Assembly: GCF_008039575.1 (NCBI RefSeq)
Contig: NZ_VDUY01000003.1
Location: 248,001 to 312,000 of the forward strand
DNA length: 64,000 nucleotides
DNA from: Zeimonas arvi
Lineage (GTDB): Bacteria; Pseudomonadota; Gammaproteobacteria; Burkholderiales; Burkholderiaceae_E
Reading direction: 5' to 3'
Positions 1 to 64,000 of this stretch are shown piece by piece. The position numbers were made by a program, and so were the translations under genes. The notes beneath the pieces are model-generated. The model made no database searches. It was given only the letters and a program-made list of their open reading frames with translations, and was not told the DNA's origin. Numbering within the stretch: position 1 is the stretch's first letter; the number at the start of each line of letters is the position of its first letter.

Positions 1-359
1 TAGAGCGCGTCGCCGTCGACGACCAGCGGCGCGGCCGGCGGCTCGCCGCTCTGTCCGGATCCGGCGCTTGCCACCGCCGGACTGCCGGCCAGGCGGGCGC
101 GCTCGAGCAGATCGGGGACCAGCACGAAGGCGTGCCCGTCTGCCGCGGCGAGCCAGACGCGGCGGGCCCAGCGCTCGAGCGGGGCTTCGACGTCGTCACG
201 CTGCTCGCCGTCGCCGTCGGGGCCCGCGGGCGCGCGGTGCAGGCGCACGACCGCCCTCGCGAAGGCCTGGGCCACCTGCCCGCCGGACGCCCGATTCGGC
301 TCGTGCCCGACGTCGCCCGATCCGGCCACCGCACCGCGGGGCTCGCGCGCGCCGCTCAC
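1..359 (-). CDS. recD: RecD, exodeoxyribonuclease V alpha subunit (N-terminal fragment, cut by window edge)
   Basis: This is the first 119 codons of the alpha subunit of the RecBCD helicase-nuclease; the rest lies outside the window. The likely start is a GTG at 359 that overlaps the recB stop codon in a GTGA, which implies translational coupling. The visible protein has an Ala/Gly-rich first 35 residues, then a segment containing GHAFVLVPDLLERARLAG and LVVDGDALY, which resembles the N-terminal domain of proteobacterial RecD. The Walker A and helicase motifs are not yet reached. Gene order recC-recB-recD on one strand supports the identity. RecD is the 5'-3' motor of the complex used in double-strand-break repair and degradation of linear DNA. 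Confidence 0.82.
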   Translation of the reverse strand, partial: MSGAREPRGAVAGSGDVGHEPNRASGGQVAQAFARAVVRLHRAPAGPDGDGEQRDDVEAPLERWARRVWLAAADGHAFVLVPDLLERARLAGSPAVASAGSGQSGEPPAAPLVVDGDAL

Positions 360-3300
360 CGTGCGCCTCCCGCCAAAAGCCGGTCGAGGCGCTCGATCAG
401 GGCCCGGGAGGGTTTGCTCGCATGCACGCCGGGCGTGGGCTCGCCCGCCTGGCCGGGCCGCACACCGCGCAGGAAGACCCAGAAAGCGCCCCCGATGTCG
501 CGGTCCCAGTCGTAGTCCGGCAACCGAAGCCTCAGGAATCGGTGCAACACCAGCAGATAGAGGCAGGCCTGCAGAGGGTAGGCGTGCTCGCGCATCGCCG
601 CCTCGACGGCGGGCGCTTCGTAGTCCGAAAAGCGCCCGCCGAGGCGGTTGCTCTTCCAGTCGAGCACGTACCAGCGTCCGTCCTGCTCGAAGACCAGGTC
701 GATGAAGCCGCGCAGGAATCCGCTCCAGCGCGAGCTCGCGGCCCAGGCGTCGAGCGGGTACTCGGCCGCGACCGCCTCGAGCAAGGCCCGGTCGTCGACG
801 CCATCGCCGGGCAGCAGGAAGTCCATCTCTCGCACCAGCGCCCCGGGCGCCACGGCGCGCAGGGACACCAGGCGGCCGTCCGGCGCTCGCAGGCCGGTGT
901 CGAGCACCGCGTCCAGCCAGCCCGCAAGGCCGTTCGACAGCGAGACGGCGAAGCCGGCCCGGGACAGCTGCGCGGCGACCAGCCGGCGATCGAGCGGCGC
1001 ATCGATGGCGCAGTGCTCGAGGATGCCGTGCAGGCAGCTGCCGGCGCGCGCGCCGGCCGGGAAGTCGAAGCGGATGTCGGGCACCGGCTCGTCGCCGGGA
1101 ACCTCGGCGAGGGAATCGAATTGGTCATGGTCGGGACGCTCGTCGTCCTGCGCGGCCCGGCCCGCATCGGCCGCCTCGCCTTCGGCGATCCGCTGCGCGA
1201 GCGCGCTGAAGCTGGTGCGTATCCACGGTGCCGGGATGCGCGCCGCGAAGGAACGCGCCAGGGGCTGCGGCACCGCCGACCGGGCCGCGTCGACCGCGAG
1301 CGGCGCCACCGGCCGCCCGCCGACCGTCCCCGACGCGGCCTCGGTGACATCGACGACCGCTACGCTTCCCGGCTCGGCCGCATCGCGCCAGGCATCGACC
1401 GCCCGGGCGAGCGCCTCGGGATCGGACGCCGGCTTCGGATCCTCCGGCAAGTCGGCGAGTACGGCGAGCCGGCGAGCGAGCGGGGTCGACGCGGCGGCGG
1501 CGACCGGCCCCCACAGGACATGGCAGCGCTGCTCGGCGCGGGTCAGCGCCACGTAGAGCCGCCGCACCGACTCCGCGTCGATCTCGAAGAGTCGCTGCCT
1601 CATCGCGCCGTCTGCCGGCCGGTCCGACAGTTCCAGCACCGGCTGCCAGTGACTCGCCGCGCCCGAGAGCGAATCCGGCCCGTGGTGGTGCACGAAGGGC
1701 GCTTCGGCCTTCGCCGCGCGGCCTTGCCACGCGAAGGGCAGGAACACGAAGGGAAACTCCAGTCCCTTGCTCTTGTGGACGGTGAGGATCCTGACCAGGT
1801 TCTCGTCGCTGTCGAGCCGCAGCTCGAAGGCCTGGCCCGACCGTTCGTCGCCGGCGCGCGCCCGCGCCAGCCACCGCCAGGCCTGGCGCGGGCCCTGCGA
1901 TGCCTCGTCGGACGCGGCGATCAGCTCGAACAGGTGCAGCAGGTTGGTGAGCCGCCTCTCGCCGTCGCCGAGCGCCGCGAGTCGGGCGGCGGCCCCGCTG
2001 CCGAACAGCAGCCTGCGCAAGGCGGCCTGCGGGCCATGTTGCGCCCAGGTGTCGCGGCAGGCGGCAAAGTGTTCGACCCAGGCATTCCAGGCGGCCGGGT
2101 CGCCCGCCAGCGATTCGAGGGCGGCAGCGTCCAGGCCGGCCGGCGTGGCGAGGAGCGCCGCGCGCAACAGGCCGGCGTCGGCGGGCTCGGCCACGGCGGC
2201 CAGCCAGCGCGACAGTTCCTCGGCCTGCGGCGAGGCCACGACCCGCTCGCGGGAGATCTCGACCGCGCCCACGCCGACCGCGCCCAGCGCCCGTTTGACC
2301 AGGCTGCCCTGGCGGTGCGAATCCACCAGCACGGCGATGTCGGACGGTTCGACCGGCGCATCGTCGAGCCGCAGCCCCGCGCCGAGCAGCCGCAGGATCT
2401 CGGCCACGGTGATCGACACCGCAAGCTCGCTGGCGCGGTCGGCGTCCAGCGCGCCGCCGCCCGCATCCCCGGCGAAGCGCAACACGGTGAGCGGCGCGCG
2501 CGGCGCGGCGTCGCCGGCCTCCTCCGTCAGCGCGCGTCGGGCCTTCAGTCCCACGCCTGCCGGCTCGAACCCGATGCCCGGCACGCCGAAGGGATCGCCT
2601 TTCCCGAAGAGTGCGTTGACCGCGCTCACCAGTCCCGGCACCGAGCGCTGGTTCTCGCGCAGCGCATGGGCGGCCGGCCCCTCGTTGCGCGCATCGAGGT
2701 AGGAGTACACGTCGGCGCCGCGAAACGCGTAGATGGCCTGCTTCGGGTCCCCGACCAGCACCAGGCCGCCGCCGCGGCCTTCGTCAGCGCCGGCCTGGCC
2801 GCCGTCGTCGCTGCCGTGCGCCAGATGGATCCGGCGAAAGATGCCCCACTGCTGCGCGTCGGTGTCCTGGCACTCGTCGATCAGCGCCAGCGGGTAACGC
2901 TCGCGCAGCATGCGCGCGAGCCGCGCTCCCGAACCGGGCGCCTCCAGCGCCTCGTGAACGATGGCCAGCAGGTCGTCGAACGCGAGCCGCCCGCCGCCGC
3001 CGAGCCGCGCCAGCCTGCGCGGTTCGCCGTCGCGCCAGACGGACTCCGCCACTTGGGCGACGACGCCGTCGCAGCGCGCGAGCAGGGACGCGAGCTCGCT
3101 GCACAGCGCGGGGATCTCGCCAGGCGGCATCGGCTTGCTGCCGACTGCGGCCTCGAAGCGCTCGCGCGCGAGCTTCGCGACGGTGGCCGCGAGTTTCTCG
3201 CGATCGCCGCGCGTCATCGGCAGTCCGGCCGGCTGCGCCGCCCAGTCTGCGAGCTTCGCCAGCCAGCCGGCGGCCCAGTCGAGCCGGATCAGCTTCCCGT

Positions 3301-4054
3301 TGACGTTTCCCCTGACCGAGATCCAGTCCAGCAGCGCCTGGCCCTGCCCGGCCAGAGCCTCGGCGAGCCGCGCCCGCAGCCCGGCGACGTCCGCGGCCAG
3401 CGCACGCCAGTCCCCGCCGGGCGCCGCGCGCACCGCGCCCGGATTCGAGTGAATCGCGCGAACGCGCGCCACGAGGCGATCGGGATCGACGCCGGCCTCG
3501 GCGAGCAAGGCCAGTTGCGCCGCATCCGCGGCGATCACGTGACGGCGCCACCAATCGTCGACCAGCGCTTCGATCCAGCCGTCGTCGCCCTCGCCGACCT
3601 CGACGCCGCCGGGCAGGCCGATCGACAAGCCGTGCTCGGCGATCACCCGCTGGCAGAAGCCGTGGATCGTGCGCACCGCCGCCTCGTCGACCCGGGCATG
3701 CGCGATCCGCAGGCGCCGTAACGCGGCCTCGCGATCGGCGATCCGCGGCAGGTACTCGCGGCAGAAGAGCTCGCCGTCACGGGTGTCCTCGCCCGCCAGG
3801 TCGGCCTCGAGCAAGGCGGCCATCGCGCCGATGCGCTCGCGGATCCGGGCCGCGAGCTCGGCGGTCGCGGCGTTCGTGAAGGTCACGACCAGGATGCGGT
3901 CGATCTCGAGTTCCAGCTCGACCAGCGCGCGAACCACCAGACCGGCGATCGTCCAGGTCTTGCCCGTTCCGGCATCGGATTCGAGCAGATGGAAGCCGCG
4001 CAGGATCCCGGGGTCGAAGACCGGATGCGCCTCCAGCGGTCCGGGCGCCTTCAA
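356..4054 (-). CDS. recB: RecB, exodeoxyribonuclease V beta subunit
   Basis: RecB is the 3'-5' helicase and nuclease subunit of RecBCD. The 1232-residue product is close to the usual family length. It begins with a UvrD-type ATPase: Walker A ESDAGTGKTW near residues 19-28, Walker B LIDECQDTDAQQW, and VGDPKQAIYAFRGADVY. Later come LTVHKSKGLEFPFVFLP and LYVALTRAEQRC. The C-terminal nuclease domain shows GSCLHGILEH and the catalytic-type VLDWKSNRLGG. The reading frame stays open far upstream, but the start that fits the alignment is a TTG at 4054, overlapping the recC stop (ATTGA). No ATG lies nearby in frame. Translation is probably coupled to recC. Confidence 0.93.
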   Translation of the reverse strand: MKAPGPLEAHPVFDPGILRGFHLLESDAGTGKTWTIAGLVVRALVELELEIDRILVVTFTNAATAELAARIRERIGAMAALLEADLAGEDTRDGELFCREYLPRIADREAALRRLRIAHARVDEAAVRTIHGFCQRVIAEHGLSIGLPGGVEVGEGDDGWIEALVDDWWRRHVIAADAAQLALLAEAGVDPDRLVARVRAIHSNPGAVRAAPGGDWRALAADVAGLRARLAEALAGQGQALLDWISVRGNVNGKLIRLDWAAGWLAKLADWAAQPAGLPMTRGDREKLAATVAKLARERFEAAVGSKPMPPGEIPALCSELASLLARCDGVVAQVAESVWRDGEPRRLARLGGGGRLAFDDLLAIVHEALEAPGSGARLARMLRERYPLALIDECQDTDAQQWGIFRRIHLAHGSDDGGQAGADEGRGGGLVLVGDPKQAIYAFRGADVYSYLDARNEGPAAHALRENQRSVPGLVSAVNALFGKGDPFGVPGIGFEPAGVGLKARRALTEEAGDAAPRAPLTVLRFAGDAGGGALDADRASELAVSITVAEILRLLGAGLRLDDAPVEPSDIAVLVDSHRQGSLVKRALGAVGVGAVEISRERVVASPQAEELSRWLAAVAEPADAGLLRAALLATPAGLDAAALESLAGDPAAWNAWVEHFAACRDTWAQHGPQAALRRLLFGSGAAARLAALGDGERRLTNLLHLFELIAASDEASQGPRQAWRWLARARAGDERSGQAFELRLDSDENLVRILTVHKSKGLEFPFVFLPFAWQGRAAKAEAPFVHHHGPDSLSGAASHWQPVLELSDRPADGAMRQRLFEIDAESVRRLYVALTRAEQRCHVLWGPVAAAASTPLARRLAVLADLPEDPKPASDPEALARAVDAWRDAAEPGSVAVVDVTEAASGTVGGRPVAPLAVDAARSAVPQPLARSFAARIPAPWIRTSFSALAQRIAEGEAADAGRAAQDDERPDHDQFDSLAEVPGDEPVPDIRFDFPAGARAGSCLHGILEHCAIDAPLDRRLVAAQLSRAGFAVSLSNGLAGWLDAVLDTGLRAPDGRLVSLRAVAPGALVREMDFLLPGDGVDDRALLEAVAAEYPLDAWAASSRWSGFLRGFIDLVFEQDGRWYVLDWKSNRLGGRFSDYEAPAVEAAMREHAYPLQACLYLLVLHRFLRLRLPDYDWDRDIGGAFWVFLRGVRPGQAGEPTPGVHASKPSRALIERLDRLLAGGAR

Positions 4055-7000
4055 TGCAGCACCTCGATCTCGACATCGGCCAGGATCGGCACCCACAGCG
4101 TGTCGCCGTCTTCCGCGACGGTCCGCAGGTCGGGACCCGCATCGCGCCAGAACACCGCCTGCCAGGGCTTGTCGCGTTCCCCGCTGGACCAGGGACCGCC
4201 CTCGATCGCGTCGCGCAGCTTGCCCAGCAGCCTGCCGGCGCGATCGGGATCCGCATCGAGACACGCTGCCAGCGGCCCTTTCTGCTTCGACTCGCGCCAG
4301 GCGCTCAGCCAGGCCCGCGGAAAAGCCGCCGGCGGACCGGCGAGGATCGCCTCGGTGGCCGCGACGGCGTGGCGAAGCGCGGCCACCGGATCGGCGATGC
4401 GCACCAACGCAGTGGCGTCCGGCGCGGCCAGCACGGTCTCGTCCAGGCGGCACAGGTCCCGCGCGGGAAGATCCGGACGATCGGGACGCGCGGCATGCGC
4501 AGACCCGCGCCCCGCGGCGAGCCAGGCCGCAAGCAGCGCATGCGACAGCCAGGCCTCGACGATCCCGTGCAGGTTCAGCGCGAAACCCGACACGATCCGG
4601 TGCCGGCCGTCGGGGCCTGGCAGCGGCAGGCGGGCCACGATCGCCGGCCCGCCGTCGAGCTCGAACGACAGGTCCGCCGCCCGCGCGGCGCCCGGCCCGC
4701 CCGCACGATCGGCCAGCCGCGCGGCATGCTCGAGGATCGCCCGGGCCTGGCGCTCGCCGACCGAGCCGCCCGCGACGCGCGGCGTCGCGCGGAGCTGCGC
4801 CTCGATCCGCCCGGCGTCCGCGCCTTCGAGCAGGGCCTGCGCGGTCCGGCCGAGCAGGTCGCGGTCGTCGGTGTCGCGCGGCCACAGCGGCTCGCGCGTG
4901 TCGGATCGTGCGTCCACCCGCGGCATCGATGCGCCCACCTTCCGGCGCAGCCAGAAGGCGATCGGATCGGACAGCGCGGCGCGCAGTTCGTCGAGCGAGA
5001 CCGGCTCGGCAGGCGATTCCCCCCCGGGCGCGGCCGGCCGTGGCGCCTGTGGGCCGCCCACCGGGCCCGCGGCGGCGCTGCGCCGCGCCAGCGGCGCGGC
5101 GAGGGCCGACGCGGCATCGACCCACTCGCGCGCAAAGCTGCCCGTCTGTCCGGGGACGAAGGCACGGGGCGAGAAGGGATGCAGCGGATGCTCGACGATC
5201 GCCGACGCCTCGGCACGGGCGGGCATCGCCCGACGCAAGGGCGCCCCGGCCGGCAGGCGGGACGCGAGCCGCGCACGCAGCCAGGCCATCAGCTCGAGCA
5301 CCACCGTCGACGGCTCGAGCGGCGCGTCGTCGCGCACGTCGCGGCCGCGGAACAGGATCGCGAGCCGGTCCTGCGCGGCCAGCACCGCGTCCAGGAAGAT
5401 CCCGCGCTCGTCGGTCCGCGGGACCCTGTCGCCGAAGCGCGGCGCCCGCGGCATCAGGTCGGTCTCGCTGCGCGCGCCGCTGCGCGGGAACACCCCCTCG
5501 TCGATGCCGAACAGGCAGACGACCCGGAACGGCACGCCGCGCAAGGCGCCCAGCGGACACACGCTGACCGCGCCCGACGCGGTGGCGGCCGGCGCCGACG
5601 CCCTCAGCGACTCGTCGAGCGCGAGCGCAAAGGCCTGCGCGTCGATCGGCACCAGGCCGGCTTGGAGGGCGGCCTCCTGCGCGGCTTCGGCGAGCGCCGC
5701 CAGCGCCTCGCGCACCCGGGCGAGCGCCGCCTCGTGCCTGCGCGTGGCGAAGAAGATCTGGTCGACCTCGGCGCCAAAGCGCTCGCACCACTCGGCGACG
5801 GGCCGCTCGCGCGCGGCGAGCCGCCGCAGCGAACCCAGCACGCCGAGCAGGGCGAGCACCGGCTCGGCGAGCGCCGCGCGGCTGCCGCGCAGCCCTTGCA
5901 CCGGCGCCAGCGTGCCGACCAGCGGGACGTCGTCAGACACCGCCGCGCCGATCAGGAGCCGGTCCAGGGCATGCTGCCAGTCGTGCTTGATCGCGCCGTC
6001 CACGGCGTCGAGCCCCCAGCGCGCGCCCGCCGCGTCGAGCACTCGGACCAGGGCGGCCACGTCGTCGGCGGACAGGCCGGTGACCTCCGAAACCGCAGGG
6101 TTCAGCAGCCAGGCCTCCACCTCGGGCAGCGTCGGCCCCTGCGCGGCGAGATCGAGCAGGTCGCGCACGGCGCGCAGCAGCGGCTCGGCCCCGGGCGGCC
6201 TGCCGGAGATCGCGAACGGGATGCGCCGCTGGACGGCGGCCGTGGAGAAGACCGCCTCGATCGCCGGCGCCGCGCTCTCGATGTCGGCGCAGAACACGGC
6301 GACCTCGGACGGATGCAGGCCCGGCAGACGCTCGAAGCAGTCCAGCAGCAGGTCGTGCAGCACCTCGGCCTGGCGGGTCGCGCTGTGCGCGGCGTGCACG
6401 ACGATGGAGTCGTCGGGTTCGGCGACCCGCTCCCAGGGCGCGTCGCTGCGCAGGAAGACCGATTGCCGGAGCGCGCGCAGGCAGTCCGGCGGCCGCGCGG
6501 GATCGGCACCGTCCGGGTCGTCGAGCTCCCTGAAGGGTTCGCTCGCCTGGACGGCGAACCGCTCCTGCAGCGCCGCCACCTGCGCCACGAAATCGCGCTG
6601 CGCCCGCCCCCAGTCGCCGAGCACGGCAGGCTCGCCATCGTAGAGCCAGGCCTGGTCGGGCCGCTCCGCGAGGACCCGGGCGCGCTGCCGGCCGTCGACC
6701 AGGTCCTCCCACCACTCGCGGCAGGGATCGGGCGCGAAGAAGGCGACGTCGGCCACCTCGCCCAGCAGGCCGAACAGCGAGAGCTGCGACGGCGACATGC
6801 CGGGCATGCCGAACAGGCTCACGCAGCGCCCGCCCAGCGTCTTGCGCACCGAGTCGGGCTCCGAGAGGATCAGCTGCTCGAGGCGCTCGTAGGGATGCAC
6901 GTCGGCCAGACCCGGCATCGACGCGAGCAGGCGCAGCCAGAGCCAGCGCTGCCAGGCTTCGTGCGGCCCGAGCAGACCCGTGGCGCCCACGGCCGGCAGG

Positions 7001-7458
7001 CCGCGCTGCCAGCGCTCCAGCCAGTCGCGCCGCCATGCAAGGTAGCGATCGAAGAGTCCGGCGAGTTCGGTCGCCACCGCGAGCCGCTGCCGGCTCGGCG
7101 CGCCCGCCACCCGCTCGCGCAGGGGCGCGAGCTCGGGCATGTCCCCGGGAATCGCGTCGAACATCGCCAGCAGGCGCCAGCGCACGACCTCGGGATCGAA
7201 GGGCGAGCGGGCGGGCAGTTCGGGGAGCAGGTCGCGCAGCCAGTGCCAGAGCAGGCGGCCAGGCAGCTCCGGCTCCAGCCTCGCGCAGACGCCTGTGGAC
7301 AACGCCACCCGCTGCTGAAGCCAGCGGCCCACGCCCACGCTGGGAACGATGACCGGGTGCAGCGCCAGCGGATCGCCCTTCGCGGGGCGCGCGAGCCGCT
7401 CGATCAGCGCGTCGGCGAGGCGGTCGAGCCGGTTGTCGAATCGGATCGAGAGCGGCAT
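4051..7458 (-). CDS. recC: RecC, exodeoxyribonuclease V gamma subunit
   Basis: RecC is the scaffold and Chi-recognition subunit of RecBCD, with a helicase fold that lacks ATPase motifs. The 1135-residue protein starts at an ATG with the typical N-terminus (MPLSIRFDNRLDRLADAL, then HPVIVPSVGVGRWLQQRVA). The middle region has GLPAVGATGLLGPHEAW-like and SLFGMPGMSPSQLSLF segments, and the later region has CLFGIDEGVFPR and DAVLAAQDRLAILFRGRD, all typical of RecC. It is the first gene of the recC-recB-recD unit, and its stop codon is embedded in the recB start. Confidence 0.93.
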   Translation of the reverse strand: MPLSIRFDNRLDRLADALIERLARPAKGDPLALHPVIVPSVGVGRWLQQRVALSTGVCARLEPELPGRLLWHWLRDLLPELPARSPFDPEVVRWRLLAMFDAIPGDMPELAPLRERVAGAPSRQRLAVATELAGLFDRYLAWRRDWLERWQRGLPAVGATGLLGPHEAWQRWLWLRLLASMPGLADVHPYERLEQLILSEPDSVRKTLGGRCVSLFGMPGMSPSQLSLFGLLGEVADVAFFAPDPCREWWEDLVDGRQRARVLAERPDQAWLYDGEPAVLGDWGRAQRDFVAQVAALQERFAVQASEPFRELDDPDGADPARPPDCLRALRQSVFLRSDAPWERVAEPDDSIVVHAAHSATRQAEVLHDLLLDCFERLPGLHPSEVAVFCADIESAAPAIEAVFSTAAVQRRIPFAISGRPPGAEPLLRAVRDLLDLAAQGPTLPEVEAWLLNPAVSEVTGLSADDVAALVRVLDAAGARWGLDAVDGAIKHDWQHALDRLLIGAAVSDDVPLVGTLAPVQGLRGSRAALAEPVLALLGVLGSLRRLAARERPVAEWCERFGAEVDQIFFATRRHEAALARVREALAALAEAAQEAALQAGLVPIDAQAFALALDESLRASAPAATASGAVSVCPLGALRGVPFRVVCLFGIDEGVFPRSGARSETDLMPRAPRFGDRVPRTDERGIFLDAVLAAQDRLAILFRGRDVRDDAPLEPSTVVLELMAWLRARLASRLPAGAPLRRAMPARAEASAIVEHPLHPFSPRAFVPGQTGSFAREWVDAASALAAPLARRSAAAGPVGGPQAPRPAAPGGESPAEPVSLDELRAALSDPIAFWLRRKVGASMPRVDARSDTREPLWPRDTDDRDLLGRTAQALLEGADAGRIEAQLRATPRVAGGSVGERQARAILEHAARLADRAGGPGAARAADLSFELDGGPAIVARLPLPGPDGRHRIVSGFALNLHGIVEAWLSHALLAAWLAAGRGSAHAARPDRPDLPARDLCRLDETVLAAPDATALVRIADPVAALRHAVAATEAILAGPPAAFPRAWLSAWRESKQKGPLAACLDADPDRAGRLLGKLRDAIEGGPWSSGERDKPWQAVFWRDAGPDLRTVAEDGDTLWVPILADVEIEVLH

Positions 7459-7513
7459 CGGCGCGTCGCGGCGTGCTCGTGGCGGCGGAGGACCGGCGTC
7501 GGCGGCGCGGCGT

Positions 7514-7975
7514 TCAGTTCGCCAGGCGGCCGACCGTGGCCACCGCGATCGTGAGAAAACCCAGCACCAGGTTCAGCGTGACCAGCTTGCGGATGCCGTC
7601 GAGCGCAGTGGCCGCGGCCTTGATCTCGCCGGCCGCGAGCGCCGACTGCATCGCCGGATGCCTGCGCAGCCAGATCACGACGAACACCGCGGTCATCACC
7701 AGCGCGATCGCCGCCATCAGGTTCCAGGACATCGGCGGCTTGCCACCGGCCACCGACAACTGGGCGAACATTGCAATGCCGCTGCCCCACAGCAGCGCCA
7801 GCGACCAGGCGACCGCCACGAAGAAGCGCCCCAGCGCCGCCGACATCATCGGCAGCCGCTGCGGCGGCTCGAGCGTGGCCACGGCCGCTGGCCGCATGCA
7901 GAAGTGCGCGAAGAACATCCCGCCGATCCAGATCACGACGGCAACCAGGTGAAGCAGCAACCAGACTTCCCTCAT
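7514..7975 (-). CDS. CopD-family integral membrane protein
   Basis: This is a 153-residue hydrophobic protein with four predicted membrane helices, roughly residues 3-25, 50-72, 82-102 and 128-150. The motif WLLLHLVAVVIWIGGMFFAHF at the start resembles the CopD / DUF2269-like family, which shares a His in helix 1 and a WIGG motif. Some CopD relatives act in copper handling or bind haem, but this short version has no characterised role that I can assign. It lies upstream of recC on the same strand with a 55-bp gap, so co-transcription is possible. The function is inferred only at family level. Confidence 0.7.
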   Translation of the reverse strand: MREVWLLLHLVAVVIWIGGMFFAHFCMRPAAVATLEPPQRLPMMSAALGRFFVAVAWSLALLWGSGIAMFAQLSVAGGKPPMSWNLMAAIALVMTAVFVVIWLRRHPAMQSALAAGEIKAAATALDGIRKLVTLNLVLGFLTIAVATVGRLAN

Positions 7976-8074
7976 CTTCGATCATCCTCGTTCGATCCGC
8001 GACAGCCCCGGCCGGGCTGCCGGCACGGTTGATATCATAGGACCATGGATGAACCGCTTCCGTGGAGCGCGGCG

Positions 8075-8332
8075 ATGACGGATCTCGAAAAGCAGTTCGA
8101 ACAGGCAGTGGCGGATTCCAAGGCGCTCACCGAGCGCCCCGACAACATGACGCTGCTGCAGCTCTACGCGCTCTACAAGCAGGCCACCAGCGGCGACGTC
8201 GACGGCGAGCGGCCAGGCTTCACCGACATGGTCGGCCGCGCCAAGTGGGATGCCTGGAACGCGCTGAAAGGCGCCACCGCCGACGAGGCGATGCAGCGCT
8301 ACATCGCGCTGGTGGACGACCTCAAGGCCTGA
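8075..8332 (+). CDS. Acyl-CoA-binding protein
   Basis: This is a small soluble acyl-CoA-binding protein of 85 residues, which binds and buffers long-chain acyl-CoA esters in the cytoplasm. It shows the family features in order: LEKQFEQAVADSKAL near the start, LLQLYALYKQATSGDV, and AKWDAWNALKGATADEAM with the conserved Lys-Trp-Asp-Ala-Trp. The frame is open from 8045, but the family's usual N-terminus starts at the internal ATG at 8075, which has a GGAG eight bases upstream. I therefore prefer 8075. It is a lone plus-strand gene between two minus-strand units. In a PHA-accumulating organism it may serve acyl-CoA traffic, but that is inference. Confidence 0.9.
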   Translation: MTDLEKQFEQAVADSKALTERPDNMTLLQLYALYKQATSGDVDGERPGFTDMVGRAKWDAWNALKGATADEAMQRYIALVDDLKA

Positions 8333-8342
8333 ACCCGGTTAC

Positions 8343-9602
8343 TCAGATCAGCCTGAACGCGGCGATCGCCACCAGGGTGGGCACCGCCGCCGAGGCGAGC
8401 AGGCCCAGCGCGCTCACCTCCTCGTGCTCGAACTTGCTCTTCAGGATCGAGTAACCGGCCGGGTTGGGCGCGTTCGCGATCACGGTCAGGCCACCGCCGG
8501 TCACCGCGCCGGCCACCAGTGCGTACTTGAACTCGTCGGTCAGCCCGCCCACCAGCGAGCCCAGGTAGGTCAGCGCCGCGTTGTCGGTGATCGCCGTGAG
8601 CGCAGTGGCTCCGTAATAGACCGCGGTGGGGCTCATCGCCGACAGCAGCGGCTGCAGCCACCACTGCTGGTAGCCGCCCAGCACCACCAGCCCGGCCAGG
8701 AAGAAGGCCACCAGCAGTCCCTCCCGGAGAATCAGGCGATCCTGCCAGCGCGGATAGGCGGTGGCGATGCCCATGAAGGAGAGGAAGAGGCCGACGAAGA
8801 CCACTGGATGATGGGCCCCCAGGACCACGCCCACCAGGACCAGCAGGTGGACGATCACCAGCGGCAGCGGCACCGGTTCCGCCTTCTCGCCTCCGCCCAG
8901 CTCGAGCTTGCGCAGCTCGCCGGCGAACAGCAGCGTGGCCCCCAACGCATTGATCGTGACCGCCAGCGCGGAGCGCCAGCCGAAGTGCGTCAGCATGAAC
9001 CAGAGGTCCCAGTCCCACTTCGCCGCGACCATCAGCACCGGCGGCGCGGCATAGGGCGTGAGCGTCCCGCCGATCGACACGTTGACGAACAGCACGCCCA
9101 GCGTGACGTACTTGAGCCGCGTGGACAGTCCCGCCGAGTAGAAGCGGTCGCGCAGCGTGAGCGCCGCCAAGGTCATCGCAGCCGGCTCGGTGATGAAGGA
9201 GCCCAGCAGCGGCACCAGCGCGAGCGTCACGAAATAGGTCGCCATCGGCCGGGGCATCGGCATGAGTCCCGACGCGACGGTCACCCCGCCCTGGGCGAAA
9301 CGCAGGATGGGCCGGCTCGCCGCGACAACCATGATCACGAACACGAACATGGGCTCGGTGAAATTGCGCGACTCCAGGTACTCGAGCGCGCGCCCGCTGC
9401 CGCCGAACACCGCGATGAAGGCCACCAGGACCATCGCCCAGAAGCCGAAGACGATCTCGACCTCGCCGAGCATGTGAAGCACGCCGGAATGAGCAGGGTG
9501 TCGGTGCGCGAGCCTCTCGAAGATTTTCGCCGAGAAGGTGTGGACGAGCGCGATCGCGAAAAGGACTGCGCCAACGATCTGGGCCGGCGTCGCTTCGGTC
9601 AA
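8343..9602 (-). CDS. Putative Na+/H+ antiporter (Na_H_antiport_3-like)
   Basis: This is a polytopic membrane protein of 419 residues with about ten or more hydrophobic helices. Sequences such as FGFWAMVLVAFIAVFGG, GSFITEPAAMTLAALTLRD, GGTLTPYAAPPVLMVA and ITDNAALTYLGSLV resemble a proteobacterial family annotated as putative Na+/H+ antiporters within the ion-transporter superfamily. The open frame extends upstream to 9674, but that would overlap the neighbouring PHA-system gene. A TTG at 9602 preceded by GGAG seven bases upstream removes the overlap and gives a sensible N-terminus (LTEATPAQIVGAVLF). The transported ion cannot be read from the sequence. Confidence 0.78.
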   Translation of the reverse strand: MTEATPAQIVGAVLFAIALVHTFSAKIFERLAHRHPAHSGVLHMLGEVEIVFGFWAMVLVAFIAVFGGSGRALEYLESRNFTEPMFVFVIMVVAASRPILRFAQGGVTVASGLMPMPRPMATYFVTLALVPLLGSFITEPAAMTLAALTLRDRFYSAGLSTRLKYVTLGVLFVNVSIGGTLTPYAAPPVLMVAAKWDWDLWFMLTHFGWRSALAVTINALGATLLFAGELRKLELGGGEKAEPVPLPLVIVHLLVLVGVVLGAHHPVVFVGLFLSFMGIATAYPRWQDRLILREGLLVAFFLAGLVVLGGYQQWWLQPLLSAMSPTAVYYGATALTAITDNAALTYLGSLVGGLTDEFKYALVAGAVTGGGLTVIANAPNPAGYSILKSKFEHEEVSALGLLASAAVPTLVAIAAFRLI

Positions 9603-9630
9603 GATGATCTCCGGAAGGTGTCTCCAGCGC

Positions 9631-9906
9631 TCAGCTGAAGTAGTGATCGAAATTCTTCTGCAACTGCTCTTCAATGCGGGGGCGGAAGGCCGACAGCAGC
9701 ATGCCGAGCTCCGCGTCGAGCACGATGTCCGACTCGCCGACCGCGAGGGTGCCGGATACGCCTGCGCGCGAGAAGCTCAGCACGTCGCCGTTCCAGTCGC
9801 AGGCCAGCCCGTACTTCTCGCGCATCTCGTCGGCGACGCGCTGGACCGCCTCGCGCGCTCCGGCCGCACCGAGCGCATGGGGCCGCTGAAGATGGATCTT
9901 CGACAT
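9631..9906 (-). CDS. Polyhydroxyalkanoic acid system family protein
   Basis: This 91-residue protein matches the small family annotated as polyhydroxyalkanoic acid granule/system proteins (PHA_gran_rgn). Its N-terminus MSKIHLQRPHALGAAGAREAV and the middle segment CDWNGDVLSFSRAGVSGTLAV are typical. The molecular function of the family is not well defined. Such proteins are small, soluble and usually found in PHA-making proteobacteria. It sits 20 bases downstream of the 2-hydroxyacid dehydrogenase gene on the same strand. It fits with phaZ and bktB elsewhere in the window. Confidence 0.8.
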   Translation of the reverse strand: MSKIHLQRPHALGAAGAREAVQRVADEMREKYGLACDWNGDVLSFSRAGVSGTLAVGESDIVLDAELGMLLSAFRPRIEEQLQKNFDHYFS

Positions 9907-9926
9907 CGGGCGCTCCTCCGTGAGGT

Positions 9927-10892
9927 TCAGCCGACACGCACCGGTGCCGGCAAGGGCCTGCCTTCGGCGAAGGCGATCAGGTTGTCGGCCGCCAGCATCG
10001 CCATGCCGACCCGGGAGCTGCGCGTGGCGCTCCCGATGTGGGGCGTGAGCACGATGCCGGGCGCGTCGAGCAGCGCGGGATTCAGCGCGGGCTCGTTCTC
10101 GTAGACGTCGAGGCCGGCCGCCGCGATGCGGCCTTCCTCCAGGGCGCGGGCGAGCGCGGCGTCGTCGACGATGCCGCCGCGCGCGATGTTGACCAGCGTG
10201 GCGGTGGGCTTCATCAGCGCCAGCTCGCGCTCGCCGATCGTGTGGTGCGTGGCCTGGGAATACGGCAGCACCAGCACCACGTGGTCGGCACGCGCGAGCA
10301 GCTCGTCGCGCGGCACGAACTGCGCGCCCAGCTCCGCCTCGTTCGCGGCGCGGCTGCGATTGCTGTAGAGCACGGTCATCTCGAAGCCGCGGGCGCGCCG
10401 CGCCACGGCCGAGCCGATCCGCCCCATGCCGATGATCCCCAGCGTGCTGCGGAAGAGATCAGCGCCCAGGAACTGGTCGAAGGCCCAGCGCTTCCACTGC
10501 CCGTCGCGCAGCCAGCGCTCCGATTCCGACACCCGGCGGGCAGCCGCCATCAGCAGCGTCCAGGCCATGTCGGCCGTCGCCTCGGTGAGCACGTCGGGCG
10601 TGTTGCCGACGACGACGCCGCGCGCCGAGCAGGCCGCCAGGTCGATGTGGTTGTAGCCGACCGAGCCGGTCGAGACGATCCTCAGCTTCGGCGCAGCGCC
10701 GAGCAGCGCGGCGTCGACACGGTCCGAGGCGACCACGAACAGCGCCTCGCAGTCGGACACGCGGGCGCGCAGCGCCTCGGCGCTCCACTCCTCGTCGTCC
10801 TGGTTCGACGCGACCTCGAAATGCGCCTCGAGGCGCTCGAGGACCTCGGGAAAGATCCGGCGCGTGACCAGCAGCTTCGGTCGGGCGACCAT
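9927..10892 (-). CDS. D-2-hydroxyacid dehydrogenase (glyoxylate/hydroxypyruvate reductase type)
   Basis: This is an NAD(P)-dependent D-2-hydroxyacid dehydrogenase of 321 residues, probably of the glyoxylate/hydroxypyruvate reductase or D-glycerate dehydrogenase branch. It shows the substrate loop STGSVGYNHIDLAA, the Rossmann motif LGIIGMGRIGSAVARRARGF, the catalytic Arg in VNIARGGIVDDAALARAL, the Glu in GLDVYENEP and the His in LTPHIGSAT. I place the start at the ATG at 10892, which overlaps the stop of the LUD gene by one base, so the two are translationally coupled. Exact substrate cannot be assigned; glyoxylate, hydroxypyruvate or a related acid are the likeliest. Confidence 0.88.
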   Translation of the reverse strand: MVARPKLLVTRRIFPEVLERLEAHFEVASNQDDEEWSAEALRARVSDCEALFVVASDRVDAALLGAAPKLRIVSTGSVGYNHIDLAACSARGVVVGNTPDVLTEATADMAWTLLMAAARRVSESERWLRDGQWKRWAFDQFLGADLFRSTLGIIGMGRIGSAVARRARGFEMTVLYSNRSRAANEAELGAQFVPRDELLARADHVVLVLPYSQATHHTIGERELALMKPTATLVNIARGGIVDDAALARALEEGRIAAAGLDVYENEPALNPALLDAPGIVLTPHIGSATRSSRVGMAMLAADNLIAFAEGRPLPAPVRVG

Positions 10893-11554
10893 CACGCCCC
10901 CTCGACGATCAGGACGTGGACCCGGTACGGCCCGTGGGCTCCCAGCACGATCGTCTGCTCGATGTCGGCGGTGCGCGACGGCCCCGAGACCAGGTTCATC
11001 GCGCGCGGCGGCTGGCCGAGTTCGGCGCGCACCAGCGCGAAGCCGTCCTCGTAGTGAGGCACGATCCGCGAGGCGGCCACGATCGCGATGTGCGTCTCCG
11101 GCAGCAGGTGGGTGGCCGCGGGCGTGTCCGGACCCGACAGCAGCATCAGCGTGCCGGTCTCGGCCACCGCCGCGAAGGCGCCGGTGATTCCGATCTTGTC
11201 GTCGCCAGAGGGCGCGCGCGGCTCGACCGCCAGGCCGCTGCGCCCCCACGGCAGCGCGCCGAGGGCGGGCCAGCAGACCGCGGCCCCGCCCAGACCGTGG
11301 GCGGCCAGCCACGCGGCGATCGCCGCGGGCGCATCGTCCAGGGCGCGGATCCGCGCGACGGTGCACATCATCCTCAGGGCCTGCGCCTCGAAGTGCGCCG
11401 TCACGTCGGGGCCGACGCCCGGGCGCGGCGCGAGCGGATGGTGCGCCACGTAGGCCTCGGCCGTGTCGCGCTCGAAATCCGCGACGGATGCCGGGCGCGC
11501 CTGCGCCTTGCGGATGCGCCCGAGAATGGCCGAGCGCGCCTTCGAAGTGTCCAT
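10892..11554 (-). CDS. LUD-domain protein, LutC/YkgG family
   Basis: This is a 220-residue LUD-domain protein of the LutC/YkgG family, which in other bacteria is part of the LutABC L-lactate oxidation complex. Visible landmarks are ARSAILGRIRKAQARP at the start, a FAAVAETGTLMLLSGPD segment, LPETHIAIVAASRIV, and a C-terminal MNLVSGPSRTADIEQTIVLGAHGP, which closely matches the family signature. LutA and LutB partners are not in the window, so a lactate role is not proven. The gene is coupled to the downstream 2-hydroxyacid dehydrogenase, and that pairing suggests metabolism of a 2-hydroxy acid. Confidence 0.85.
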   Translation of the reverse strand: MDTSKARSAILGRIRKAQARPASVADFERDTAEAYVAHHPLAPRPGVGPDVTAHFEAQALRMMCTVARIRALDDAPAAIAAWLAAHGLGGAAVCWPALGALPWGRSGLAVEPRAPSGDDKIGITGAFAAVAETGTLMLLSGPDTPAATHLLPETHIAIVAASRIVPHYEDGFALVRAELGQPPRAMNLVSGPSRTADIEQTIVLGAHGPYRVHVLIVEGA

Positions 11555-11606
11555 CGTCTCCCCCTGCAGCGGAACGGGGCGAATTATAGTCAGCGCCCGC
11601 CCCCGT

Positions 11607-12782
11607 TCAGCGACCGACCTCGAAGACCTGCCTGAGATAGTTCAGGTAGGCCGGGTCGTCGCACATCGTCTTTTCCGGCGCATCGGACAGCTTGGCCACC
11701 GGCTGGCCATTGCAGCGGACCATCTTGATCACGATCTGCAGCGGCTGATAACCGAGGTCGTTGGTGAGGTTGGTCCCGATGCCGAACGAGAGCCGGGCCC
11801 GGTCGCGGAAGCGCTGGTACAGCTCGACCATCAACGGGAAGGTCAGCGAATCCGAGAACACCAGCGTCTTGCCCTTCGGCTCGACGCGGTTGGCCTCGTA
11901 GTGCGCGATCAGCCGCTCGCCCCAGTCGAAGGGATCGCCGGAATCGTGGCGCGCGCCGTCGAACAGCTTGCAGAAGTACATGTCGAAGTCGCGCAGGAAG
12001 GCGTCGAATCCGTAGGTGTCGGACAGCGCGATCCCGAGGTCGCCGCGGTACTCGCGCGCCCACATCTCGAAGGCGAAGGCCTGGGAATCGCGCAGCCGCG
12101 GGCCCAGCGCCTGGCAGGCCTGCATGTACTCGTGCGCCATGGTCCCCAGGGGCGTGAGGCCGTGCTTCATCGCGAACAGCACGTTCGACGTGCCGGCCAG
12201 GTGATCGCCCAGGCCCTTCGCAGCGGTGAGCAGGACCTCCTCGTGCCAGACGCGCGAAAAACGCCGCCGGGTGCCGTAGTCGGCGATCTTCATGCCGGCC
12301 AGCTCGGACCGCCCGGTGATCATCGCGATCTTGTCGTCGAGCCGCCGCCGGCCTTCTGCGTAGTCGGGCTCGGGCGCGAGGTTGCGGAACCAGACCTCGT
12401 TGACGATCGCGAGCACCGGAATCTCGAACAGGATCGTGTGCAGCCAGGGTCCGCGGATCGTGATCTCGATCTCGCCATTGTCCAGCGGCGAGGGCGCGAC
12501 CGAGATGTACTTGCGATTCATCTGGAACAGGCCGAGGAAATCGACGAAGTCGCTCTTGATGAAGCGCAGGCCGCGCAGGTACCGCAACTCGGCTTCGCGA
12601 AAGCGCAGCGAGCAGAGGTTCTGGAGCTCTTCCTCGATCTCGGCCACGTGAGGACGCAGGTCGACGCCGGGCGTGCGGCACTTGAAGCGGTACTCCGCCT
12701 GCGCGCCGGGAAAGTGATGCAGCACGACCTGCATCATCGTGAACTTGTACAGGTCGGTGTCGAGCAGCGAGCTGATGATCAT
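11607..12782 (-). CDS. pncB: Nicotinate phosphoribosyltransferase
   Basis: PncB converts nicotinate and phosphoribosyl pyrophosphate to nicotinate mononucleotide in NAD salvage, with ATP hydrolysis. The 391-residue protein is full length. It has the typical start ([23 protein letters not shown]), the substrate region around [15 protein letters not shown], the catalytic-type [23 protein letters not shown] containing the conserved His, [14 protein letters not shown], and [15 protein letters not shown]. It lies 88 bp downstream of the mocA-like gene on the same strand as the nicotinate degradation operon. It could therefore be read from that transcript, and it uses the same substrate as the catabolic enzymes. 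Confidence 0.95.
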
Positions 12783-12870
12783 CGGATTGGGCGCGATGCC
12801 GCTTGGCGGCGCATGGGGCGCCCGGCGGGCGCTTCCCCCTTGCGATGATAACCGCCTCGTCAGCGAAGGC

Positions 12871-13485
12871 TCACCCCGCGCGAGGCGGGCTTGCCGAGGG
12901 CAGCGCGGCGGGAATGTCCGACGGCCGGTCCACGTCGGCCACGCAACCCGGATCCTCGCAAGGCACCGTCTCGAGCAGATCGGCCCGGTCGCGCAGCAGC
13001 CGGGCGGCGCCGCTCTCGTCGCCGATCGCCAGCAGCGCCGGCCTCTGGTCCGCGGAAAACGCCACCGGGTGCCCCGGCCTGCCCTCGAAGACCGGTCGCG
13101 CGATCGCGGCGCCGGCCAGCAGCCGCGCCCGCACCGCCGCGTGGGTGCCGGGAGACACGAAGGGCATGTCGCCGAGCGCGACCAGCCAGCCGAGCCTGGG
13201 CCGTGTCTCGCTCACGCCGTGCCGCAGGCTCGCCCCCATGCCGAGCCCGGCGTCGGGGCAGGCGACGAGCCGCACCGGGAGCCCCGCCAGGATCGCCTCG
13301 GCGAGCTCGCACCGGCTGCCGCAGACCACGACGATCTCGTCGGCGATGCCGACCAGGGCCTCGCAGGCCGCGCGCAGCACCGGCCGGCCGTCGGCAAGCG
13401 GTGCGGCCAGCTTCCACGCATCGCCCGTCGGATCGAAGCGGCGCCCTTCGCCGGCAGCAAGGACCAGGGCACAGACATCGGACAT
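12871..13485 (-). CDS. MocA-like molybdenum cofactor nucleotidyltransferase
   Basis: This 204-residue protein has the NTP-transferase signature [15 protein letters not shown] at residues 7-21, then [16 protein letters not shown], and [18 protein letters not shown]. These match the MobA-like / MocA family. MocA transfers CMP to molybdopterin, giving the cytosine dinucleotide cofactor used by xanthine-oxidase-family hydroxylases. The gene follows the NicB-like molybdenum hydroxylase gene by 12 bp on the same strand, so the clear inference is that it makes or finishes the cofactor for NicB. No XdhC-type insertion chaperone is visible nearby. The choice between CTP and GTP specificity is inferred from context. 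Confidence 0.82.
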
Positions 13486-13497
13486 GGCGACTCCGGC

Positions 13498-16400
13498 TCA
13501 GTGGGACGAGGGCGCGGCGCGAATCCTCGCGGCGGCCTCGGCCAGCGCCGGCCAGGCCGGCTTGTCGGGGGCGAATCGCCTGCGCATCCAGGCCGCGAGT
13601 TCGGCGACCTGGACATCGTCGAGGCTCCCGGCGAAGGCCGGCATGTGGCCGATCGCCGGGGTGGCCGGCTCGCGTATGCCCTCGAGGATCGTGCGCACCA
13701 GATTGTCGGGGCGGTCGCCGTGCAGGCTCGCGGCGAGCGCGAGCGGGATGTTCCGGCCGGTCTCCACCGGCGCGTCACCGTCGTGGTGACACGCGCCGCA
13801 GGCGCGCTCGAACATCCGCTGCGCGGACCCGACGAGCGTCGCCGACTGCGCGCGCGCCCGCTCGATCGCGGCGCGGGCGGCCGCCTCGGCCTGCCCCGCA
13901 TCGGCCTGCGTGGAGAACGATGCGAGGTAGTGCGCGATCGCGCGGACGTCGGCGTCGGGCAACTGCGAGAGCTCGCGGACCACCGGCCCCATCGGCCCGT
14001 TGGCCGCCCCATGCCGCATGCTCAGGCCGGTTCGCAGATAGTCGTAGAGATCGCCCTCGGTCCATGGCACCGGCGCGCGGCTCGCCGCGGTGAGCGCCGG
14101 CGCCTCCCAGCCGTCGACCATCGCGCCCGCCAGCCAGGCCTCGCCGCGCCGCTCGGCGCCGGCCGCATTGCGCGGCGTGTGGCAGGCGCCGCAGTGGCCG
14201 AGGCCGTTGACCAGGTACTCGCCGCGGTTCCACTGCGCGCTGCGCGAGGGATCGGGCGAAACCGGCCCGGGCTCGAGGTACAGCGCGTTCCACACCGCCA
14301 TCAGCGGCCGCACGCCGAACGGAAAGGCCAGCTTCGACTCGGGCACCTCGGCGCGCACCGCCGGCTGAGACATCAGGTACGCGTAGAGCGCGGTCAGGTC
14401 GTCGTCGGTGACCCGGGTGAAGGCGGTGTACGGAAAAGCCGGGAACAGCCGATGGCCGTCGCGCGAGATCCCTTCGCGCATCGCGCGCTGGAACGCGGAA
14501 AACGACCAGTTGCCGATCCCGGTCTCGGGATCGGGCGTGAGATTGGTGGCGTAGACGACGCCGAAGGGCGTGTCGATCGCCCGGCCGCCAGCGTTCGGCG
14601 CGCCGCCGGGCGCGGTGTGGCAGACCACGCAGTCGCCGGCCGCCGCAAGTTGCCGGCCGCGCTCGATGGTCGGGGCGGTCCAGATCGACGGATCGGGTCG
14701 CGTGACCGGCGCGATCGCGGGCTTCCATCCGAAGGCCGCACCGCCCAGCGCGACCAGCCCGGCGGCCAGCGCACCTGCCCTCGCCCACCAGCGCCGGCGC
14801 GGCTTCGGCGGCTCGGCCGGCTCCGGCGGCGGCGGGTTGAGCGCCGCGCGCACCACCTCCGGCGTGAAAGGAGGCTTGCGAAAACGCACGCCGGTGGCGT
14901 CGAAGATCGCGTTGGCGATCGCCGCCGTCCCCGGCACCGACGAGGATTCGCCTGCGCCCTGCGGCGGCTGGTCCGGCCGCGGCATCATCATCACCTCGAT
15001 GACCGGCACCTCGCGAAAGCTCAGGATCGGGTAGCTGCCCCACTCGCGGGCCGCCACCGTGTTCGTGGCCGGGTCGGTGCGCACCTGCTCCTTCAGCGCG
15101 CGGCTGGTCGTCTGCACCACGTTGCCGTGGATCTGGTGCTTCACGCCGGCCGGGTTGATCATCAGCCCCGCGTCGTGGCCCACCACCACCCGGCTGACGT
15201 GGACCTCGCCGGTGATCCGATTGACCTCGACGTCGGCCACCCAGGCCGCCCAGGCCGCGCCGTAGCCGGGAAAGCGGCTGTGGACGTAGCGCGCCCAGGC
15301 GAAGCCCTGGCCCTTCAGGAGGTCGCCCTCGGCCGCCCGCTGCATCGGCTGCGTGTGAGCGATCCAGCCGGCACGCTCGGCCGTCGCGCGGATCAGTTCG
15401 GCGGCGCGCGGGTCCTCGAGATGGCGCAGCCGGTACTCCACCGGATCGACGCCGGCGGCGCTGGCCGCCTCGTCGATCCAGGATTCGTGCGCGAACGAAT
15501 TCGGCAGGGCCGACACCCCGCGCAGCCACGACGCGCGCAGGATCGGCGCCATGTCGTCGATCGACACGCGCAGGTGCGGATAGCGGTAGGGGGGCACCGA
15601 GGTGCGATCGCCCATCTCGTAGGCGACCGGCTCGGGCGGCACCGCACCGGTCAGCAGCAGCGCCAGCGTGACCGCGCCGTTGGACGGATAGGCGGTCCTG
15701 AAGTCGTAGGCGATCACCCTGCCGTCCGCGTCGAGGCCGCCCGACACGTCCATCAGTTGCGCCGCACCCTTGGGCTCCCACAGGTGCTCCTGCTCGCGGG
15801 TCAGCTGCACGCGCACCGGCCGGCCCACGGCCTTCGACAGCAGCGCCGCATCGGCGGCCACGTCGTCGGCGCAGTTGCGGCCGTAACAGCCCGAGGCCTC
15901 CATCCGGATCAGGTCGATCGCAGTCTCGGGCAGGCCGGTGAGCTTCGCGAGGTCGGCGCGCAGCGCGTGCGGGTACTGCGTGCCGGCCCAGACCGCGAGC
16001 CGATCGCCGCGCCAGTCGGCCAGCGCACAGGACGGGCCGATCGACGCGTGCATCTGGTAGGGCCAGACGTAGGTGCGCGCGAGCGTCGTGGCGGCGCCCG
16101 CCAGGGCTGCATCGACGTCGCCCTGTTCGATCGCCACGCGGCGCTTCGACGGGTTGTCGCGGATCGCCTGCTCGAGGTCGGAGAGCTGCGGCAGCGCCGG
16201 CCACGGCTTCCAGGAGACCTTCAGCTCGCGCATCGCGCGCTCGGCCTGATCCTCGCGCTCGGCGACCACGCCCACGAAGTCGCGGATCACGACCACCGCG
16301 ACGACGCCGGGGATGCGCGCGATCGACGCCTCGTCGACCGATTCGAGCGAATGGCCGATGAAGGGCCCGTGGTCGGCACCCGACCAGGGCGGCCGCACGA

Positions 16401-17082
16401 CCCGCCCGTGCAGCATGCCGGGCACGCGCATGTCGTGCACGAAGACCGTCTCGCCGGTCGCCTTGGCGGGGATGTCGACGCGCGGCACCGAGCGGCCGAC
16501 CACCCGGTACTGGTCCGGCGTCTTGAGCGCCACGTCGGCCGAGAGCATCAGCTCGACGTGATGCCCGGCGACCAGCCCCGCGTAGGCGACACACCGGGCC
16601 GGATCGTCGGTCGAACGGACCATCCCGGCCTCGACCTGCAGCGCGCCGGCCGGCACGCCCAGCCGGGCGGCGGCCTGCTCGAGCAGCCAGGCCCGGGCCT
16701 GGGCGGCTGCGTTGCGCAAGGGCGCTGCGTGGATCTGGATCGAGGCGCTGGCGATCGTCGCCCCCTGGTTGGGCGCGCGCGTGGTGTCGCCCAGCACCAT
16801 CTCGACGCTTTCGAAGGCCACGTCGAGTTCATCGGCCGCGATCTGGGCCAGCGCGGTGCGGATGCCGGTGCCCAGGTCGACGTGGCCGTTCAGCGCGGTG
16901 ACGCTGCCGTCGTCCCAGACGGCGAGCAGGATCTCGGGGCCTTCGGCGGGGTTGCCGGGGACGGCCGGCGGCTGCCCGGGCGCGGGCGGAGGCGGCGGCG
17001 GCGGATCACGCAGCACCAGCAGTACGCCGCTCGCGTTGCGGAAGTCCGCGCGGGTCAGCGCGCTCGCGGCCCGTCGGGTCAT
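13498..17082 (-). CDS. nicB: NicB-type nicotinate dehydrogenase, molybdopterin and tri-haem cytochrome c subunit
   Basis: The product is 1194 residues, near the length of Pseudomonas putida NicB, the large subunit of the two-component nicotinate hydroxylase that makes 6-hydroxynicotinate. Residues about 1-745 form the molybdopterin-binding aldehyde-oxidase-like region (WDDGSVTALNGHVDLGTGIRT, GETVFVHDMRVPGM, GVKHQIHGNVVQTTSRAL, GAGESSSVPGTAAIANAI, the last carrying the conserved active-site Glu). A hydrophobic segment near residues 758-780 (ARAGALAAGLVALGGAAFGW) may anchor the protein. Three haem-attachment CxxCH motifs follow at residues 818, 964 and 1095. A Pro-rich run near residue 45 is unusual. 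The ATG at 17082 overlaps the nicA stop (ATGA). Other members of the family act on isoquinoline or aldehydes, so substrate identity rests on the locus. Confidence 0.82.
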   Translation of the reverse strand: MTRRAASALTRADFRNASGVLLVLRDPPPPPPPAPGQPPAVPGNPAEGPEILLAVWDDGSVTALNGHVDLGTGIRTALAQIAADELDVAFESVEMVLGDTTRAPNQGATIASASIQIHAAPLRNAAAQARAWLLEQAAARLGVPAGALQVEAGMVRSTDDPARCVAYAGLVAGHHVELMLSADVALKTPDQYRVVGRSVPRVDIPAKATGETVFVHDMRVPGMLHGRVVRPPWSGADHGPFIGHSLESVDEASIARIPGVVAVVVIRDFVGVVAEREDQAERAMRELKVSWKPWPALPQLSDLEQAIRDNPSKRRVAIEQGDVDAALAGAATTLARTYVWPYQMHASIGPSCALADWRGDRLAVWAGTQYPHALRADLAKLTGLPETAIDLIRMEASGCYGRNCADDVAADAALLSKAVGRPVRVQLTREQEHLWEPKGAAQLMDVSGGLDADGRVIAYDFRTAYPSNGAVTLALLLTGAVPPEPVAYEMGDRTSVPPYRYPHLRVSIDDMAPILRASWLRGVSALPNSFAHESWIDEAASAAGVDPVEYRLRHLEDPRAAELIRATAERAGWIAHTQPMQRAAEGDLLKGQGFAWARYVHSRFPGYGAAWAAWVADVEVNRITGEVHVSRVVVGHDAGLMINPAGVKHQIHGNVVQTTSRALKEQVRTDPATNTVAAREWGSYPILSFREVPVIEVMMMPRPDQPPQGAGESSSVPGTAAIANAIFDATGVRFRKPPFTPEVVRAALNPPPPEPAEPPKPRRRWWARAGALAAGLVALGGAAFGWKPAIAPVTRPDPSIWTAPTIERGRQLAAAGDCVVCHTAPGGAPNAGGRAIDTPFGVVYATNLTPDPETGIGNWSFSAFQRAMREGISRDGHRLFPAFPYTAFTRVTDDDLTALYAYLMSQPAVRAEVPESKLAFPFGVRPLMAVWNALYLEPGPVSPDPSRSAQWNRGEYLVNGLGHCGACHTPRNAAGAERRGEAWLAGAMVDGWEAPALTAASRAPVPWTEGDLYDYLRTGLSMRHGAANGPMGPVVRELSQLPDADVRAIAHYLASFSTQADAGQAEAAARAAIERARAQSATLVGSAQRMFERACGACHHDGDAPVETGRNIPLALAASLHGDRPDNLVRTILEGIREPATPAIGHMPAFAGSLDDVQVAELAAWMRRRFAPDKPAWPALAEAAARIRAAPSSH

Positions 17083-17570
17083 TGCCGGGCCTCCGCGGCC
17101 ATCCGCTCGGCCGCGAGCCGCACCGCCTCGAGGATCTCGAGGTGCGTGCCGCAGCGGCACAGGTTGTGCGACAGCGCGTCGCGCACCTGCGCCTCGGTGG
17201 GCCGGGGCTGGCGGGAAAGGAGCGCCACGGTGCTCATGATCATCCCGTTCAGGCAGTAGCCGCACTGGGCGGCCTGGGCATCGACGAAGGCCTTCTGGAC
17301 CGGGTGCATCGCGTCGCGGCTGCCCAGCCCTTCGAGGGTGACCACGCGGCGCCCCGCGACCGCACCGACCGGGATCACGCAGGCGCGTGCCACCTTCCCG
17401 TCGAGGAGCACCGTGCAGGCGCCGCACTGCCCGAGCCCGCAGCCGTACTTCGGTCCGTTCAGGCCGAGGTCGTTGCGCAGCACGCCGAGCAGCGGCGCAT
17501 CGGCCGGCACCCGCAGACGGTGCGGCCGGCCGTTGACGGTGAACTCGATCGGGTCGCCCTCGGGCTGCAT
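17079..17570 (-). CDS. nicA: NicA-type [2Fe-2S] small subunit of nicotinate dehydrogenase
   Basis: This 163-residue protein has the two [2Fe-2S] sites of molybdenum hydroxylase small subunits: a plant-type site (YGCGLGQCGACTVLLDG) near residues 40-56 and a second in CGYCLNGMIM with LCRCGTHLEI near the C-terminus. It would pass electrons from the molybdenum centre of NicB toward its c-type haems. The frame is open further upstream, but the ATG at 17570 gives the family N-terminus (EFTVNGRPHRLRVPADAPLL) and lies 2 bases after the stop of the upstream ABC ATPase gene. The stop overlaps the nicB start. The pair nicA-nicB matches the P. putida arrangement. Confidence 0.85.
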   Translation of the reverse strand: MQPEGDPIEFTVNGRPHRLRVPADAPLLGVLRNDLGLNGPKYGCGLGQCGACTVLLDGKVARACVIPVGAVAGRRVVTLEGLGSRDAMHPVQKAFVDAQAAQCGYCLNGMIMSTVALLSRQPRPTEAQVRDALSHNLCRCGTHLEILEAVRLAAERMAAEARQ

Positions 17571-17572
17571 CG

Positions 17573-18334
17573 CTAGACCGACAGGTAGGCCCGGCGGACC
17601 TCCTCGTTGTCGGCGAGCTCCTGCATCGTGGCCCGGTAGCGGATCTGTCCCTTCTCCAGCACGTAGGCGCGATCGGACACCAGCTCGGCGAAGTGCATGT
17701 TCTGCTCCGAGAGCAGGATGCTGACGCCCTGCGCCTTGAGCTCCAGGATCATCTGCGCCATCTGCTCGACGATGACCGGGGCCACGCCTTCCGAGGGCTC
17801 GTCGAGCAGCACCAGGTAAGGGTTGCCCATCAGCGTGCGCGCAACCGTGAGCATCTGCTGCTCGCCGCCGCTCATGCGGCCGCCCGGGCGGTCGGGCATC
17901 TCGCCCAGGTTCGGAAACAGGCGGAAGAGTCTTTCGGGCGTCCACGACGGGGCCCGCGCCCCGTCGGGCCAGCTGCGCGGCGGCTGGCGCCCGACCTCGA
18001 GATTCTCGGTGACGGTCAGGTCGGTGAAGATCCGGCGGTCCTCCGGCACGAAACCAAGCCCCGACGAGGCGACCTGGTGCGGCTCGCTGGCCGAGATGTC
18101 GCGCCCCATGAAGCGCAGGCGCCCTCGCCGTCGCGGCACCATGCCCATGACGGCCTTCAGCGTGGTGGACTTGCCCGCGCCGTTGCGGCCCATCAGCGCC
18201 ACGACCTCGCCGCGCCTCACCTCGAGCGACACGTCGAACAGGATCTGCGCCGCGCCATACCAGGCGGACAGTGCCTCGACCTCGAGCAGCGGCGCGGCTG
18301 CGACGGCGGCCTGCGGCGAGAGCTGCGCGCTCAT
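17573..18334 (-). CDS. ABC transporter ATPase, LivF type
   Basis: This is a 253-residue ATP-binding protein of the branched-chain amino acid (HAAT) importer family, LivF branch. It has Walker A GRNGAGKST, the ABC signature MSGGEQQ, and Walker B YLVLLDEPSEG followed by a switch His region. It lies immediately 3' of the LivG-type gene with a 4-base overlap and immediately 5' of nicA. It is one of two ATPases for the importer encoded with the nicotinate genes. The likely cargo is nicotinate or a related pyridine carboxylate, which is an inference from the locus and not visible in this protein. Confidence 0.9.
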   Translation of the reverse strand: MSAQLSPQAAVAAAPLLEVEALSAWYGAAQILFDVSLEVRRGEVVALMGRNGAGKSTTLKAVMGMVPRRRGRLRFMGRDISASEPHQVASSGLGFVPEDRRIFTDLTVTENLEVGRQPPRSWPDGARAPSWTPERLFRLFPNLGEMPDRPGGRMSGGEQQMLTVARTLMGNPYLVLLDEPSEGVAPVIVEQMAQMILELKAQGVSILLSEQNMHFAELVSDRAYVLEKGQIRYRATMQELADNEEVRRAYLSV

Positions 18335-19140
18335 TGCAGCGCCTCCCCCAGGTCGGCGGCGCGTTGCGCGCCTGCGCGCTTCTTCTCGAAGGTCTTGCCC
18401 GAGCCGAAGTAGACCTCCTGGACCTTGGGATCGTCCCGGATTTCCGCCGGCCGCCCCTCGGCGATCAGCCGGCCGCGAGCCAGCACGATCATCCGGTCCG
18501 CATAGGCGAAGACCACGTCCATGCTGTGCTCGGTGAAGAGCACCGCCATGTTCCGCTCCACCACCAGCCGCTTGGTCAGTGCCATCAGCTCGTTGCGCTC
18601 CTTGGGCGCCATGCCGGCGGTCGGCTCGTCCATCAGCAGCAGCTTCGGCGAATTGGCCATTGCGATCGCAAGCTCCACGCGCTTGACGTCACCGTAGGCG
18701 AGCACGCTGCACGGCCGGTCGGCCTGCGCGGCCATGCCGACCTGGTCGAGCAGTTCGACGGCCTCGGCGCGCCGGTGCCTGGCCGCGCGCGTCCACATCG
18801 ACCAGAGCCGCGCATCGGCCGACAGCAGCGCCATCTGCACGTTCTCGACAGCGGTCAGCGAGGAGAAGGTCTCGGCGATCTGGAAAGTGCGGCCGACGCC
18901 CAGCCGCCAGATCTCGCGCGGCCTCATGCCGATCAGCTCGGTGCCTTCGAGCCGGATCGAGCCCGAGTCGGCGCGCAACTGTCCGTTGACCATGTTGAAG
19001 GTCGTCGACTTGCCCGCGCCGTTGGGACCGATCAGCGCCAGCAGCTCGCCGCGGGCGAGCTCGAAGTCGATCCCGTCGACCGCGCGCACGCCGCCGAAGG
19101 ACTTCCCCAGCCCGGTGACTGTCAGGAGCTTCGTCGTCAT
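18331..19140 (-). CDS. ABC transporter ATPase, LivG type
   Basis: This 269-residue protein is the second ATPase of the importer, LivG branch. It has Walker A GPNGAGKST, a divergent signature VLAYGDVKRVELAIAMA where most members have LSYGEQR, and Walker B KLLLMDEPTAGMAPKE. The LivG-branch feature MAPKE after the Walker B Glu is present. The gene overlaps its LivF partner by 4 bases and follows the fused permease gene by 4 bases. The variant signature is worth noting but is shared by several HAAT ATPases. Confidence 0.9.
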   Translation of the reverse strand: MTTKLLTVTGLGKSFGGVRAVDGIDFELARGELLALIGPNGAGKSTTFNMVNGQLRADSGSIRLEGTELIGMRPREIWRLGVGRTFQIAETFSSLTAVENVQMALLSADARLWSMWTRAARHRRAEAVELLDQVGMAAQADRPCSVLAYGDVKRVELAIAMANSPKLLLMDEPTAGMAPKERNELMALTKRLVVERNMAVLFTEHSMDVVFAYADRMIVLARGRLIAEGRPAEIRDDPKVQEVYFGSGKTFEKKRAGAQRAADLGEALQ

Positions 19141-19144
19141 CGGC

Positions 19145-21034
19145 TCAGGCCTCCGCGCCCTGGCGGCGCGCCAGCAGTTGCTTCGCGAAGCCGGCGATGC
19201 CCTGCGGGAACAGCAGCACCAGCAGGAGGATGATCGCGCCCAGCATCGCCCGCCAGTAGTCGGTGCTGCGCGCCACCGTGTCGTGCAGCCAGGTGAAGGT
19301 GACCGCGCCGACGATGGGCCCGGAGAGCGTCTGCAGCCCGCCCAGCAGCACCATGACCAGTCCGTCGATCGACTTGGCCACGTGCAGGCCCTCCGGCGAG
19401 ATGCTGCCCTTGGAGAAGGCGAACAGCGCGCCGGCGAGCCCCGCGAACAGCCCGGCGACCACGAAGGCGATCCACTGCACCCGCTTGACGTCGATGCCGA
19501 TCGCGTCGGCGCGAGTCGGCGAATCGCGGCCTGCGCGCATCGCGTAGCCGAAGGGCGAGAACAGCATCCGGCGAAGCAGCAGCACGCCCAGCACCACCAG
19601 CGCCAGCGTCAGGTAGTAGTAGTTGATCTTGTCGGACAGCCAGGGGGCCGGCCACACCCCGGTCAGGCCGTTGCTGCCGCCGGTGAAGTCGTCCCACTGA
19701 TAGACGATCGCCCAGGCGATCTGCGCGAAGGCCAAGGTGAGCATGGCCAGGTAGACGCCCGACAGCCGCACGCTGAACCAGCCGAACACCAGCGCGCCCA
19801 GCGCCGCCACCAGCGGCGCGAGCAGCAGGGTGATCTCCATCGGAACGCCCAGCCAGCGCACCAGCAGCGCGGCCCCGTAGGCGCCCAGGCCGAAGTAGGC
19901 GGCATGACCGAAGGAGTGCAGCCCGGCCGGGCCCATGATGAAGTGCAGGCTGGTCGCGAACAGCACGGCCACCAGCAGGTCGATCGCCAGCACGGTCAGG
20001 TAGGGCGAGGCCTTGGTGAGCAACGGAAACACGACCAGCCCGGCCAGCGCCGCGAGGCCCGCGTAGGCGACGGGCCGGCCCGCGGCGCGCAGCGGCGCCT
20101 CGATGGATCCGGCGTGCCGGCTCGCGCCCTGCGGTTTCCCGAGCAGGCCCCAGGGCCGCCAGACGAGCACCACCGCCATGACCAGGAACTCCACGACCAG
20201 CGTGAGCTTGGAGAAGGAAATCTTCAGGCCGAAGAGGTCGACCACCCCGAGCCAGATGCAGATCGCCTTCAGCTCGGCGATGATCAGCGCGGCCACGTAG
20301 GCGCCCGGGATCGAGCCCATGCCGCCGACCACCACCACCACGAAGGCGGCGCCGATCGTGTGCAGGTCCATTTCCAGGTTGGCCGGCTCGCGCGGCAACT
20401 GCAGCGCACCACCGAGGCCGGCCAGCAACGCGCCGAGCGCGAACACCGCGGTGAACAGCCAGGCCTGGTTCACGCCCAGCGCGCCGACCATTTCCCGATC
20501 CTGCGTGGCGGCGCGCACCAGCGTGCCCCAGCGGGTCTTCGTGAGCAGCAGCCACAGCAGGCCGAGCACCACCGGCCCGACCACGATCAGGAACAGGTCG
20601 TACTCGGGGAACTGACGGCCCAGGATGGTGACCGATCCGGCCAGCCCGGGCGCGCGCGGCCCGAGAAGCTCTTCCGGGCCCCACAGCCACAGCACCGCGT
20701 CCTTGACCACCAGCACCAGCGCGAAGGTGGCAAGCAGCTGGAACAGTTCGGGCGCGCGGTAGATCCGGCGCAGCAGCAGGATCTCGACGATCGCGCCGAG
20801 CAGCCCCACCGCCAGCGCCGAGAGCAGCAGCGCCGGCCAGAATCCGAGGCCTGCGCCCATCCGCTCGACCAGCGACCACGCGATGTAGACGCCGACCATG
20901 TAGAAGGAGCCGTGCGCGAAGTTGACGATGCGGGTGACGCCGAAGATCAGCGACAGGCCGGCGGCGACCAGGAACAGCGAGGACGCGCCGGCCAGCCCGT
21001 TCAGCAGCTGGACGATGAAGCCCGAGAAGCTCAT
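19145..21034 (-). CDS. Fused LivH-LivM permease of a HAAT-family ABC importer
   Basis: This single 629-residue protein joins two permease domains that are usually separate. Residues about 1-300 are LivH-like (FIVQLLNGLAGASSLFLVAAGLSLIFGVTRIVNFAHGSFYMVGVY as consecutive landmarks, later GGMGSIPGAYVAALIIAELKA). Residues about 325-625 are LivM-like (LATSLHFIMGPAGLHSFGHAAYFGLGAYGAA in pieces, then MLTLAFAQIAWAIVYQWDDFTGG and SPFGYAMRAGRDSPTRADAIG). Each half has about eight to ten hydrophobic helices. The ATG at 21034 overlaps the stop of the binding-protein gene. Fused LivHM proteins occur in several proteobacterial importers, so this is uncommon but not unique. Confidence 0.9.
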   Translation of the reverse strand: MSFSGFIVQLLNGLAGASSLFLVAAGLSLIFGVTRIVNFAHGSFYMVGVYIAWSLVERMGAGLGFWPALLLSALAVGLLGAIVEILLLRRIYRAPELFQLLATFALVLVVKDAVLWLWGPEELLGPRAPGLAGSVTILGRQFPEYDLFLIVVGPVVLGLLWLLLTKTRWGTLVRAATQDREMVGALGVNQAWLFTAVFALGALLAGLGGALQLPREPANLEMDLHTIGAAFVVVVVGGMGSIPGAYVAALIIAELKAICIWLGVVDLFGLKISFSKLTLVVEFLVMAVVLVWRPWGLLGKPQGASRHAGSIEAPLRAAGRPVAYAGLAALAGLVVFPLLTKASPYLTVLAIDLLVAVLFATSLHFIMGPAGLHSFGHAAYFGLGAYGAALLVRWLGVPMEITLLLAPLVAALGALVFGWFSVRLSGVYLAMLTLAFAQIAWAIVYQWDDFTGGSNGLTGVWPAPWLSDKINYYYLTLALVVLGVLLLRRMLFSPFGYAMRAGRDSPTRADAIGIDVKRVQWIAFVVAGLFAGLAGALFAFSKGSISPEGLHVAKSIDGLVMVLLGGLQTLSGPIVGAVTFTWLHDTVARSTDYWRAMLGAIILLLVLLFPQGIAGFAKQLLARRQGAEA

Positions 21035-22236
21035 CAGTCGGCCGGGCGAAGCTTCTTGACGACCTCATCCGACGGCAGCACCGTCGCGCCGTCGACGTAG
21101 CGGTAGTCGACCATCACCCCCTTGCCGCCCTCGTTCTTCGTGCGGCCGACGTAGCCGCCCATCGTGGACTGGTGGTCCTGCGGACGGTAAGTGATCTTGC
21201 CGAAGGGCGTGTCGACCTCGAGCCCGCGGAAGGCGGCGATCATCTTCTCGGTGTCGGGAGAACCCGCCTTCTTCAGGCCGGCGGCCAGCGACATGATCGA
21301 GCTGTAGCCGACGATGGTGCCCAGGCGCGGATAGTCGTCGAACTTCTTCTGGTAGGCGGCCAGGAAGGCCTTGTGCTCGGGCGTGTCGATGCCGTACCAC
21401 GGGTAGCCGGTGACCAGCCAGCCGTTGGGCGATTCGTCCTTCAGCGGGTCGAGATACTCGGGCTCGCCGGTGAGCAGGCTGACCACCTCGCGGTCCTTGA
21501 ACAGGCCGCGGGTGTTGCCTTCGCGCACGAACTTCGACAGGTCGGCGCCGAACAGCACGTTGAAGATCGCGTCGGGCTTCGAGTCGGCCAGCGCCTGGAC
21601 CACGCTGCCGGCGTCGACCTTGCCCAGCGGCGGCGCCTGCTCGGTCACGAACTCGATGTCGGGCTGGGCGGCCTTCATCAGCTCCTTGAAGGTCGCGGCG
21701 GCCGACTGGCCGTACTCGTAGTTCGGGTAGACCAGCGCCCAGCGCTTCTTCTTCATCGCCGCCGCGTCGGGCACCAGCATCGCGACCTGCATGTAGGTCG
21801 ACGGACGCAGGCGGAAGGTGTAGCGGTTGCCGTTCTGCCAGGTGATCTTGTCGGTCAGCGGCTCGGCCGCCAGGAAGAAGACCTTCTTCTGCTTGGCGAA
21901 GTCGGTGAGCGCGAGGCCGATGTGCGACAGGAAGGTGCCGGTGAGCAGGTCCACCCGCTCGCGCGAAACCAGCTCCTCGGCGGCGCGCACCGCGTCGCCC
22001 GGGTTCGCGTTGTCGTCGCGGATCACCAGCTCGACCTTCTTGCCGCCGATGCCGCCGGCCGCGTTGATCTGCTCGACCGCCAGCTCCATGCCCTTGCGGT
22101 AGGGCTCGAGGAAGGCGGGCTGCGCCTTGTAGCTGTTGACCTCGCCGATCTTGATGACCCCCTGCGCGCCGGCCGGCGAGGCAAGGGTGGTGGCCAGCGC
22201 GGCGATCGCCGCCGCGAGCATCCGTTTCGTGTGCAT
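21034..22236 (-). CDS. Periplasmic substrate-binding protein of the HAAT ABC importer
   Basis: This 400-residue protein has a signal peptide (MHTKRMLAAAIAALATTLAS with cleavage near PAGAQG, residue 25) followed by a Peripla_BP_6-type fold: IKIGEVNSYKAQPAFLEPYR, GIGGKKVELVIRDDNANPGD, and LTGTFLSHIGLALTDFAKQ. Such receptors bind amino acids, amides, or aromatic acids. It is the first gene of the transporter block and directly follows the two AA_synth genes. Ligand identity cannot be read from sequence. By position it is the candidate receptor for nicotinate, hydroxynicotinate or a related compound. Confidence 0.88.
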   Translation of the reverse strand: MHTKRMLAAAIAALATTLASPAGAQGVIKIGEVNSYKAQPAFLEPYRKGMELAVEQINAAGGIGGKKVELVIRDDNANPGDAVRAAEELVSRERVDLLTGTFLSHIGLALTDFAKQKKVFFLAAEPLTDKITWQNGNRYTFRLRPSTYMQVAMLVPDAAAMKKKRWALVYPNYEYGQSAAATFKELMKAAQPDIEFVTEQAPPLGKVDAGSVVQALADSKPDAIFNVLFGADLSKFVREGNTRGLFKDREVVSLLTGEPEYLDPLKDESPNGWLVTGYPWYGIDTPEHKAFLAAYQKKFDDYPRLGTIVGYSSIMSLAAGLKKAGSPDTEKMIAAFRGLEVDTPFGKITYRPQDHQSTMGGYVGRTKNEGGKGVMVDYRYVDGATVLPSDEVVKKLRPAD

Positions 22237-22287
22237 GGTCCTGCTCTCCCTGGTTGTATTCGAAAGTCCGGTTCCGGCGGGCGCGCT

Positions 22288-22872
22288 TCAGCGCAGACCG
22301 TCGGCGCCCTGGATCTCGCTCACCTGCAGCCCGCCGACCCTGGCCAGCGGCCGGCCGCCGTCGGTGACCGCGACGGCCACCACGATCTCGCTCGCGCGCG
22401 GGGCATCGCCCACGCGCGCCTCGATCGCGTCGAAGTGGCTCCTGACGTAGGCGGCGTCCTTGTGTCCGAGCGGCACGTCGATCGCGGTGCCCATGCCGCC
22501 GCGCTTCTTGGCCGAGGGCACCAGCGCCGCGCCCTTCTCGACTGCCTTGCGCAGCGGCGCGCCGAGCTTCGGATGCAGGATGGCCGCGGCATGCTCGAGC
22601 TCGCCCGCCTCGCCGACGATCGCCGCCTTGCCGTAGCTGTGCGCCTGCCCTGGCTCGATGCCCAGGGCCTTGACGCACTTCTCGCCCAGCAAGCCGCCGA
22701 GCTCTTCGCCGATCGCGATCAGCTCGTCGAGGTTCTCGACGTAGCGGCCGGCGCAGGGGTTCTCGATCACCGCGATCGCCACGGCCCTGCGTACCGGCGG
22801 CTCGACCGCCCTGCCCATCTCGATGCGCGTCTCGTCGACCTGCACGACGAGCTTCCTGATCCTTGCCGACAT
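22288..22872 (-). CDS. AA_synth (DUF1185) family protein, copy 1
   Basis: This 194-residue protein belongs to the AA_synth family (formerly DUF1185), for which structures exist but whose reaction is, to my knowledge, not established. Landmarks are RRAVAIAVIENPCAGRYVENL, SYGKAAIVGEAGELEHAAAI, LVPSAKKRGGMGTAIDVPLGHKDAAYVRSH (read as two pieces) and FDAIEARVGDAPRASEIVV. I place the start at the ATG at 22872, because this aligns with the second copy. It sits 50 bp after copy 2 and 51 bp before the importer receptor gene. The two copies are clearly paralogous but well diverged, so they may form a heteromer or have split roles. Confidence 0.82.
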   Translation of the reverse strand: MSARIRKLVVQVDETRIEMGRAVEPPVRRAVAIAVIENPCAGRYVENLDELIAIGEELGGLLGEKCVKALGIEPGQAHSYGKAAIVGEAGELEHAAAILHPKLGAPLRKAVEKGAALVPSAKKRGGMGTAIDVPLGHKDAAYVRSHFDAIEARVGDAPRASEIVVAVAVTDGGRPLARVGGLQVSEIQGADGLR

Positions 22873-22922
22873 TGGCTCTCTCCTGGTCGCGTTCTCTGGC
22901 TGGCGTTGTCCGTCCCGCAACG

Positions 22923-23579
22923 CTAGCGTTGCCCGTCCCACTTGGCGATCTCGGAGGCCCTGAGCCCCCCCACCCGCGCGTGCACCCGCGCGCCGGCGCT
23001 CATGACCAGCACCAGCGCCAGCTCGTCGGGCAGCGGCGCGCCGGGCACCCGCACCTCGATGGCGTCGAAGTGACTGCGCACGTAGGACGCGTTGATGTGC
23101 GTGAGCGGCACGTCGAGCGTGGCGCCGGGCGGGCCGACCTTCTTCGTGGAGGGCACGATTGCCAGCGCGTTGCCGGGCTGCCCGCCCGCATCGCCTCCCC
23201 TGCCCTGCGCGTAGGCGGCGGCGTTGCCCTTCCAGCCGAGCAGCTCGCGCATCGCGTAGCCGCCGGGGACGTGCCACAAGGCGCCATGCTCGAGTTCGCC
23301 GTCGGCGCCGACGACCGCGCCCTTGCCGTAGCTCTCGATGCGCTCCACCGGCTCGTCCATCGCCTCGAGCAGGCGATGCGCCATCTGCACGCCCACCGGC
23401 TGCAAGGCGTCCATCATCGGCAGGATGTCGGGCTCGTAGCGCCCCGCGAACGGGTTGCGCAGCACCGCAACGATCGCACCGCGCCGCTGCGGGCGCTCCG
23501 GCGGCGGCCCGAACTCGTGGAAGATCTCTTCCACCTGCGTGAATACCCGACGAATCTCGATCATTCCCGACTCACTCAT
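22923..23579 (-). CDS. AA_synth (DUF1185) family protein, copy 2
   Basis: This is the second AA_synth protein, 218 residues. It shares with copy 1 the segments RRGAIVAVLRNPFAGRYEPDI, SYGKGAVVGADGELEHGALW, IVPSTKKVGPPGATLDVPL and SYVRSHFDAIEVRVPGAPLP. It has extra residues around 110-130 (LLGWKGNAAAYAQGRGG). The start is the ATG at 23579 or possibly an in-frame ATG at 23564. The conserved Lys-rich SxKK segment and the SHFDAIE motif in both copies are candidate functional sites. Tandem placement between a UPF0280 gene and the importer ties both to the nicotinate operon. No reaction can be assigned. Confidence 0.82.
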   Translation of the reverse strand: MSESGMIEIRRVFTQVEEIFHEFGPPPERPQRRGAIVAVLRNPFAGRYEPDILPMMDALQPVGVQMAHRLLEAMDEPVERIESYGKGAVVGADGELEHGALWHVPGGYAMRELLGWKGNAAAYAQGRGGDAGGQPGNALAIVPSTKKVGPPGATLDVPLTHINASYVRSHFDAIEVRVPGAPLPDELALVLVMSAGARVHARVGGLRASEIAKWDGQR

Positions 23580-23606
23580 TGCCCCGTTCCGATTCTCGCT
23601 GCCCGC

Positions 23607-24566
23607 TCAGGCGCACTCAAGCGGGATTCTGCCTGCCGACGCCGCGGCGGCCGGCGTCGCGACGCCCACGGCCCGGCCCTGGCAGACCAGGATGGCAGCC
23701 TCCAGCAGGCCTCGATCGTGCAACTCGCGTGCCCGCAAGGCGCCCTGCTCGAGGGCGCGGGCCACCCGCTGCGGCGCGAGCGCCGGCACGTCCACCACGA
23801 CGGGCAGCTTGCCCAGATCCGTGTCGTCGCGCAGCTCGCAAGCCGGGCGGCGGACGATGCCGGGATCGTCGACATCGACCGCGTTGGCGACGATCGTGGC
23901 AGCCGCGTCGGCCTGCGCCGCAGTGCGCGCCAGCACGGTCACGCTGTCGGCGATGCCCAGCGAGAAGCTGCGCCCGCGCCAGCCGCTGGTCGCGATCCCG
24001 CGCACCGGCATGGCCGAATCGATCTCGAACTTGCCGTCGAGCGCCAGGCCGGCGCGATCGCCGGGCCGCCCGCCCGCGACCGGGGCGAAGCGCGCCAGGT
24101 CGGCGAACAGGCCGACCCGGACCGAGGCCCCCTGGGCCAGGTACAGCGCGATGTCGCCGCCGTTGTTGACCCAGGCGCGCTCGATGCCGGGGCGCCGGTA
24201 GGCCGCGACGATCTCGTCCGCCACGGAGCCAGCCACCGCCGCCATCGGCGTGATGTATTCGCTGCTGAGCGGCAGGCAGGCGCGCCACATCCGCTGCGCG
24301 ACCGGCCCGGCCAGCGGGCAATCCACGCGCGGCCGCACCGCGGCGGAGGCCTCCCGATGGCCGTCCTGCCGGGGCCGGCCGATCGGCGCGCGCAGCAACC
24401 CTAGCTCGCCGACGAGCTCGCCGAGCACCGTTGCGAATCGCGCCCAGGCGGCCTCGTGGGCGGCGGCCACCACCGACGACACCCCCTCGGCGCCGATCAC
24501 CAAGTCGATCGGACCGTGCGCGAAATGCCAGCGATTGCCGGGCAGCGGCGCGCGTTGCGCGGTCAT
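23607..24566 (-). CDS. UPF0280 family protein (ApbE-like)
   Basis: This 319-residue protein resembles the UPF0280 family, distant relatives of ApbE flavin transferases. Visible landmarks are RWHFAHGPIDLVIGAEG, PMAAVAGSVADEIVAAYR, the WVNNGGDIALYL motif that resembles the ApbE nucleotide-binding region, and RGIATSGWRGRSFSLGIADS. The open frame runs far upstream through the reductase gene in another phase, so I chose the ATG at 24566, just after the reductase stop. If it does transfer or bind flavin, a natural partner would be the adjacent 6-hydroxynicotinate reductase, but this is inference. The true function is unknown. Confidence 0.75.
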   Translation of the reverse strand: MTAQRAPLPGNRWHFAHGPIDLVIGAEGVSSVVAAAHEAAWARFATVLGELVGELGLLRAPIGRPRQDGHREASAAVRPRVDCPLAGPVAQRMWRACLPLSSEYITPMAAVAGSVADEIVAAYRRPGIERAWVNNGGDIALYLAQGASVRVGLFADLARFAPVAGGRPGDRAGLALDGKFEIDSAMPVRGIATSGWRGRSFSLGIADSVTVLARTAAQADAAATIVANAVDVDDPGIVRRPACELRDDTDLGKLPVVVDVPALAPQRVARALEQGALRARELHDRGLLEAAILVCQGRAVGVATPAAAASAGRIPLECA

Positions 24567-24610
24567 CGGCAGCTTCCGGTCATCGGCCGTCTCCAGGCAT
24601 CGCCTTTCCC

Positions 24611-26260
24611 TCAGCCCAGCATCGGCGCGTGGCCGATCGGCCAGGGATTGGACGCATCGGCCGCGAGCCAGCGGCGGGCGGTCGGCGCCCCTTCGTCGTG
24701 CCAGGCGCCGGTGCGCAGCGCCTGCTCGAGCGAGCGCACCTGCTCGACATGGCCGCCCAGCGCCGAGAAGTCGTCGGCGCGCATCGTGAACTCGATGGGC
24801 GCGACGAGCGCGGGCGTGGGCACGGTGCCGAAGGCGTTCTCGGGCATCCGCATCACGTCGACCATCACCGTGATGCCGCCGCCCGGCCAGACGTAGGCCG
24901 GCGCGCCACCGCAGGTCACGTTGACCAGGCTCTGCTTGATCGTGCGGGTCAGCAGCACCGGGTTCTCGGTGACGCCGGCGCGCAGGCTGCCGCCCGCGCC
25001 GCCGAGGAAGAGGACCGAGGTCAGCGAGGGCTCGCAGTTCTCGCCGATGCGCTCGACGATGCGCCGCACGGCCTCGGGCATCTCGGCCTCGCGCGGCGCG
25101 AGCGACGCGTCGAGCTCGTACCAGGCCGAATGCTCGCCGGTGGTGGAGACCATCAGCAGGCGCTGGCCCGGCCAGGCGAGTTTCGGGTCCCAGCCTTCGA
25201 CGATGCTCATCGGATCGGCGATGTCGGTGCCGCCCCAGCCGGTGCCGGGATTGGCCACCTGGAAATAGCGGCCCGGCGTGGACTTCCGGCCGCGGATCTT
25301 CAGGCCCGAAGGCCGCATGTCCAGGCAGCGCCCGGCCTGGTGCTCGGTGAGCACGCCGGTGATGTGGTCGTCGACCACCACGACCTCGTCGACCCGCCCG
25401 AAGAACTGCTTGGCGAAGATGCCGATCGTGGCCGAGCCGCAGCCGACCCGCATGCGCTGCTCCTCGACGCCGTTGACCACCGGCGGCCGGCCCGCCTGCA
25501 CCAGCAGCTGCGCGCCCCCGTCGATCGTGAGCTCGACCGGCTGGCGGTTGCCGAGCGACTGCATCATCTCGACGGTGACCCGGCCTTCCTTCTTGCTGCC
25601 GCCGGTCAGGTGGTGCACGCCCCCCAGCGAGAGCATCTGCGAACCGTACTCGGCTGTGGTGACGTGGCCGACCACCTCGCCGCGGCAGCGCACGTTCGCC
25701 TGCTCGGGCCCCAGGTAGCGGTCGGTGTCGATCTTCACCTTCAGGCTGCAGTAGCTGAAGATGCCCTCGGTGACGACGGTGACCATGTCGACGCCGTCGG
25801 CCTGGGAGGCCACGATGAAGGGCGCCGGCTTGTAGTCGGGATAGGTGGTCGACGAGCCGATGCCGGTCACGAAGACCTCGTTGGCGCGCAGCAGGTCGCC
25901 GTCCCAATCGGGGGCATCCGGCGCGATGCCGCCCGCATCCGGCGCGACGCCCTCGGGGCCTTCGGACCCGGCCCCGGCGGGGAGCGCGGGCCGGCCGGCG
26001 AAGCGGACCAGCTTCGCGTCCGCCTGCTGCGCGGTGCGCCTGAGCATGACGACCGGGTCGACGCGCACCAGCGTGCCGCCCGAATTCGCGTAGCGATCGC
26101 AGGCGCCGACCCGCCCCTCGGCGATCTGGCACAGCACCGGGCAGGCATTGCACTCGATCTTGCCGACGGCCATGCGCTCGTTGCGCGGCCTCGACTTTTC
26201 GAGGACCTGCGGAATCGGCTCGACCTCGGGCAAGCCGTCGGTCTTCGTGTGCTCGGTCAT
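24611..26260 (-). CDS. hnr: 6-hydroxynicotinate reductase homologue
   Basis: This 549-residue protein resembles 6-hydroxynicotinate reductase of Eubacterium barkeri, which uses reduced ferredoxin to convert 6-hydroxynicotinate to 1,4,5,6-tetrahydro-6-oxonicotinate. Four clustered Cys at residues 37, 40, 44 and 54 (ECNACPVLCQIAEGRVGACD) are candidate Fe-S ligands. Other landmarks are FVTGIGSSTTYPDYKPAPFI, GSQMLSLGGVHHLTGGSKKEG, AGRCLDMRPSGLKIRGRKS and TCGGAPAYVWPGGGITVMVD. It is the first gene of the long minus-strand operon and reads away from the divergent promoter. Its presence with an enamidase gene supports the reductive route. No experimental specificity can be read from sequence. Confidence 0.82.
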   Translation of the reverse strand: MTEHTKTDGLPEVEPIPQVLEKSRPRNERMAVGKIECNACPVLCQIAEGRVGACDRYANSGGTLVRVDPVVMLRRTAQQADAKLVRFAGRPALPAGAGSEGPEGVAPDAGGIAPDAPDWDGDLLRANEVFVTGIGSSTTYPDYKPAPFIVASQADGVDMVTVVTEGIFSYCSLKVKIDTDRYLGPEQANVRCRGEVVGHVTTAEYGSQMLSLGGVHHLTGGSKKEGRVTVEMMQSLGNRQPVELTIDGGAQLLVQAGRPPVVNGVEEQRMRVGCGSATIGIFAKQFFGRVDEVVVVDDHITGVLTEHQAGRCLDMRPSGLKIRGRKSTPGRYFQVANPGTGWGGTDIADPMSIVEGWDPKLAWPGQRLLMVSTTGEHSAWYELDASLAPREAEMPEAVRRIVERIGENCEPSLTSVLFLGGAGGSLRAGVTENPVLLTRTIKQSLVNVTCGGAPAYVWPGGGITVMVDVMRMPENAFGTVPTPALVAPIEFTMRADDFSALGGHVEQVRSLEQALRTGAWHDEGAPTARRWLAADASNPWPIGHAPMLG

Positions 26261-26447
26261 CGCTTGCGGATCCTCCCGCCCTGTTGCGCCAGACGCCGGA
26301 TTTTATGTAGGATTCACTTAACGTTGATGTTGCAAACGCTACATCGGCGGAAAGTTAAACACGAAAGCCCGCGCGCGCGCAACGGCTTTTTCGAACCCCC
26401 GCCCGGGCCCCGAGAGCGACGGCCCGCGGCACGATGGAGCCGCCCCG
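26261..26447. promoter_or_regulatory. Divergent promoter region between the two nicotinate operons, with a 40-bp inverted repeat
   Basis: This 187-bp spacer separates the reductase operon (minus) from the ferredoxin reductase-tetR-enamidase operon (plus). The part from 26300 to 26360 is much more AT-rich than its surroundings. An inverted repeat ATGTAG (26305-26310) and CTACAT (26339-26344) brackets 28 bases that contain AACGTT and TTGCAA palindromes. The TTGCAA at 26330-26335 could act as a -35 on either strand, but no strong -10 is seen. The plus gene has GGAG at 26436-26439 before its ATG. A natural candidate ligand for the repeat is the TetR regulator encoded downstream. Binding is inference. 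Confidence 0.55.
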
Positions 26448-27221
26448 ATGGCCGCCTTCGACGAGGAACGCGTGCTCAGCGTCCACCACTGGACCGACCG
26501 CCTGTTCACCTTCACCACCACCCGCAGCCAGTCGCTGCGCTTCCGCAACGGGCACTTCACGATGATCGGCCTGCGGGTGGACGGCAAGCCTCTGCTGCGC
26601 GCCTACAGCATCGTGAGCCCGAACTACGAGGACCACCTCGAGTTCCTCAGCATCAAGGTGCCCGACGGCCCGCTGACCTCGCGGCTGCAGCACATCCAGC
26701 CGGGCGACTCGGTCATCGTCGGCCACAAGCCCACCGGCACCCTGGTCATCGACTACCTGCTGCCCGGCAAGCGGCTCTACCTGCTTTCGACCGGCACCGG
26801 GCTGGCGCCCTTCATGAGCATCATCCGCGACCCGGACACCTACGAGAAGTTCGACACCGTGATCCTGGTGCACGGCGTGCGCCAGGTCGACGAGCTGGCC
26901 TATCACGACATGCTGGTCGAGCAGCTGCCGCACCACGAGTTCATCGGCGAAATGGTCTCGAGCAAGCTGCGTTACTACCCCACGGTCACCCGGGAACAGT
27001 ACCGGCGCATGGGCCGGATCACCGAGCTGATCGAGTCCGGCAAGCTGTTCCAGGACCTCGGCGTGCCGCCGCTGGACCCGGCCGCTGACCGGGTGATGAT
27101 CTGCGGCAGCCCCGGCATGCTGCGCGATCTCAAGCAGATGCTCGAGGCACACGGCTTCAAGGAGGGCAATACGACCACACCGGGCGATTTCGTGATCGAA
27201 CGGGCCTTCGCCGAGCAGTAA
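26448..27221 (+). CDS. Ferredoxin--NADP+ reductase (Fpr type)
   Basis: This 257-residue flavoprotein belongs to the bacterial ferredoxin-NADP reductase family. It has the FAD motif RAYSIVSPNYE near residues 52-62, the NAD(P) region LYLLSTGTGLAPFMSIIRD near residues 106-124, ILVHGVRQVDELAY, and RVMICGSPGMLRDLKQML near the C-terminus. Length is normal. It starts at an ATG preceded by GGAG eight bases upstream and ends 2 bases before tetR. Placement divergent from the 6-hydroxynicotinate reductase gene suggests that it delivers electrons from NADPH through ferredoxin to that reductase. A general oxidative-stress role, as for fpr in other bacteria, is the alternative. Confidence 0.9.
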   Translation: MAAFDEERVLSVHHWTDRLFTFTTTRSQSLRFRNGHFTMIGLRVDGKPLLRAYSIVSPNYEDHLEFLSIKVPDGPLTSRLQHIQPGDSVIVGHKPTGTLVIDYLLPGKRLYLLSTGTGLAPFMSIIRDPDTYEKFDTVILVHGVRQVDELAYHDMLVEQLPHHEFIGEMVSSKLRYYPTVTREQYRRMGRITELIESGKLFQDLGVPPLDPAADRVMICGSPGMLRDLKQMLEAHGFKEGNTTTPGDFVIERAFAEQ

Positions 27222-27223
27222 GC

Positions 27224-27961
27224 ATGGCCAGGCCGGCCGCCATGCCGAAGAAGCGCGCCGCCCCGGGCGGCGCGCAACGCCCGCGCAGCCGCGAGCTGGC
27301 AGCCCAGGCCACCCGCGAGAACCTCCTGCGCGCCGCGATCAAGGTGTTCGCGCGCAACGGCTTCGCCGGCGGCCGGATCGAGCAGATCTCGAAGGCTGCA
27401 CGATCGTACGACCGGATGATCTACTACTACTTCGGCAGCAAGGAAGGGCTGTTCATCGCGGTCATCGAGGAGATCTACCGGCGCTTCAACGAGGCGGAGT
27501 CCGAGCTCGCCCTCGATCTCGACGCGCCGACCGACTCGCTGGTGGCGATCGTGCGGTTCATCTGGTCCTACTACAACCGGCACCCCGAGTTCATCACGCT
27601 GCTGAACTCGGAGAACCTGCATCGGGGCAAGCACATCTCCAAGTCCCGGCGGCCGGGCGAGTATTCATCGCCAGCGCTGTCGCTGCTCGAGCGGGTCCTG
27701 CACAGCGGCGCCCGGCAGGGCGTGTTCCGCAGCGAACTGCGCGCCCGCGACGTCTACCTTCTGATCGCCTCGCTGGGCTACTTCTACCTGTCCAACCGGC
27801 ACACGCTGTCCACCTTCCTCGGCGAGAACCTCGAGGCTCCGGAGGCGCTCGAGCACTGGGAGCGATTCGTGATCGACTCTGTGCTGCGCGTGGTCGCCGC
27901 CGGGCCGCCGCTCCCTCCCCTGGCCTCCAGCACCCGATCGCACAACCGAAGCGGAGATTGA
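27224..27961 (+). CDS. TetR-family transcriptional regulator
   Basis: This 245-residue regulator has an N-terminal helix-turn-helix domain, with TRENLLRAAIKVFARNGFAG, then RIEQISKAARSYDRMIYYYF and GSKEGLFIAVIEEIY, all typical of TetR proteins. A basic Pro/Ala-rich stretch of about 25 residues precedes the domain. The C-terminal half carries an aromatic-rich ligand domain (VRFIWSYYNRHPEFITLLNSE). It is sandwiched between the ferredoxin reductase and enamidase genes, and so is the likely local regulator of the nicotinate locus. Known nicotinate regulators in other bacteria belong to several families, so the ligand is not predictable. Confidence 0.9.
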   Translation: MARPAAMPKKRAAPGGAQRPRSRELAAQATRENLLRAAIKVFARNGFAGGRIEQISKAARSYDRMIYYYFGSKEGLFIAVIEEIYRRFNEAESELALDLDAPTDSLVAIVRFIWSYYNRHPEFITLLNSENLHRGKHISKSRRPGEYSSPALSLLERVLHSGARQGVFRSELRARDVYLLIASLGYFYLSNRHTLSTFLGENLEAPEALEHWERFVIDSVLRVVAAGPPLPPLASSTRSHNRSGD

Positions 27962-27963
27962 CC

Positions 27964-29163
27964 ATGGCAGAAGCCACAAGCACCGGCGCGTCCGGCAAGG
28001 TCGTCATCAGGAACATCGGCCTGATGCTGTCCGGCGACATCGACCGCCCGATCCTAGATGCCGACACCATCGTCGTGAACGACGGGATCATCGTCGCGGC
28101 GGGGCGCGAGGCCGACTGCGACACCGGGCAGCCGGACACGCTGATCGACGCACGCGGCACCTGCGTCTGCCCCGGCCTGATCGACAGCCACGTGCACCCG
28201 GTGTTCGGCGACTGGACGCCCCGCCAGGGCCAGATCGGCTGGATCGATTCGACCATGAACGGCGGCGTGACCACGATGATCTCGGCCGGCGAAGTCCATC
28301 TGCCCGGCCGTCCCAAGGACATCGTGGGACTGAAGGCGCTGGCGATCACCGCCCAGCGGGCCTTCGACAACTTCCGCCCCGGCGGGGTCAAGGTGCTGGC
28401 CGGGGCGCCGGTCATCGAGAAGGGCATGACCGAGCAGGATTTCAAGGACATGGCCGAGGCCGGGGTCAAGCTGCTCGGCGAAGTGGGCCTGGGCTCGGTC
28501 AAGGCGGGCGACGAGGCGAAGCAGATGGTGGCCTGGGCGCGCAAGCACGGCATCCAGAGCACGATCCACACCGGCGGCCCCTCGATCCCGGGCTCGGGCC
28601 TGATCGACAAGGACGTGGTGCTCGAGGCCGACGCCGACGTCATCGGCCACATCAACGGCGGCCACACCTCGCTGCCCGAGGCGCACGTCTGCGAACTCTG
28701 CGAGAAGTCCTCGCGGGCCATCGAGATCGTGCACAACGGCAACGAGAAGGTCGCCATCGCCGCCGCGCAGATGGCGCTGCAGCTCAAGTGCCCGCACCGG
28801 GTGATCCTGGGCACCGACGGCCCGGCCGGCTCGGGCGTGCAGCCGCTGGGCATCCTGCGGATGGTGGCGCTGCTCTCCAGCATGGCCGGCATCCCGGCCG
28901 AGCTCGTGTTCTGCTTCGCCACCGGGAACACCGCGCGCATCCGCGACCTGAACTGCGGGCTGATCGAACCCGGCCGGGCGGCGGACTTCGTGTTCATGGA
29001 CCGCGCCCAGCACACCGCCGGGAGGACCCTGCTCGAGAGCGTGCAGCTGGGGGACATCCCGGGGGTGGGCATGGTGATGATCGACGGCATCGTGCGCTGC
29101 GGCCGCAGCCGGAACACGCCGCCCGCGACTGAGGTGCCGGTCGTGGTGGCGCCCGCGCACTGA
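27964..29163 (+). CDS. ena: Enamidase homologue (amidohydrolase superfamily)
   Basis: This 399-residue protein matches the enamidase of Eubacterium barkeri, which opens the ring of 1,4,5,6-tetrahydro-6-oxonicotinate to give 2-formylglutarate and ammonia. It has the amidohydrolase metal motif HVH (residues 76-78, in GLIDSHVHP), a candidate bridging Lys region near GVKLLGEVGLGSVKAG, STIHTGGPSIPGSG and GHINGGHTSLPEAHV with metal His, and LGTDGPAGSGVQPLG carrying the catalytic Asp. The frame opens at a TTG at 27958, but the ATG at 27964 is preferred. The tetR stop lies 2 bases upstream. Other amidohydrolases share the fold, but the locus supports this assignment. Confidence 0.85.
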   Translation: MAEATSTGASGKVVIRNIGLMLSGDIDRPILDADTIVVNDGIIVAAGREADCDTGQPDTLIDARGTCVCPGLIDSHVHPVFGDWTPRQGQIGWIDSTMNGGVTTMISAGEVHLPGRPKDIVGLKALAITAQRAFDNFRPGGVKVLAGAPVIEKGMTEQDFKDMAEAGVKLLGEVGLGSVKAGDEAKQMVAWARKHGIQSTIHTGGPSIPGSGLIDKDVVLEADADVIGHINGGHTSLPEAHVCELCEKSSRAIEIVHNGNEKVAIAAAQMALQLKCPHRVILGTDGPAGSGVQPLGILRMVALLSSMAGIPAELVFCFATGNTARIRDLNCGLIEPGRAADFVFMDRAQHTAGRTLLESVQLGDIPGVGMVMIDGIVRCGRSRNTPPATEVPVVVAPAH

Positions 29164-29182
29164 TCCTGCGCCCCGGCCCGCC

Positions 29183-29208
29183 GCCGGTTCCGGCCTTGCC
29201 GGACCGGC
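29183..29208 (+). terminator. GC-rich hairpin downstream of the enamidase gene
   Basis: Arms GCCGGTTCCGGC (29183-29194) and GCCGGACCGGC (29198-29208) can pair with a single bulged base, about 20 bases after the enamidase stop. There is no T-run after it, so it is either a weak intrinsic terminator or a transcript-end-stabilising structure before fdxA. Confidence 0.4.
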
Positions 29209-29264
29209 GCGGGGACAGGGAGTAAAATCCGCGCCATTCCACGCCTCCAACCATTGCCCGCGCC

Positions 29265-29588
29265 ATGACCCACGTCGTCCTCGATTCCTGCATCCGGTGC
29301 AAGTACACCGATTGCGTCGATGTCTGCCCGGTCGATTGCTTCCGAGAAGGGCCGAACATGCTCGTGATCGACCCCGACGAATGCATCGACTGCGCCGTCT
29401 GCATCCCCGAGTGCCCGGTCGAGGCGATCGTGGCCGAGGAAGACGTGCCCGCCGACCGGCAGCAGTTCACCGAACTGAACGCGGAGCTGGCCAAGGTCTG
29501 GCCCAGCATCACCCGCACCAAGGACCCGCTGCCCGACGCCGAGGAATGGAAGGACGTCAAGGGCAAACTGCCGGAACTGAAGCGCTGA
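29265..29588 (+). CDS. fdxA: 7Fe ferredoxin (FdxA type)
   Basis: This 107-residue ferredoxin carries one [3Fe-4S] and one [4Fe-4S] site in the FdxA pattern: [18 protein letters not shown], then [17 protein letters not shown]. The C-terminal extension of about 40 residues with [17 protein letters not shown] is typical. It is soluble and transfers electrons in the cytoplasm. It lies 101 bp downstream of the enamidase gene behind a hairpin, so it may have its own promoter. As FdxA is also a housekeeping gene in many proteobacteria, a role in nicotinate reduction is a reasonable but unproven guess. Confidence 0.93.
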
Positions 29589-29697
29589 AACGCGCGCGGG
29601 CCGGCTTCGCCGCCTTGCAGCAACCAGGCGCCCGGAGCTCGATGAGGGAGAAGCAGTCCGCGCAAGTCGTTGCGACCTGCGTGTCATACTGATCGCG

Positions 29698-29767
29698 TAT
29701 CCGGGCCCCGGATTTTGCGCAGCGCAGCAGGTCCCCGGATAATCACTCGATCAATCGCAAACGATTG
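29698..29767. promoter_or_regulatory. Two palindromes upstream of phaZ
   Basis: An inverted repeat TATCCGGG (29698-29705) and CCCGGATA (29734-29741) encloses 28 bases. A second, compact one, CAATCG-CAAA-CGATTG, lies at 29752-29767, about 18 bases before the phaZ start codon. The spacer (29589-29785) is otherwise without features. These may be operator sites or transcript structures affecting phaZ. I do not recognise a known regulator site. Confidence 0.4.
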
Positions 29768-29785
29768 CAACCGGGAACTCCGACC

Positions 29786-31063
29786 ATGCTCTACCAGATT
29801 CGAGAAGCCCAGCGGGCGGTCCTCAAGCCGATCTGCAGCTGGGCCGATTCGATGAGCCACCTCTACGGGGACCCGTACAGTCCGCTCGCGATGGTTCCCT
29901 TCGCCAGCCGGATCTCCGCGGGCTTCGAGTTGCTGTACCGCCTCGGCAAGGACTACGAGAAGCCCGAGTTCGGGCTCAGCGCCACCCGGATCGACGGCAC
30001 CGAGGTGCCGGTGGTCGAGCGGGTCGAGATGAACTTCCCGTTCTGCCGGCTGCTGAAGTTCGAGCGCCTGCTGCCCAAGTCGCTGGCTCACCGCTCGACC
30101 GACCCCGCCGTGCTGGTGTTCGCGCCACTGTCCGGCCACCACGCCACGCTGCTGCGCGACACGGTGCGCGCGCTGCTGCCCGACCACAACGTCTACATCA
30201 CCGACTGGGTCGACGCCCGCATGGTGTCGACCTGGCACGGGCCCTTCCACCTCGACGACTACATCGGCTACGCGATCCGCTTCATCCGGCATCTCGGGCC
30301 CGAGGTGCACGTGATGTCGGTCTGCCAGCCCACGGTGCCGGTCATGGCAGCGGTGTCGCTGATGGCCACGATGAAGGATCCGCACCAGCCCCGCACGATG
30401 ACGATGATGGGCGGCCCGATCGACACGCGCAGCAGCCCGACCAAGGTCAACGACCTCGCGATGACGCGCAGCCACGACTGGTTCGAGCGCACGCTGATCC
30501 ACCGTGTGCCCGGCCGTTATCCGGGCTCGGGGCGGCGGGTGTATCCCGGCTTCCTGCAGCACGCCGGCTTCGTGGCGATGAATCCCGATCGGCACATGAC
30601 CTCGCACTGGGACTTCTACCTCGACCTGGTGCGCGGCGACATGGACGACGCCGAGTCGCACCGCCGCTTCTACGACGAGTACAACGCGGTGCTCGACATG
30701 CCGGCCGAGTACTACCTCGACACGATCCGCCTGGTCTTCCAGGAACACGCCCTGCCCCGTGGCACCTGGGACGTCGAGTTCGAAGGCAAGACCTGGCGAG
30801 TGAACCCGGCGGACATCACCGACGTGGCGCTGTTCACGATCGAGGGCGAGCTCGACGATATCTCCGGCCTGGGCCAGACCGAGGCGGCGCAAGGCCTGTG
30901 CTCGGGCATTCCCAGGAAGAACAAGCAGCACTTCGTGGTGCCGGGCGCCGGCCACTACGGGATCTTCAGCGGCCGCCGCTGGCGCGAGATGGTCTGCCCC
31001 GAGGTGCGCGCCTTCATCCAGCAGCACCGACGCGACGAAGGCCAGCTGCGCCTGGTGAGCTGA
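29786..31063 (+). CDS. phaZ: Intracellular polyhydroxyalkanoate depolymerase
   Basis: PhaZ breaks down stored poly(3-hydroxybutyrate) inside the cell. The 425-residue protein matches the intracellular family of Cupriavidus PhaZ1, which uses a Cys nucleophile: here C180 in [16 protein letters not shown]. Other landmarks are [57 protein letters not shown] with the candidate acid, and [18 protein letters not shown] with the catalytic His. The reading frame opens at a TTG at 29765, but the ATG at 29786 gives the family start ([15 protein letters not shown]). It is monocistronic or leads into the rnfB-like gene 10 bp later. Confidence 0.94.
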
Positions 31064-31073
31064 CCGGGGCCGC

Positions 31074-31784
31074 ATGACGGACGGCCCCGCCCCCATCGGC
31101 GCGCCGTCCGCGGGCGCGGCGCCCCGGGATCCCTCTGCCGCGCCGGCGGCCGGTCTCGCCGACGCGATCGATGCCTTGCTGCCGCAGACGCAGTGCACCA
31201 AGTGCGGCTTCGACGGCTGCCGGCCCTACGCCGAGTCGATCGCCGGCGGGCAGGCACAGATCGACCGGTGCCCGCCCGGCGGCGCAGCCGGGATCGCGCG
31301 GCTGGCCAGCCTTCTCGGCCGGCCCGAGCTGCCGCTGAACCCCGAATGCGGCGCCGAATCGCCTCGCCGGGTCGCCTGGATCGATCCGGCCCTGTGCATC
31401 GGCTGCACCAAGTGCATCCAGGCCTGCCCGGTCGACGCGATCCTCGGCGCGCGCCGCCGGATGCACACGGTGGCCGCCTCCCTGTGCACCGGCTGCGACC
31501 TGTGCGTCGCGCCCTGCCCGGTGGACTGCATCGCGATGCTGCCGCTGCCCGAGGCACTGGCCGGCTGGTCGGACGGCGACGCGCTGGCGGCCCGCAGCCG
31601 ACATCGGGCGCGCGGCCTGCGGCTCGACCGCGAGCACCGGCACCGCCAGCAACGACTGGCCGCGCGCGGCTCGGCGGCGCAGCCGCAAGCAGACCCGGCC
31701 CAGGACGCCCAGGCCCGCAAGCGCGCGGTCATCGAGTCGGCGATGCGCCGGGCGCGCGAGCGGCTGGAGAGGTCCCCGCGATGA
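31074..31784 (+). CDS. RnfB-like Fe-S protein, soluble variant
   Basis: This 236-residue protein resembles the RnfB/RsxB subunit of electron transport complexes. It has the [4Fe-4S] domain [16 protein letters not shown] (residues 39-54) followed by a downstream Cys in DRCPPGG, and two ferredoxin clusters [16 protein letters not shown] and [15 protein letters not shown]. The N-terminus is Ala/Pro-rich and lacks the membrane helix of classic RnfB, and the C-terminal 70 residues are rich in Arg, His and Gln. No other rnf gene is in view. It overlaps the start of nth (ATGA), a pairing typical of betaproteobacteria. The Nth [4Fe-4S] link is a plausible but unproven functional tie. Confidence 0.85.
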
Positions 31785-32461
31785 ACCGCGAACGCCGCAC
31801 CGAGATCTTCCAGCGCCTGCAGGCGTTGAACCCCCACCCGACGACCGAGCTCGAGTACGCCACGCCCTTCGAGTTGCTGGTTGCGGTGACCCTGTCCGCC
31901 CAGGCCACCGACCGCAGCGTGAACCTGGCCACCCGGCGGCTGTTCGAGGTGGCCCCCACGCCTGCGGCCATGCTCGCCCTGGGCGAGGAGGGACTGTGCG
32001 GGCACATCCGCACGATCGGGCTGTTCCGGTCCAAGGCGCGCCACGTGATCGCCGCCTGCCGGATCCTGGTCGACGAGCACGGCGGCGAAGTGCCGCGCAC
32101 GCGCGAAGCGCTGGAGCGGCTGCCCGGCGTGGGCCGCAAGACCGCGAACGTGGTGCTGAACACCGCGTTCGGCGAACCCACGGTGGCAGTCGACACGCAC
32201 ATCTTCCGGGTGGCCAACCGCACCGGCCTGGCGAAGGGCGTCACGCCGCTGGCGGTCGAGAAGGGCCTGCTGAAGCACGTGCCTTCGCCCTTCCTGCGCG
32301 ACTGCCATCACTGGCTGATCCTGCACGGGCGCTACGTCTGCAAGGCGCGCAAACCCGAATGCTGGCGCTGCCCGATCGCGGACCTGTGCGAGTACAGACC
32401 CAAGACGCCCGCCCCCGGTGGCAAGCGCGGAGCGCGCGGGCCCGGCGACTCCAGCACGTAG
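31781..32461 (+). CDS. nth: Endonuclease III
   Basis: Nth is a DNA glycosylase-AP lyase that removes oxidised pyrimidines in base-excision repair. The 226-residue protein has [19 protein letters not shown], the helix-hairpin-helix [18 protein letters not shown] with the catalytic Lys, [11 protein letters not shown] with the catalytic Asp, and the [4Fe-4S] motif C-x6-C-x2-C-x5-C in [18 protein letters not shown] short Pro/Gly-rich C-terminal tail follows. The ATG overlaps the stop of the rnfB-like gene. Confidence 0.95.
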
Positions 32462-32463
32462 AC

Positions 32464-32892
32464 ATGTTCGATCCATCCCGGGACGAGGTCCGCCGATTCT
32501 TCTGCGAAGCCTGGCGCAAGCAGCGCGAGGCGGCGCCGCTCACGCCGCTGGAGGCCATCGCCGCCGACTGGATCCTCGCCCATCCCGAGTACCACGAGGA
32601 CCTGGCGTCGCTGGACAGCGCGCTGGCCGCCGAGTACCCGGTCGAGGGCGGCCGCAGCAACCCCTTCCTGCACCTGGCGATGCACCTGTCGATCTCGGAG
32701 CAGCTGCAGATCGACCAGCCGCCGGGCATCCGCGCGGCCCACGACGCGCTCGCGCGCAGGCTCGACTCGCCGCACGAGGCGGCGCACCGGATCATGGACT
32801 GCCTGGGCGAGACGATCTGGCGGGCGCAGCGCGAGCGCACCGCGCCCGATGCCGAGGCCTACCTGGACTGCATCCGCCGGAAGGCCGGATGA
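32464..32892 (+). CDS. DUF1841 family protein
   Basis: This 142-residue protein matches the DUF1841 family of small proteins found in beta- and gammaproteobacteria. Its start MFDPSRDEVRRFFCEAWRK, the segment FLHLAMHLSISEQLQIDQPP and AHRIMDCLGETIWRAQR are typical. It looks soluble and largely helical. It begins 2 bases after the nth stop, so it belongs to the phaZ/rnfB-like/nth transcript. The function is unknown. Confidence 0.85.
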   Translation: MFDPSRDEVRRFFCEAWRKQREAAPLTPLEAIAADWILAHPEYHEDLASLDSALAAEYPVEGGRSNPFLHLAMHLSISEQLQIDQPPGIRAAHDALARRLDSPHEAAHRIMDCLGETIWRAQRERTAPDAEAYLDCIRRKAG

Positions 32893-32982
32893 CGATTCTG
32901 TTACGCTTTCCGGCTGTGCCGCGCGCCCGCACGGCCTCGCTGCGCGCGCAGCGCGCCTGACTGGACCCCCCGGAACCCCGCG

Positions 32983-33618
32983 ATGTTCGGACGCCTGATG
33001 CCCCGCGAGGGCAAGTTCTTCGATCTCTTCAACCGGCACGCCGAGCGCATCGTGGTCGGCAGCCGCGAGCTGGCCGGCCTGATGAGCGAGTTCGCCGACG
33101 TGGGCTCGCGACGCGCCCGGATCGACGCGATCGACGCAGCCGAGAAAGACGCCGACAAGATCACCCACGAGGCGGTGATCCTGCTGCACAAGACCTTCAT
33201 CACGCCCTTCGACCGCGACGACATCCACAAGCTGATCACCCACATGGACGACATCCTGGACCTGATCCAGGATGTCGCCGAGTCGGCGATCCTGTACGAC
33301 GTTCAGCGCATCTCCCCCGAGGCCCAGCAACTGGCCGACCTGAACGCGATGTGCGCCGAGCGGGTGCAGGCGGCGGTGCGCATGCTCGACAACATGGAGA
33401 ACGCCGAGGCGATCCTGAAGGTCTGCCTCGAGATCGACCGCCTCGAGTCCGACGCCGACCGGGTCATGCGCTCGGCCATGTCCAAGCTGTTCCGCGACGA
33501 GACCGACGTGCGCCAGCTGATCAAGCTCAAGGCGATCTACGAGCTGCTCGAGTCGGTGTCGGACAAGTGCGAAGACGTGGCCAACATCATCGAGGGCGTG
33601 GTCCTCGAGAACGCTTGA
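32983..33618 (+). CDS. DUF47 family phosphate-transport accessory protein (PhoU-like)
   Basis: This 211-residue, all-helical protein belongs to the DUF47 family, structurally related to PhoU. Landmarks are MPREGKFFDLFNRHAERIV, DKITHEAVILLHKTFITPFDRDD in two pieces, and LIKLKAIYELLESVSDKCEDVANI. DUF47 genes are usually next to PiT phosphate permease genes, as here: pit begins 13 bp downstream. It probably tunes activity or expression of the permease. It is cytoplasmic. Confidence 0.93.
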   Translation: MFGRLMPREGKFFDLFNRHAERIVVGSRELAGLMSEFADVGSRRARIDAIDAAEKDADKITHEAVILLHKTFITPFDRDDIHKLITHMDDILDLIQDVAESAILYDVQRISPEAQQLADLNAMCAERVQAAVRMLDNMENAEAILKVCLEIDRLESDADRVMRSAMSKLFRDETDVRQLIKLKAIYELLESVSDKCEDVANIIEGVVLENA

Positions 33619-33631
33619 GCGACGGCGCGGC

Positions 33632-34642
33632 ATGAGTTCGGTCCAGATCACCTTTTCGGTGCTGGTGTTCCTCGTGATCCTGGCGCTGGCCTTCGACTTC
33701 ATGAACGGCTTCCACGACGCGGCGAACTCGATCGCCACGATCGTGTCGACCGGGGTGCTCAAGCCCTACCAGGCGGTGGCCTGGGCGGCGTCCTTCAACT
33801 TCCTGGCCCTTTTCCTGTTCGACCTGAACGTGGCCGCGACCGTCGGCAAGGGCATCGTGGAGGCCGCGACGATCGACCACGTGGTGATCTTCGGAGCGCT
33901 GGTCGGGGCGCTGGCCTGGAACATCATCACCTGGCTGTTCGGGATCCCTTCGAGCTCCTCGCACGCGCTGATCGGCGGCATGATCGGCTCCACGCTGATC
34001 GCGTCGGGCTCCGACTCGCTGATCGCCAGCGGGATCACCAAGACGGCGCTCTTCATCTTCGTGTCGCCGGCGCTCGGCTTCCTGCTCGGCGGGCTGCTGA
34101 TGCTGGCGACCTCGTGGACCTTCTTCAAGGCCACGCCGCGCGGCACGGACCGCTGGTTCCGCCGGCTGCAGCTCGCCTCTTCGGCGCTCTACAGCCTGGG
34201 GCACGGCAGCAACGACGCGCAGAAGACCATGGGCATCATCTGGCTGCTGCTGATCGCGGCCGGCGTGACCGACGCCGCCGACAAGCGGCCGCCCGAATGG
34301 GTGGTGATCTCCTGCTACGTGGCGATCGCGGCCGGCACGATGTTCGGCGGCTGGCGCATCGTGAAGACCATGGGCCAGAAGATCACCAAGCTCAAGCCGG
34401 TCGGCGGCTTCTGCGCCGAAACCGGCGGCGCGATGACGCTGTTCCTCGCCTCGGGCTTCGGCGTGCCGGTCTCGACCACGCACACGATCACCGGGGCGAT
34501 CGTCGGCGTCGGCTCGTCGCACAACGTCTCCGCGGTGCGCTGGGGGCTGGCCGGCTCGATCGTCTGGGCATGGGTGCTCACGATCCCGGCCTCCGCGACG
34601 ATGGCGGCGCTGGCCTGGTGGGTCGGGCGCCTGCTTCTCTGA
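33632..34642 (+). CDS. PiT-family inorganic phosphate permease
   Basis: This 336-residue integral membrane protein belongs to the PiT/PHO4 family, low-affinity metal-phosphate symporters driven by protons. It carries the two family signatures, in LAFDFMNGFHDAANSIATIV near residues 15-34 and YSLGHGSNDAQKTMGIIW in the second half (both contain the G-x-N-D/H-A core). About ten hydrophobic segments are visible. It follows the DUF47 gene closely, giving a two-gene phosphate unit. No Pho box was recognised upstream. Confidence 0.93.
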   Translation: MSSVQITFSVLVFLVILALAFDFMNGFHDAANSIATIVSTGVLKPYQAVAWAASFNFLALFLFDLNVAATVGKGIVEAATIDHVVIFGALVGALAWNIITWLFGIPSSSSHALIGGMIGSTLIASGSDSLIASGITKTALFIFVSPALGFLLGGLLMLATSWTFFKATPRGTDRWFRRLQLASSALYSLGHGSNDAQKTMGIIWLLLIAAGVTDAADKRPPEWVVISCYVAIAAGTMFGGWRIVKTMGQKITKLKPVGGFCAETGGAMTLFLASGFGVPVSTTHTITGAIVGVGSSHNVSAVRWGLAGSIVWAWVLTIPASATMAALAWWVGRLLL

Positions 34643-34652
34643 GGGGCGGAGG

Positions 34653-35372
34653 ATGGCGAGCCATCGGCGTGACCGCGGCGAGCAGTTGTGGCTGCAGTTG
34701 CCGACGATATCCGGTGCGGCCCCGCGCCGGCTGCTGATCTTCCTGCACGGCGCAGGCTCCTCGCCCGAGGCCTTCGCGCCGGTCGCGCTGGCCTGGCAGC
34801 TGAAGTTCCCGGGCGCCACCGCCGCCATCGTCGAGGCGTTGCGTCCGTCGACCGCCTGCGCCGGCAAGGACTGGTACGACCCGAGCGGGCTCACCGACTC
34901 GCACGGCGAGCGGATCGCCGAGGCGGCCGACGAGGTCGCACGGCGCATCGCCGCGCTGCAGGCCGAGACCGGGCTGAGCGGCGCCGACACGGTGCTGATC
35001 GGTTACTCGCAAGGCGCCACCGTCGCGATCGACCTCGCGCGCCGTTCGCCAGGCGCTTGCGCGATCGTCGTCGCCTACGCCGGCAGGCTGGCCCGCCCGG
35101 TGCGCGAAGGCGAGACGATCGCGCCGACCATCCACCTGATCCACGGCGAGCTCGACAGCGTCGTGCCGGTTGCGCACTCGGAGCGCGCTTTCCGCCGCCT
35201 GCAGGCCGCCGGCGCCGACGTCTCGATGGACATCGCCCTCGACGAGACCCATTCGCTGGGCCAGGCGCTGGTCAACCTGGGCACCACGCGGGTCCTGCAG
35301 ACCGTGTTCCGCGGCCGGCGCCCGAAGAAACGATTTCCCCCTTCCTCTCATCGATCGGAGACTCTCCAATGA
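34653..35372 (+). CDS. Alpha/beta-hydrolase, phospholipase/carboxylesterase family
   Basis: This 239-residue hydrolase has LLIFLHGAGSSPEAFAPVA, the nucleophile elbow IGYSQGATVAIDLA (Ser), the acid in IHGELDSVVPVAHSE and the catalytic His in DETHSLGQALV. It is a member of the abhydrolase_2 phospholipase/carboxylesterase group. It starts with GGCGGAGG before the ATG, 10 bases after the pit stop. Its stop overlaps the bktB start (ATGA), so the two genes are coupled. Substrate is unknown; the link to a thiolase might point to a thioester or PHA-related substrate. Confidence 0.85.
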   Translation: MASHRRDRGEQLWLQLPTISGAAPRRLLIFLHGAGSSPEAFAPVALAWQLKFPGATAAIVEALRPSTACAGKDWYDPSGLTDSHGERIAEAADEVARRIAALQAETGLSGADTVLIGYSQGATVAIDLARRSPGACAIVVAYAGRLARPVREGETIAPTIHLIHGELDSVVPVAHSERAFRRLQAAGADVSMDIALDETHSLGQALVNLGTTRVLQTVFRGRRPKKRFPPSSHRSETLQ

Positions 35373-36553
35373 CTCGTGAAGTCGTCATCGTCAGCGGTGT
35401 GCGCACCGCGGTCGGCACCTTCGGCGGAAGCCTGAAGGACCACACCCCCACCCAGCTCGGCGCCGCCGTGGTGCGCGAGGCCGTGTCGCGCGCCGGACTG
35501 GGCGCCGACGACGTCCACCACGTGGTCTTCGGCCACGTCATCAACACCGAGCCGCGCGACATGTACCTCGCCCGCGTGGCGGCGCTGGAAGGCGGCCTGT
35601 CCAAGGACGTCCCCGCAATGACGCTGAACCGCCTGTGCGGCTCCGGCCTCCAGGCGATCGTCTCGGCCTCGCAGGCCATCCTGCTGGGCGACGCCGATGC
35701 GGCCGTGGCCGGCGGCGCCGAGGTGATGAGCCGCGGGCCTTACCACATGCCGAGCGCCCGCTGGGGCGCCCGGATGGGCGACACCAAGGTCGTGGACATG
35801 ATGGTCGGCGCGCTGCACGATCCCTTCCACACGATCCACATGGGCGTCACCGCCGAGAACGTCGCGAAGAAGTGGGGCATCACCCGCGACGAGCAGGATG
35901 CGCTGGCCGTGGAGAGCCATCGGCGCGCCACCGCAGCGATCGCGGCGGGCCGCTTTCGCTCGCAGACGCTGGGCGTCGAGCTGAAGACCCGCAAGGGCGT
36001 CACCGTGTTCGACACCGACGAGCATGTCCGCGCCGACGCCTCGCTCGAGAACATGGCCAAGCTCAAGCCGGTGTTCGTGAAGGAGAACGGTACGGTCACG
36101 CCGGGCAATGCCTCGGGCATCAACGACGGCGCTGCCGCGCTGGTGCTGATGGAGGCCAAGGCCGCCCAGGCCCGCGGCCTGAAGCCGTTGGCCCGACTGG
36201 TCGCCTACGCGCACGCCGGCGTCGATCCCGAGTACATGGGCATCGGTCCGGTGCCGGCCACCCGCAAGGCGCTCGAGAAGGCCGGCCTGAAAGCCTCCGA
36301 CCTGGACGTGATCGAGGCGAACGAGGCCTTCGCGGCGCAGGCCCTGGCGGTCACCAAGGACCTGGGGCTGGATCCGGCCAAGGTGAACCCGAACGGCTCG
36401 GGCATCTCGATCGGCCATCCGGTGGGCGCCACCGGGGCGCTGATCACGGTGAAGGCGGTCTACGAGCTGGAGCGGATCCAGGGTCGGTACGCGCTGGTCA
36501 CGATGTGCATCGGCGGCGGGCAGGGGATCGCCGCCATCTTCGAGCGCGTCTGA
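35369..36553 (+). CDS. bktB: Beta-ketothiolase (BktB type)
   Basis: This 394-residue thiolase is the same length as Cupriavidus necator BktB and matches it along its length (MTREVVIVSGVRTAVGTFGG, FGHVINTEPRDMYLARVAAL, LVDMM-like VVDMMVGALHDPFHTIHMG). Active-site residues are Cys90 in LNRLCGSGLQAI, the His in NPNGSGISIGHPVGATGAL and the Cys in MCIGGGQGIAAIFE. BktB condenses acetyl-CoA with acyl-CoA, including propionyl-CoA, for PHA monomers, and runs in reverse in beta-oxidation. It is coupled to the upstream hydrolase gene. A structured palindromic element begins about 25 bases after its stop. Confidence 0.93.
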   Translation: MTREVVIVSGVRTAVGTFGGSLKDHTPTQLGAAVVREAVSRAGLGADDVHHVVFGHVINTEPRDMYLARVAALEGGLSKDVPAMTLNRLCGSGLQAIVSASQAILLGDADAAVAGGAEVMSRGPYHMPSARWGARMGDTKVVDMMVGALHDPFHTIHMGVTAENVAKKWGITRDEQDALAVESHRRATAAIAAGRFRSQTLGVELKTRKGVTVFDTDEHVRADASLENMAKLKPVFVKENGTVTPGNASGINDGAAALVLMEAKAAQARGLKPLARLVAYAHAGVDPEYMGIGPVPATRKALEKAGLKASDLDVIEANEAFAAQALAVTKDLGLDPAKVNPNGSGISIGHPVGATGALITVKAVYELERIQGRYALVTMCIGGGQGIAAIFERV

Positions 36554-36578
36554 CTCGGGTCTCGCGGCGGCGGCGCGC

Positions 36579-36791
36579 GGCGTGCGGGCGGGCTTGCGCT
36601 TTTCCCGCCCCGAGGCGCTGTCCGCTTCGCGGAAACGCTTGGTCGCGCGGCTGCTCAGCCCCGTCGTGCCCCCGAACTCGCTCCCTTCGGTCGCTCGGAC
36701 AGGGGGGCACTCGCGCTACGCGCGCCGGGTCTTCGCTGCGCTCCCGCGCCAGCGCCAAGGGGCGGGAAAAGCGCAAGCCCACCCGCCCGCC
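36579..36791 (+). repeat. Cloverleaf-like palindromic element 1, 3' of bktB
   Basis: This 213-bp element starts 25 bases after bktB. Outer arms of 22 bases pair perfectly (36590-36611 with 36759-36780) and extend imperfectly to the ends given. Inside are a 37-base conserved block L (36615-36651, containing a CCGC-TTC-GCGG hairpin), an inner hairpin (GTGCCCCC 36666-36673 with GGGGGCAC 36703-36710), and a 37-base conserved block R (36719-36755, preceded by a CGCG-CTA-CGCG hairpin). Blocks L and R recur exactly in element 2, but the outer and inner stems have different sequences there, each still self-complementary. Read along the bktB transcript the order is L then R. Confidence 0.8.
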
Positions 36792-37009
36792 GAGGACGCG
36801 TCGTGAGCACGCGAGGACCGTCGGCCCCCAGGTGGCGGTTCGCGGACACCAGCCTGCAGCCGCCGACGAGCGCCTCGTCGCGTGAGTCGACTCTGGCACA
36901 CACACGAACCGTTACTCGAAGCTCGCACTGGCGCACGCGCCGATCGACCAGCGGCCGCTAACCGAGCGCGAAGGCAGAGTGCGCGCCTGATCGCGCCACC
37001 ACGATCCGG
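36792..37009. other. 218-bp spacer between the two palindromic elements
   Basis: This stretch lies between the elements and is the least structured part of the bktB-MFS gap. I see no convincing gene here: open frames that cross it continue into the palindromes on both strands and look like artefacts of high GC content. A CACACACAC run lies at about 36897-36905. No promoter or known site was recognised. Confidence 0.6.
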
Positions 37010-37226
37010 GCGCGGTGCGCGGGAGGCTCGGCGTGGGGCCCCTGTGCGCTGGCGCGGGAGCGCAGCGAAGACCCGGCGCGCGAAGCGCGAGCGGAACGCT
37101 GTCCGAGGCCCGCCACAGGCGGGCCGAGTTGCGTTCCGCGACGGGGCCGAGCGGCCGCGCGACCAAGCGTTTCCGCGAAGCGGACAGCGCGCCGGGGCCT
37201 CGCGCCGAGCCTCCCGCGCACCGCGC
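37010..37226 (-). repeat. Cloverleaf-like palindromic element 2, 3' of the MFS gene, inverted relative to element 1
   Basis: This 217-bp element ends 21 bases after the MFS gene stop (minus-strand sense). Outer arms of 24 bases pair perfectly (37010-37033 with 37203-37226). Block L lies at 37154-37190 and block R at 37046-37082, each an exact reverse complement of those in element 1. The inner hairpin is CGGAACGC (37092-37099) with GCGTTCCG (37131-37138), enclosing GGCCCGCC-ACA-GGCGGGCC (37107-37125). Stems differ in sequence from element 1 but keep pairing. Read along the MFS transcript the order is again L then R. Confidence 0.8.
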
Positions 37227-37247
37227 GTCGCAAGGCCCCGAGCGAGA

Positions 37248-38486
37248 TCAGGCCGCCGACGCGACCCGCCGCTCCCCGAGCGGCCGCGGGTCGATCGGCG
37301 CATGCACCAGCGCGGCGAAGAGCCCGAAGCCGATCACCAGCGCCCACGCCAGATCGTAGTTCCCGAACTGGTCGAAGAAGCGTCCGCCCAGCCATGCCCC
37401 GAGGAAACTGCCGATCTGGTGACCGAAGAACACGATGCCGCCCAGCAGCCCCAGGTACTTCACGCCCCAGACCTGCCCGACCAGCGCGTTGGTGAGCGGC
37501 ACGGTGGACAGCCACAGCAGGCCGATCGCGGCGCTGAAGAGCCACACCGACCAGGTGGTGAGCGGCGCGAGCAGGAACAGGCCGATCACCACCGAGCGGG
37601 CGATGTAGATGCCCGAGAGCAGCCACTTCTTCGGATAGCGCTGGCCGAGCATGCCGGCGCCCAGCGAGCCGATCACGTTGAACAGGCCGATCAGCGCGAT
37701 CGCCGCGGCGCCGACCTTGCCGGGCATGCCCTTGTCGAGCAGGTAGGCCGGCAGGTGCAGCTGCAGGAATACGATCTGCAGCCCGCAGACGAAGTAGCCC
37801 CAGAACAGCAGGTGGAAGCTGCGGTCGCCGAAGGCGTCGCGCAGGCCGTCGGCCAGCCGGACCTCGGCACCCTGCCCCGGCACCGGGGCATCGCCGCGCA
37901 CGCCGAAGGCGAGCAACACGATCCCGCCGACGATGACGGCATGCAGGACCAGCGCGGTCTGCCAGCCCAGGTCGGCGATCATCCACCCGGCCAGCGGCAG
38001 GAACAGGAACTGCCCGAAGGAGCCCGAGGCGACGCCGATGCCGAAGGCGAGGCTGCGCTTCTCGGCGGGCACCAGCTTGCCGAGCGTGGCCAGGATGATG
38101 CCGAAACTGGTGCCGCCGATCGCCACGCCGATCAGCAGGCCGGCCGAGAAGGTCAGCCCCAGGCCGGTCTCGGCCCAGGCCATGCCCAGCAGGCCGAGCA
38201 CGTAGAGCACGCCGCCCAGCAGCAGCGTGCGCAGCGAGCCGTACTTGTCGGCCATGGCGCCGAGGAAGGAGCCGCCGATGCCCCACATCAGGTTCTGGAT
38301 CGCGATAGCCAGCGAGAAGGTCTCGCGCGACCAGCCGCGAGCCTGCGTCATCTCGGGCAGGAACAGGCCGAACGAGGAGCGCGCGCCGGTGGAGATGACC
38401 AGGATCGCGCAGCCGAACAGCAGGACCTTCAGGTACGACGAGGCGGCCGGCGCGCCCGCACCGACCGGCGAACTCGGGACGCTCAT
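37248..38486 (-). CDS. Major facilitator superfamily transporter
   Basis: This 412-residue protein has twelve predicted membrane segments. Landmarks include STGARSSFGLFLPEMTQARG, SLAIAIQNLMWGIGGSFLGAMADKYGS (as two pieces) with the MFS loop 2-3 motif, and IGVASGSFGQFLFLPLAGWM. It resembles the oxalate/formate antiporter-like or monocarboxylate-type MFS group, but the substrate is not clear. It begins 3 bases downstream of the hemL stop on the same strand, so co-transcription is likely. A palindromic element follows its stop. Confidence 0.88.
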   Translation of the reverse strand: MSVPSSPVGAGAPAASSYLKVLLFGCAILVISTGARSSFGLFLPEMTQARGWSRETFSLAIAIQNLMWGIGGSFLGAMADKYGSLRTLLLGGVLYVLGLLGMAWAETGLGLTFSAGLLIGVAIGGTSFGIILATLGKLVPAEKRSLAFGIGVASGSFGQFLFLPLAGWMIADLGWQTALVLHAVIVGGIVLLAFGVRGDAPVPGQGAEVRLADGLRDAFGDRSFHLLFWGYFVCGLQIVFLQLHLPAYLLDKGMPGKVGAAAIALIGLFNVIGSLGAGMLGQRYPKKWLLSGIYIARSVVIGLFLLAPLTTWSVWLFSAAIGLLWLSTVPLTNALVGQVWGVKYLGLLGGIVFFGHQIGSFLGAWLGGRFFDQFGNYDLAWALVIGFGLFAALVHAPIDPRPLGERRVASAA

Positions 38487-38489
38487 CCC

Positions 38490-39770
38490 TCAGGCTACCG
38501 CTTTCAGCGCGTCGCGGGCCGCGGCGATCGTGGCGTCGATGTCGGCGTCAGAGTGCGCCGAAGAGAAGAAGAAGGCCTCGACCGGCGACGGCGGGAGGTA
38601 GACGCCCGCGTCGAGCATCAGGTGGTAGAAGCGCTTGAAGCGATCTACGTCCTGGCGCTGGACCTCCGCGAAGCTCGCCGGCGGCTGGGGCAGCATGTAG
38701 AGGCCCGCCATGCCGCCGCGATGCCGGGCGCAGAATGCCACGCCGGCCTCGCGGGCCGCGTCGTTCAGCCCGGCGACCAGCCGGCTGCAACGCTCGCCCA
38801 GCCGCTCGAAGAAGCCGGGCTCCCGGATCAGGTCGATCGTGGCGATGCCAGCGGCCATGGCGATCGGGTTGCCCGACAGCGTGCCTGCCTGGTACACGGT
38901 CCCGAGCGGGGCCATCATCTCCATGACTTTCGCCGGACCGCCGATCGCGCCGACCGGCATGCCGCCGCCGATCACCTTGCCGAAGGCCGACAGGTCGGGC
39001 GTGATGCCGACCAGTTCCTGCGCGCCGCCCAGCGCGACGCGGAAGCCCGACATGACCTCGTCGAAGATCAGCAGCGCGCCGTGCCGGGTGCACAGCTCGC
39101 GCAGGCCCTCGAGAAAGCCGGGCTTCGGCACGATCAGGTTCATGTTGCCGGGCATGGGCTCGACCATCACGCAGGCGATTCGCCCGCCATGCTCGGCGAA
39201 CAGCGCCTCGACGCTGGCCAGGTCGTTGTACTGCGCGACCAGCGTGTGCCTGGCGAGATCGGCCGGAACGCCGGCCGAACTGGGGGTGCCGAAGGCCAGT
39301 GCGCCCGAGCCCGCCTTGACCAGCAGGCTGTCCGCGGTGCCGTGGTAGCAGCCCTCGAATTTCACGATCGCGTCGCGGCCGGTGAAACCGCGCGCCAGTC
39401 GCAGCGCCGACATCGCGGCTTCGGTGCCCGAGCTGGTGAAGCGCACCCGCTCGACGTGCGGGAAGATCCCGCAGATGCGCTCGGCGAGTTCGGTCTCCAT
39501 GACGTTGGGCGCGCCGTAGGACAGGCCGTCGCGCGCCGCGCGCGTGACCGCCTCGATCACCTTCGGGTGCGACTGGCCGACGATCATCGGCCCCCAGGAG
39601 CCCAGATAGTCGATGTAGCGGCGGCCCTCGACGTCCCACATGTAGGCGCCCTCGGCGCGGGCGATGAAGCGCGGCGTGCCGCCGACCGCGCGAAAGGCGC
39701 GCACGGCGGAGTTCACGCCGCCGACCAGGACGCGCTGCGCGCGCTCGAATTCCGAAGCGTTGGTGCTCAT
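38490..39770 (-). CDS. hemL: Glutamate-1-semialdehyde 2,1-aminomutase
   Basis: HemL makes 5-aminolevulinate from glutamate-1-semialdehyde in C5-pathway haem synthesis, using pyridoxal phosphate. The 426-residue protein has the family start ([22 protein letters not shown]), [38 protein letters not shown], and the PLP-binding Lys in [19 protein letters not shown]. It is full length. It pairs with hemH elsewhere in the window. It is followed by the MFS gene with only 3 bases between. Confidence 0.96.
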
Positions 39771-39833
39771 GGGACGGGGGCTCGAATCGGGTGGGGAAAG
39801 GCGCCCGGCGCGCGCCGGGCCGAAGCCCGAAGT

Positions 39834-42632
39834 CTAATGGATCGCCGTGACCCTGACCGCGCAGTGCTTGAAGCCGGGGATCTTGCCGAAGGGGTCGAGC
39901 GCCGGGTGGGTCAGCAGGTTGGCCGCGGCCTCCGCGTAGGCAAAGGGGATGAACACGCTGCCGACCGGCACGCCGTCGTCGGCGCGCGCGACCAGCGCGA
40001 TCTCCCCGCGCCGCGACGCGACCCGTATGCGTTCGCCCGCGGCCAGGCCGAGCACCGCAAGGTCGCGCGGATTGAGCGAGACGGTGGGATGCGGCTCGAT
40101 CGCATCGAGCACGGTGGCCCGCCGGGTCATCGCGCCAGTGTGCCAGTGCTCGAGCTGCCGGCCGGTGATCAGCGTCATCGGCCAGTCGGCGTCGGGCAGT
40201 TCGGCGCCGGGGCTGGGCAAGGCGGGCACGAAGCGCCCGCGCCCGTCCGCGGTGGGGAAGCGCTCGCGGAACACCACCGGCTCGCCGGAGGACGTCTCGT
40301 CGGGACAGGGATAGGTGACCGCGCCTTCGCGCTCGAGCCGCTCCCAGGAGATCCCGTGGATGGACGGCATCAGGCCGCGCATTTCCTCGAAGACCTCGCG
40401 CGGATGCGCGTAGGTCCAGTCCAGCCCGAGCCGGCGAGCGATGTCGACGAGGATCGCGAGGTCCTGGCGCGCCTGCCCGGGCGGCTGCAGGGCCTGGCGC
40501 GCGAGCTGCACGATCCGGTCGGTGTTGGTGAAGCTGCCGGTCTTCTCCGGGAAGGCCGAGGCCGGGAGGATGACGTCGGCCAGCACCGCAGTCTCGGTCG
40601 GGAAGATGTCCTGCACCACCAGCATCTCGAGGCTGGCCAGCGCGGCGCGCGCATGGTGGAGGTCCGGGTCGGACATCGCCGGGTTCTCGCCCATCACGTA
40701 CAGGCCGCGGATCTCGCCCGCCAGCGCCGCGTTCATGATCTCGACCACGGTGAGGCCGGGCTCGCGATCCAGAGCCATGCCCCAGGCCCGCTCGAAGGCG
40801 GCGGCGGCCTGCGCGTCGCCCACCCGGTGGTAGTCGGGCAGCATCATCGGGATGAGCCCGGCGTCGGAAGCGCCCTGCACGTTGTTCTGGCCGCGCAGCG
40901 GGTGAAGCCCGGTGCCGGGCCGGCCGATCTGGCCGGTGACCAGCGCCAGAGCGATCAGGCAGCGCGCGTTGTCGGTGCCGTGCACGTGCTGCGAGATGCC
41001 CATGCCCCACAGGATCATCGATGCGCGGCTGCGCGCGTAGTCCCGCGCGACCTCGCGGATCAGCTCGGCGGGAATCCCGCAGACCGGCGCCATCGCCTCG
41101 GGCGAGCAGTGCGCGACGGCCTTGCGCAGCGCGTCGAAGTCCCGCGTGCGCTCGCGCACGAATGCCTCGTCGACCAGTCCCTCCGCGATGATCGTGTGCA
41201 GCATCGCATCGAGCAGCGCCACGTCGGTGTCGGGCCGGAACTGAAGCACCCGCGTGGCGTGGCGGGCCAGCTCGGTGCGCCGCGGGTCGGCCACCACCAG
41301 CTTCGCACCGCGCCTTGCGGCGTTCTTGATCCAGGTGGCGGCCACCGGGTGGTTGACCGTGGGATTGGCGCCGATCACGAAGATGAGCCCGGCCTGCATC
41401 ACGTCGGCCACCTGGTTGGACACCGCCCCCGAGCCGATGCCCTCGAGCAGCGCCGCGACCGACGAGGCATGGCACAGCCGCGTGCAATGGTCCACGTTGT
41501 TCGACCCGAAGCCGGTGCGCACCAGCTTCTGGAACAGGTAGGCCTCCTCGTTGCTGCCCTTGGCGGAGCCGAAGCCGGCCAGCGCGCGCGGGCCGTGCAC
41601 CGGATGACCGTCGGTCCCGTCGCGGATCGCCGCCAGGCCGCCGCCGGCGATCTCGAGCGCTTCGTCCCAGCTCGCCTCGCGGAACTGCTCGCGCCAGTTC
41701 GCCGGCACGCGGCCGAACACCGGTCTCTTCGGCGCGCCCGGCTTGCGCACCAGCGGCACGGTGAGCCGCTCGGGGCTGGCCACGTAGTCGAAGCCGAAGC
41801 GGCCCTTGACGCACAGGCGTCCGTGATTGGCCGGTCCGTCGCGGCCATCCACGCTCACGATTCGCTCGCCGCCTGGAGCCTTCTCGATCTGGAAGCTGAG
41901 CTGGCAGCCGACCCCGCAGAAGGGGCACAGCGAGTCGACCTGCCGCTCGCCGGGGCCGGTCACCGTCTCGCCCTGCACCCGGGGCAGCAGCGCTCCGGTG
42001 GGACAGGCCTGCACGCACTCGCCGCAGCCCACGCAGGTCGAGCCGCCCATCGGGTCGGCCTGGTCGAAGACGATGCGCGCCGCGTCGCCGCGCCAGGCGT
42101 ATCCGATGACGTCGTTGGCCTGCTCCTCGCGGCAGGCCCGCACGCAGCGCCCGCACTGGATGCAGGCGTCGAGTTGCACCGCGATGGCCGGGTGGGTGAG
42201 ATCCGGCGCCGGCTGCGCGCGCGCGGTGAAACGCGGCGCCTCGACACCGAGCGCGCCGGCCCAGCGTCCCAGTTCCGAGTGCTCGGCGTGGCCGCCTGCC
42301 GGGGCGTCGGCCAGCAACAGCTCGAGCACGGTCTTCTGCGAGCGACGGGCCCGCACGCCGGTGGCGCTGACCTTCATCCCGGTGGCGGGCGCGCGGCAGC
42401 AGGACGCCGCGAGGGTGCGCTCGCCGTCGATCTCGACGACGCAGGCGCGGCAGTTGCCGTCCGGCCTGAGGCCCGGCTTGTGGCACAGGTGCGGGATCTC
42501 GACGCCGTGGCGCTGCGCGGCCTCGAGGATCGATTCGCCCGGCAGGGCCTCCACCGGCCGGCCGTCGAGCTCGAAGGCGATCGCGGACGACGCGGCGCCG
42601 CCCTGCGCGCCGGCGGGCAGGCCGCCGTTCAT
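39834..42632 (-). CDS. fdsA: NAD-linked formate dehydrogenase, molybdopterin catalytic subunit (FdsA type)
   Basis: This 932-residue protein is the catalytic subunit of a soluble NAD+-dependent formate dehydrogenase. In order it has a [2Fe-2S] domain (CHKPGLRPDGNCRACVVE, ASCCRAP), two [4Fe-4S] sites (ACIQCGRCVRACREEQ, CVGCGECVQACPTGAL), a further [4Fe-4S] site at the start of the molybdopterin domain (CPFCGVGCQLSF, CVKGRFGFDY) and a molybdenum active site VDHCTRLCHASSV with Cys rather than selenocysteine. The C-terminal domain has ITGRQLEHWHTGAMTRR. The ATG at 42632 overlaps the stop of the partner gene (ATGA). It is close to Cupriavidus FdsA in length. Confidence 0.92.
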   Translation of the reverse strand: MNGGLPAGAQGGAASSAIAFELDGRPVEALPGESILEAAQRHGVEIPHLCHKPGLRPDGNCRACVVEIDGERTLAASCCRAPATGMKVSATGVRARRSQKTVLELLLADAPAGGHAEHSELGRWAGALGVEAPRFTARAQPAPDLTHPAIAVQLDACIQCGRCVRACREEQANDVIGYAWRGDAARIVFDQADPMGGSTCVGCGECVQACPTGALLPRVQGETVTGPGERQVDSLCPFCGVGCQLSFQIEKAPGGERIVSVDGRDGPANHGRLCVKGRFGFDYVASPERLTVPLVRKPGAPKRPVFGRVPANWREQFREASWDEALEIAGGGLAAIRDGTDGHPVHGPRALAGFGSAKGSNEEAYLFQKLVRTGFGSNNVDHCTRLCHASSVAALLEGIGSGAVSNQVADVMQAGLIFVIGANPTVNHPVAATWIKNAARRGAKLVVADPRRTELARHATRVLQFRPDTDVALLDAMLHTIIAEGLVDEAFVRERTRDFDALRKAVAHCSPEAMAPVCGIPAELIREVARDYARSRASMILWGMGISQHVHGTDNARCLIALALVTGQIGRPGTGLHPLRGQNNVQGASDAGLIPMMLPDYHRVGDAQAAAAFERAWGMALDREPGLTVVEIMNAALAGEIRGLYVMGENPAMSDPDLHHARAALASLEMLVVQDIFPTETAVLADVILPASAFPEKTGSFTNTDRIVQLARQALQPPGQARQDLAILVDIARRLGLDWTYAHPREVFEEMRGLMPSIHGISWERLEREGAVTYPCPDETSSGEPVVFRERFPTADGRGRFVPALPSPGAELPDADWPMTLITGRQLEHWHTGAMTRRATVLDAIEPHPTVSLNPRDLAVLGLAAGERIRVASRRGEIALVARADDGVPVGSVFIPFAYAEAAANLLTHPALDPFGKIPGFKHCAVRVTAIH

Positions 42633-44389
42633 GGCCGGCCCTCCCCGCCTCGTGGCGACGCGTTCGGCCCCTGTCCGCCCGGCCCCTCCAGCTCTTGCGG
42701 GAACCAGCGGATGACTGCGCGCACCGGATTCGGCGCGGCCTGGCCGAGCCCGCAGATCGAGGCGTCGGCCATCGCCGCGGACAGGTCCTCGAGCAACGCG
42801 CCGTCCCAGTCCGGGGCGCGCAGCAGCTCGGCCGCCTTCGCGGTGCCCGCGCGACAAGGCGTGCACTGGCCGCAGGACTCGTGGCGGAAGAAATCCATCA
42901 GGTTGACCGCGACGTCGCGGGCGCGGTCGTGCTGCGAGAGCACGACGATGGCCGCCGAGCCGATGAAGCTGCCGTGCGGCTGCAGCGTGTCGAAGTCCAG
43001 CGGCAGGTCGGCCAGCGAAGCCGGCAGGATGCCCCCTGAGGCGCCGCCCGGCAGGTAGCCATAGAGTTCGTGCCCCTCGGCCATGCCGCCGCAGTGCTCG
43101 TCGATCAGCTCGCGCAGGGTGATGCCGGCCGGCGCGCGCTTGACCCCGGGCTGGCGCACGCGCCCCGACACCGAGAAGAGCCTCAGCCCTCGCCGGCCTC
43201 GCCGGCCGTGCGCCGCGAAGGCGGAGCCGTCGGGCGATCCCCCGGCATCCGCCGGCTCGGACAGGATGGCCGCCACGCGATCCAGAGTCTCGACGTTGTG
43301 CACCAGCGTGGGCCGGCCGAACAGGCCGACCTGGGCGACGTAGGGCGGGCGCAGCCGGGGCATGCCGCGCTTGCCCTCGATCGACTCGATCAGGGCGCTT
43401 TCCTCGCCGCAGATGTAGGCCCCCGCGCCGCGGCGCAGGTGGATCGCGGGCAGGCGCAGACCGGCCAGCGCCGGATGGCCGCGCAGCGCGGCCAGCTCGC
43501 GCTCGAGCAGGGCACGCACGCCCGCGTACTCGTCGCGCAGGTAGATCCAGCATTCGTCGCAGCCGGCCGCCGCGGCGGCGATCAGCATTCCTTCGATCAT
43601 CCGGTGCGGCGCGGTCTCCAGGCAGTGGCGGTCCTTGAAGGTGCCGGGCTCGCCTTCGTCGGCGTTGACCACCAGGGCCCGCGGACCGGGCTGCGCCGCG
43701 ACCGCGCGCCACTTGCGCACCGCCGGGAAGCCCGCGCCGCCGAGCCCGCGCAGCCCGGAAGCCTCGAGCCTGGCAAGCGCATCGTTGCGATCCAGCGTGG
43801 CGAGCGCGCGATAGCCGCCTGCGCGCAGATAGGCGTCGAGGTCCTGCGCCGGCGGCAGCGGGCACTCGCGCAGCCCCGCATCGACCGCATCGCGCACGGC
43901 CCGCGGCGTGGCGCCGCCCACCGGATAGCGGCCCACGACCGCCACCGGCGCCTGCTCGCAACGGCCCACGCAGGGCACCCGCTGCACGCGAACGCCCGCG
44001 CCGAGCAGCGCCGGCAAGGCATCGGCGAGCGCCTCGGCGCCGGCCATCGCGCACGAGACCGATTCGCAGACCCTCACGGTGAGCGAAGGAGGCGCGGCCG
44101 CGCCGTCGGCGACCAGGTCGAAGTGGTGATAGAAGCTCGCGACCTCGAAGACCTCGGCCTGCGACAGCCGCATTTCCTCGGCCAGCGCCGCGAGCATGGC
44201 CGCGCTCAGGCAGCCTTCGGCGTCCTGGATCCGGTGGAGGTGCTCGATCAGCAGGTCGCGTCGGCGCGGCGCATCGCCGAGCAGGGCCCGGATCCGGGCG
44301 CGGCTCGCCGCGTCGGGCTGCCGTCCCTTGGGCCGGCCGGCGGGACGGCGAAACGTGATCGGGATTTCCTGCGTGTCGGTGCGATCCAT
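42629..44389 (-). CDS. Formate dehydrogenase NAD+-reducing subunit, NuoE-NuoF fusion (FdsG-FdsB type)
   Basis: This 586-residue protein joins the two diaphorase subunits. Residues about 30-185 are NuoE/FdsG-like, with [2Fe-2S] Cys in CESVSCAMAG and CVGRCEQAP. Residues about 190-560 are NuoF/FdsB-like, with FMN site GLRGLGGAGFPAVRKW, NAD site RRGAGAYICGEESALIESIE and [4Fe-4S] motif ESCGQCTPCRAGT. It passes electrons from formate to NAD+. In Cupriavidus these are separate genes, so the fusion is notable, although fused forms occur elsewhere. An Arg/Gly-rich linker (AAHGRRGRRGLRLF) is present. No FdhD or FdsD gene is adjacent. Confidence 0.9.
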   Translation of the reverse strand: MDRTDTQEIPITFRRPAGRPKGRQPDAASRARIRALLGDAPRRRDLLIEHLHRIQDAEGCLSAAMLAALAEEMRLSQAEVFEVASFYHHFDLVADGAAAPPSLTVRVCESVSCAMAGAEALADALPALLGAGVRVQRVPCVGRCEQAPVAVVGRYPVGGATPRAVRDAVDAGLRECPLPPAQDLDAYLRAGGYRALATLDRNDALARLEASGLRGLGGAGFPAVRKWRAVAAQPGPRALVVNADEGEPGTFKDRHCLETAPHRMIEGMLIAAAAAGCDECWIYLRDEYAGVRALLERELAALRGHPALAGLRLPAIHLRRGAGAYICGEESALIESIEGKRGMPRLRPPYVAQVGLFGRPTLVHNVETLDRVAAILSEPADAGGSPDGSAFAAHGRRGRRGLRLFSVSGRVRQPGVKRAPAGITLRELIDEHCGGMAEGHELYGYLPGGASGGILPASLADLPLDFDTLQPHGSFIGSAAIVVLSQHDRARDVAVNLMDFFRHESCGQCTPCRAGTAKAAELLRAPDWDGALLEDLSAAMADASICGLGQAAPNPVRAVIRWFPQELEGPGGQGPNASPRGGEGRP

Positions 44390-44435
44390 GTCGCGGACTC
44401 TAGCAGCGCCGGCGCCGACGCGGCACGGTAGTCGC

Positions 44436-45809
44436 TCAGAGCGCGAGGTCGACCGTTTCGAGATGTTCCGGCACGCGGACCTTCCAGCCGAAGGTCTCCT
44501 TGATCCGCTGGCGCAGCGCGTCGGCGGCCTGCGGCTCGCCGTGGGTCACCCAGACCTGGCCCGGCGGCCGCTCGATCGCGGCAAGCCACTCGATCAGCTC
44601 GTCGGCATCGGCATGCGCGGAAAACCCCTCGAGCTGGGTGACCGACGCCCGCACCGGATACCACTCGCCGTGGATCTTGACTTCGGTTGCCCCGCCGACG
44701 ATGGCCGCGCCGCGCGTGCCGCCGGCCTGGAAGCCCGCGAACACGATGTGGTTGGCCGGATCCGGCGCGAGGCGCTTGAGGTGATGCAGCACCCGCCCGC
44801 CGGTGGCCATGCCGCTGGCCGAGATGATGATCGACGGCATGTGCAGCCCAGCGATCGCCTTCGACTGCTCGGGCGTATTGGCCAGTTGCGCGACCTTGAA
44901 CATCGCGGTGGTCTCCTCGGCGGAGAGCCGGTGGTATTGCCTGAAGCGCCGGTACAGCTTCGTGGCGTCGATCGCCATCGGGCTGTCGAGGAAGACCGGG
45001 ATGTCCGGGATTTCGCCGCGCTGCTTGAGCCGGGCGATCGCGTGCATCAGCAGCTGCGCGCGGCCGACCGCGAAGGACGGGATCAGCACGGTGCCGCCGC
45101 GCGCGGCGGTCTGGACGATCGCCTTGGCGAGGATGGCCTCGGTGTCCTCGTCGACATGCCTGCGATCGCCGTAGGTCGACTCGACGACCAGCGTGTCGGC
45201 AGCGGGAATGGTGCGCGGCGGGCGCATCAGCAGGTCATTGCTGCGGCCCAGGTCGCCGCTGAACACCAGCGTGCGCTTGCCCTTGCGGAAGGTGACGGAG
45301 GCCGCGCCCAGCAGGTGGCCGGCCGGAGTCAGCTCGGCCTGCAGCCCGCCGCTCAGCCCGCCGCTCAGCCCGAAGGGCTCGTCGAAGGACACCGGCTCGA
45401 TCAGCGACAGCGCCAGTTCGGCGTCGCGCACCGTGTAGATCGGTTCGGCGGGCGCGTGCTTCGTGTAGCCGTGCCGGTTCGCGTATTCGGCCTCTTCCTC
45501 CTGCAGCCGAGCGCTGTCGCGCAGCAGGATCTCGCACAGCTCGGCGGTGCCGCGGGTGGCGTAGACCTTGCCGCGAAAGCCGCTGCGGGCCAGCACCGGC
45601 AGCCAGCCGCTGTGGTCGAGGTGGGCGTGCGTGAGCACCACCTCCTCGATCTGGCGCAGCGGCATCGGAAACGGCTGCCAGTTGCGCTCGCGCAGCTTCT
45701 TGAAGCCCTGGAACAGCCCGCAGTCGACGAGGATCTGCGCGTCGCCGGTGTCGATCAGGTAGCGCGAGCCGGTCACCGTGTCGGCCGCGCCTGCGAAGGT
45801 CAGTTTCAT
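44436..45809 (-). CDS. Beta-CASP metallo-beta-lactamase-fold nuclease
   Basis: This 457-residue protein is an RNA-nuclease-type member of the MBL/beta-CASP family. It has the metal motif THAHLDHSG (residues about 59-67), the later DLGRSNDLLMRP with conserved Asp, the beta-CASP motifs VVESTYGDRRH, VLIPSFAVGRAQ and ISASGMATGGRVLHHL, and a C-terminal EGFSAHADADELIEWL and VTHGEPQAADAL. A short imperfect repeat (GLSGGLSGGLQ) sits near residue 150. The ATG at 45809 is chosen because the long upstream frame is not conserved. It is likely an RNA-processing enzyme; a role with nearby genes is unknown. Confidence 0.92.
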   Translation of the reverse strand: MKLTFAGAADTVTGSRYLIDTGDAQILVDCGLFQGFKKLRERNWQPFPMPLRQIEEVVLTHAHLDHSGWLPVLARSGFRGKVYATRGTAELCEILLRDSARLQEEEAEYANRHGYTKHAPAEPIYTVRDAELALSLIEPVSFDEPFGLSGGLSGGLQAELTPAGHLLGAASVTFRKGKRTLVFSGDLGRSNDLLMRPPRTIPAADTLVVESTYGDRRHVDEDTEAILAKAIVQTAARGGTVLIPSFAVGRAQLLMHAIARLKQRGEIPDIPVFLDSPMAIDATKLYRRFRQYHRLSAEETTAMFKVAQLANTPEQSKAIAGLHMPSIIISASGMATGGRVLHHLKRLAPDPANHIVFAGFQAGGTRGAAIVGGATEVKIHGEWYPVRASVTQLEGFSAHADADELIEWLAAIERPPGQVWVTHGEPQAADALRQRIKETFGWKVRVPEHLETVDLAL

Positions 45810-45900
45810 GAGCGGAATGGTCTCACGAGCCGCGCGCCGATGGATGCTGATAAATTTCCGTGCGCCGACCCCCGGCACAACAGTCATGGAGACGACAACG

Positions 45901-46869
45901 ATGAGACTCTTCCGCGCGGCGACGCTCGCCCTCGGCGCTTCGCTCGCCCTCGCCGCCCCGATCGCCGGCGCCCAGGCCTGGCCGTCGAAACCGGTCAAGA
46001 TCGTGGTCACCTTCCCGACCGGCGGCGCGCCGGACATCCTGGCGAGGCTCTTCAGCGAGAAGGCGCAGCTCGGCCAGCCGGTCATCGTGGACAACAAGCC
46101 CGGCGCCGGCGGCAACATCGGTGCGGACATCGTGGCCAAGTCGGCCCCCGACGGCCACACGATCGTGATGGGCACCGTGGGCACCCACTCGATCAACGGC
46201 TCGGTGTTCGCGAAGATGCCCTACGACATGGTCAAGGACTTCGCCCCGGTGTCGCTGATCGCGTCCACGCCGAACCTGCTGGTGGTGAACAACGACCTGC
46301 CGGTGAAGACGGTCCAGGACCTGATCGCCCACGCCAAGGCGAATCCGGACAAGCTGTCCTTCGGCTCGCCGGGGATCGGCACCTCGGTGCACGTGTCGGG
46401 CGAGCTCTTCAAGTCGATGGCCGGCGTGAAGATGACGCACGTGCCCTACAAGGGGCGGCAGTTCGCCATCCCCGACCTGATCGGCGGGCAGATCCAGCTG
46501 ATGTTCGACAACATGCCGTCGGCGCTGCCGATGGCCCGCGAGGGCAAGATCCGGGCAGTGGCCCAGACGGGCGCGAAGCGCTCGCCGGCCGCCCCTGACG
46601 TGCCGACCGTGGCCGAGAGCGGCCTGCCCGGCTTCGAGGCGACTTCCTGGTTCGCGCTGTTCGCCCCGGCCGGCACGCCCAAGGAAGTCGTCGACAAGAT
46701 CGCGGCCGAGGCGCAGCGCATCTACAAGCTGCCCGAGGTGGCCGAGCGGCTGGCCAAGCTGGGCCTCGACCCGATCCTCTCGACGCCCGAGGACCTCGCG
46801 AAGTACCAGGCCGCCGAGATCGCCAAGTGGGCGAAGGTGGTAGAGGAGTCGGGCGCGCGCGTGGAATGA
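45901..46869 (+). CDS. TctC/Bug-family tripartite tricarboxylate-type solute-binding protein
   Basis: This 322-residue secreted protein has a signal peptide (MRLFRAATLALGASLALAAP with cleavage near AGAQA, residue 24). The mature part is TctC-like: WPSKPVKIVVTFPTGGAPD, IVDNKPGAGGNIGADIVAKS and KMTHVPYKGRQFAIPDLIGG. Such proteins bind carboxylates and are very numerous in Burkholderiales, often without a linked transporter, as here. I chose the ATG at 45901, with GGAG upstream, over an in-frame ATG at 45886 that lacks a ribosome site. Its ligand is unknown. Confidence 0.9.
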   Translation: MRLFRAATLALGASLALAAPIAGAQAWPSKPVKIVVTFPTGGAPDILARLFSEKAQLGQPVIVDNKPGAGGNIGADIVAKSAPDGHTIVMGTVGTHSINGSVFAKMPYDMVKDFAPVSLIASTPNLLVVNNDLPVKTVQDLIAHAKANPDKLSFGSPGIGTSVHVSGELFKSMAGVKMTHVPYKGRQFAIPDLIGGQIQLMFDNMPSALPMAREGKIRAVAQTGAKRSPAAPDVPTVAESGLPGFEATSWFALFAPAGTPKEVVDKIAAEAQRIYKLPEVAERLAKLGLDPILSTPEDLAKYQAAEIAKWAKVVEESGARVE

Positions 46870-46897
46870 GGGCGCCCCGGCGAAGCGGCTGCGCGGC

Positions 46898-48034
46898 TTA
46901 CTGGAAGAACTCCTTCACGCGGTCCATCCAGCCCTTGGTCTGGGGACTGTGCTTGGGGTCCTTCAGCGAGGCCTCGAGCTCGCGCAGCAGCTTCTTCTGG
47001 TGCTCGGTCAGGCGCACCGGCGTCTCGATCGCGATGTGCACGTACAGGTCGCCCGGATAGCTGGCCCGCAACCCCTTGATGCCCTTGCCGCGCAGCCGGA
47101 GCTGCTTGCCCGACTGCGTGCCCTCGGGCAGCTCGATCTCGGCCTTGCCGTCGAGCGTGGGCACGTCGATCGTGCCGCCCAGCGCGGCGGTGGTGATGCC
47201 GATCGGCACCTCGCAGTGCAGGTCGTCGCCGTCGCGCTGGAACACCGAGTGCTCGCGCACCCGGATCTCCACGTACAGGTCGCCCGGCGGGCCGCCGTTC
47301 AGACCGGGCTCGCCGTTGCCGGCCGAGCGGATCCGCATCCCGTCGTCGATGCCGGCGGGGATCTTGACCTCCAGCGTCTTGGTCTTCTTCACCCGGCCCA
47401 CCCCGTCGCAGGCGGTGCAGGGATCGGGGATCACCTTGCCGGTGCCGTGGCAGGTCGGGCAGGTCTGCTGGATCGAGAAGAAGCCCTGCTGCACGCGCAC
47501 CGCGCCCTGCCCGTTGCAGGTGCCGCAGGTCTTGGGCTTGGTGCCCGGCTTGGCGCCGGTGCCATTGCAGGTGTCGCAGCTCTCCCAGCTCGGCACCCGG
47601 ATCTCGGTCGTGTAGCCGCGCGCGGCCTGCTCGAGCGTGATCTCCATCGCATAGCGCAGGTCGGCGCCGCGGTACATGCCGGCACGGCCGCCCCCGCCGC
47701 CCTGGCGGGCAGCACCGAAGATGTCGCCGAAGATGTCGCCGAACACATCGGCGAATCCGCCCGCACCGGCACCGAAGCCGCCCGGCCCGCCGCCGAAGCC
47801 CGCGTTCGGGTCCACGCCGGCGTGTCCGAAGCGGTCGTAGGCGTCGCGCTTCTGGGGCTCGGAGAGCGTCTCGTAGGCCTCCTTGACCTCCTTGAACTTC
47901 TCCTCGGCTTCCTTGCTGTCCGGATTGCGGTCCGGGTGGTACTTCATCGCAAGCTTGCGATACGCCTTCTTCAGCTCTTCGTCGGTCGCGTTCTTGGCGA
48001 CGCCGAGGACTTCGTAGTAGTCACGCTTTGCCAT
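46898..48034 (-). CDS. dnaJ: DnaJ co-chaperone
   Basis: DnaJ stimulates DnaK ATPase and delivers clients. The 378-residue protein has the J domain with HPD in [19 protein letters not shown], a Gly/Phe-rich linker (about residues 74-110), and four zinc-binding CxxCxGxG repeats ([32 protein letters not shown]), then the C-terminal client-binding domain. It is the last gene of grpE-dnaK-dnaJ. It is separated from dnaK by 168 bp that contain a 32-bp hairpin. Confidence 0.97.
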
Positions 48035-48064
48035 GGTCGGCAGTCCGTTTCTCTGAATTGCACC

Positions 48065-48151
48065 GGCCCGGAGGGCCGAGGGAGGCCCCCTCCCGAGTCG
48101 CGGCCCGATATCCGCTTGGTCGGGAGGGGGCCTCCCTCGGCCCTCCGGGCC
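48065..48151 (-). repeat. Perfect 32-bp inverted repeat between dnaK and dnaJ
   Basis: Arms at 48065-48096 and 48120-48151 are exact reverse complements of 32 bases around a 23-base loop. In the dnaK-dnaJ message this would form a very stable hairpin, ending about 30 bases before the dnaJ start. There is no T-run, so it is more likely to attenuate, process or stabilise the transcript, lowering dnaJ relative to dnaK, than to be a full terminator. A role is inferred from structure only. Confidence 0.85.
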
Positions 48152-48202
48152 TTGGGGCGTTGCCCGCGGCCGGCTGGCCGGCCCCGGGCGTCGCTCGGCG
48201 GG

Positions 48203-50134
<1,932 letters not shown>

Positions 50135-50172
50135 GTTCTTCAATCCTCAGAGTCTGGATGTCTTGCGATTCA

Positions 50173-50200
50173 AGATGCGATTGCGCGGCCGGAATTCAAG
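50173..50200 (-). promoter_or_regulatory. Candidate second sigma-32 promoter directly upstream of dnaK
   Basis: On the minus strand CTTGAA (50200-50195) is followed after 14 bases by TCGCATCT (50180-50173). This has a perfect sigma-32 -35 and a partial match to the -10 CCCCATnT, with the same 14-base spacing as the stronger site before grpE. It lies in the 101-bp grpE-dnaK spacer and could let dnaK be raised independently. Confidence 0.55.
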
Positions 50201-50235
50201 TCGCCGGCGCGGCGGCCCGGCGCGTCCGGGGCCGC

Positions 50236-50826
50236 TCAGCCCTGCGCCACGGTGACCAGTGCCGGTCGGAGCACGCGGTCGTTGATCAGGTAGCCCTTCT
50301 GGAGCACGGAGACGACGTGATTGGCCGCCGCCGGCGGATTGGTCGAGCTGCCAGGCACCATCGAGATCGCCTGGTGCAGGTTCGGGTCGAACTTCTGCCC
50401 GGCAGGGTCGATGGCGATCAGCTTGTTCTTCTCGAACACCGTCGCGAGCAGGCGCAGCGTGGCCTCGACGCCTTCCTTCAGGTTCTCGATCGACGGCGCA
50501 TCGCTCGCCAGCGCCAGTTCGAGGCTGTCGCGCACCGGCAGCAGCGCCTCGGCGAAGGACTCGATGCCGTACTTGTGCGCCTTGGCGACCTCGTCCTGGC
50601 CGCGGCGGCGGACGTTCTCGGTCTCGGCGACCGCCCTCAGGTGCTGGTCCTGCAGCGCGGCGCATCTCGACTCGAGCTCGGCGCAGCGGGCCTCCAGCTC
50701 GGCCACGCGATCGGCGCCGGGCACCGGCGCGCCCTCGGCGGACTGCGGCGAGCCGGCGACCGTCGAGGCCTCGTTTCCGGAATGCTGGGGGGCTGCCCCC
50801 GGCTCTGCTCGCTGCGCGTCGGTCAT
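50236..50826 (-). CDS. grpE: GrpE nucleotide exchange factor
   Basis: GrpE releases ADP from DnaK. The 196-residue protein has an acidic, disordered start, a long coiled coil (about residues 40-85, [20 protein letters not shown]) and the conserved C-terminal beta domain ([36 protein letters not shown]). The ATG at 50826 has a strong AGAGGAAAG ribosome site. It is the first gene of grpE-dnaK-dnaJ and is served by a sigma-32 promoter. Confidence 0.96.
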
Positions 50827-50854
50827 GCTTTCCTCTCAATTAAATCAATGACTT

Positions 50855-50871
50855 GCCGACATCTTGTCGGC
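50855..50871 (-). other. Short hairpin in the grpE leader
   Basis: GCCGACA (50855-50861) and TGTCGGC (50865-50871) form a perfect 7-bp stem with a 3-base loop, about 30 bases upstream of the grpE ATG and within the predicted leader transcript. It may influence translation or stability. No T-run follows. Confidence 0.4.
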
Positions 50872-50882
50872 ACAAAACCTGC

Positions 50883-50910
50883 AAATGGGGGCAGGCGCCG
50901 CGAATTCAAG
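50883..50910 (-). promoter_or_regulatory. Sigma-32 (RpoH) promoter of grpE-dnaK-dnaJ
   Basis: On the minus strand CTTGAA (50910-50905) is followed after 14 bases by CCCCATTT (50890-50883). Both hexamers and the spacing match the RpoH consensus CTTGAA-N13/14-CCCCATnT. It is located 57 bp upstream of the grpE start and immediately after hemH. It explains heat-shock control of the operon. Confidence 0.88.
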
Positions 50911-50952
50911 CGGCGAGTTGGCGCGCCTCGATGAACGGCGCGTCGGCGCGCT

Positions 50953-52062
50953 TCAGGCTTTCGCGCCTGCGGCCAGTGCCCGCTCGCGGCGCCGGGCCAG
51001 CGCGTCGCCGCGCCGGGCGGCCTGTTCCGGGTCTGGGCGCCGCGTGTCCCAGCCCGACAGGTGCCGGACCGCCAGCCGGCCCAGCGCGTCGACGAAGGCC
51101 GGCGAATCGTTCAGGCAGGCGATGTAGCGGAAGTCCGTGCCGCCGCTCTCGAGGAAGGCCTGCTTGCCTTCGATCGCGATCTCCTCGAGGGTCTCGAGGC
51201 AGTCCGACAAGAAGCCGGGGCAGACGACGTCGACCCGCCGCACGCCCGCCTTGCCCAGCTCGCGCAGCGCAGGCTCGGTGTAAGGCTGAAGCCATTCGGC
51301 GCGTCCGAAGCGCGACTGGAAGGTGACCACCCAGTCCGAAGCGCCCAGGCCCAGCCGTTGCGCGAGCAGGCGGCCGCTGGCCAGGCACTCGCAGTGATAG
51401 GGGTCGCCGGCCAGCAGCGTGCGCTTCGGCACGCCGTGAAAGCTCATGACCAGCTTGTCCGGGGGGCCGTCCTTCTCCCACTGATCGCGAATCCGGCCGG
51501 CCAGCGCGTCGAGCCAGCCCTCGTCGTCGTGGAAATCACGCACCCAGCGCAGCTCGGGCTGGTTGCGCCAGCGGGCGAGCTCCGCGTTGACCGCGTCGAC
51601 CGCGGTGGCGGTGGTCGAGCCGGCGTACTGGGGATAGAGCGGCAGGACCAGCAGCCGCTTCGGGTTGCGCTCGCGCAACTGCCTCAGCACGTCGGGAATC
51701 GACGGGTTGCCGTAGCGCATCGCGAAGGCCACGTCGGCCTCGTGCCCCTGCTTGCCCAGCCAGCCGCGCAGCAGCGTGGCCTGCCGGGCCGTGTTCACCA
51801 TCAGCGGCGAGCCTTCCGGTGTCCAGATCGATGCGTACTTGTGCGCCGACTTCGACGGCCGCGTCCGCAGGATGATCCCGTGCAGGATGGGCTTCCAGAC
51901 CAGCGCCGGAATCTCGACGACCCGCGGGTCGGACAGGAACTCGCGCAGGTAGCGGCGCACCGCGGCCGTCTCGGGCGCATCGGGCGTGCCGAGCTGCACC
52001 AGCAGGACCGCGGTGCGCTCGGGCATCGCATGGTCGAAGGCCGAGGCGGCAGTGAATCGCAT
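50953..52062 (-). CDS. hemH: Ferrochelatase
   Basis: HemH inserts ferrous iron into protoporphyrin IX to make haem. The 369-residue protein has AVLLVQLGTPDAPETAAVR, MRYGNPSIPDVLRQL, LVLPLYPQYAGSTTATAVDA, the active-site His in KLVMSFHGVPKRTL, and VVCPGFLSDCLETLEEI with the conserved acidic residues. A basic/Ala-rich tail of about 25 residues ends it. It lies upstream of grpE on the same strand; hemL is also in the window. Confidence 0.96.
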   Translation of the reverse strand: MRFTAASAFDHAMPERTAVLLVQLGTPDAPETAAVRRYLREFLSDPRVVEIPALVWKPILHGIILRTRPSKSAHKYASIWTPEGSPLMVNTARQATLLRGWLGKQGHEADVAFAMRYGNPSIPDVLRQLRERNPKRLLVLPLYPQYAGSTTATAVDAVNAELARWRNQPELRWVRDFHDDEGWLDALAGRIRDQWEKDGPPDKLVMSFHGVPKRTLLAGDPYHCECLASGRLLAQRLGLGASDWVVTFQSRFGRAEWLQPYTEPALRELGKAGVRRVDVVCPGFLSDCLETLEEIAIEGKQAFLESGGTDFRYIACLNDSPAFVDALGRLAVRHLSGWDTRRPDPEQAARRGDALARRRERALAAGAKA

Positions 52063-52071
52063 CGGGGATCC

Positions 52072-52389
52072 TCAGGCGAAGTCGAAGAACGGGGCAGGCC
52101 GGAGGATCTTGTTCTCCATCGTGACCAGCAGCGGCGAAGCCTTCTTCAGATAGGCCTGCCAGTCCGGATCGGCCGCAAGACCGGCACGGCGCTGCTCGCG
52201 GTCGGCGAGGTCGCGGTACTTCCACATGTGGACCACCTGGTTCAGCGGGCCGATGTCCTGGGAGACGAACCAGCCGAAGGGTTCGCCGAGATGGCGCTTC
52301 TGGATGGGCAGCCCTTCCCGTCCGTAGAGCTCGAGGAAGGCGGCGAGCGAGTCCGGGCGCAACTGGTAGGTGCGGTGGTCGAGGATCAT
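52072..52389 (-). CDS. NIPSNAP-family protein
   Basis: This 105-residue protein has the NIPSNAP/ferredoxin-like barrel features: ILDHRTYQLRPDSLAAFLEL at the start, GWFVSQDIGPLNQVVHMWKY, and RAGLAADPDWQAYLKKASPL. Such small dimeric proteins are soluble and their function is unclear. It lies 9 bases upstream of hemH on the same strand, so it may be co-transcribed. Confidence 0.85.
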   Translation of the reverse strand: MILDHRTYQLRPDSLAAFLELYGREGLPIQKRHLGEPFGWFVSQDIGPLNQVVHMWKYRDLADREQRRAGLAADPDWQAYLKKASPLLVTMENKILRPAPFFDFA

Positions 52390-52453
52390 GGGTCGGCGAG
52401 AGGGGGGAAGGTGGAAGGGAGCAGGGGAAGCCCGGCGCGGCGCGGTTTGCGCC

Positions 52454-53494
52454 TCATCCCGATTCGTGGCGCGTGGGGTTGCCGTGGCTCAGGGCGGAGG
52501 ACACCAGGCGCGCGGTGATGTCGACGATCGGGATCACCCGCTCGTAGGCCATGCGGGTGGGGCCGATCACCCCGAGCGTGCCGATGATGCGGCCGTCGGC
52601 CTCGTAGGGCGCGACGACCACGCTGAGCTGGTCCATGGGCACGAGCTCGGACTCGCCGCCGATGAAGATCTGGACCCCCTGCGCACGGCTCGAGGCGTCG
52701 AGCAACTGGACCAGGCCGGTCTTCTGCTCGAAGAGGTCGAACAGGCGCCGCATCCGGTCGACGTTGTCGGACAGGTCGGCCACGCCGACCAGGTTGCGCT
52801 CGCCGGAGATGACGACCGGCTCGGCCTCTTCGGTGAGGGCCCGGGTGCTGGCCTCGACCGCTTTCTGCATCAGCGCGGTGATGTCGTCGCGCAGCGAGGC
52901 CAGCTCGCGCTGCAGCCGATCGCGGATCGCGCCGAAGTCCAGCCCCGCGTAATGCTGGTTGATGTAGTTGGCCGCTTCGGTGAGCTGGGACGGGCTGTAG
53001 TCGCGCTCGGTGCTCAGGATCCGGTTCTGCACGTCGCCCTCGGGGGTGACGATGATCAGCAGCAACCGGCGGTCGGACAGGCGCAGGAACTCGACCTGCC
53101 GGAACAGCGAGGCGCGGCGCGGGGTCATGACGACCCCGGCGAAATGCGAAAGGTTCGAGAGCAGCGAGGCGGCGGTGGACAGCAGGCGCTGAGGCTCGTC
53201 GGCCCGCAGCCGGCCCTCGATCTGCTCGGTCTGTCCGTGCTCGAGCGGCTGGACCGTGAGCAGCGTGTCGACGAACAGCCGGTAGCCGCGCGGCGTGGGC
53301 ACCCTGCCCGCCGAGGTGTGCGGGCTGGCGATCAGGCCCATCTCCTCGAGGTCGGCCATCACGTTGCGGATCGTGGCCGGCGACAGGTCCAGGCCGGAGT
53401 GCCGGGACAACGTGCGTGAGCCCACCGGCTGGCCATCGGCGATGTACCGTTCGATCAGGGTCTTGAGCAGCGTTTGCGCGCGGGCGTCCAGCAT
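52454..53494 (-). CDS. hrcA: HrcA heat-inducible repressor
   Basis: HrcA represses heat-shock genes by binding CIRCE operators. The 346-residue protein has the winged-helix start ([49 protein letters not shown] as two pieces), [19 protein letters not shown] and the C-terminal [18 protein letters not shown] and [22 protein letters not shown] saw no CIRCE element (TTAGCACTC-N9-GAGTGCTAA) in the window, so its targets, probably groES-groEL, lie elsewhere. The gene is divergent from nadK. Confidence 0.95.
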
Positions 53495-53565
53495 CCTTTC
53501 ATTCTAAGACGAGTTGCCGATCGGCCGCGCGATCCGGCGCGGCCCTTGTGGTGTAATGCGCTTCG

Positions 53566-54456
53566 ATGAGATCCCCGTTCCGCACCGTCGCCCTGGCCGG
53601 GCGCTACCAGACCGAAGGCGTCGCGCCGGCGATCGCGCAGATCGGCGACTTCCTGCGCGCGCGCGGGATGTCGGTGCTGCTCGAGCGCGGCACCGCCGAG
53701 TCGATCGGCCGGCCCGACGAGGCCGCGGACGCCGAGGAAATCGGTCACCAGGCGGACCTGGCCGTGGCGGTGGGCGGCGACGGCACCATGCTGGGCCTGG
53801 CCCGCGAGCTGGCCCCCTACGAGGTGCCGCTGGTCGGCATCAATCACGGCCGGCTGGGCTTCGTCACCGACATCGCGCTGGAAAACTGGCACGACGCGCT
53901 GGGCATGATCCTCGACGGCCACTACCACGCCGAGGAGCGCACGCTGCTCACCGCGCGGGTGGTGCGCGACCAGGAGATCGTCTGGAGCGCGCTGGCCATG
54001 AACGACGTGGTGGTGAACCGCTCTTCGCGCACCGGCATGATCGAGCTGCAGGTGCACGTCGACGACCTGTACATGTACAGCCAGCGGGCCGACGGCCTGA
54101 TCGTGGCCACGCCCACCGGCTCGACGGCCTACGCGCTGTCGGCCAACGGACCGATCCTTCACCCGCAGGTGCAGGGCATCGTGATGGTGCCGGTCGCGCC
54201 GCAGGCGCTGTCCAACCGGCCCATCGTGCTGCCCGACGACGTGACCATCACGATCCGGGTGGTCGAGGGCCGCGAACCTCGGGTGGCCGGCGACATGCAG
54301 GTGTTCAGCGACCTGCACGTGGGCGACGACATCATCGTGCAGCGCGCGCCCTTCCGCTGCCGCTTCCTGCACCCGCCCGACTACACCTACTACGCCACGC
54401 TGCGCGGCAAGCTCAACTGGCACGAACTGCCGATCCTGCAACAGCGCAAACGCTGA
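53566..54456 (+). CDS. nadK: NAD kinase
   Basis: NadK makes NADP+ from NAD+ and ATP. The 296-residue protein has the GGDG motif in VAVGGDGTMLGLARELA, VGINHGRLGFVTDI, MNDVVVNRSSRTGMIEL, and the conserved DGLIVATPTGSTAYALSANGP region. It begins 71 bp from the divergent hrcA start and ends 2 bases before recN. Standard betaproteobacterial placement. Confidence 0.96.
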   Translation: MRSPFRTVALAGRYQTEGVAPAIAQIGDFLRARGMSVLLERGTAESIGRPDEAADAEEIGHQADLAVAVGGDGTMLGLARELAPYEVPLVGINHGRLGFVTDIALENWHDALGMILDGHYHAEERTLLTARVVRDQEIVWSALAMNDVVVNRSSRTGMIELQVHVDDLYMYSQRADGLIVATPTGSTAYALSANGPILHPQVQGIVMVPVAPQALSNRPIVLPDDVTITIRVVEGREPRVAGDMQVFSDLHVGDDIIVQRAPFRCRFLHPPDYTYYATLRGKLNWHELPILQQRKR

Positions 54457-54458
54457 CC

Positions 54459-56108
54459 ATGCTGCTTGGCCTGAGACTGCGAGATTTCGTCATCGTCGAC
54501 GAAGCCGAGCTCGAGTTCGGCGCGGGCTTCACCGTGCTGTCCGGCGAGACGGGCGCCGGCAAGTCGATCCTGCTCGACGCCCTGGGCCTCGCCATGGGCG
54601 GCCGTGCCGACGCCGGCGTGGTGCGCGAGGGCGCGGCCCGCGCCGACATCACCGCGGTCTTCGGCAGCAGCCCCGAGCTCGACGCCTGGCTCGCCGAGCG
54701 CGAGCTCGCCGGCGACCCCGGCAGCGTGCTGCTGCGCCGGGTGGTCGATGCCGATGGCCGCTCGCGCGCGCTGGTCAACGGCAATCCGGCCACCGCCGCG
54801 CTGCTGCGCGAGCTCGGCGAACGGCTGGTCGACATCCACGGCCAGCACGCCGCCCAGTCGCTGCTGCGCGCCGACGGGCAGCGCCTGCTGCTCGACGCCT
54901 TCGCCGGCCTGTCCGACGAAGCGCGCGCGGTCGGCGAGGCCTGGTCGGCCTGGCGGGCGCTTGCCCGCGAGGTCGAGGCCGCCGAGACCGGCCAGCGCGA
55001 GCTGGCGCTGGAGCGCGACCGGCTGGCCTGGCAGGCCGGCGAACTGGAGAAGCTTCGCCTGGCGCCCGGCGAGTGGCAGGCGCTGAACGAGGAACAGAAG
55101 CGCCTGGCCCATGCGGCCTCGCTGATCGAGGGCACGCGCGGCGCGGCCGACGCGCTGGCCGAGAGCGACGACGCGCTGTCCGGCCGGTTGCACCACCTGC
55201 TCCAGCGGCTGCGGCCGCTGGCCGCCATCGACGAGCGCCTGAGCGAGGCGGTCGAGCTGCTCGACAGCGCCGCGATCCAGGTCGACGAGGCGGCTTCCTC
55301 GCTGTCCGCCTACGCCGACCGGGTCGACCTCGACCCGGAGCGGCTGCGGCAGGCGGAGCAGCGGATCACCGCGATCTTCGAGGCGGCGCGCCGGATGCGC
55401 CTGGCGCCCGACCAGATCCCCGGTGCGCTGACCGACATGCGGAGCCGGCTCGCCGAGCTCGAGGCGGCGCAGGATCTCGACGCCCTGCGCGCGAAAGCCA
55501 CGGCCGCGCGCGAGCGCTTCGACGCGCTGGCAGCGAAGCTCTCGGCCGCGCGGCGAAAGGCGGCCAGGCGCCTGGCCGACGGCGTGTCGGCGCACCTGGC
55601 CGAGCTGGGCATGGCGGGCGGAAGACTGCAGGTGGCCTGCGAAGTCGGCGAGCCCTCGGCCTCGGGCGTCGATGCCATCGAGTTCCGCGTGGCCGCGCAC
55701 GCCGGGGCCACGCCGCGCCCGCTGGCCAGGGTGGCCTCGGGCGGCGAGCTCTCGCGCATCGGCCTGGCGATCTCGGTGCTGGCCGCGCAGGCCAATCCGG
55801 TGCCCACGCTGATCTTCGACGAAGCCGACGCCGGCGTGGGCGGCGCGGTGGCCGACGCCATCGGCGCGCTGATGCGCCGGCTGGGCGGCGACCGGCAGGT
55901 CCTTTGCGTGACCCACCTGCCGCAGGTCGCGGCCAAGGCCCACCGGCACTACCGGGTCAGCAAGGAGGCCGTCGACGGGGCCGCGGTGAGCCGCATCGAG
56001 GCGCTCGACCGGCCCGGGCGCGTCGAGGAGATCGCCCGGATGCTGGGCGGCGCCGAGATCACCGCCACGACCCGCAAGCACGCGCGCGAGATGCTCGCAC
56101 AGGGCTGA
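54459..56108 (+). CDS. recN: RecN DNA repair protein
   Basis: RecN is an SMC-like ATPase that helps double-strand-break repair. The 549-residue protein starts MLLGLRLRDFVIVDEAELEF, has Walker A LSGETGAGKSILLDALGLAM, a central coiled coil (about residues 150-370, rich in Leu/Glu/Arg), and the C-terminal ASGGELSRIGLAISVLAAQ signature and LIFDEADAGVGGAVADAIG Walker B. The long open frame continues upstream through nadK in another phase, so I chose the ATG at 54459, 2 bases after nadK. Confidence 0.95.
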   Translation: MLLGLRLRDFVIVDEAELEFGAGFTVLSGETGAGKSILLDALGLAMGGRADAGVVREGAARADITAVFGSSPELDAWLAERELAGDPGSVLLRRVVDADGRSRALVNGNPATAALLRELGERLVDIHGQHAAQSLLRADGQRLLLDAFAGLSDEARAVGEAWSAWRALAREVEAAETGQRELALERDRLAWQAGELEKLRLAPGEWQALNEEQKRLAHAASLIEGTRGAADALAESDDALSGRLHHLLQRLRPLAAIDERLSEAVELLDSAAIQVDEAASSLSAYADRVDLDPERLRQAEQRITAIFEAARRMRLAPDQIPGALTDMRSRLAELEAAQDLDALRAKATAARERFDALAAKLSAARRKAARRLADGVSAHLAELGMAGGRLQVACEVGEPSASGVDAIEFRVAAHAGATPRPLARVASGGELSRIGLAISVLAAQANPVPTLIFDEADAGVGGAVADAIGALMRRLGGDRQVLCVTHLPQVAAKAHRHYRVSKEAVDGAAVSRIEALDRPGRVEEIARMLGGAEITATTRKHAREMLAQG

Positions 56109-56152
56109 GCGGCGCGAGGCTGCCCTCGTGCGTGATTGCCGCGGCGCCGCCG

Positions 56153-56911
56153 CTAGGGGCGTCCGCCCTGCTCGCGTCCCGCGCCCAGCCACTCGGGATC
56201 GGGCAGCTCGTTGAAGACCTTGCGCAGCCCCTGGCCCCAGGCGCGCCGGATGCTGCCGAAGTAGGCATCCTCCGGCTCGATCCGGTGGCGAAGGCCGACC
56301 CGGCACTCGTTGCGGCGGACGAACGCCAGGTCGATCGGCAGGCCCACGGACAGGTTGCTCTTGATCGTGGAGTCGAAGGACACCAGCGCGCACTTGATCG
56401 CCTCGTCGACCGGCGTGGACGGTCGGATCACGCGGTCGATGATCGGCTTGCCGTACTTGCTCTCGCCGATCTGGAAATACGGGGTGTCGGGGCTGCTCTC
56501 GATGAAGTTGCCTTCGGCATAGACGAGGAAGAGCCGCGGCGCGTCGCCCGCGATCTGGCCGCCCACCAGGAAGTTGCAGCTGAAGTCCACGCCGCTCTGG
56601 GCGAGCTGGCTCGACGAATGATGGTGGATCACCTGTCGCACCGCGTCGCCGACCAGGGTGGCCACATCGAACATCGTGGCCGCGCTCATCAGGTTGGGCC
56701 GCTCGGAATGCAACGCCTGGCGCAGCGTGCTGACCACCGCCTGCGTGGTGGCCAGGTTGCCGGAGTTCAGCAGCACGATCGCCCTTTCGCCGGGCGTCTC
56801 GAAGACCGCCATCTTCGAGAAGGTGGACACGTGGTCGACGCCGGCATTGGTCCGGGAGTCGGAAGCGAAGAGCAGGCCCTCGTCGAGGGCCATCGCGACG
56901 CAGTAGGTCAT
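56153..56911 (-). CDS. Anbu-type proteasome-like peptidase
   Basis: This 252-residue protein is a member of the Anbu family, proteasome-fold beta-subunit relatives predicted to be N-terminal Thr hydrolases. The start MTYCVAMALDEGLLFASDSR places a Thr at position 2, the nucleophile after Met removal, followed by the conserved Asp/Arg pair and KMAVFETPGERAIVLLNSGN. Later HHHSSSQLAQSGVDFSCNFLV and LFLVYAEGNFIESSPDTPYFQIGE (two pieces) are typical. It is the last gene of a four-gene operon with transglutaminase, alpha-E and ATP-grasp proteins. The family is thought to form ring or helical assemblies, but its cellular substrate is not established to my knowledge. Confidence 0.88.
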   Translation of the reverse strand: MTYCVAMALDEGLLFASDSRTNAGVDHVSTFSKMAVFETPGERAIVLLNSGNLATTQAVVSTLRQALHSERPNLMSAATMFDVATLVGDAVRQVIHHHSSSQLAQSGVDFSCNFLVGGQIAGDAPRLFLVYAEGNFIESSPDTPYFQIGESKYGKPIIDRVIRPSTPVDEAIKCALVSFDSTIKSNLSVGLPIDLAFVRRNECRVGLRHRIEPEDAYFGSIRRAWGQGLRKVFNELPDPEWLGAGREQGGRP

Positions 56912-56927
56912 CGGAAGACGGCGAGTT

Positions 56928-57722
56928 TCACTGTTCGGCGACCCGCACCCAGGCCGTGGTCGACAGGCGCTCGTGCCCGCCGCCCAGCCGAACGCCGCGC
57001 ACCGGACAGGCGTCGAGGTAGTCGAGCCCGATCGCGAGCTTGATGTGGGCGCCGCCGGCGTGGCGGGCGTTGCTGACATCGAAGCTGATCCAGCGATTCA
57101 TGATCCAGGCCTCGGCCCAGGCGTGGCTGGCCACCTGCTCGAAGTCGCTGGAGTAGACGTAGCCGCTCACGTAGCGGCTGGGCACGCCGAGGGTGCGGCT
57201 GCAGGCGATGAAGACGTGGCTGTGGTCCTGGCAGACCCCGGCGCCGCCGGCGAAGGCCTCGGACGCGGTGTGGTGGACCTCGGTGCTGCCCGGGGTGTAG
57301 GGCATCCGGTCGATCAGCGCGCTCATCAGGTCGGTCATCCCGATCAGCGGCCGGCCGGCAACGGTGCGCCGCATCGGCTCGACGAACGCGCGGATCGCGT
57401 CGTCGGGCTCGGTGAGCGGCGTGTCGCGCAGGAAGATGCGCGGGTCGAGGCGGCCGGCCGGCTCGCCGTCGTCCATCTCGTCGACGTCGACCCGGCCCCG
57501 CGCCACCAGCGAGATCTCGACCGGCGGCGCGTCGAGCGCCAGCACGTGCGTGATGTTGTCGAATGCGTCGCGCATCAACAGGCCCGGCGCCGGCATCTCG
57601 ACCGCCCACTCGAGCACCCGCTGGCGCGCCGACGGATACGGCGTGAGCCGGATGTACTGCGTGCTGCGGCTGGGCGGGTCCGCGTAGCGGTAACGGGTTT
57701 CGTGAAAGACGGTCAGCTGCAT
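56928..57722 (-). CDS. Transglutaminase-like protein
   Basis: This 264-residue protein has an N-terminal transglutaminase_N domain (LTVFHETRYRYADPPSRSTQ) and a C-terminal transglutaminase-like core with Cys in GAGVCQDHSHVFIAC, His in VASHAWAEAW and Asp in ISFDVSN. It would make or cleave isopeptide or amide bonds. It overlaps neither neighbour: 13 bp after the alpha-E gene and 16 bp before the Anbu gene. Its grouping with an ATP-grasp ligase and Anbu suggests a peptide-synthesis and -hydrolysis system. Confidence 0.9.
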   Translation of the reverse strand: MQLTVFHETRYRYADPPSRSTQYIRLTPYPSARQRVLEWAVEMPAPGLLMRDAFDNITHVLALDAPPVEISLVARGRVDVDEMDDGEPAGRLDPRIFLRDTPLTEPDDAIRAFVEPMRRTVAGRPLIGMTDLMSALIDRMPYTPGSTEVHHTASEAFAGGAGVCQDHSHVFIACSRTLGVPSRYVSGYVYSSDFEQVASHAWAEAWIMNRWISFDVSNARHAGGAHIKLAIGLDYLDACPVRGVRLGGGHERLSTTAWVRVAEQ

Positions 57723-57735
57723 GGTTCGGCTCGCT

Positions 57736-58704
57736 TCACTTCATCTCGAGGTAGGCGGCGTGGACCGCCTCACCCAATTCCACATTGTCGCGCAGGAAGT
57801 TCTCGAGGAACTCGTGCATGCCCAGCGAGAAGGCCTCCGACACGTCGCCATAAGCCAGCCGCGCGTGGATCGTGGCGGCGAGCCTGCGCGCGGGCCGCCC
57901 GGACTGCTGGGGCAGCTGGCGCAGGATCTCGTCGATCCGGTCGAAGCAGAAGCGCAGCGAGCGCGGCAGCCGCGAATCGAAGATGAGCAGCTCGGCCACC
58001 CGGCGCGCATCGACCGCGTCCTGGTAGGTGTCGCGATAGGCCTCGAAGGCCGAGACCGAGCGCAACACCGAGGTCAGCCGGTAGTAGCCCGAGTAATCGG
58101 AGTCCGTCTCAGCGGCCGCCGCCCGGTCGACGCCGGCCTCGGCCGTGGCCGCCCGGCGCGCGGCCGCCCCCTGTTTCACCGACAGGATCCGGGCGGTGTT
58201 GTCGGCGCGCTCGATGAAGGCGCCGAGCAGGATGAACGAATGCGGCTGGGCACGGCGAATGGTGGCCGAGGTGACGCCGTTGAACAGATGGCTGCGTTCC
58301 TTGACCCACTCGAAGAAGGGCGTGTCCATCGGCTGGCCGCCCGAGCGGCGCTTCTGCTGCAGCTGAAGCCAGGTGTCGTTGATGGTTTCCCACATCTCGG
58401 AAGTGATCGCGCCGCGCACCGCGCGGGCGCTCTCGCGGCTCGCCTCGAGGCAGTTGGCGATGCTGGACGGATGCTGCGGATCCCAGGCGAGGAAGCGGGC
58501 CACGCCTTCCGCTGTGGCGGGCAGCCCGCTGGCCTCGAAGGCCTCCAGCGTGTCGGTGATCACCAGCGGCTCGATCACGTCCGCGCCGTCGTCGGCCGAA
58601 AGCAGCGCCAGCGACTGGCCCACGTCGAGGATCCGCGACATGTTCTCGGCGCGCTCGAGGTAGCGCGACATCCAGTAGAGGTGCGAGGCGACGCGCGACA
58701 GCAT
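57736..58704 (-). CDS. Alpha-E domain protein (DUF403 type)
   Basis: This 322-residue, mostly helical protein belongs to the alpha-E family, linked to circularly permuted ATP-grasp proteins. Landmarks are MLSRVASHLYWMSRYLERAE, WETINDTWLQLQQKRRSGG, HLFNGVTSATIRRAQPHSFI and AFIERADNTARILSVKQ. Repeated Arg-Ala-(Glu/Asp)-Asn motifs in helices (YLERAENMSR, FIERADNTAR) suggest an internal duplication. Its ATG overlaps the stop of the ATP-grasp gene by one base. Reaction unknown. Confidence 0.9.
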   Translation of the reverse strand: MLSRVASHLYWMSRYLERAENMSRILDVGQSLALLSADDGADVIEPLVITDTLEAFEASGLPATAEGVARFLAWDPQHPSSIANCLEASRESARAVRGAITSEMWETINDTWLQLQQKRRSGGQPMDTPFFEWVKERSHLFNGVTSATIRRAQPHSFILLGAFIERADNTARILSVKQGAAARRAATAEAGVDRAAAAETDSDYSGYYRLTSVLRSVSAFEAYRDTYQDAVDARRVAELLIFDSRLPRSLRFCFDRIDEILRQLPQQSGRPARRLAATIHARLAYGDVSEAFSLGMHEFLENFLRDNVELGEAVHAAYLEMK

Positions 58705-60278
58705 CAGCGACCCCCTTGCGCGCCGCCTTCCGGCTCGGGCGGCGGCAACTCGTGCGCCTGCTCGGGCATCAGCGGCGGCACCGGCTCGATCGCCAGCCCG
58801 GCGGCCGGCTGCGCGTGGCGGCGCGCGGCGGCGCTGCCCGGCTCGTCGACCACCCAGGTGTCCTTGGTGCCGCCGCCCTGCGAGGAATTGACGACCAGCG
58901 AGCCCTTGCGCAGGGCCACCCGGGTGAGGCCGCCCGCCACCATCCGGATCTCGCGGCCGACCAGCACGAAGGGCCGCAGGTCGATGTGGCGCGGCGCCAC
59001 GCCCTCGTCCACGAAGGTGGGGCAGGTGGACAGCGCCAGCGTAGGCTGCGCGATGTAGTTGGCCGGCTCGGCCTTCAGCACCTGCGCGAAGCGCGCGATC
59101 TCGTCGGCGGTGCTGGTGGGGCCGACCAGCATGCCGTAGCCGCCCGCGCCGTGGACCTCCTTGACCACCAGCTCGCGCAGGTGGTCCAGCACGTACTTCA
59201 GGTCATCGGGCTTGCGGCACATCCAGGTCGGCACGTTCCGAAGGATCGGCTCCTCGCCCAGGTAGAAGCGGATCATCTCCGGCACGTAGGGATAGATCGA
59301 CTTGTCGTCGGCCACGCCCGTGCCGATCGCATTGGCGATCGCCACGTTGCCGAGCCGATAGGCGGCCAGCAGTCCGGGCACCCCGAGCATCGAATCGGGC
59401 CGGAAGACCAGCGGATCGAGGAAGCTGTCGTCGATGCGCCGGTAGATCACGTCGACGCGCTGGGGCCCCGAAGTGGTCCGCATCCACACGAAACCGTCGC
59501 GCACGAACAGGTCCTGGCCCTCGACGAGCTCGATGCCCATCTGCCGGGCGAGAAAGGCGTGCTCGAAATAGGCGCTGTTGTAGCGGCCCGGGGTCAGCAG
59601 CACCACGGTCGGGTTGTCGACTTCGGTGGCTGCGCGAAGCGTGTGCAGCAACAGCGCCGGGTAGTGCTCGACCGGTCGCACCGCATGGGTGCGGAACAGA
59701 TCGGGGAACAGCCGCATCATGGTGCGGCGATTGCTCAACATGTAGGACACGCCGGAGGGCACGCGCAGGTTGTCCTCGAGCACGTAGTAGCAGCCGTCGG
59801 CGTGCCGGACGATGTCCACGCCGACGATGTGCGCGTAGATGTCGCGGGGCACGCGGGTGCCGATCATCGCGACCTGGTACTGGTCGTTCGCCAGGATCTG
59901 CTCGGCCGGAATCACGCCGGCGCGCAGGATCTCCTGGCCGTGATAGATGTCGGCGAGGAAGCGATTGATCGCGCTGACCCGCTGGGCCAGCCCGCGCTCG
60001 AGCATCGACCATTCGGCGCCGGGGATGATCCTGGGCACCAGGTCGGACGGGATCAGCCGCTCGGTGCCGCCTTCGTCGCCGTAGACCGAGAAGGTGATGC
60101 CGCTGCGGCGAAAGATCAGGTCGGCCTCGGCCCGCTTGGCCGCCATCGACTCCACGCTGGCCTCGCCCAGCCAGCGGGCGTAGGCGGCGTAATGCGGACG
60201 GCAGCTCCCGTCGGCGTCGAGCATCTCGTCGAAGATGCCCTCTGGCGGTGCGATCGGATCGAGGGTTGGGGCGCTCAT
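58704..60278 (-). CDS. Circularly permuted ATP-grasp protein
   Basis: This 524-residue protein matches the CP_ATPgrasp (DUF404/DUF407) family, predicted peptide or amide ligases. Landmarks are ADLIFRRSGITFSVYGDEGG, YYVLEDNLRVPSGVSYMLSN with the Glu-Asp-Asn core, TPGRYNSAYFEHAFLARQMG, LAAYRLGNVAIANAIGTGVA, and VVKEVHGAGGYGMLVGPTST. It is the first gene of the operon; a Pro/Glu-rich C-terminal tail is not conserved. It probably couples ATP hydrolysis to amide bond formation with the alpha-E and transglutaminase partners. Confidence 0.9.
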   Translation of the reverse strand: MSAPTLDPIAPPEGIFDEMLDADGSCRPHYAAYARWLGEASVESMAAKRAEADLIFRRSGITFSVYGDEGGTERLIPSDLVPRIIPGAEWSMLERGLAQRVSAINRFLADIYHGQEILRAGVIPAEQILANDQYQVAMIGTRVPRDIYAHIVGVDIVRHADGCYYVLEDNLRVPSGVSYMLSNRRTMMRLFPDLFRTHAVRPVEHYPALLLHTLRAATEVDNPTVVLLTPGRYNSAYFEHAFLARQMGIELVEGQDLFVRDGFVWMRTTSGPQRVDVIYRRIDDSFLDPLVFRPDSMLGVPGLLAAYRLGNVAIANAIGTGVADDKSIYPYVPEMIRFYLGEEPILRNVPTWMCRKPDDLKYVLDHLRELVVKEVHGAGGYGMLVGPTSTADEIARFAQVLKAEPANYIAQPTLALSTCPTFVDEGVAPRHIDLRPFVLVGREIRMVAGGLTRVALRKGSLVVNSSQGGGTKDTWVVDEPGSAAARRHAQPAAGLAIEPVPPLMPEQAHELPPPEPEGGAQGGR

Positions 60279-60370
60279 GAGCGCAACTTAGCAAGCCGCG
60301 TGCCGGATGTCAGCATCGGGGCTCCGATGGCGGGTTCGCGCCCGGCCCCCCCTCGCCGCCGATGCGCGGA

Positions 60371-60799
60371 TCAGCCGCGACGGTATTCGCAGTTCTTGCG
60401 GGTGCAGTTGGCGTAGAGCGCCAGCGCGTGGTCCTGCAGCTCGAAGCCGCGCTCGTGCGCGATCTTCTGCTGGCGCTTCTCGATCTCGGCGTCGTAGAAC
60501 TCCTCGACCCGGCCGCATTGCAGGCAGACGAGGTGATCATGGTGCTTGCCTTCGTCGAGCTCGAAGACGGCCTTGCCGGCCTCGAAATTGCTGCGCTTGA
60601 GCAGGCCTGCCTGCTCGAACTGGGTCAGGACCCGGTAGACGGTGGCCAGGCCGATGTCCTGGTTCTCGGCGAGCAACTCCCGGTAGACGTCTTCGGCGCT
60701 CATGTGCCGCTGCTTGCCCTGCTGGAAGATCTCCAGGATCTTCAGGCGGGGCAAGGTGGCCTTCAGGCCCATGCTCTTGAGTTCGATGGTGGCGGACAT
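60371..60799 (-). CDS. fur: Ferric uptake regulator
   Basis: Fur is the iron-responsive repressor. The 142-residue protein has the DNA-binding winged helix ([39 protein letters not shown]), the metal-site [18 protein letters not shown] and the C-terminal [11 protein letters not shown] zinc Cys pair. I use the ATG at 60799; upstream frame is not conserved. It is divergent from bamE, a classic beta/gamma arrangement. A candidate target is the tonB promoter at 63154-63180. Confidence 0.96.
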
Positions 60800-60830
60800 G
60801 GCGGGCGCCAGGAGCGGGGACAGGTGGTCG

Positions 60831-60837
60831 TATGATA
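60831..60837. promoter_or_regulatory. Overlapping divergent -10 elements between fur and bamE
   Basis: TATGAT on the plus strand (60831-60836) and TATCAT on the minus strand (60837-60832) are both one base from TATAAT and overlap almost completely. They could serve bamE and fur respectively from the 74-bp spacer. I do not see clear -35 boxes. Confidence 0.4.
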
Positions 60838-60873
60838 TCGGCTTTCCATTCGGGCCCGCCCCTTCCCGGCACC

Positions 60874-61326
60874 ATGAACACGGATACTGCACGTCCAGCA
60901 CGCAGCCGCGCCGCCCGACTCGCAATCGCCGGCGCCGTCGCGGCCGCCGCGCTCGGCACGCTGGGCTGCGCGTCGAACGACACCTCGCGCAGCGGGCTGC
61001 TGGAGCCCTACCGGACCGGCCTGCCCCAGGGCAACTACCTCACGCGCGAGCAGGTCGACCAGGTTCGCGAAGGCATGACCCGCGACCAGGTCCGCTTCCT
61101 GCTCGGCACGCCGCTGCTCGGCCACGTTTTCCACACCGACCGCTGGGACTACGTCTTCAGCTTCAGGCACCCGAACGGCAAGACCGAGCTGCGCCGGGTC
61201 ACCGTGCGCTTCGCCAATGACCGGGTCGCCGGCGTCGACGCCGACCCGCTGCCGCAGCGCGAGGACCCGACCGACCCGGCCCTGCCCGGCTATCGCCCCA
61301 CCGATTCATCCAAGAAGGATTCCTGA
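60874..61326 (+). CDS. bamE: BamE (SmpA/OmlA) outer-membrane lipoprotein
   Basis: BamE is a lipoprotein of the beta-barrel assembly complex. The 150-residue protein has a lipobox signal ([19 protein letters not shown], modified Cys near residue 32) and the SmpA/OmlA domain ([52 protein letters not shown]). It lies 3 bases before dapB on the same strand. The mature part sits on the periplasmic side of the outer membrane. Confidence 0.94.
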
Positions 61327-63071
<1,745 letters not shown>

Positions 63072-63153
63072 CGCTAAAGTATGCGGTATGCGGCAACCGG
63101 CGAAGGCCTGCGGCCGCCTGCGAATCCGGTACGCGCCGTCCCCCGGATTTATC

Positions 63154-63180
63154 GAGAATAGTTCTCGTTTGCAATATAAT
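63154..63180. promoter_or_regulatory. Fur-box-like site and perfect -10 between chaN and tonB
   Basis: GAGAA-TAG-TTCTC (63154-63166), continuing to GTTTGCAA, reads on the other strand as TTGCAAACGAGAACTATTC, much like betaproteobacterial Fur boxes. A perfect TATAAT follows at 63175-63180 on the plus strand. The site would overlap the -35 region. Predicted transcription start is only about 2 bases before the tonB ATG at 63189, so the tonB message may be leaderless. Confidence 0.65.
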
Positions 63181-63188
63181 CATCCGGG

Positions 63189-64000
63189 ATGAATCGTCGA
63201 GCGCTCGCCCCTGCCGCAGCCACAGTCGTCCTGCACCTCGCGGCGCTGGCGGGCGTGGTCATGCTTGCCGACGCGCCCGTCGCGCCCCGGCCGGTCGAGC
63301 CCCTGCGGGTCACCTTGCTGACGCCACCGCCGGCCGCGCCGTCGGCGCCGGCTGCCGCGGCCCTGCCCGTGGCTTCCCCGCCGGCGAGGTCCGAGCCGCC
63401 CAGCCCGGTCTCCCCCGGAGCCGGATTCCCGCCTCAGCCGAAGGCGACGCCGGAACCGCCGCCCCCCAGGCCCGAGCCGGCGCGGCCGCCCAGGCCGGAG
63501 CCGCCTCCCAAGCCGAAGCCCGTGCCGGCGCCCCCGTCGAAGCCGGAGCCCCCGCCGAAACCAAAGGCCGAGCCGCCGAGACCGGCGCCAGTCAGGAAGC
63601 AGGCACCTCCCGAGCCGCGGCCGGAACCGGTCCCCCAGCCAGCGCCCCAGGCGACCGCCGGAGCACCGGGGACCGCCGCGCAGGATCCGGCCCGCCCGGC
63701 GCCGGCGGCATCGACTGCGGCATCGTCGGCGCCGCCGACGCGGCAGGCGGCGCCTTCCCCAGGCGCAGCCGCCTCCGCGCTCGCGTCCCCCGCGCCAGCC
63801 GGCGCGAGCCGGACGGCGCCTCGCGTCGACGCAAGCTGGACCGGCAACACGCCGCCGCCCTACCCGATGCGCGCCCGGCGGATGGGCGACCAGGGCGAAG
63901 TGCTGCTCGACGTGCGCGTCGGCATCGACGGACGTGTCACCGACGTGCGCCTGAAGCGATCGAGCGGTTCCGAACTGCTGGATCGGACCGCGATCGAAAC
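63189..64000 (+). CDS. tonB: TonB energy transducer (C-terminal end beyond the window)
   Basis: The first 270 codons of a TonB protein, cut by the window edge. It has an N-terminal membrane anchor (TVVLHLAALAGVVMLA), a periplasmic spacer rich in Pro, Glu, Lys and Ala (about residues 50-215, with repeated PEPPPKPK-like units), and the start of the TonB_C domain (PPYPMRARRMGDQGEVLLDV). TonB transfers energy to outer-membrane iron and haem receptors. The start has no ribosome-binding site upstream, in line with a near-leaderless message. It is divergent from chaN and probably Fur-regulated. Confidence 0.9.
   Translation, partial: MNRRALAPAAATVVLHLAALAGVVMLADAPVAPRPVEPLRVTLLTPPPAAPSAPAAAALPVASPPARSEPPSPVSPGAGFPPQPKATPEPPPPRPEPARPPRPEPPPKPKPVPAPPSKPEPPPKPKAEPPRPAPVRKQAPPEPRPEPVPQPAPQATAGAPGTAAQDPARPAPAASTAASSAPPTRQAAPSPGAAASALASPAPAGASRTAPRVDASWTGNTPPPYPMRARRMGDQGEVLLDVRVGIDGRVTDVRLKRSSGSELLDRTAIE

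Follow-up and report, generated by a model that had tools for sequence, protein, structure and literature searches.

The window, a 64,000-nucleotide stretch of Zeimonas arvi DNA, carries between positions 12871 and 29163 two divergent gene sets on either side of a 187-bp gap (26261–26447). Open reading frame calls and Pfam and NCBIfam profiles located every gene named in the initial annotation, which had described NicA/NicB, 6-hydroxynicotinate reductase (Hnr) and enamidase homologues in two divergent operons around one promoter; the operon structure and the single promoter are presumptive. The reverse-strand set begins with Hnr (549 residues, 24611–26260), recognized by its homologues in plasmid records (alignments A1 and A2), followed by a UPF0280 protein, a distant ApbE relative (23607–24566; NF003322, 370 bits) proposed here as an Hnr maturation factor, and by two PF06684 'AA_synth' proteins (22923–23579, Pfam 225 bits, related to 3byq and 2qtp by sequence and fold; and 22288–22872, Pfam 241 bits, 41% identical to the first). 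Next come a periplasmic binding protein of the branched-chain amino acid type (21034–22236; PF13458, 257 bits), a fused LivH–LivM type permease (629 residues, 19145–21034; an open reading frame homologous to an annotated ABC transporter permease in locus L036), and ATPases of the LivG (18331–19140; PF00005 and PF12399) and LivF (17573–18334; PF00005) types. The set ends with NicA (17079–17570), NicB (13498–17082) and a MocA/MobA-like nucleotidyltransferase (12871–13485; PF12804, 110 bits; TIGR03310, 87 bits, below cut-off). Just outside, on the same strand, a nicotinate phosphoribosyltransferase (NAPRTase; 11607–12782; PF04095, 230 bits) adjoins the MocA-like end. The UPF0280 gene, the PF06684 pair and the NAPRTase gene were absent from the initial annotation.

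The forward-strand set comprises a ferredoxin-NADP reductase-like (Fpr-like) flavoprotein (26448–27221; NF008178, 160 bits, below the cut-off of 390), a TetR-family regulator (27224–27961; PF00440 and PF17938) and an enamidase (401 residues, 27958–29163). Between the divergent sets lies an operator-like inverted repeat, ATGTAG-(28)-CTACAT (26305–26344). Of 50 intergenic stretches, 17 contain ATGTAG arms with a spacing of 28 and 18 contain CTACAT arms with a spacing of 9, both being raw counts without a shuffled control.

NicA (163 residues), whose NCBIfam Fe–S subunit matches lie below their cut-offs, has eight cysteines (44, 49, 52, 64, 103, 106, 138 and 140), as in a separate small subunit with two [2Fe–2S] clusters. 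NicB (1,194 residues) combines MoCoBD and cytochrome c domains, with a GAGES motif at residue 709 and CxxCH sites at residues 818, 964 and 1095, as in a three-haem molybdopterin subunit, and the MocA/MobA-like protein probably supplies its molybdenum cofactor. NicB is 61.2, 58.2 and 58.9% identical, over 94–98% of its length, to the NicB proteins of three nicX-containing plasmid clusters, which we take to have the layout of the Pseudomonas putida nic cluster. In the tree comparison that the initial annotation had proposed, which comprised the window protein, 14 of the 23 loci among L042–L121 that passed filters for length and score, and 15 others, NicB fell among the NicB proteins of clusters holding the 2,5-dihydroxypyridine dioxygenase NicX; none of the rows was the P. 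putida sequence, and the others were more distant molybdopterin proteins that included no named isoquinoline dehydrogenase. The host genome gave no match at 1e-10 to NicX, the dioxygenase of the P. putida oxidative nic pathway.

The enamidase matches the Eubacterium barkeri enamidase structure (2vun) at 7e-110 (371 bits) over residues 13–392, and its HVH, EVGLG, HTGG, GHIN and GTDGP motifs keep the HxH/E/H/H/D positions that we take to be metal ligands. Hnr belongs by sequence to the 6-hydroxynicotinate reductases: relatives 56–75% identical over 88–100% of the query occur in 26 plasmid records, 17 of which carry that annotation. A CxxCxxxCx9C motif and the invariant C171, C274 and C409 stand out in alignments A1 and A2. 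A sequence search found no relative of Hnr with a solved structure, and an AlphaFold2 model built from 54 rows was poor (pLDDT 65), with no solved fold under E 0.001 by Foldseek. PF08669 (GcvT C-terminal) matched all 12 members of A1 weakly (best 4.7e-4), which we note as a hint. Viral contigs yielded two pattern matches, neither of them a relative. The initial annotation had also suggested seeking glutaryl-CoA genes elsewhere in the genome, where a glutaryl-CoA dehydrogenase was found (1.2e-226). Family membership is firm, at the level of sequence, for NicAB, Hnr, the enamidase, the transporter and this dehydrogenase.

From these components and their context we infer which substrate is used, how electrons flow, what the lower steps and the regulation are, and what UPF0280 does, as follows. 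The Liv-type ABC importer would bring nicotinate in, with the periplasmic protein probably binding it, a substrate suggested by gene context. NicAB would then hydroxylate nicotinate at C6 to give 6-hydroxynicotinate and pass the electrons through its own c-type haems to the respiratory chain. Hnr, for which the Fpr-type flavoprotein is the probable electron donor, as an NAD(P)H reductase likely acting through ferredoxin, would convert 6-hydroxynicotinate to 1,4,5,6-tetrahydro-6-oxonicotinate, and the enamidase would hydrolyse this product to ammonia and 2-formylglutarate. The latter probably proceeds to glutarate and on to the glutaryl-CoA dehydrogenase of the genome. TetR may act from the intergenic region common to both sets, and UPF0280 would serve as a dedicated maturation partner of Hnr. 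We consider it highly probable that the locus encodes a complete upper pathway of aerobic nicotinate catabolism through ring reduction, with UPF0280 as the partner of Hnr. The identity and tree position of NicB, the enamidase match, the failure to find NicX and the presence of glutaryl-CoA dehydrogenase all point to the nicotinate route through NicAB, Hnr and enamidase that the initial annotation had read here.

The cluster might instead degrade another N-heterocycle, such as a substituted pyridine or 6-chloronicotinate, with nicotinate not its natural substrate. In related loci Hnr has different hydroxylases, HyuAB-like proteins or Rieske oxygenases as neighbours, so not every reductase of the Hnr type has to act on nicotinate. 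However, this locus pairs a hydroxylase closely related to NicB with an enamidase as ring opener, and the adjoining NAPRTase, which is found in five other loci of the Hnr cluster family, itself uses nicotinate; we regard a different substrate as improbable.

A scan of genome contigs returned at least 595 stretches with at least 594 relatives, from which the best 80 loci, in named records, were kept; many of these end at contig or locus ends. Among these best 80 of at least 594, UPF0280 accompanies Hnr in 79, TetR is present in 71, enamidase in 68, NicA (over 150 bits) in 63 and Fpr in 62. Fpr is out of view in 18, Paraburkholderia loci included, and enamidase in 12, which are mostly incomplete stretches, although two of these, L063 and L115, are complete on the upstream side. 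Since the gene set recurs across the 80 loci, chance grouping is excluded, and Burkholderiales commonly carry clusters of this type.

The partners of Hnr vary: the hydroxylase is NicAB or of the xanthine dehydrogenase type, and the ring opener is an enamidase or HyuAB-like. The family is modular and centred on Hnr: its hydroxylase and ring opener have changed repeatedly while UPF0280 has stayed. Besides the window sequence, the Hnr tree took in 6 plasmid loci, 8 of the 80 genome-contig loci and 38 stretches (20 and 18) that were hand-chosen, not random; changes were counted on rows with the partner in view inside the stretch, 49 and 36 of the 53. A single origin of the NicAB–Hnr pairing was rejected on hand-chosen rows (AU p 1e-54 for NicB, after removal of four distant rows, and 7e-94 for Hnr); the long rows in these tests were the outgroup together with L222 (NicB) and L257 (Hnr).

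UPF0280 is present in 57 of 58 genomes with Hnr, as compared with 1 of 421 checked genomes without it. This includes 29 of 30 Hnr genomes in the order of the host, and in further genomes it was found in 28 of 28 with Hnr and in none of 52 without, the latter having been hand-picked along the genome list. All 26 plasmids with Hnr also carry UPF0280, and five genomes hold both genes at non-adjacent positions. We propose that UPF0280 matures Hnr by flavin attachment or sulfur transfer. In its fullest form, this proposal makes UPF0280 a dedicated, obligate cofactor-maturation enzyme with a divergent ApbE fold that would equip Hnr with its covalent flavin, or with a sulfur species, although it lacks the HxxDPxTG loop of ApbE, and makes Hnr–UPF0280 a portable ring-reduction module for aerobes, joined to varied hydroxylases and ring openers; we give that version an even chance.

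The flavin version, in which UPF0280 would be a divergent ApbE-type transferase acting on Hnr, draws on the near-obligate co-occurrence and on E. barkeri Hnr, which is said to contain a covalent flavin as well as Fe–S clusters. PF02424 (ApbE) matches 26 of 28 UPF0280 members weakly, hhalign relates the two families at 92.5% (E 4.8e-7 over 98 columns; control, 0.1%), and both have the core motifs ATSG, NxGGD and AD..xT. Moreover, among the order's 30 genomes with Hnr, 13 (the host being one) have UPF0280 and no ApbE over the cut-off. Against this, the other 17 have a canonical ApbE, the typical ApbE acceptor motif was not seen by eye in the Hnr alignment, and UPF0280 lacks the ApbE loop HxxDPxTG, showing a gap opposite it in the profile alignment. 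The window protein scores 19.7 bits against a PF02424 cut-off of 25.6, and among the UPF0280 genes compared with ApbE one (G084) exceeds it, at 27.9 with its pieces summed. Because the loop is missing and the score lies under the cut-off, flavin transfer is only a candidate activity, and COG2122 homology reportedly does not seem to extend to the ApbE flavin-binding region (PMC5764234). We hold this version to be possible but doubtful.

We are equally tentative about a sulfur or persulfide step for the Fe–S centres of Hnr, like that of COG2122 in methanogens and Desulfovibrio. Hnr has four clustered and three invariant cysteines, and the UPF0280 model matches Methanosarcina acetivorans and Methanocaldococcus jannaschii proteins below cut-off, but the hosts presumably possess general Fe–S assembly. 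In D. vulgaris, homocysteine synthesis requires COG2122 together with DUF39, and others have proposed a persulfide role (PMC5764234).

The PF06684 proteins could be the Hnr partners in place of UPF0280, or could act as catalysts on the reduced ring. At least one occurs in 78 of the 80 Hnr loci (the best 80 of at least 594 relatives) and in 26 of the 30 Hnr genomes of the order, but matches are missing from four Hnr genomes, G010, G103 and G271 (97–100% complete) and G126 (78%), and present in 25 genomes without Hnr. PF06684 was rejected as an obligate Hnr partner on these counts and tracks Hnr less tightly than UPF0280; we consider either role unlikely. Under E 0.001 the PF06684 model matches just 3byq and 2qtp, and PMC2954203 describes a chorismate-mutase-like fold and suggests a part in amino-acid metabolism. 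Maturation of Hnr by UPF0280 remains our preferred proposal.

Collectively, a nicotinate route with an aerobic front and an anaerobic-style back is an established, widespread arrangement in Burkholderiales, beyond one genome, and its reductive core is modular. The near-perfect correlation of UPF0280 with Hnr offers a directly testable hypothesis on how an unusual Fe–S flavoenzyme is made in air. This kind of cluster was already known; the new part is the modularity of Hnr and its association with UPF0280. The initial annotation had named Azorhizobium as a precedent for a combined route and had given weight to the lack of a well-characterised gene set in Burkholderiales. That weight does not hold: such clusters are common there, and one has been published for Azorhizobium and other genera (PMC3511419).

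That 2012 paper reports the hydroxylase, Hnr and the ring opener clustered with an ABC transporter and two conserved unknown proteins in Azorhizobium (AZC_2804–2790), Bradyrhizobium (blr3818–3830), Rhodopseudomonas and the Bradyrhizobiaceae strain SG-6C (PMC3511419). It gives 42% identity between the SG-6C Hnr relative and the E. barkeri protein, and for SG-6C the conversion of 6-chloronicotinate to 6-hydroxynicotinate was shown experimentally, whereas the reduced-ring step was deduced from the cluster and earlier Azorhizobium work. The window likewise groups these three enzymes with an ABC transporter and conserved unknowns, as in the published Azorhizobium-type THON cluster, and aerobic hosts and ring reduction are also common to both. 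Three genomes of 7–8 Mb from one genus carry NicAB–Hnr–UPF0280–PF06684–ABC–MarR, with enamidase in view in two; the window differs from these three in that its regulator is TetR where theirs is MarR, in its pair of PF06684 genes, and in the position of NicAB, which lies downstream of the transporter genes and on their strand. The UPF0280 family also includes the COG2122 proteins found in methanogens and Desulfovibrio, but those are linked to homocysteine synthesis and that of the window to Hnr. The P. putida nic cluster has a similar NicA/NicB-type hydroxylase (58–61% to plasmid relatives of that layout) but oxygenates the ring, whereas the window would reduce and hydrolyse it, NicX not being found in the genome. 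Finally, E. barkeri nicotinate fermentation has Hnr and enamidase in common with the window, which carries NicAB in place of the four-subunit NdhFSLM dehydrogenase and for which a glutaryl-CoA route is predicted, as opposed to the methyleneglutarate chemistry reportedly used by E. barkeri.

The leftward of two divergent gene sets in the window (G000:C3:248001-312000; source genome, 3.83 Mb) encodes on the minus strand first Hnr and UPF0280, then a pair of PF06684 proteins, an ABC importer made up of a binding protein, a fused permease and two ATPases, and finally NicA and NicB followed by a MocA-like protein. The rightward set, on the plus strand, encodes a ferredoxin–NADP reductase-like protein (Fpr), a TetR protein and an enamidase. 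NicA contains eight cysteines, and NicB combines a molybdopterin part with three CxxCH sites. The 187-bp gap between the sets (26261-26447) contains the inverted arms ATGTAG-28-CTACAT at 26305-26344, a putative operator at which TetR may bind. As raw counts over the Hnr–Fpr gaps of related loci, window included, ATGTAG arms occur at spacing 28 in 17 of 50 and CTACAT arms at spacing 9 in 18 of 50. The next minus-strand gene found beyond the MocA-like protein encodes a nicotinate phosphoribosyltransferase (NAPRTase; 11607-12782), making NAD salvage and nicotinate breakdown neighbours. Also flanking the cluster are a LUD-domain protein (10892-11554, minus), a PHB depolymerase C-terminal domain protein (29765-31063, plus) and an FeS/4Fe-4S dicluster protein (31074-31784, plus), which may possibly carry electrons.

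The proposed enzyme identities held up on comparison. The window NicB is 58–61% identical, over 94–98% of the length, to plasmid-encoded proteins of Pseudomonas BYT-5, Azospirillum oryzae and Pantoea dispersa, which lie beside NicX, an FAD monooxygenase, an alpha/beta hydrolase, an Asp/Glu racemase family protein, an MFS transporter, MarR and an amidohydrolase or isochorismatase, a layout that we take to be that of the P. putida nic cluster. Residues 13–392 of the enamidase align at 7e-110 to 2vun, presumably the E. barkeri enamidase, and retain the metal-site motifs, in which the ligand residues are as we assume them. Proteins in 26 plasmid records share 56–75% identity with Hnr, and the annotation of 17 of these is 6-hydroxynicotinate reductase; a sequence search of solved structures gave none close to it.

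NicX was not found in the window's own genome at 1e-10, and matches at 34–39% identity occur in 6 of the 31 genomes searched. The four other MoCoBD_1 proteins of the own genome have no CxxCH in the stretches read. The genome encodes a glutaryl-CoA dehydrogenase (E = 1.2e-226 to solved ones). We infer that 2-formylglutarate is converted to glutarate, through which, according to PMC3511419, the Azorhizobium route enters the TCA cycle. Besides adjoining the window cluster, NAPRTase occurs, among all loci compared, within the stretches of L211, which has a different hydroxylase type, L047, L190, L188 and L247, which has MarR rather than TetR; as bare counts, these neighbourhoods support, without proving, nicotinate as the substrate.

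The near-perfect pairing of Hnr with UPF0280 is the one finding worth an experiment. We searched 399 genomes of the order for Hnr, UPF0280 (NF003322) and PF06684. Hnr and UPF0280 each occur in 30 genomes, 29 of them shared; the exceptions are G126, which has Hnr only and is 78% complete, and G084, the single UPF0280 genome among the 369 lacking Hnr. Five of the shared genomes carry Hnr and UPF0280 at separate sites, either 5–24 kb apart on one contig (G284, G118 and G342) or on different contigs (G029 and G157). The pairing extends to a phylum sample, with UPF0280 in 28/28 further Hnr genomes and 0/52 hand-picked Hnr-less ones, and to 26/26 plasmids with Hnr. One extra UPF0280 plasmid has no Hnr match (L218, Hydrogenophaga sp. 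BPS33), and there repeated orphan copies lie between IS1071 elements together with a Rieske oxygenase. PF06684 occurs in 51 of the 399 genomes, 26 with Hnr and 25 without, and was not found in four Hnr genomes of the order. Canonical ApbE scores over the cut-off in 17 of the 30 Hnr genomes and is missing from 13; the own genome has none over the cut-off. This evidence supports UPF0280 as an obligate partner of Hnr.

Judged by profile comparison, UPF0280 is homologous to ApbE (92.5%, E = 4.8e-7, 98 columns; PF06684 control, 0.1%). With hits accepted up to E = 1, 26 of 28 UPF0280 members match PF02424, the strongest at 4.8e-6; the member in the window, at 6.6e-4, falls below the cut-off. UPF0280 keeps the ATSG, GGD and AD..xT motifs of ApbE, and the HxxDPxTG loop is absent in the profile comparison. 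The E. barkeri Hnr is said to carry a covalent flavin, and we treat COG2122 and UPF0280 as one family. PMC5764234 describes COG2122 as a distant ApbE relative, though seemingly not in the flavin-binding region of ApbE; making homocysteine requires it alongside DUF39, and a part in forming persulfide has been suggested for it. Most simply, UPF0280 would be a maturation factor for Hnr, for flavin or sulfur.

The genes around Hnr vary. Of the 31 genomes of the order that have Hnr or UPF0280, 17 encode an enamidase, with identities of ≥77% in 14 and 38–41% in 3, so ring openers vary in an even draw of genomes. Among 53 Hnr loci, window included and selected rather than sampled, NicAB accompanies enamidase in 14, HyuAB in 2 and no ring opener in view in 3; an XDH-type hydroxylase accompanies HyuAB-like proteins in 10, enamidase in 6 and no ring opener in view in 14; and HyuAB stands without a hydroxylase in view in 4. 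On trees of similarly selected rows, Hnr requires at least five changes of hydroxylase type (49 rows) and at least four of ring opener (36 rows), and the reductive rows of the NicB tree require two changes. A single group of NicAB-linked Hnr (AU p = 6.6e-94) and a single clade of reductive-route NicB (AU p = 1e-54) were both rejected. The window NicB groups with other Burkholderiales, and those of Neorhizobium and Pleomorphomonas with oxidative-cluster NicB of Agrobacterium and Roseomonas; one Pleomorphomonas plasmid carries both NicAB and Hnr, far apart.

HyuAB-like proteins (hydantoinase/oxoprolinase or acetophenone-carboxylase-like) lie near Hnr at L037, L038, L040, L041, L199-L201, L203, L205, L206, L244, L251, L253, L256, L257 and L259, with no enamidase seen within these stretches, and are a possible ATP-dependent ring opener. 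A Rieske-type ring-hydroxylating oxygenase within the Hnr clusters of L041, L204 and L206-L208 suggests other substrates, perhaps N-methylated pyridines. Some alphaproteobacterial clusters are accompanied by a conserved hypothetical protein of ~460–490 residues, membrane-like by eye (L037 6740-8203; L038 16894-18267; L039 8194-9603; L255 near 4139; L256 near 12440), and at L257 (G414:C1:2969814-2971261) Hnr spans two reading frames, by frameshift or natural split.

Clusters of the window type are common in Burkholderiales. A genome scan gave at least 594 Hnr relatives, and the best 80, to which the following counts refer, include Variovorax, Paraburkholderia, Polaromonas and Acidovorax, some being labelled only 'beta proteobacterium' or 'uncultured bacterium'. 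Paraburkholderia xenovorans LB400 is one of the carriers (L102). All but one locus, a 3-kb contig, contain UPF0280 (79), and in 78 it is encoded on the strand of Hnr, no more than 400 bp away; NicA exceeds 150 bits in 63, enamidase is present in 68, both are in view in 56, and Fpr is found in 62. Most are closely alike in gene order; the Paraburkholderia loci, L067 and L065, which has a different hydroxylase, differ. The window cluster was read correctly and is ordinary in kind.

The pairing of an NicAB-type hydroxylase with reductive ring opening, which the initial annotation had considered striking, is already known. PMC3511419 describes a cluster conserved among Azorhizobium ORS571, Bradyrhizobium USDA110, R. 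palustris HaA2 and SG-6C, which encodes the first three enzymes together with an ABC transporter and two conserved proteins of unknown function; it reports experiments in SG-6C for 6-chloronicotinate to 6-hydroxynicotinate, the reduced-ring step being deduced there from the cluster and earlier Azorhizobium work. Content of that kind recurs in L245-L247, from three genomes of one genus, all with NicAB, Hnr, UPF0280, PF06684, a Liv transporter and MarR, and, as far as the stretches reach, with enamidase in two and Fpr in one.
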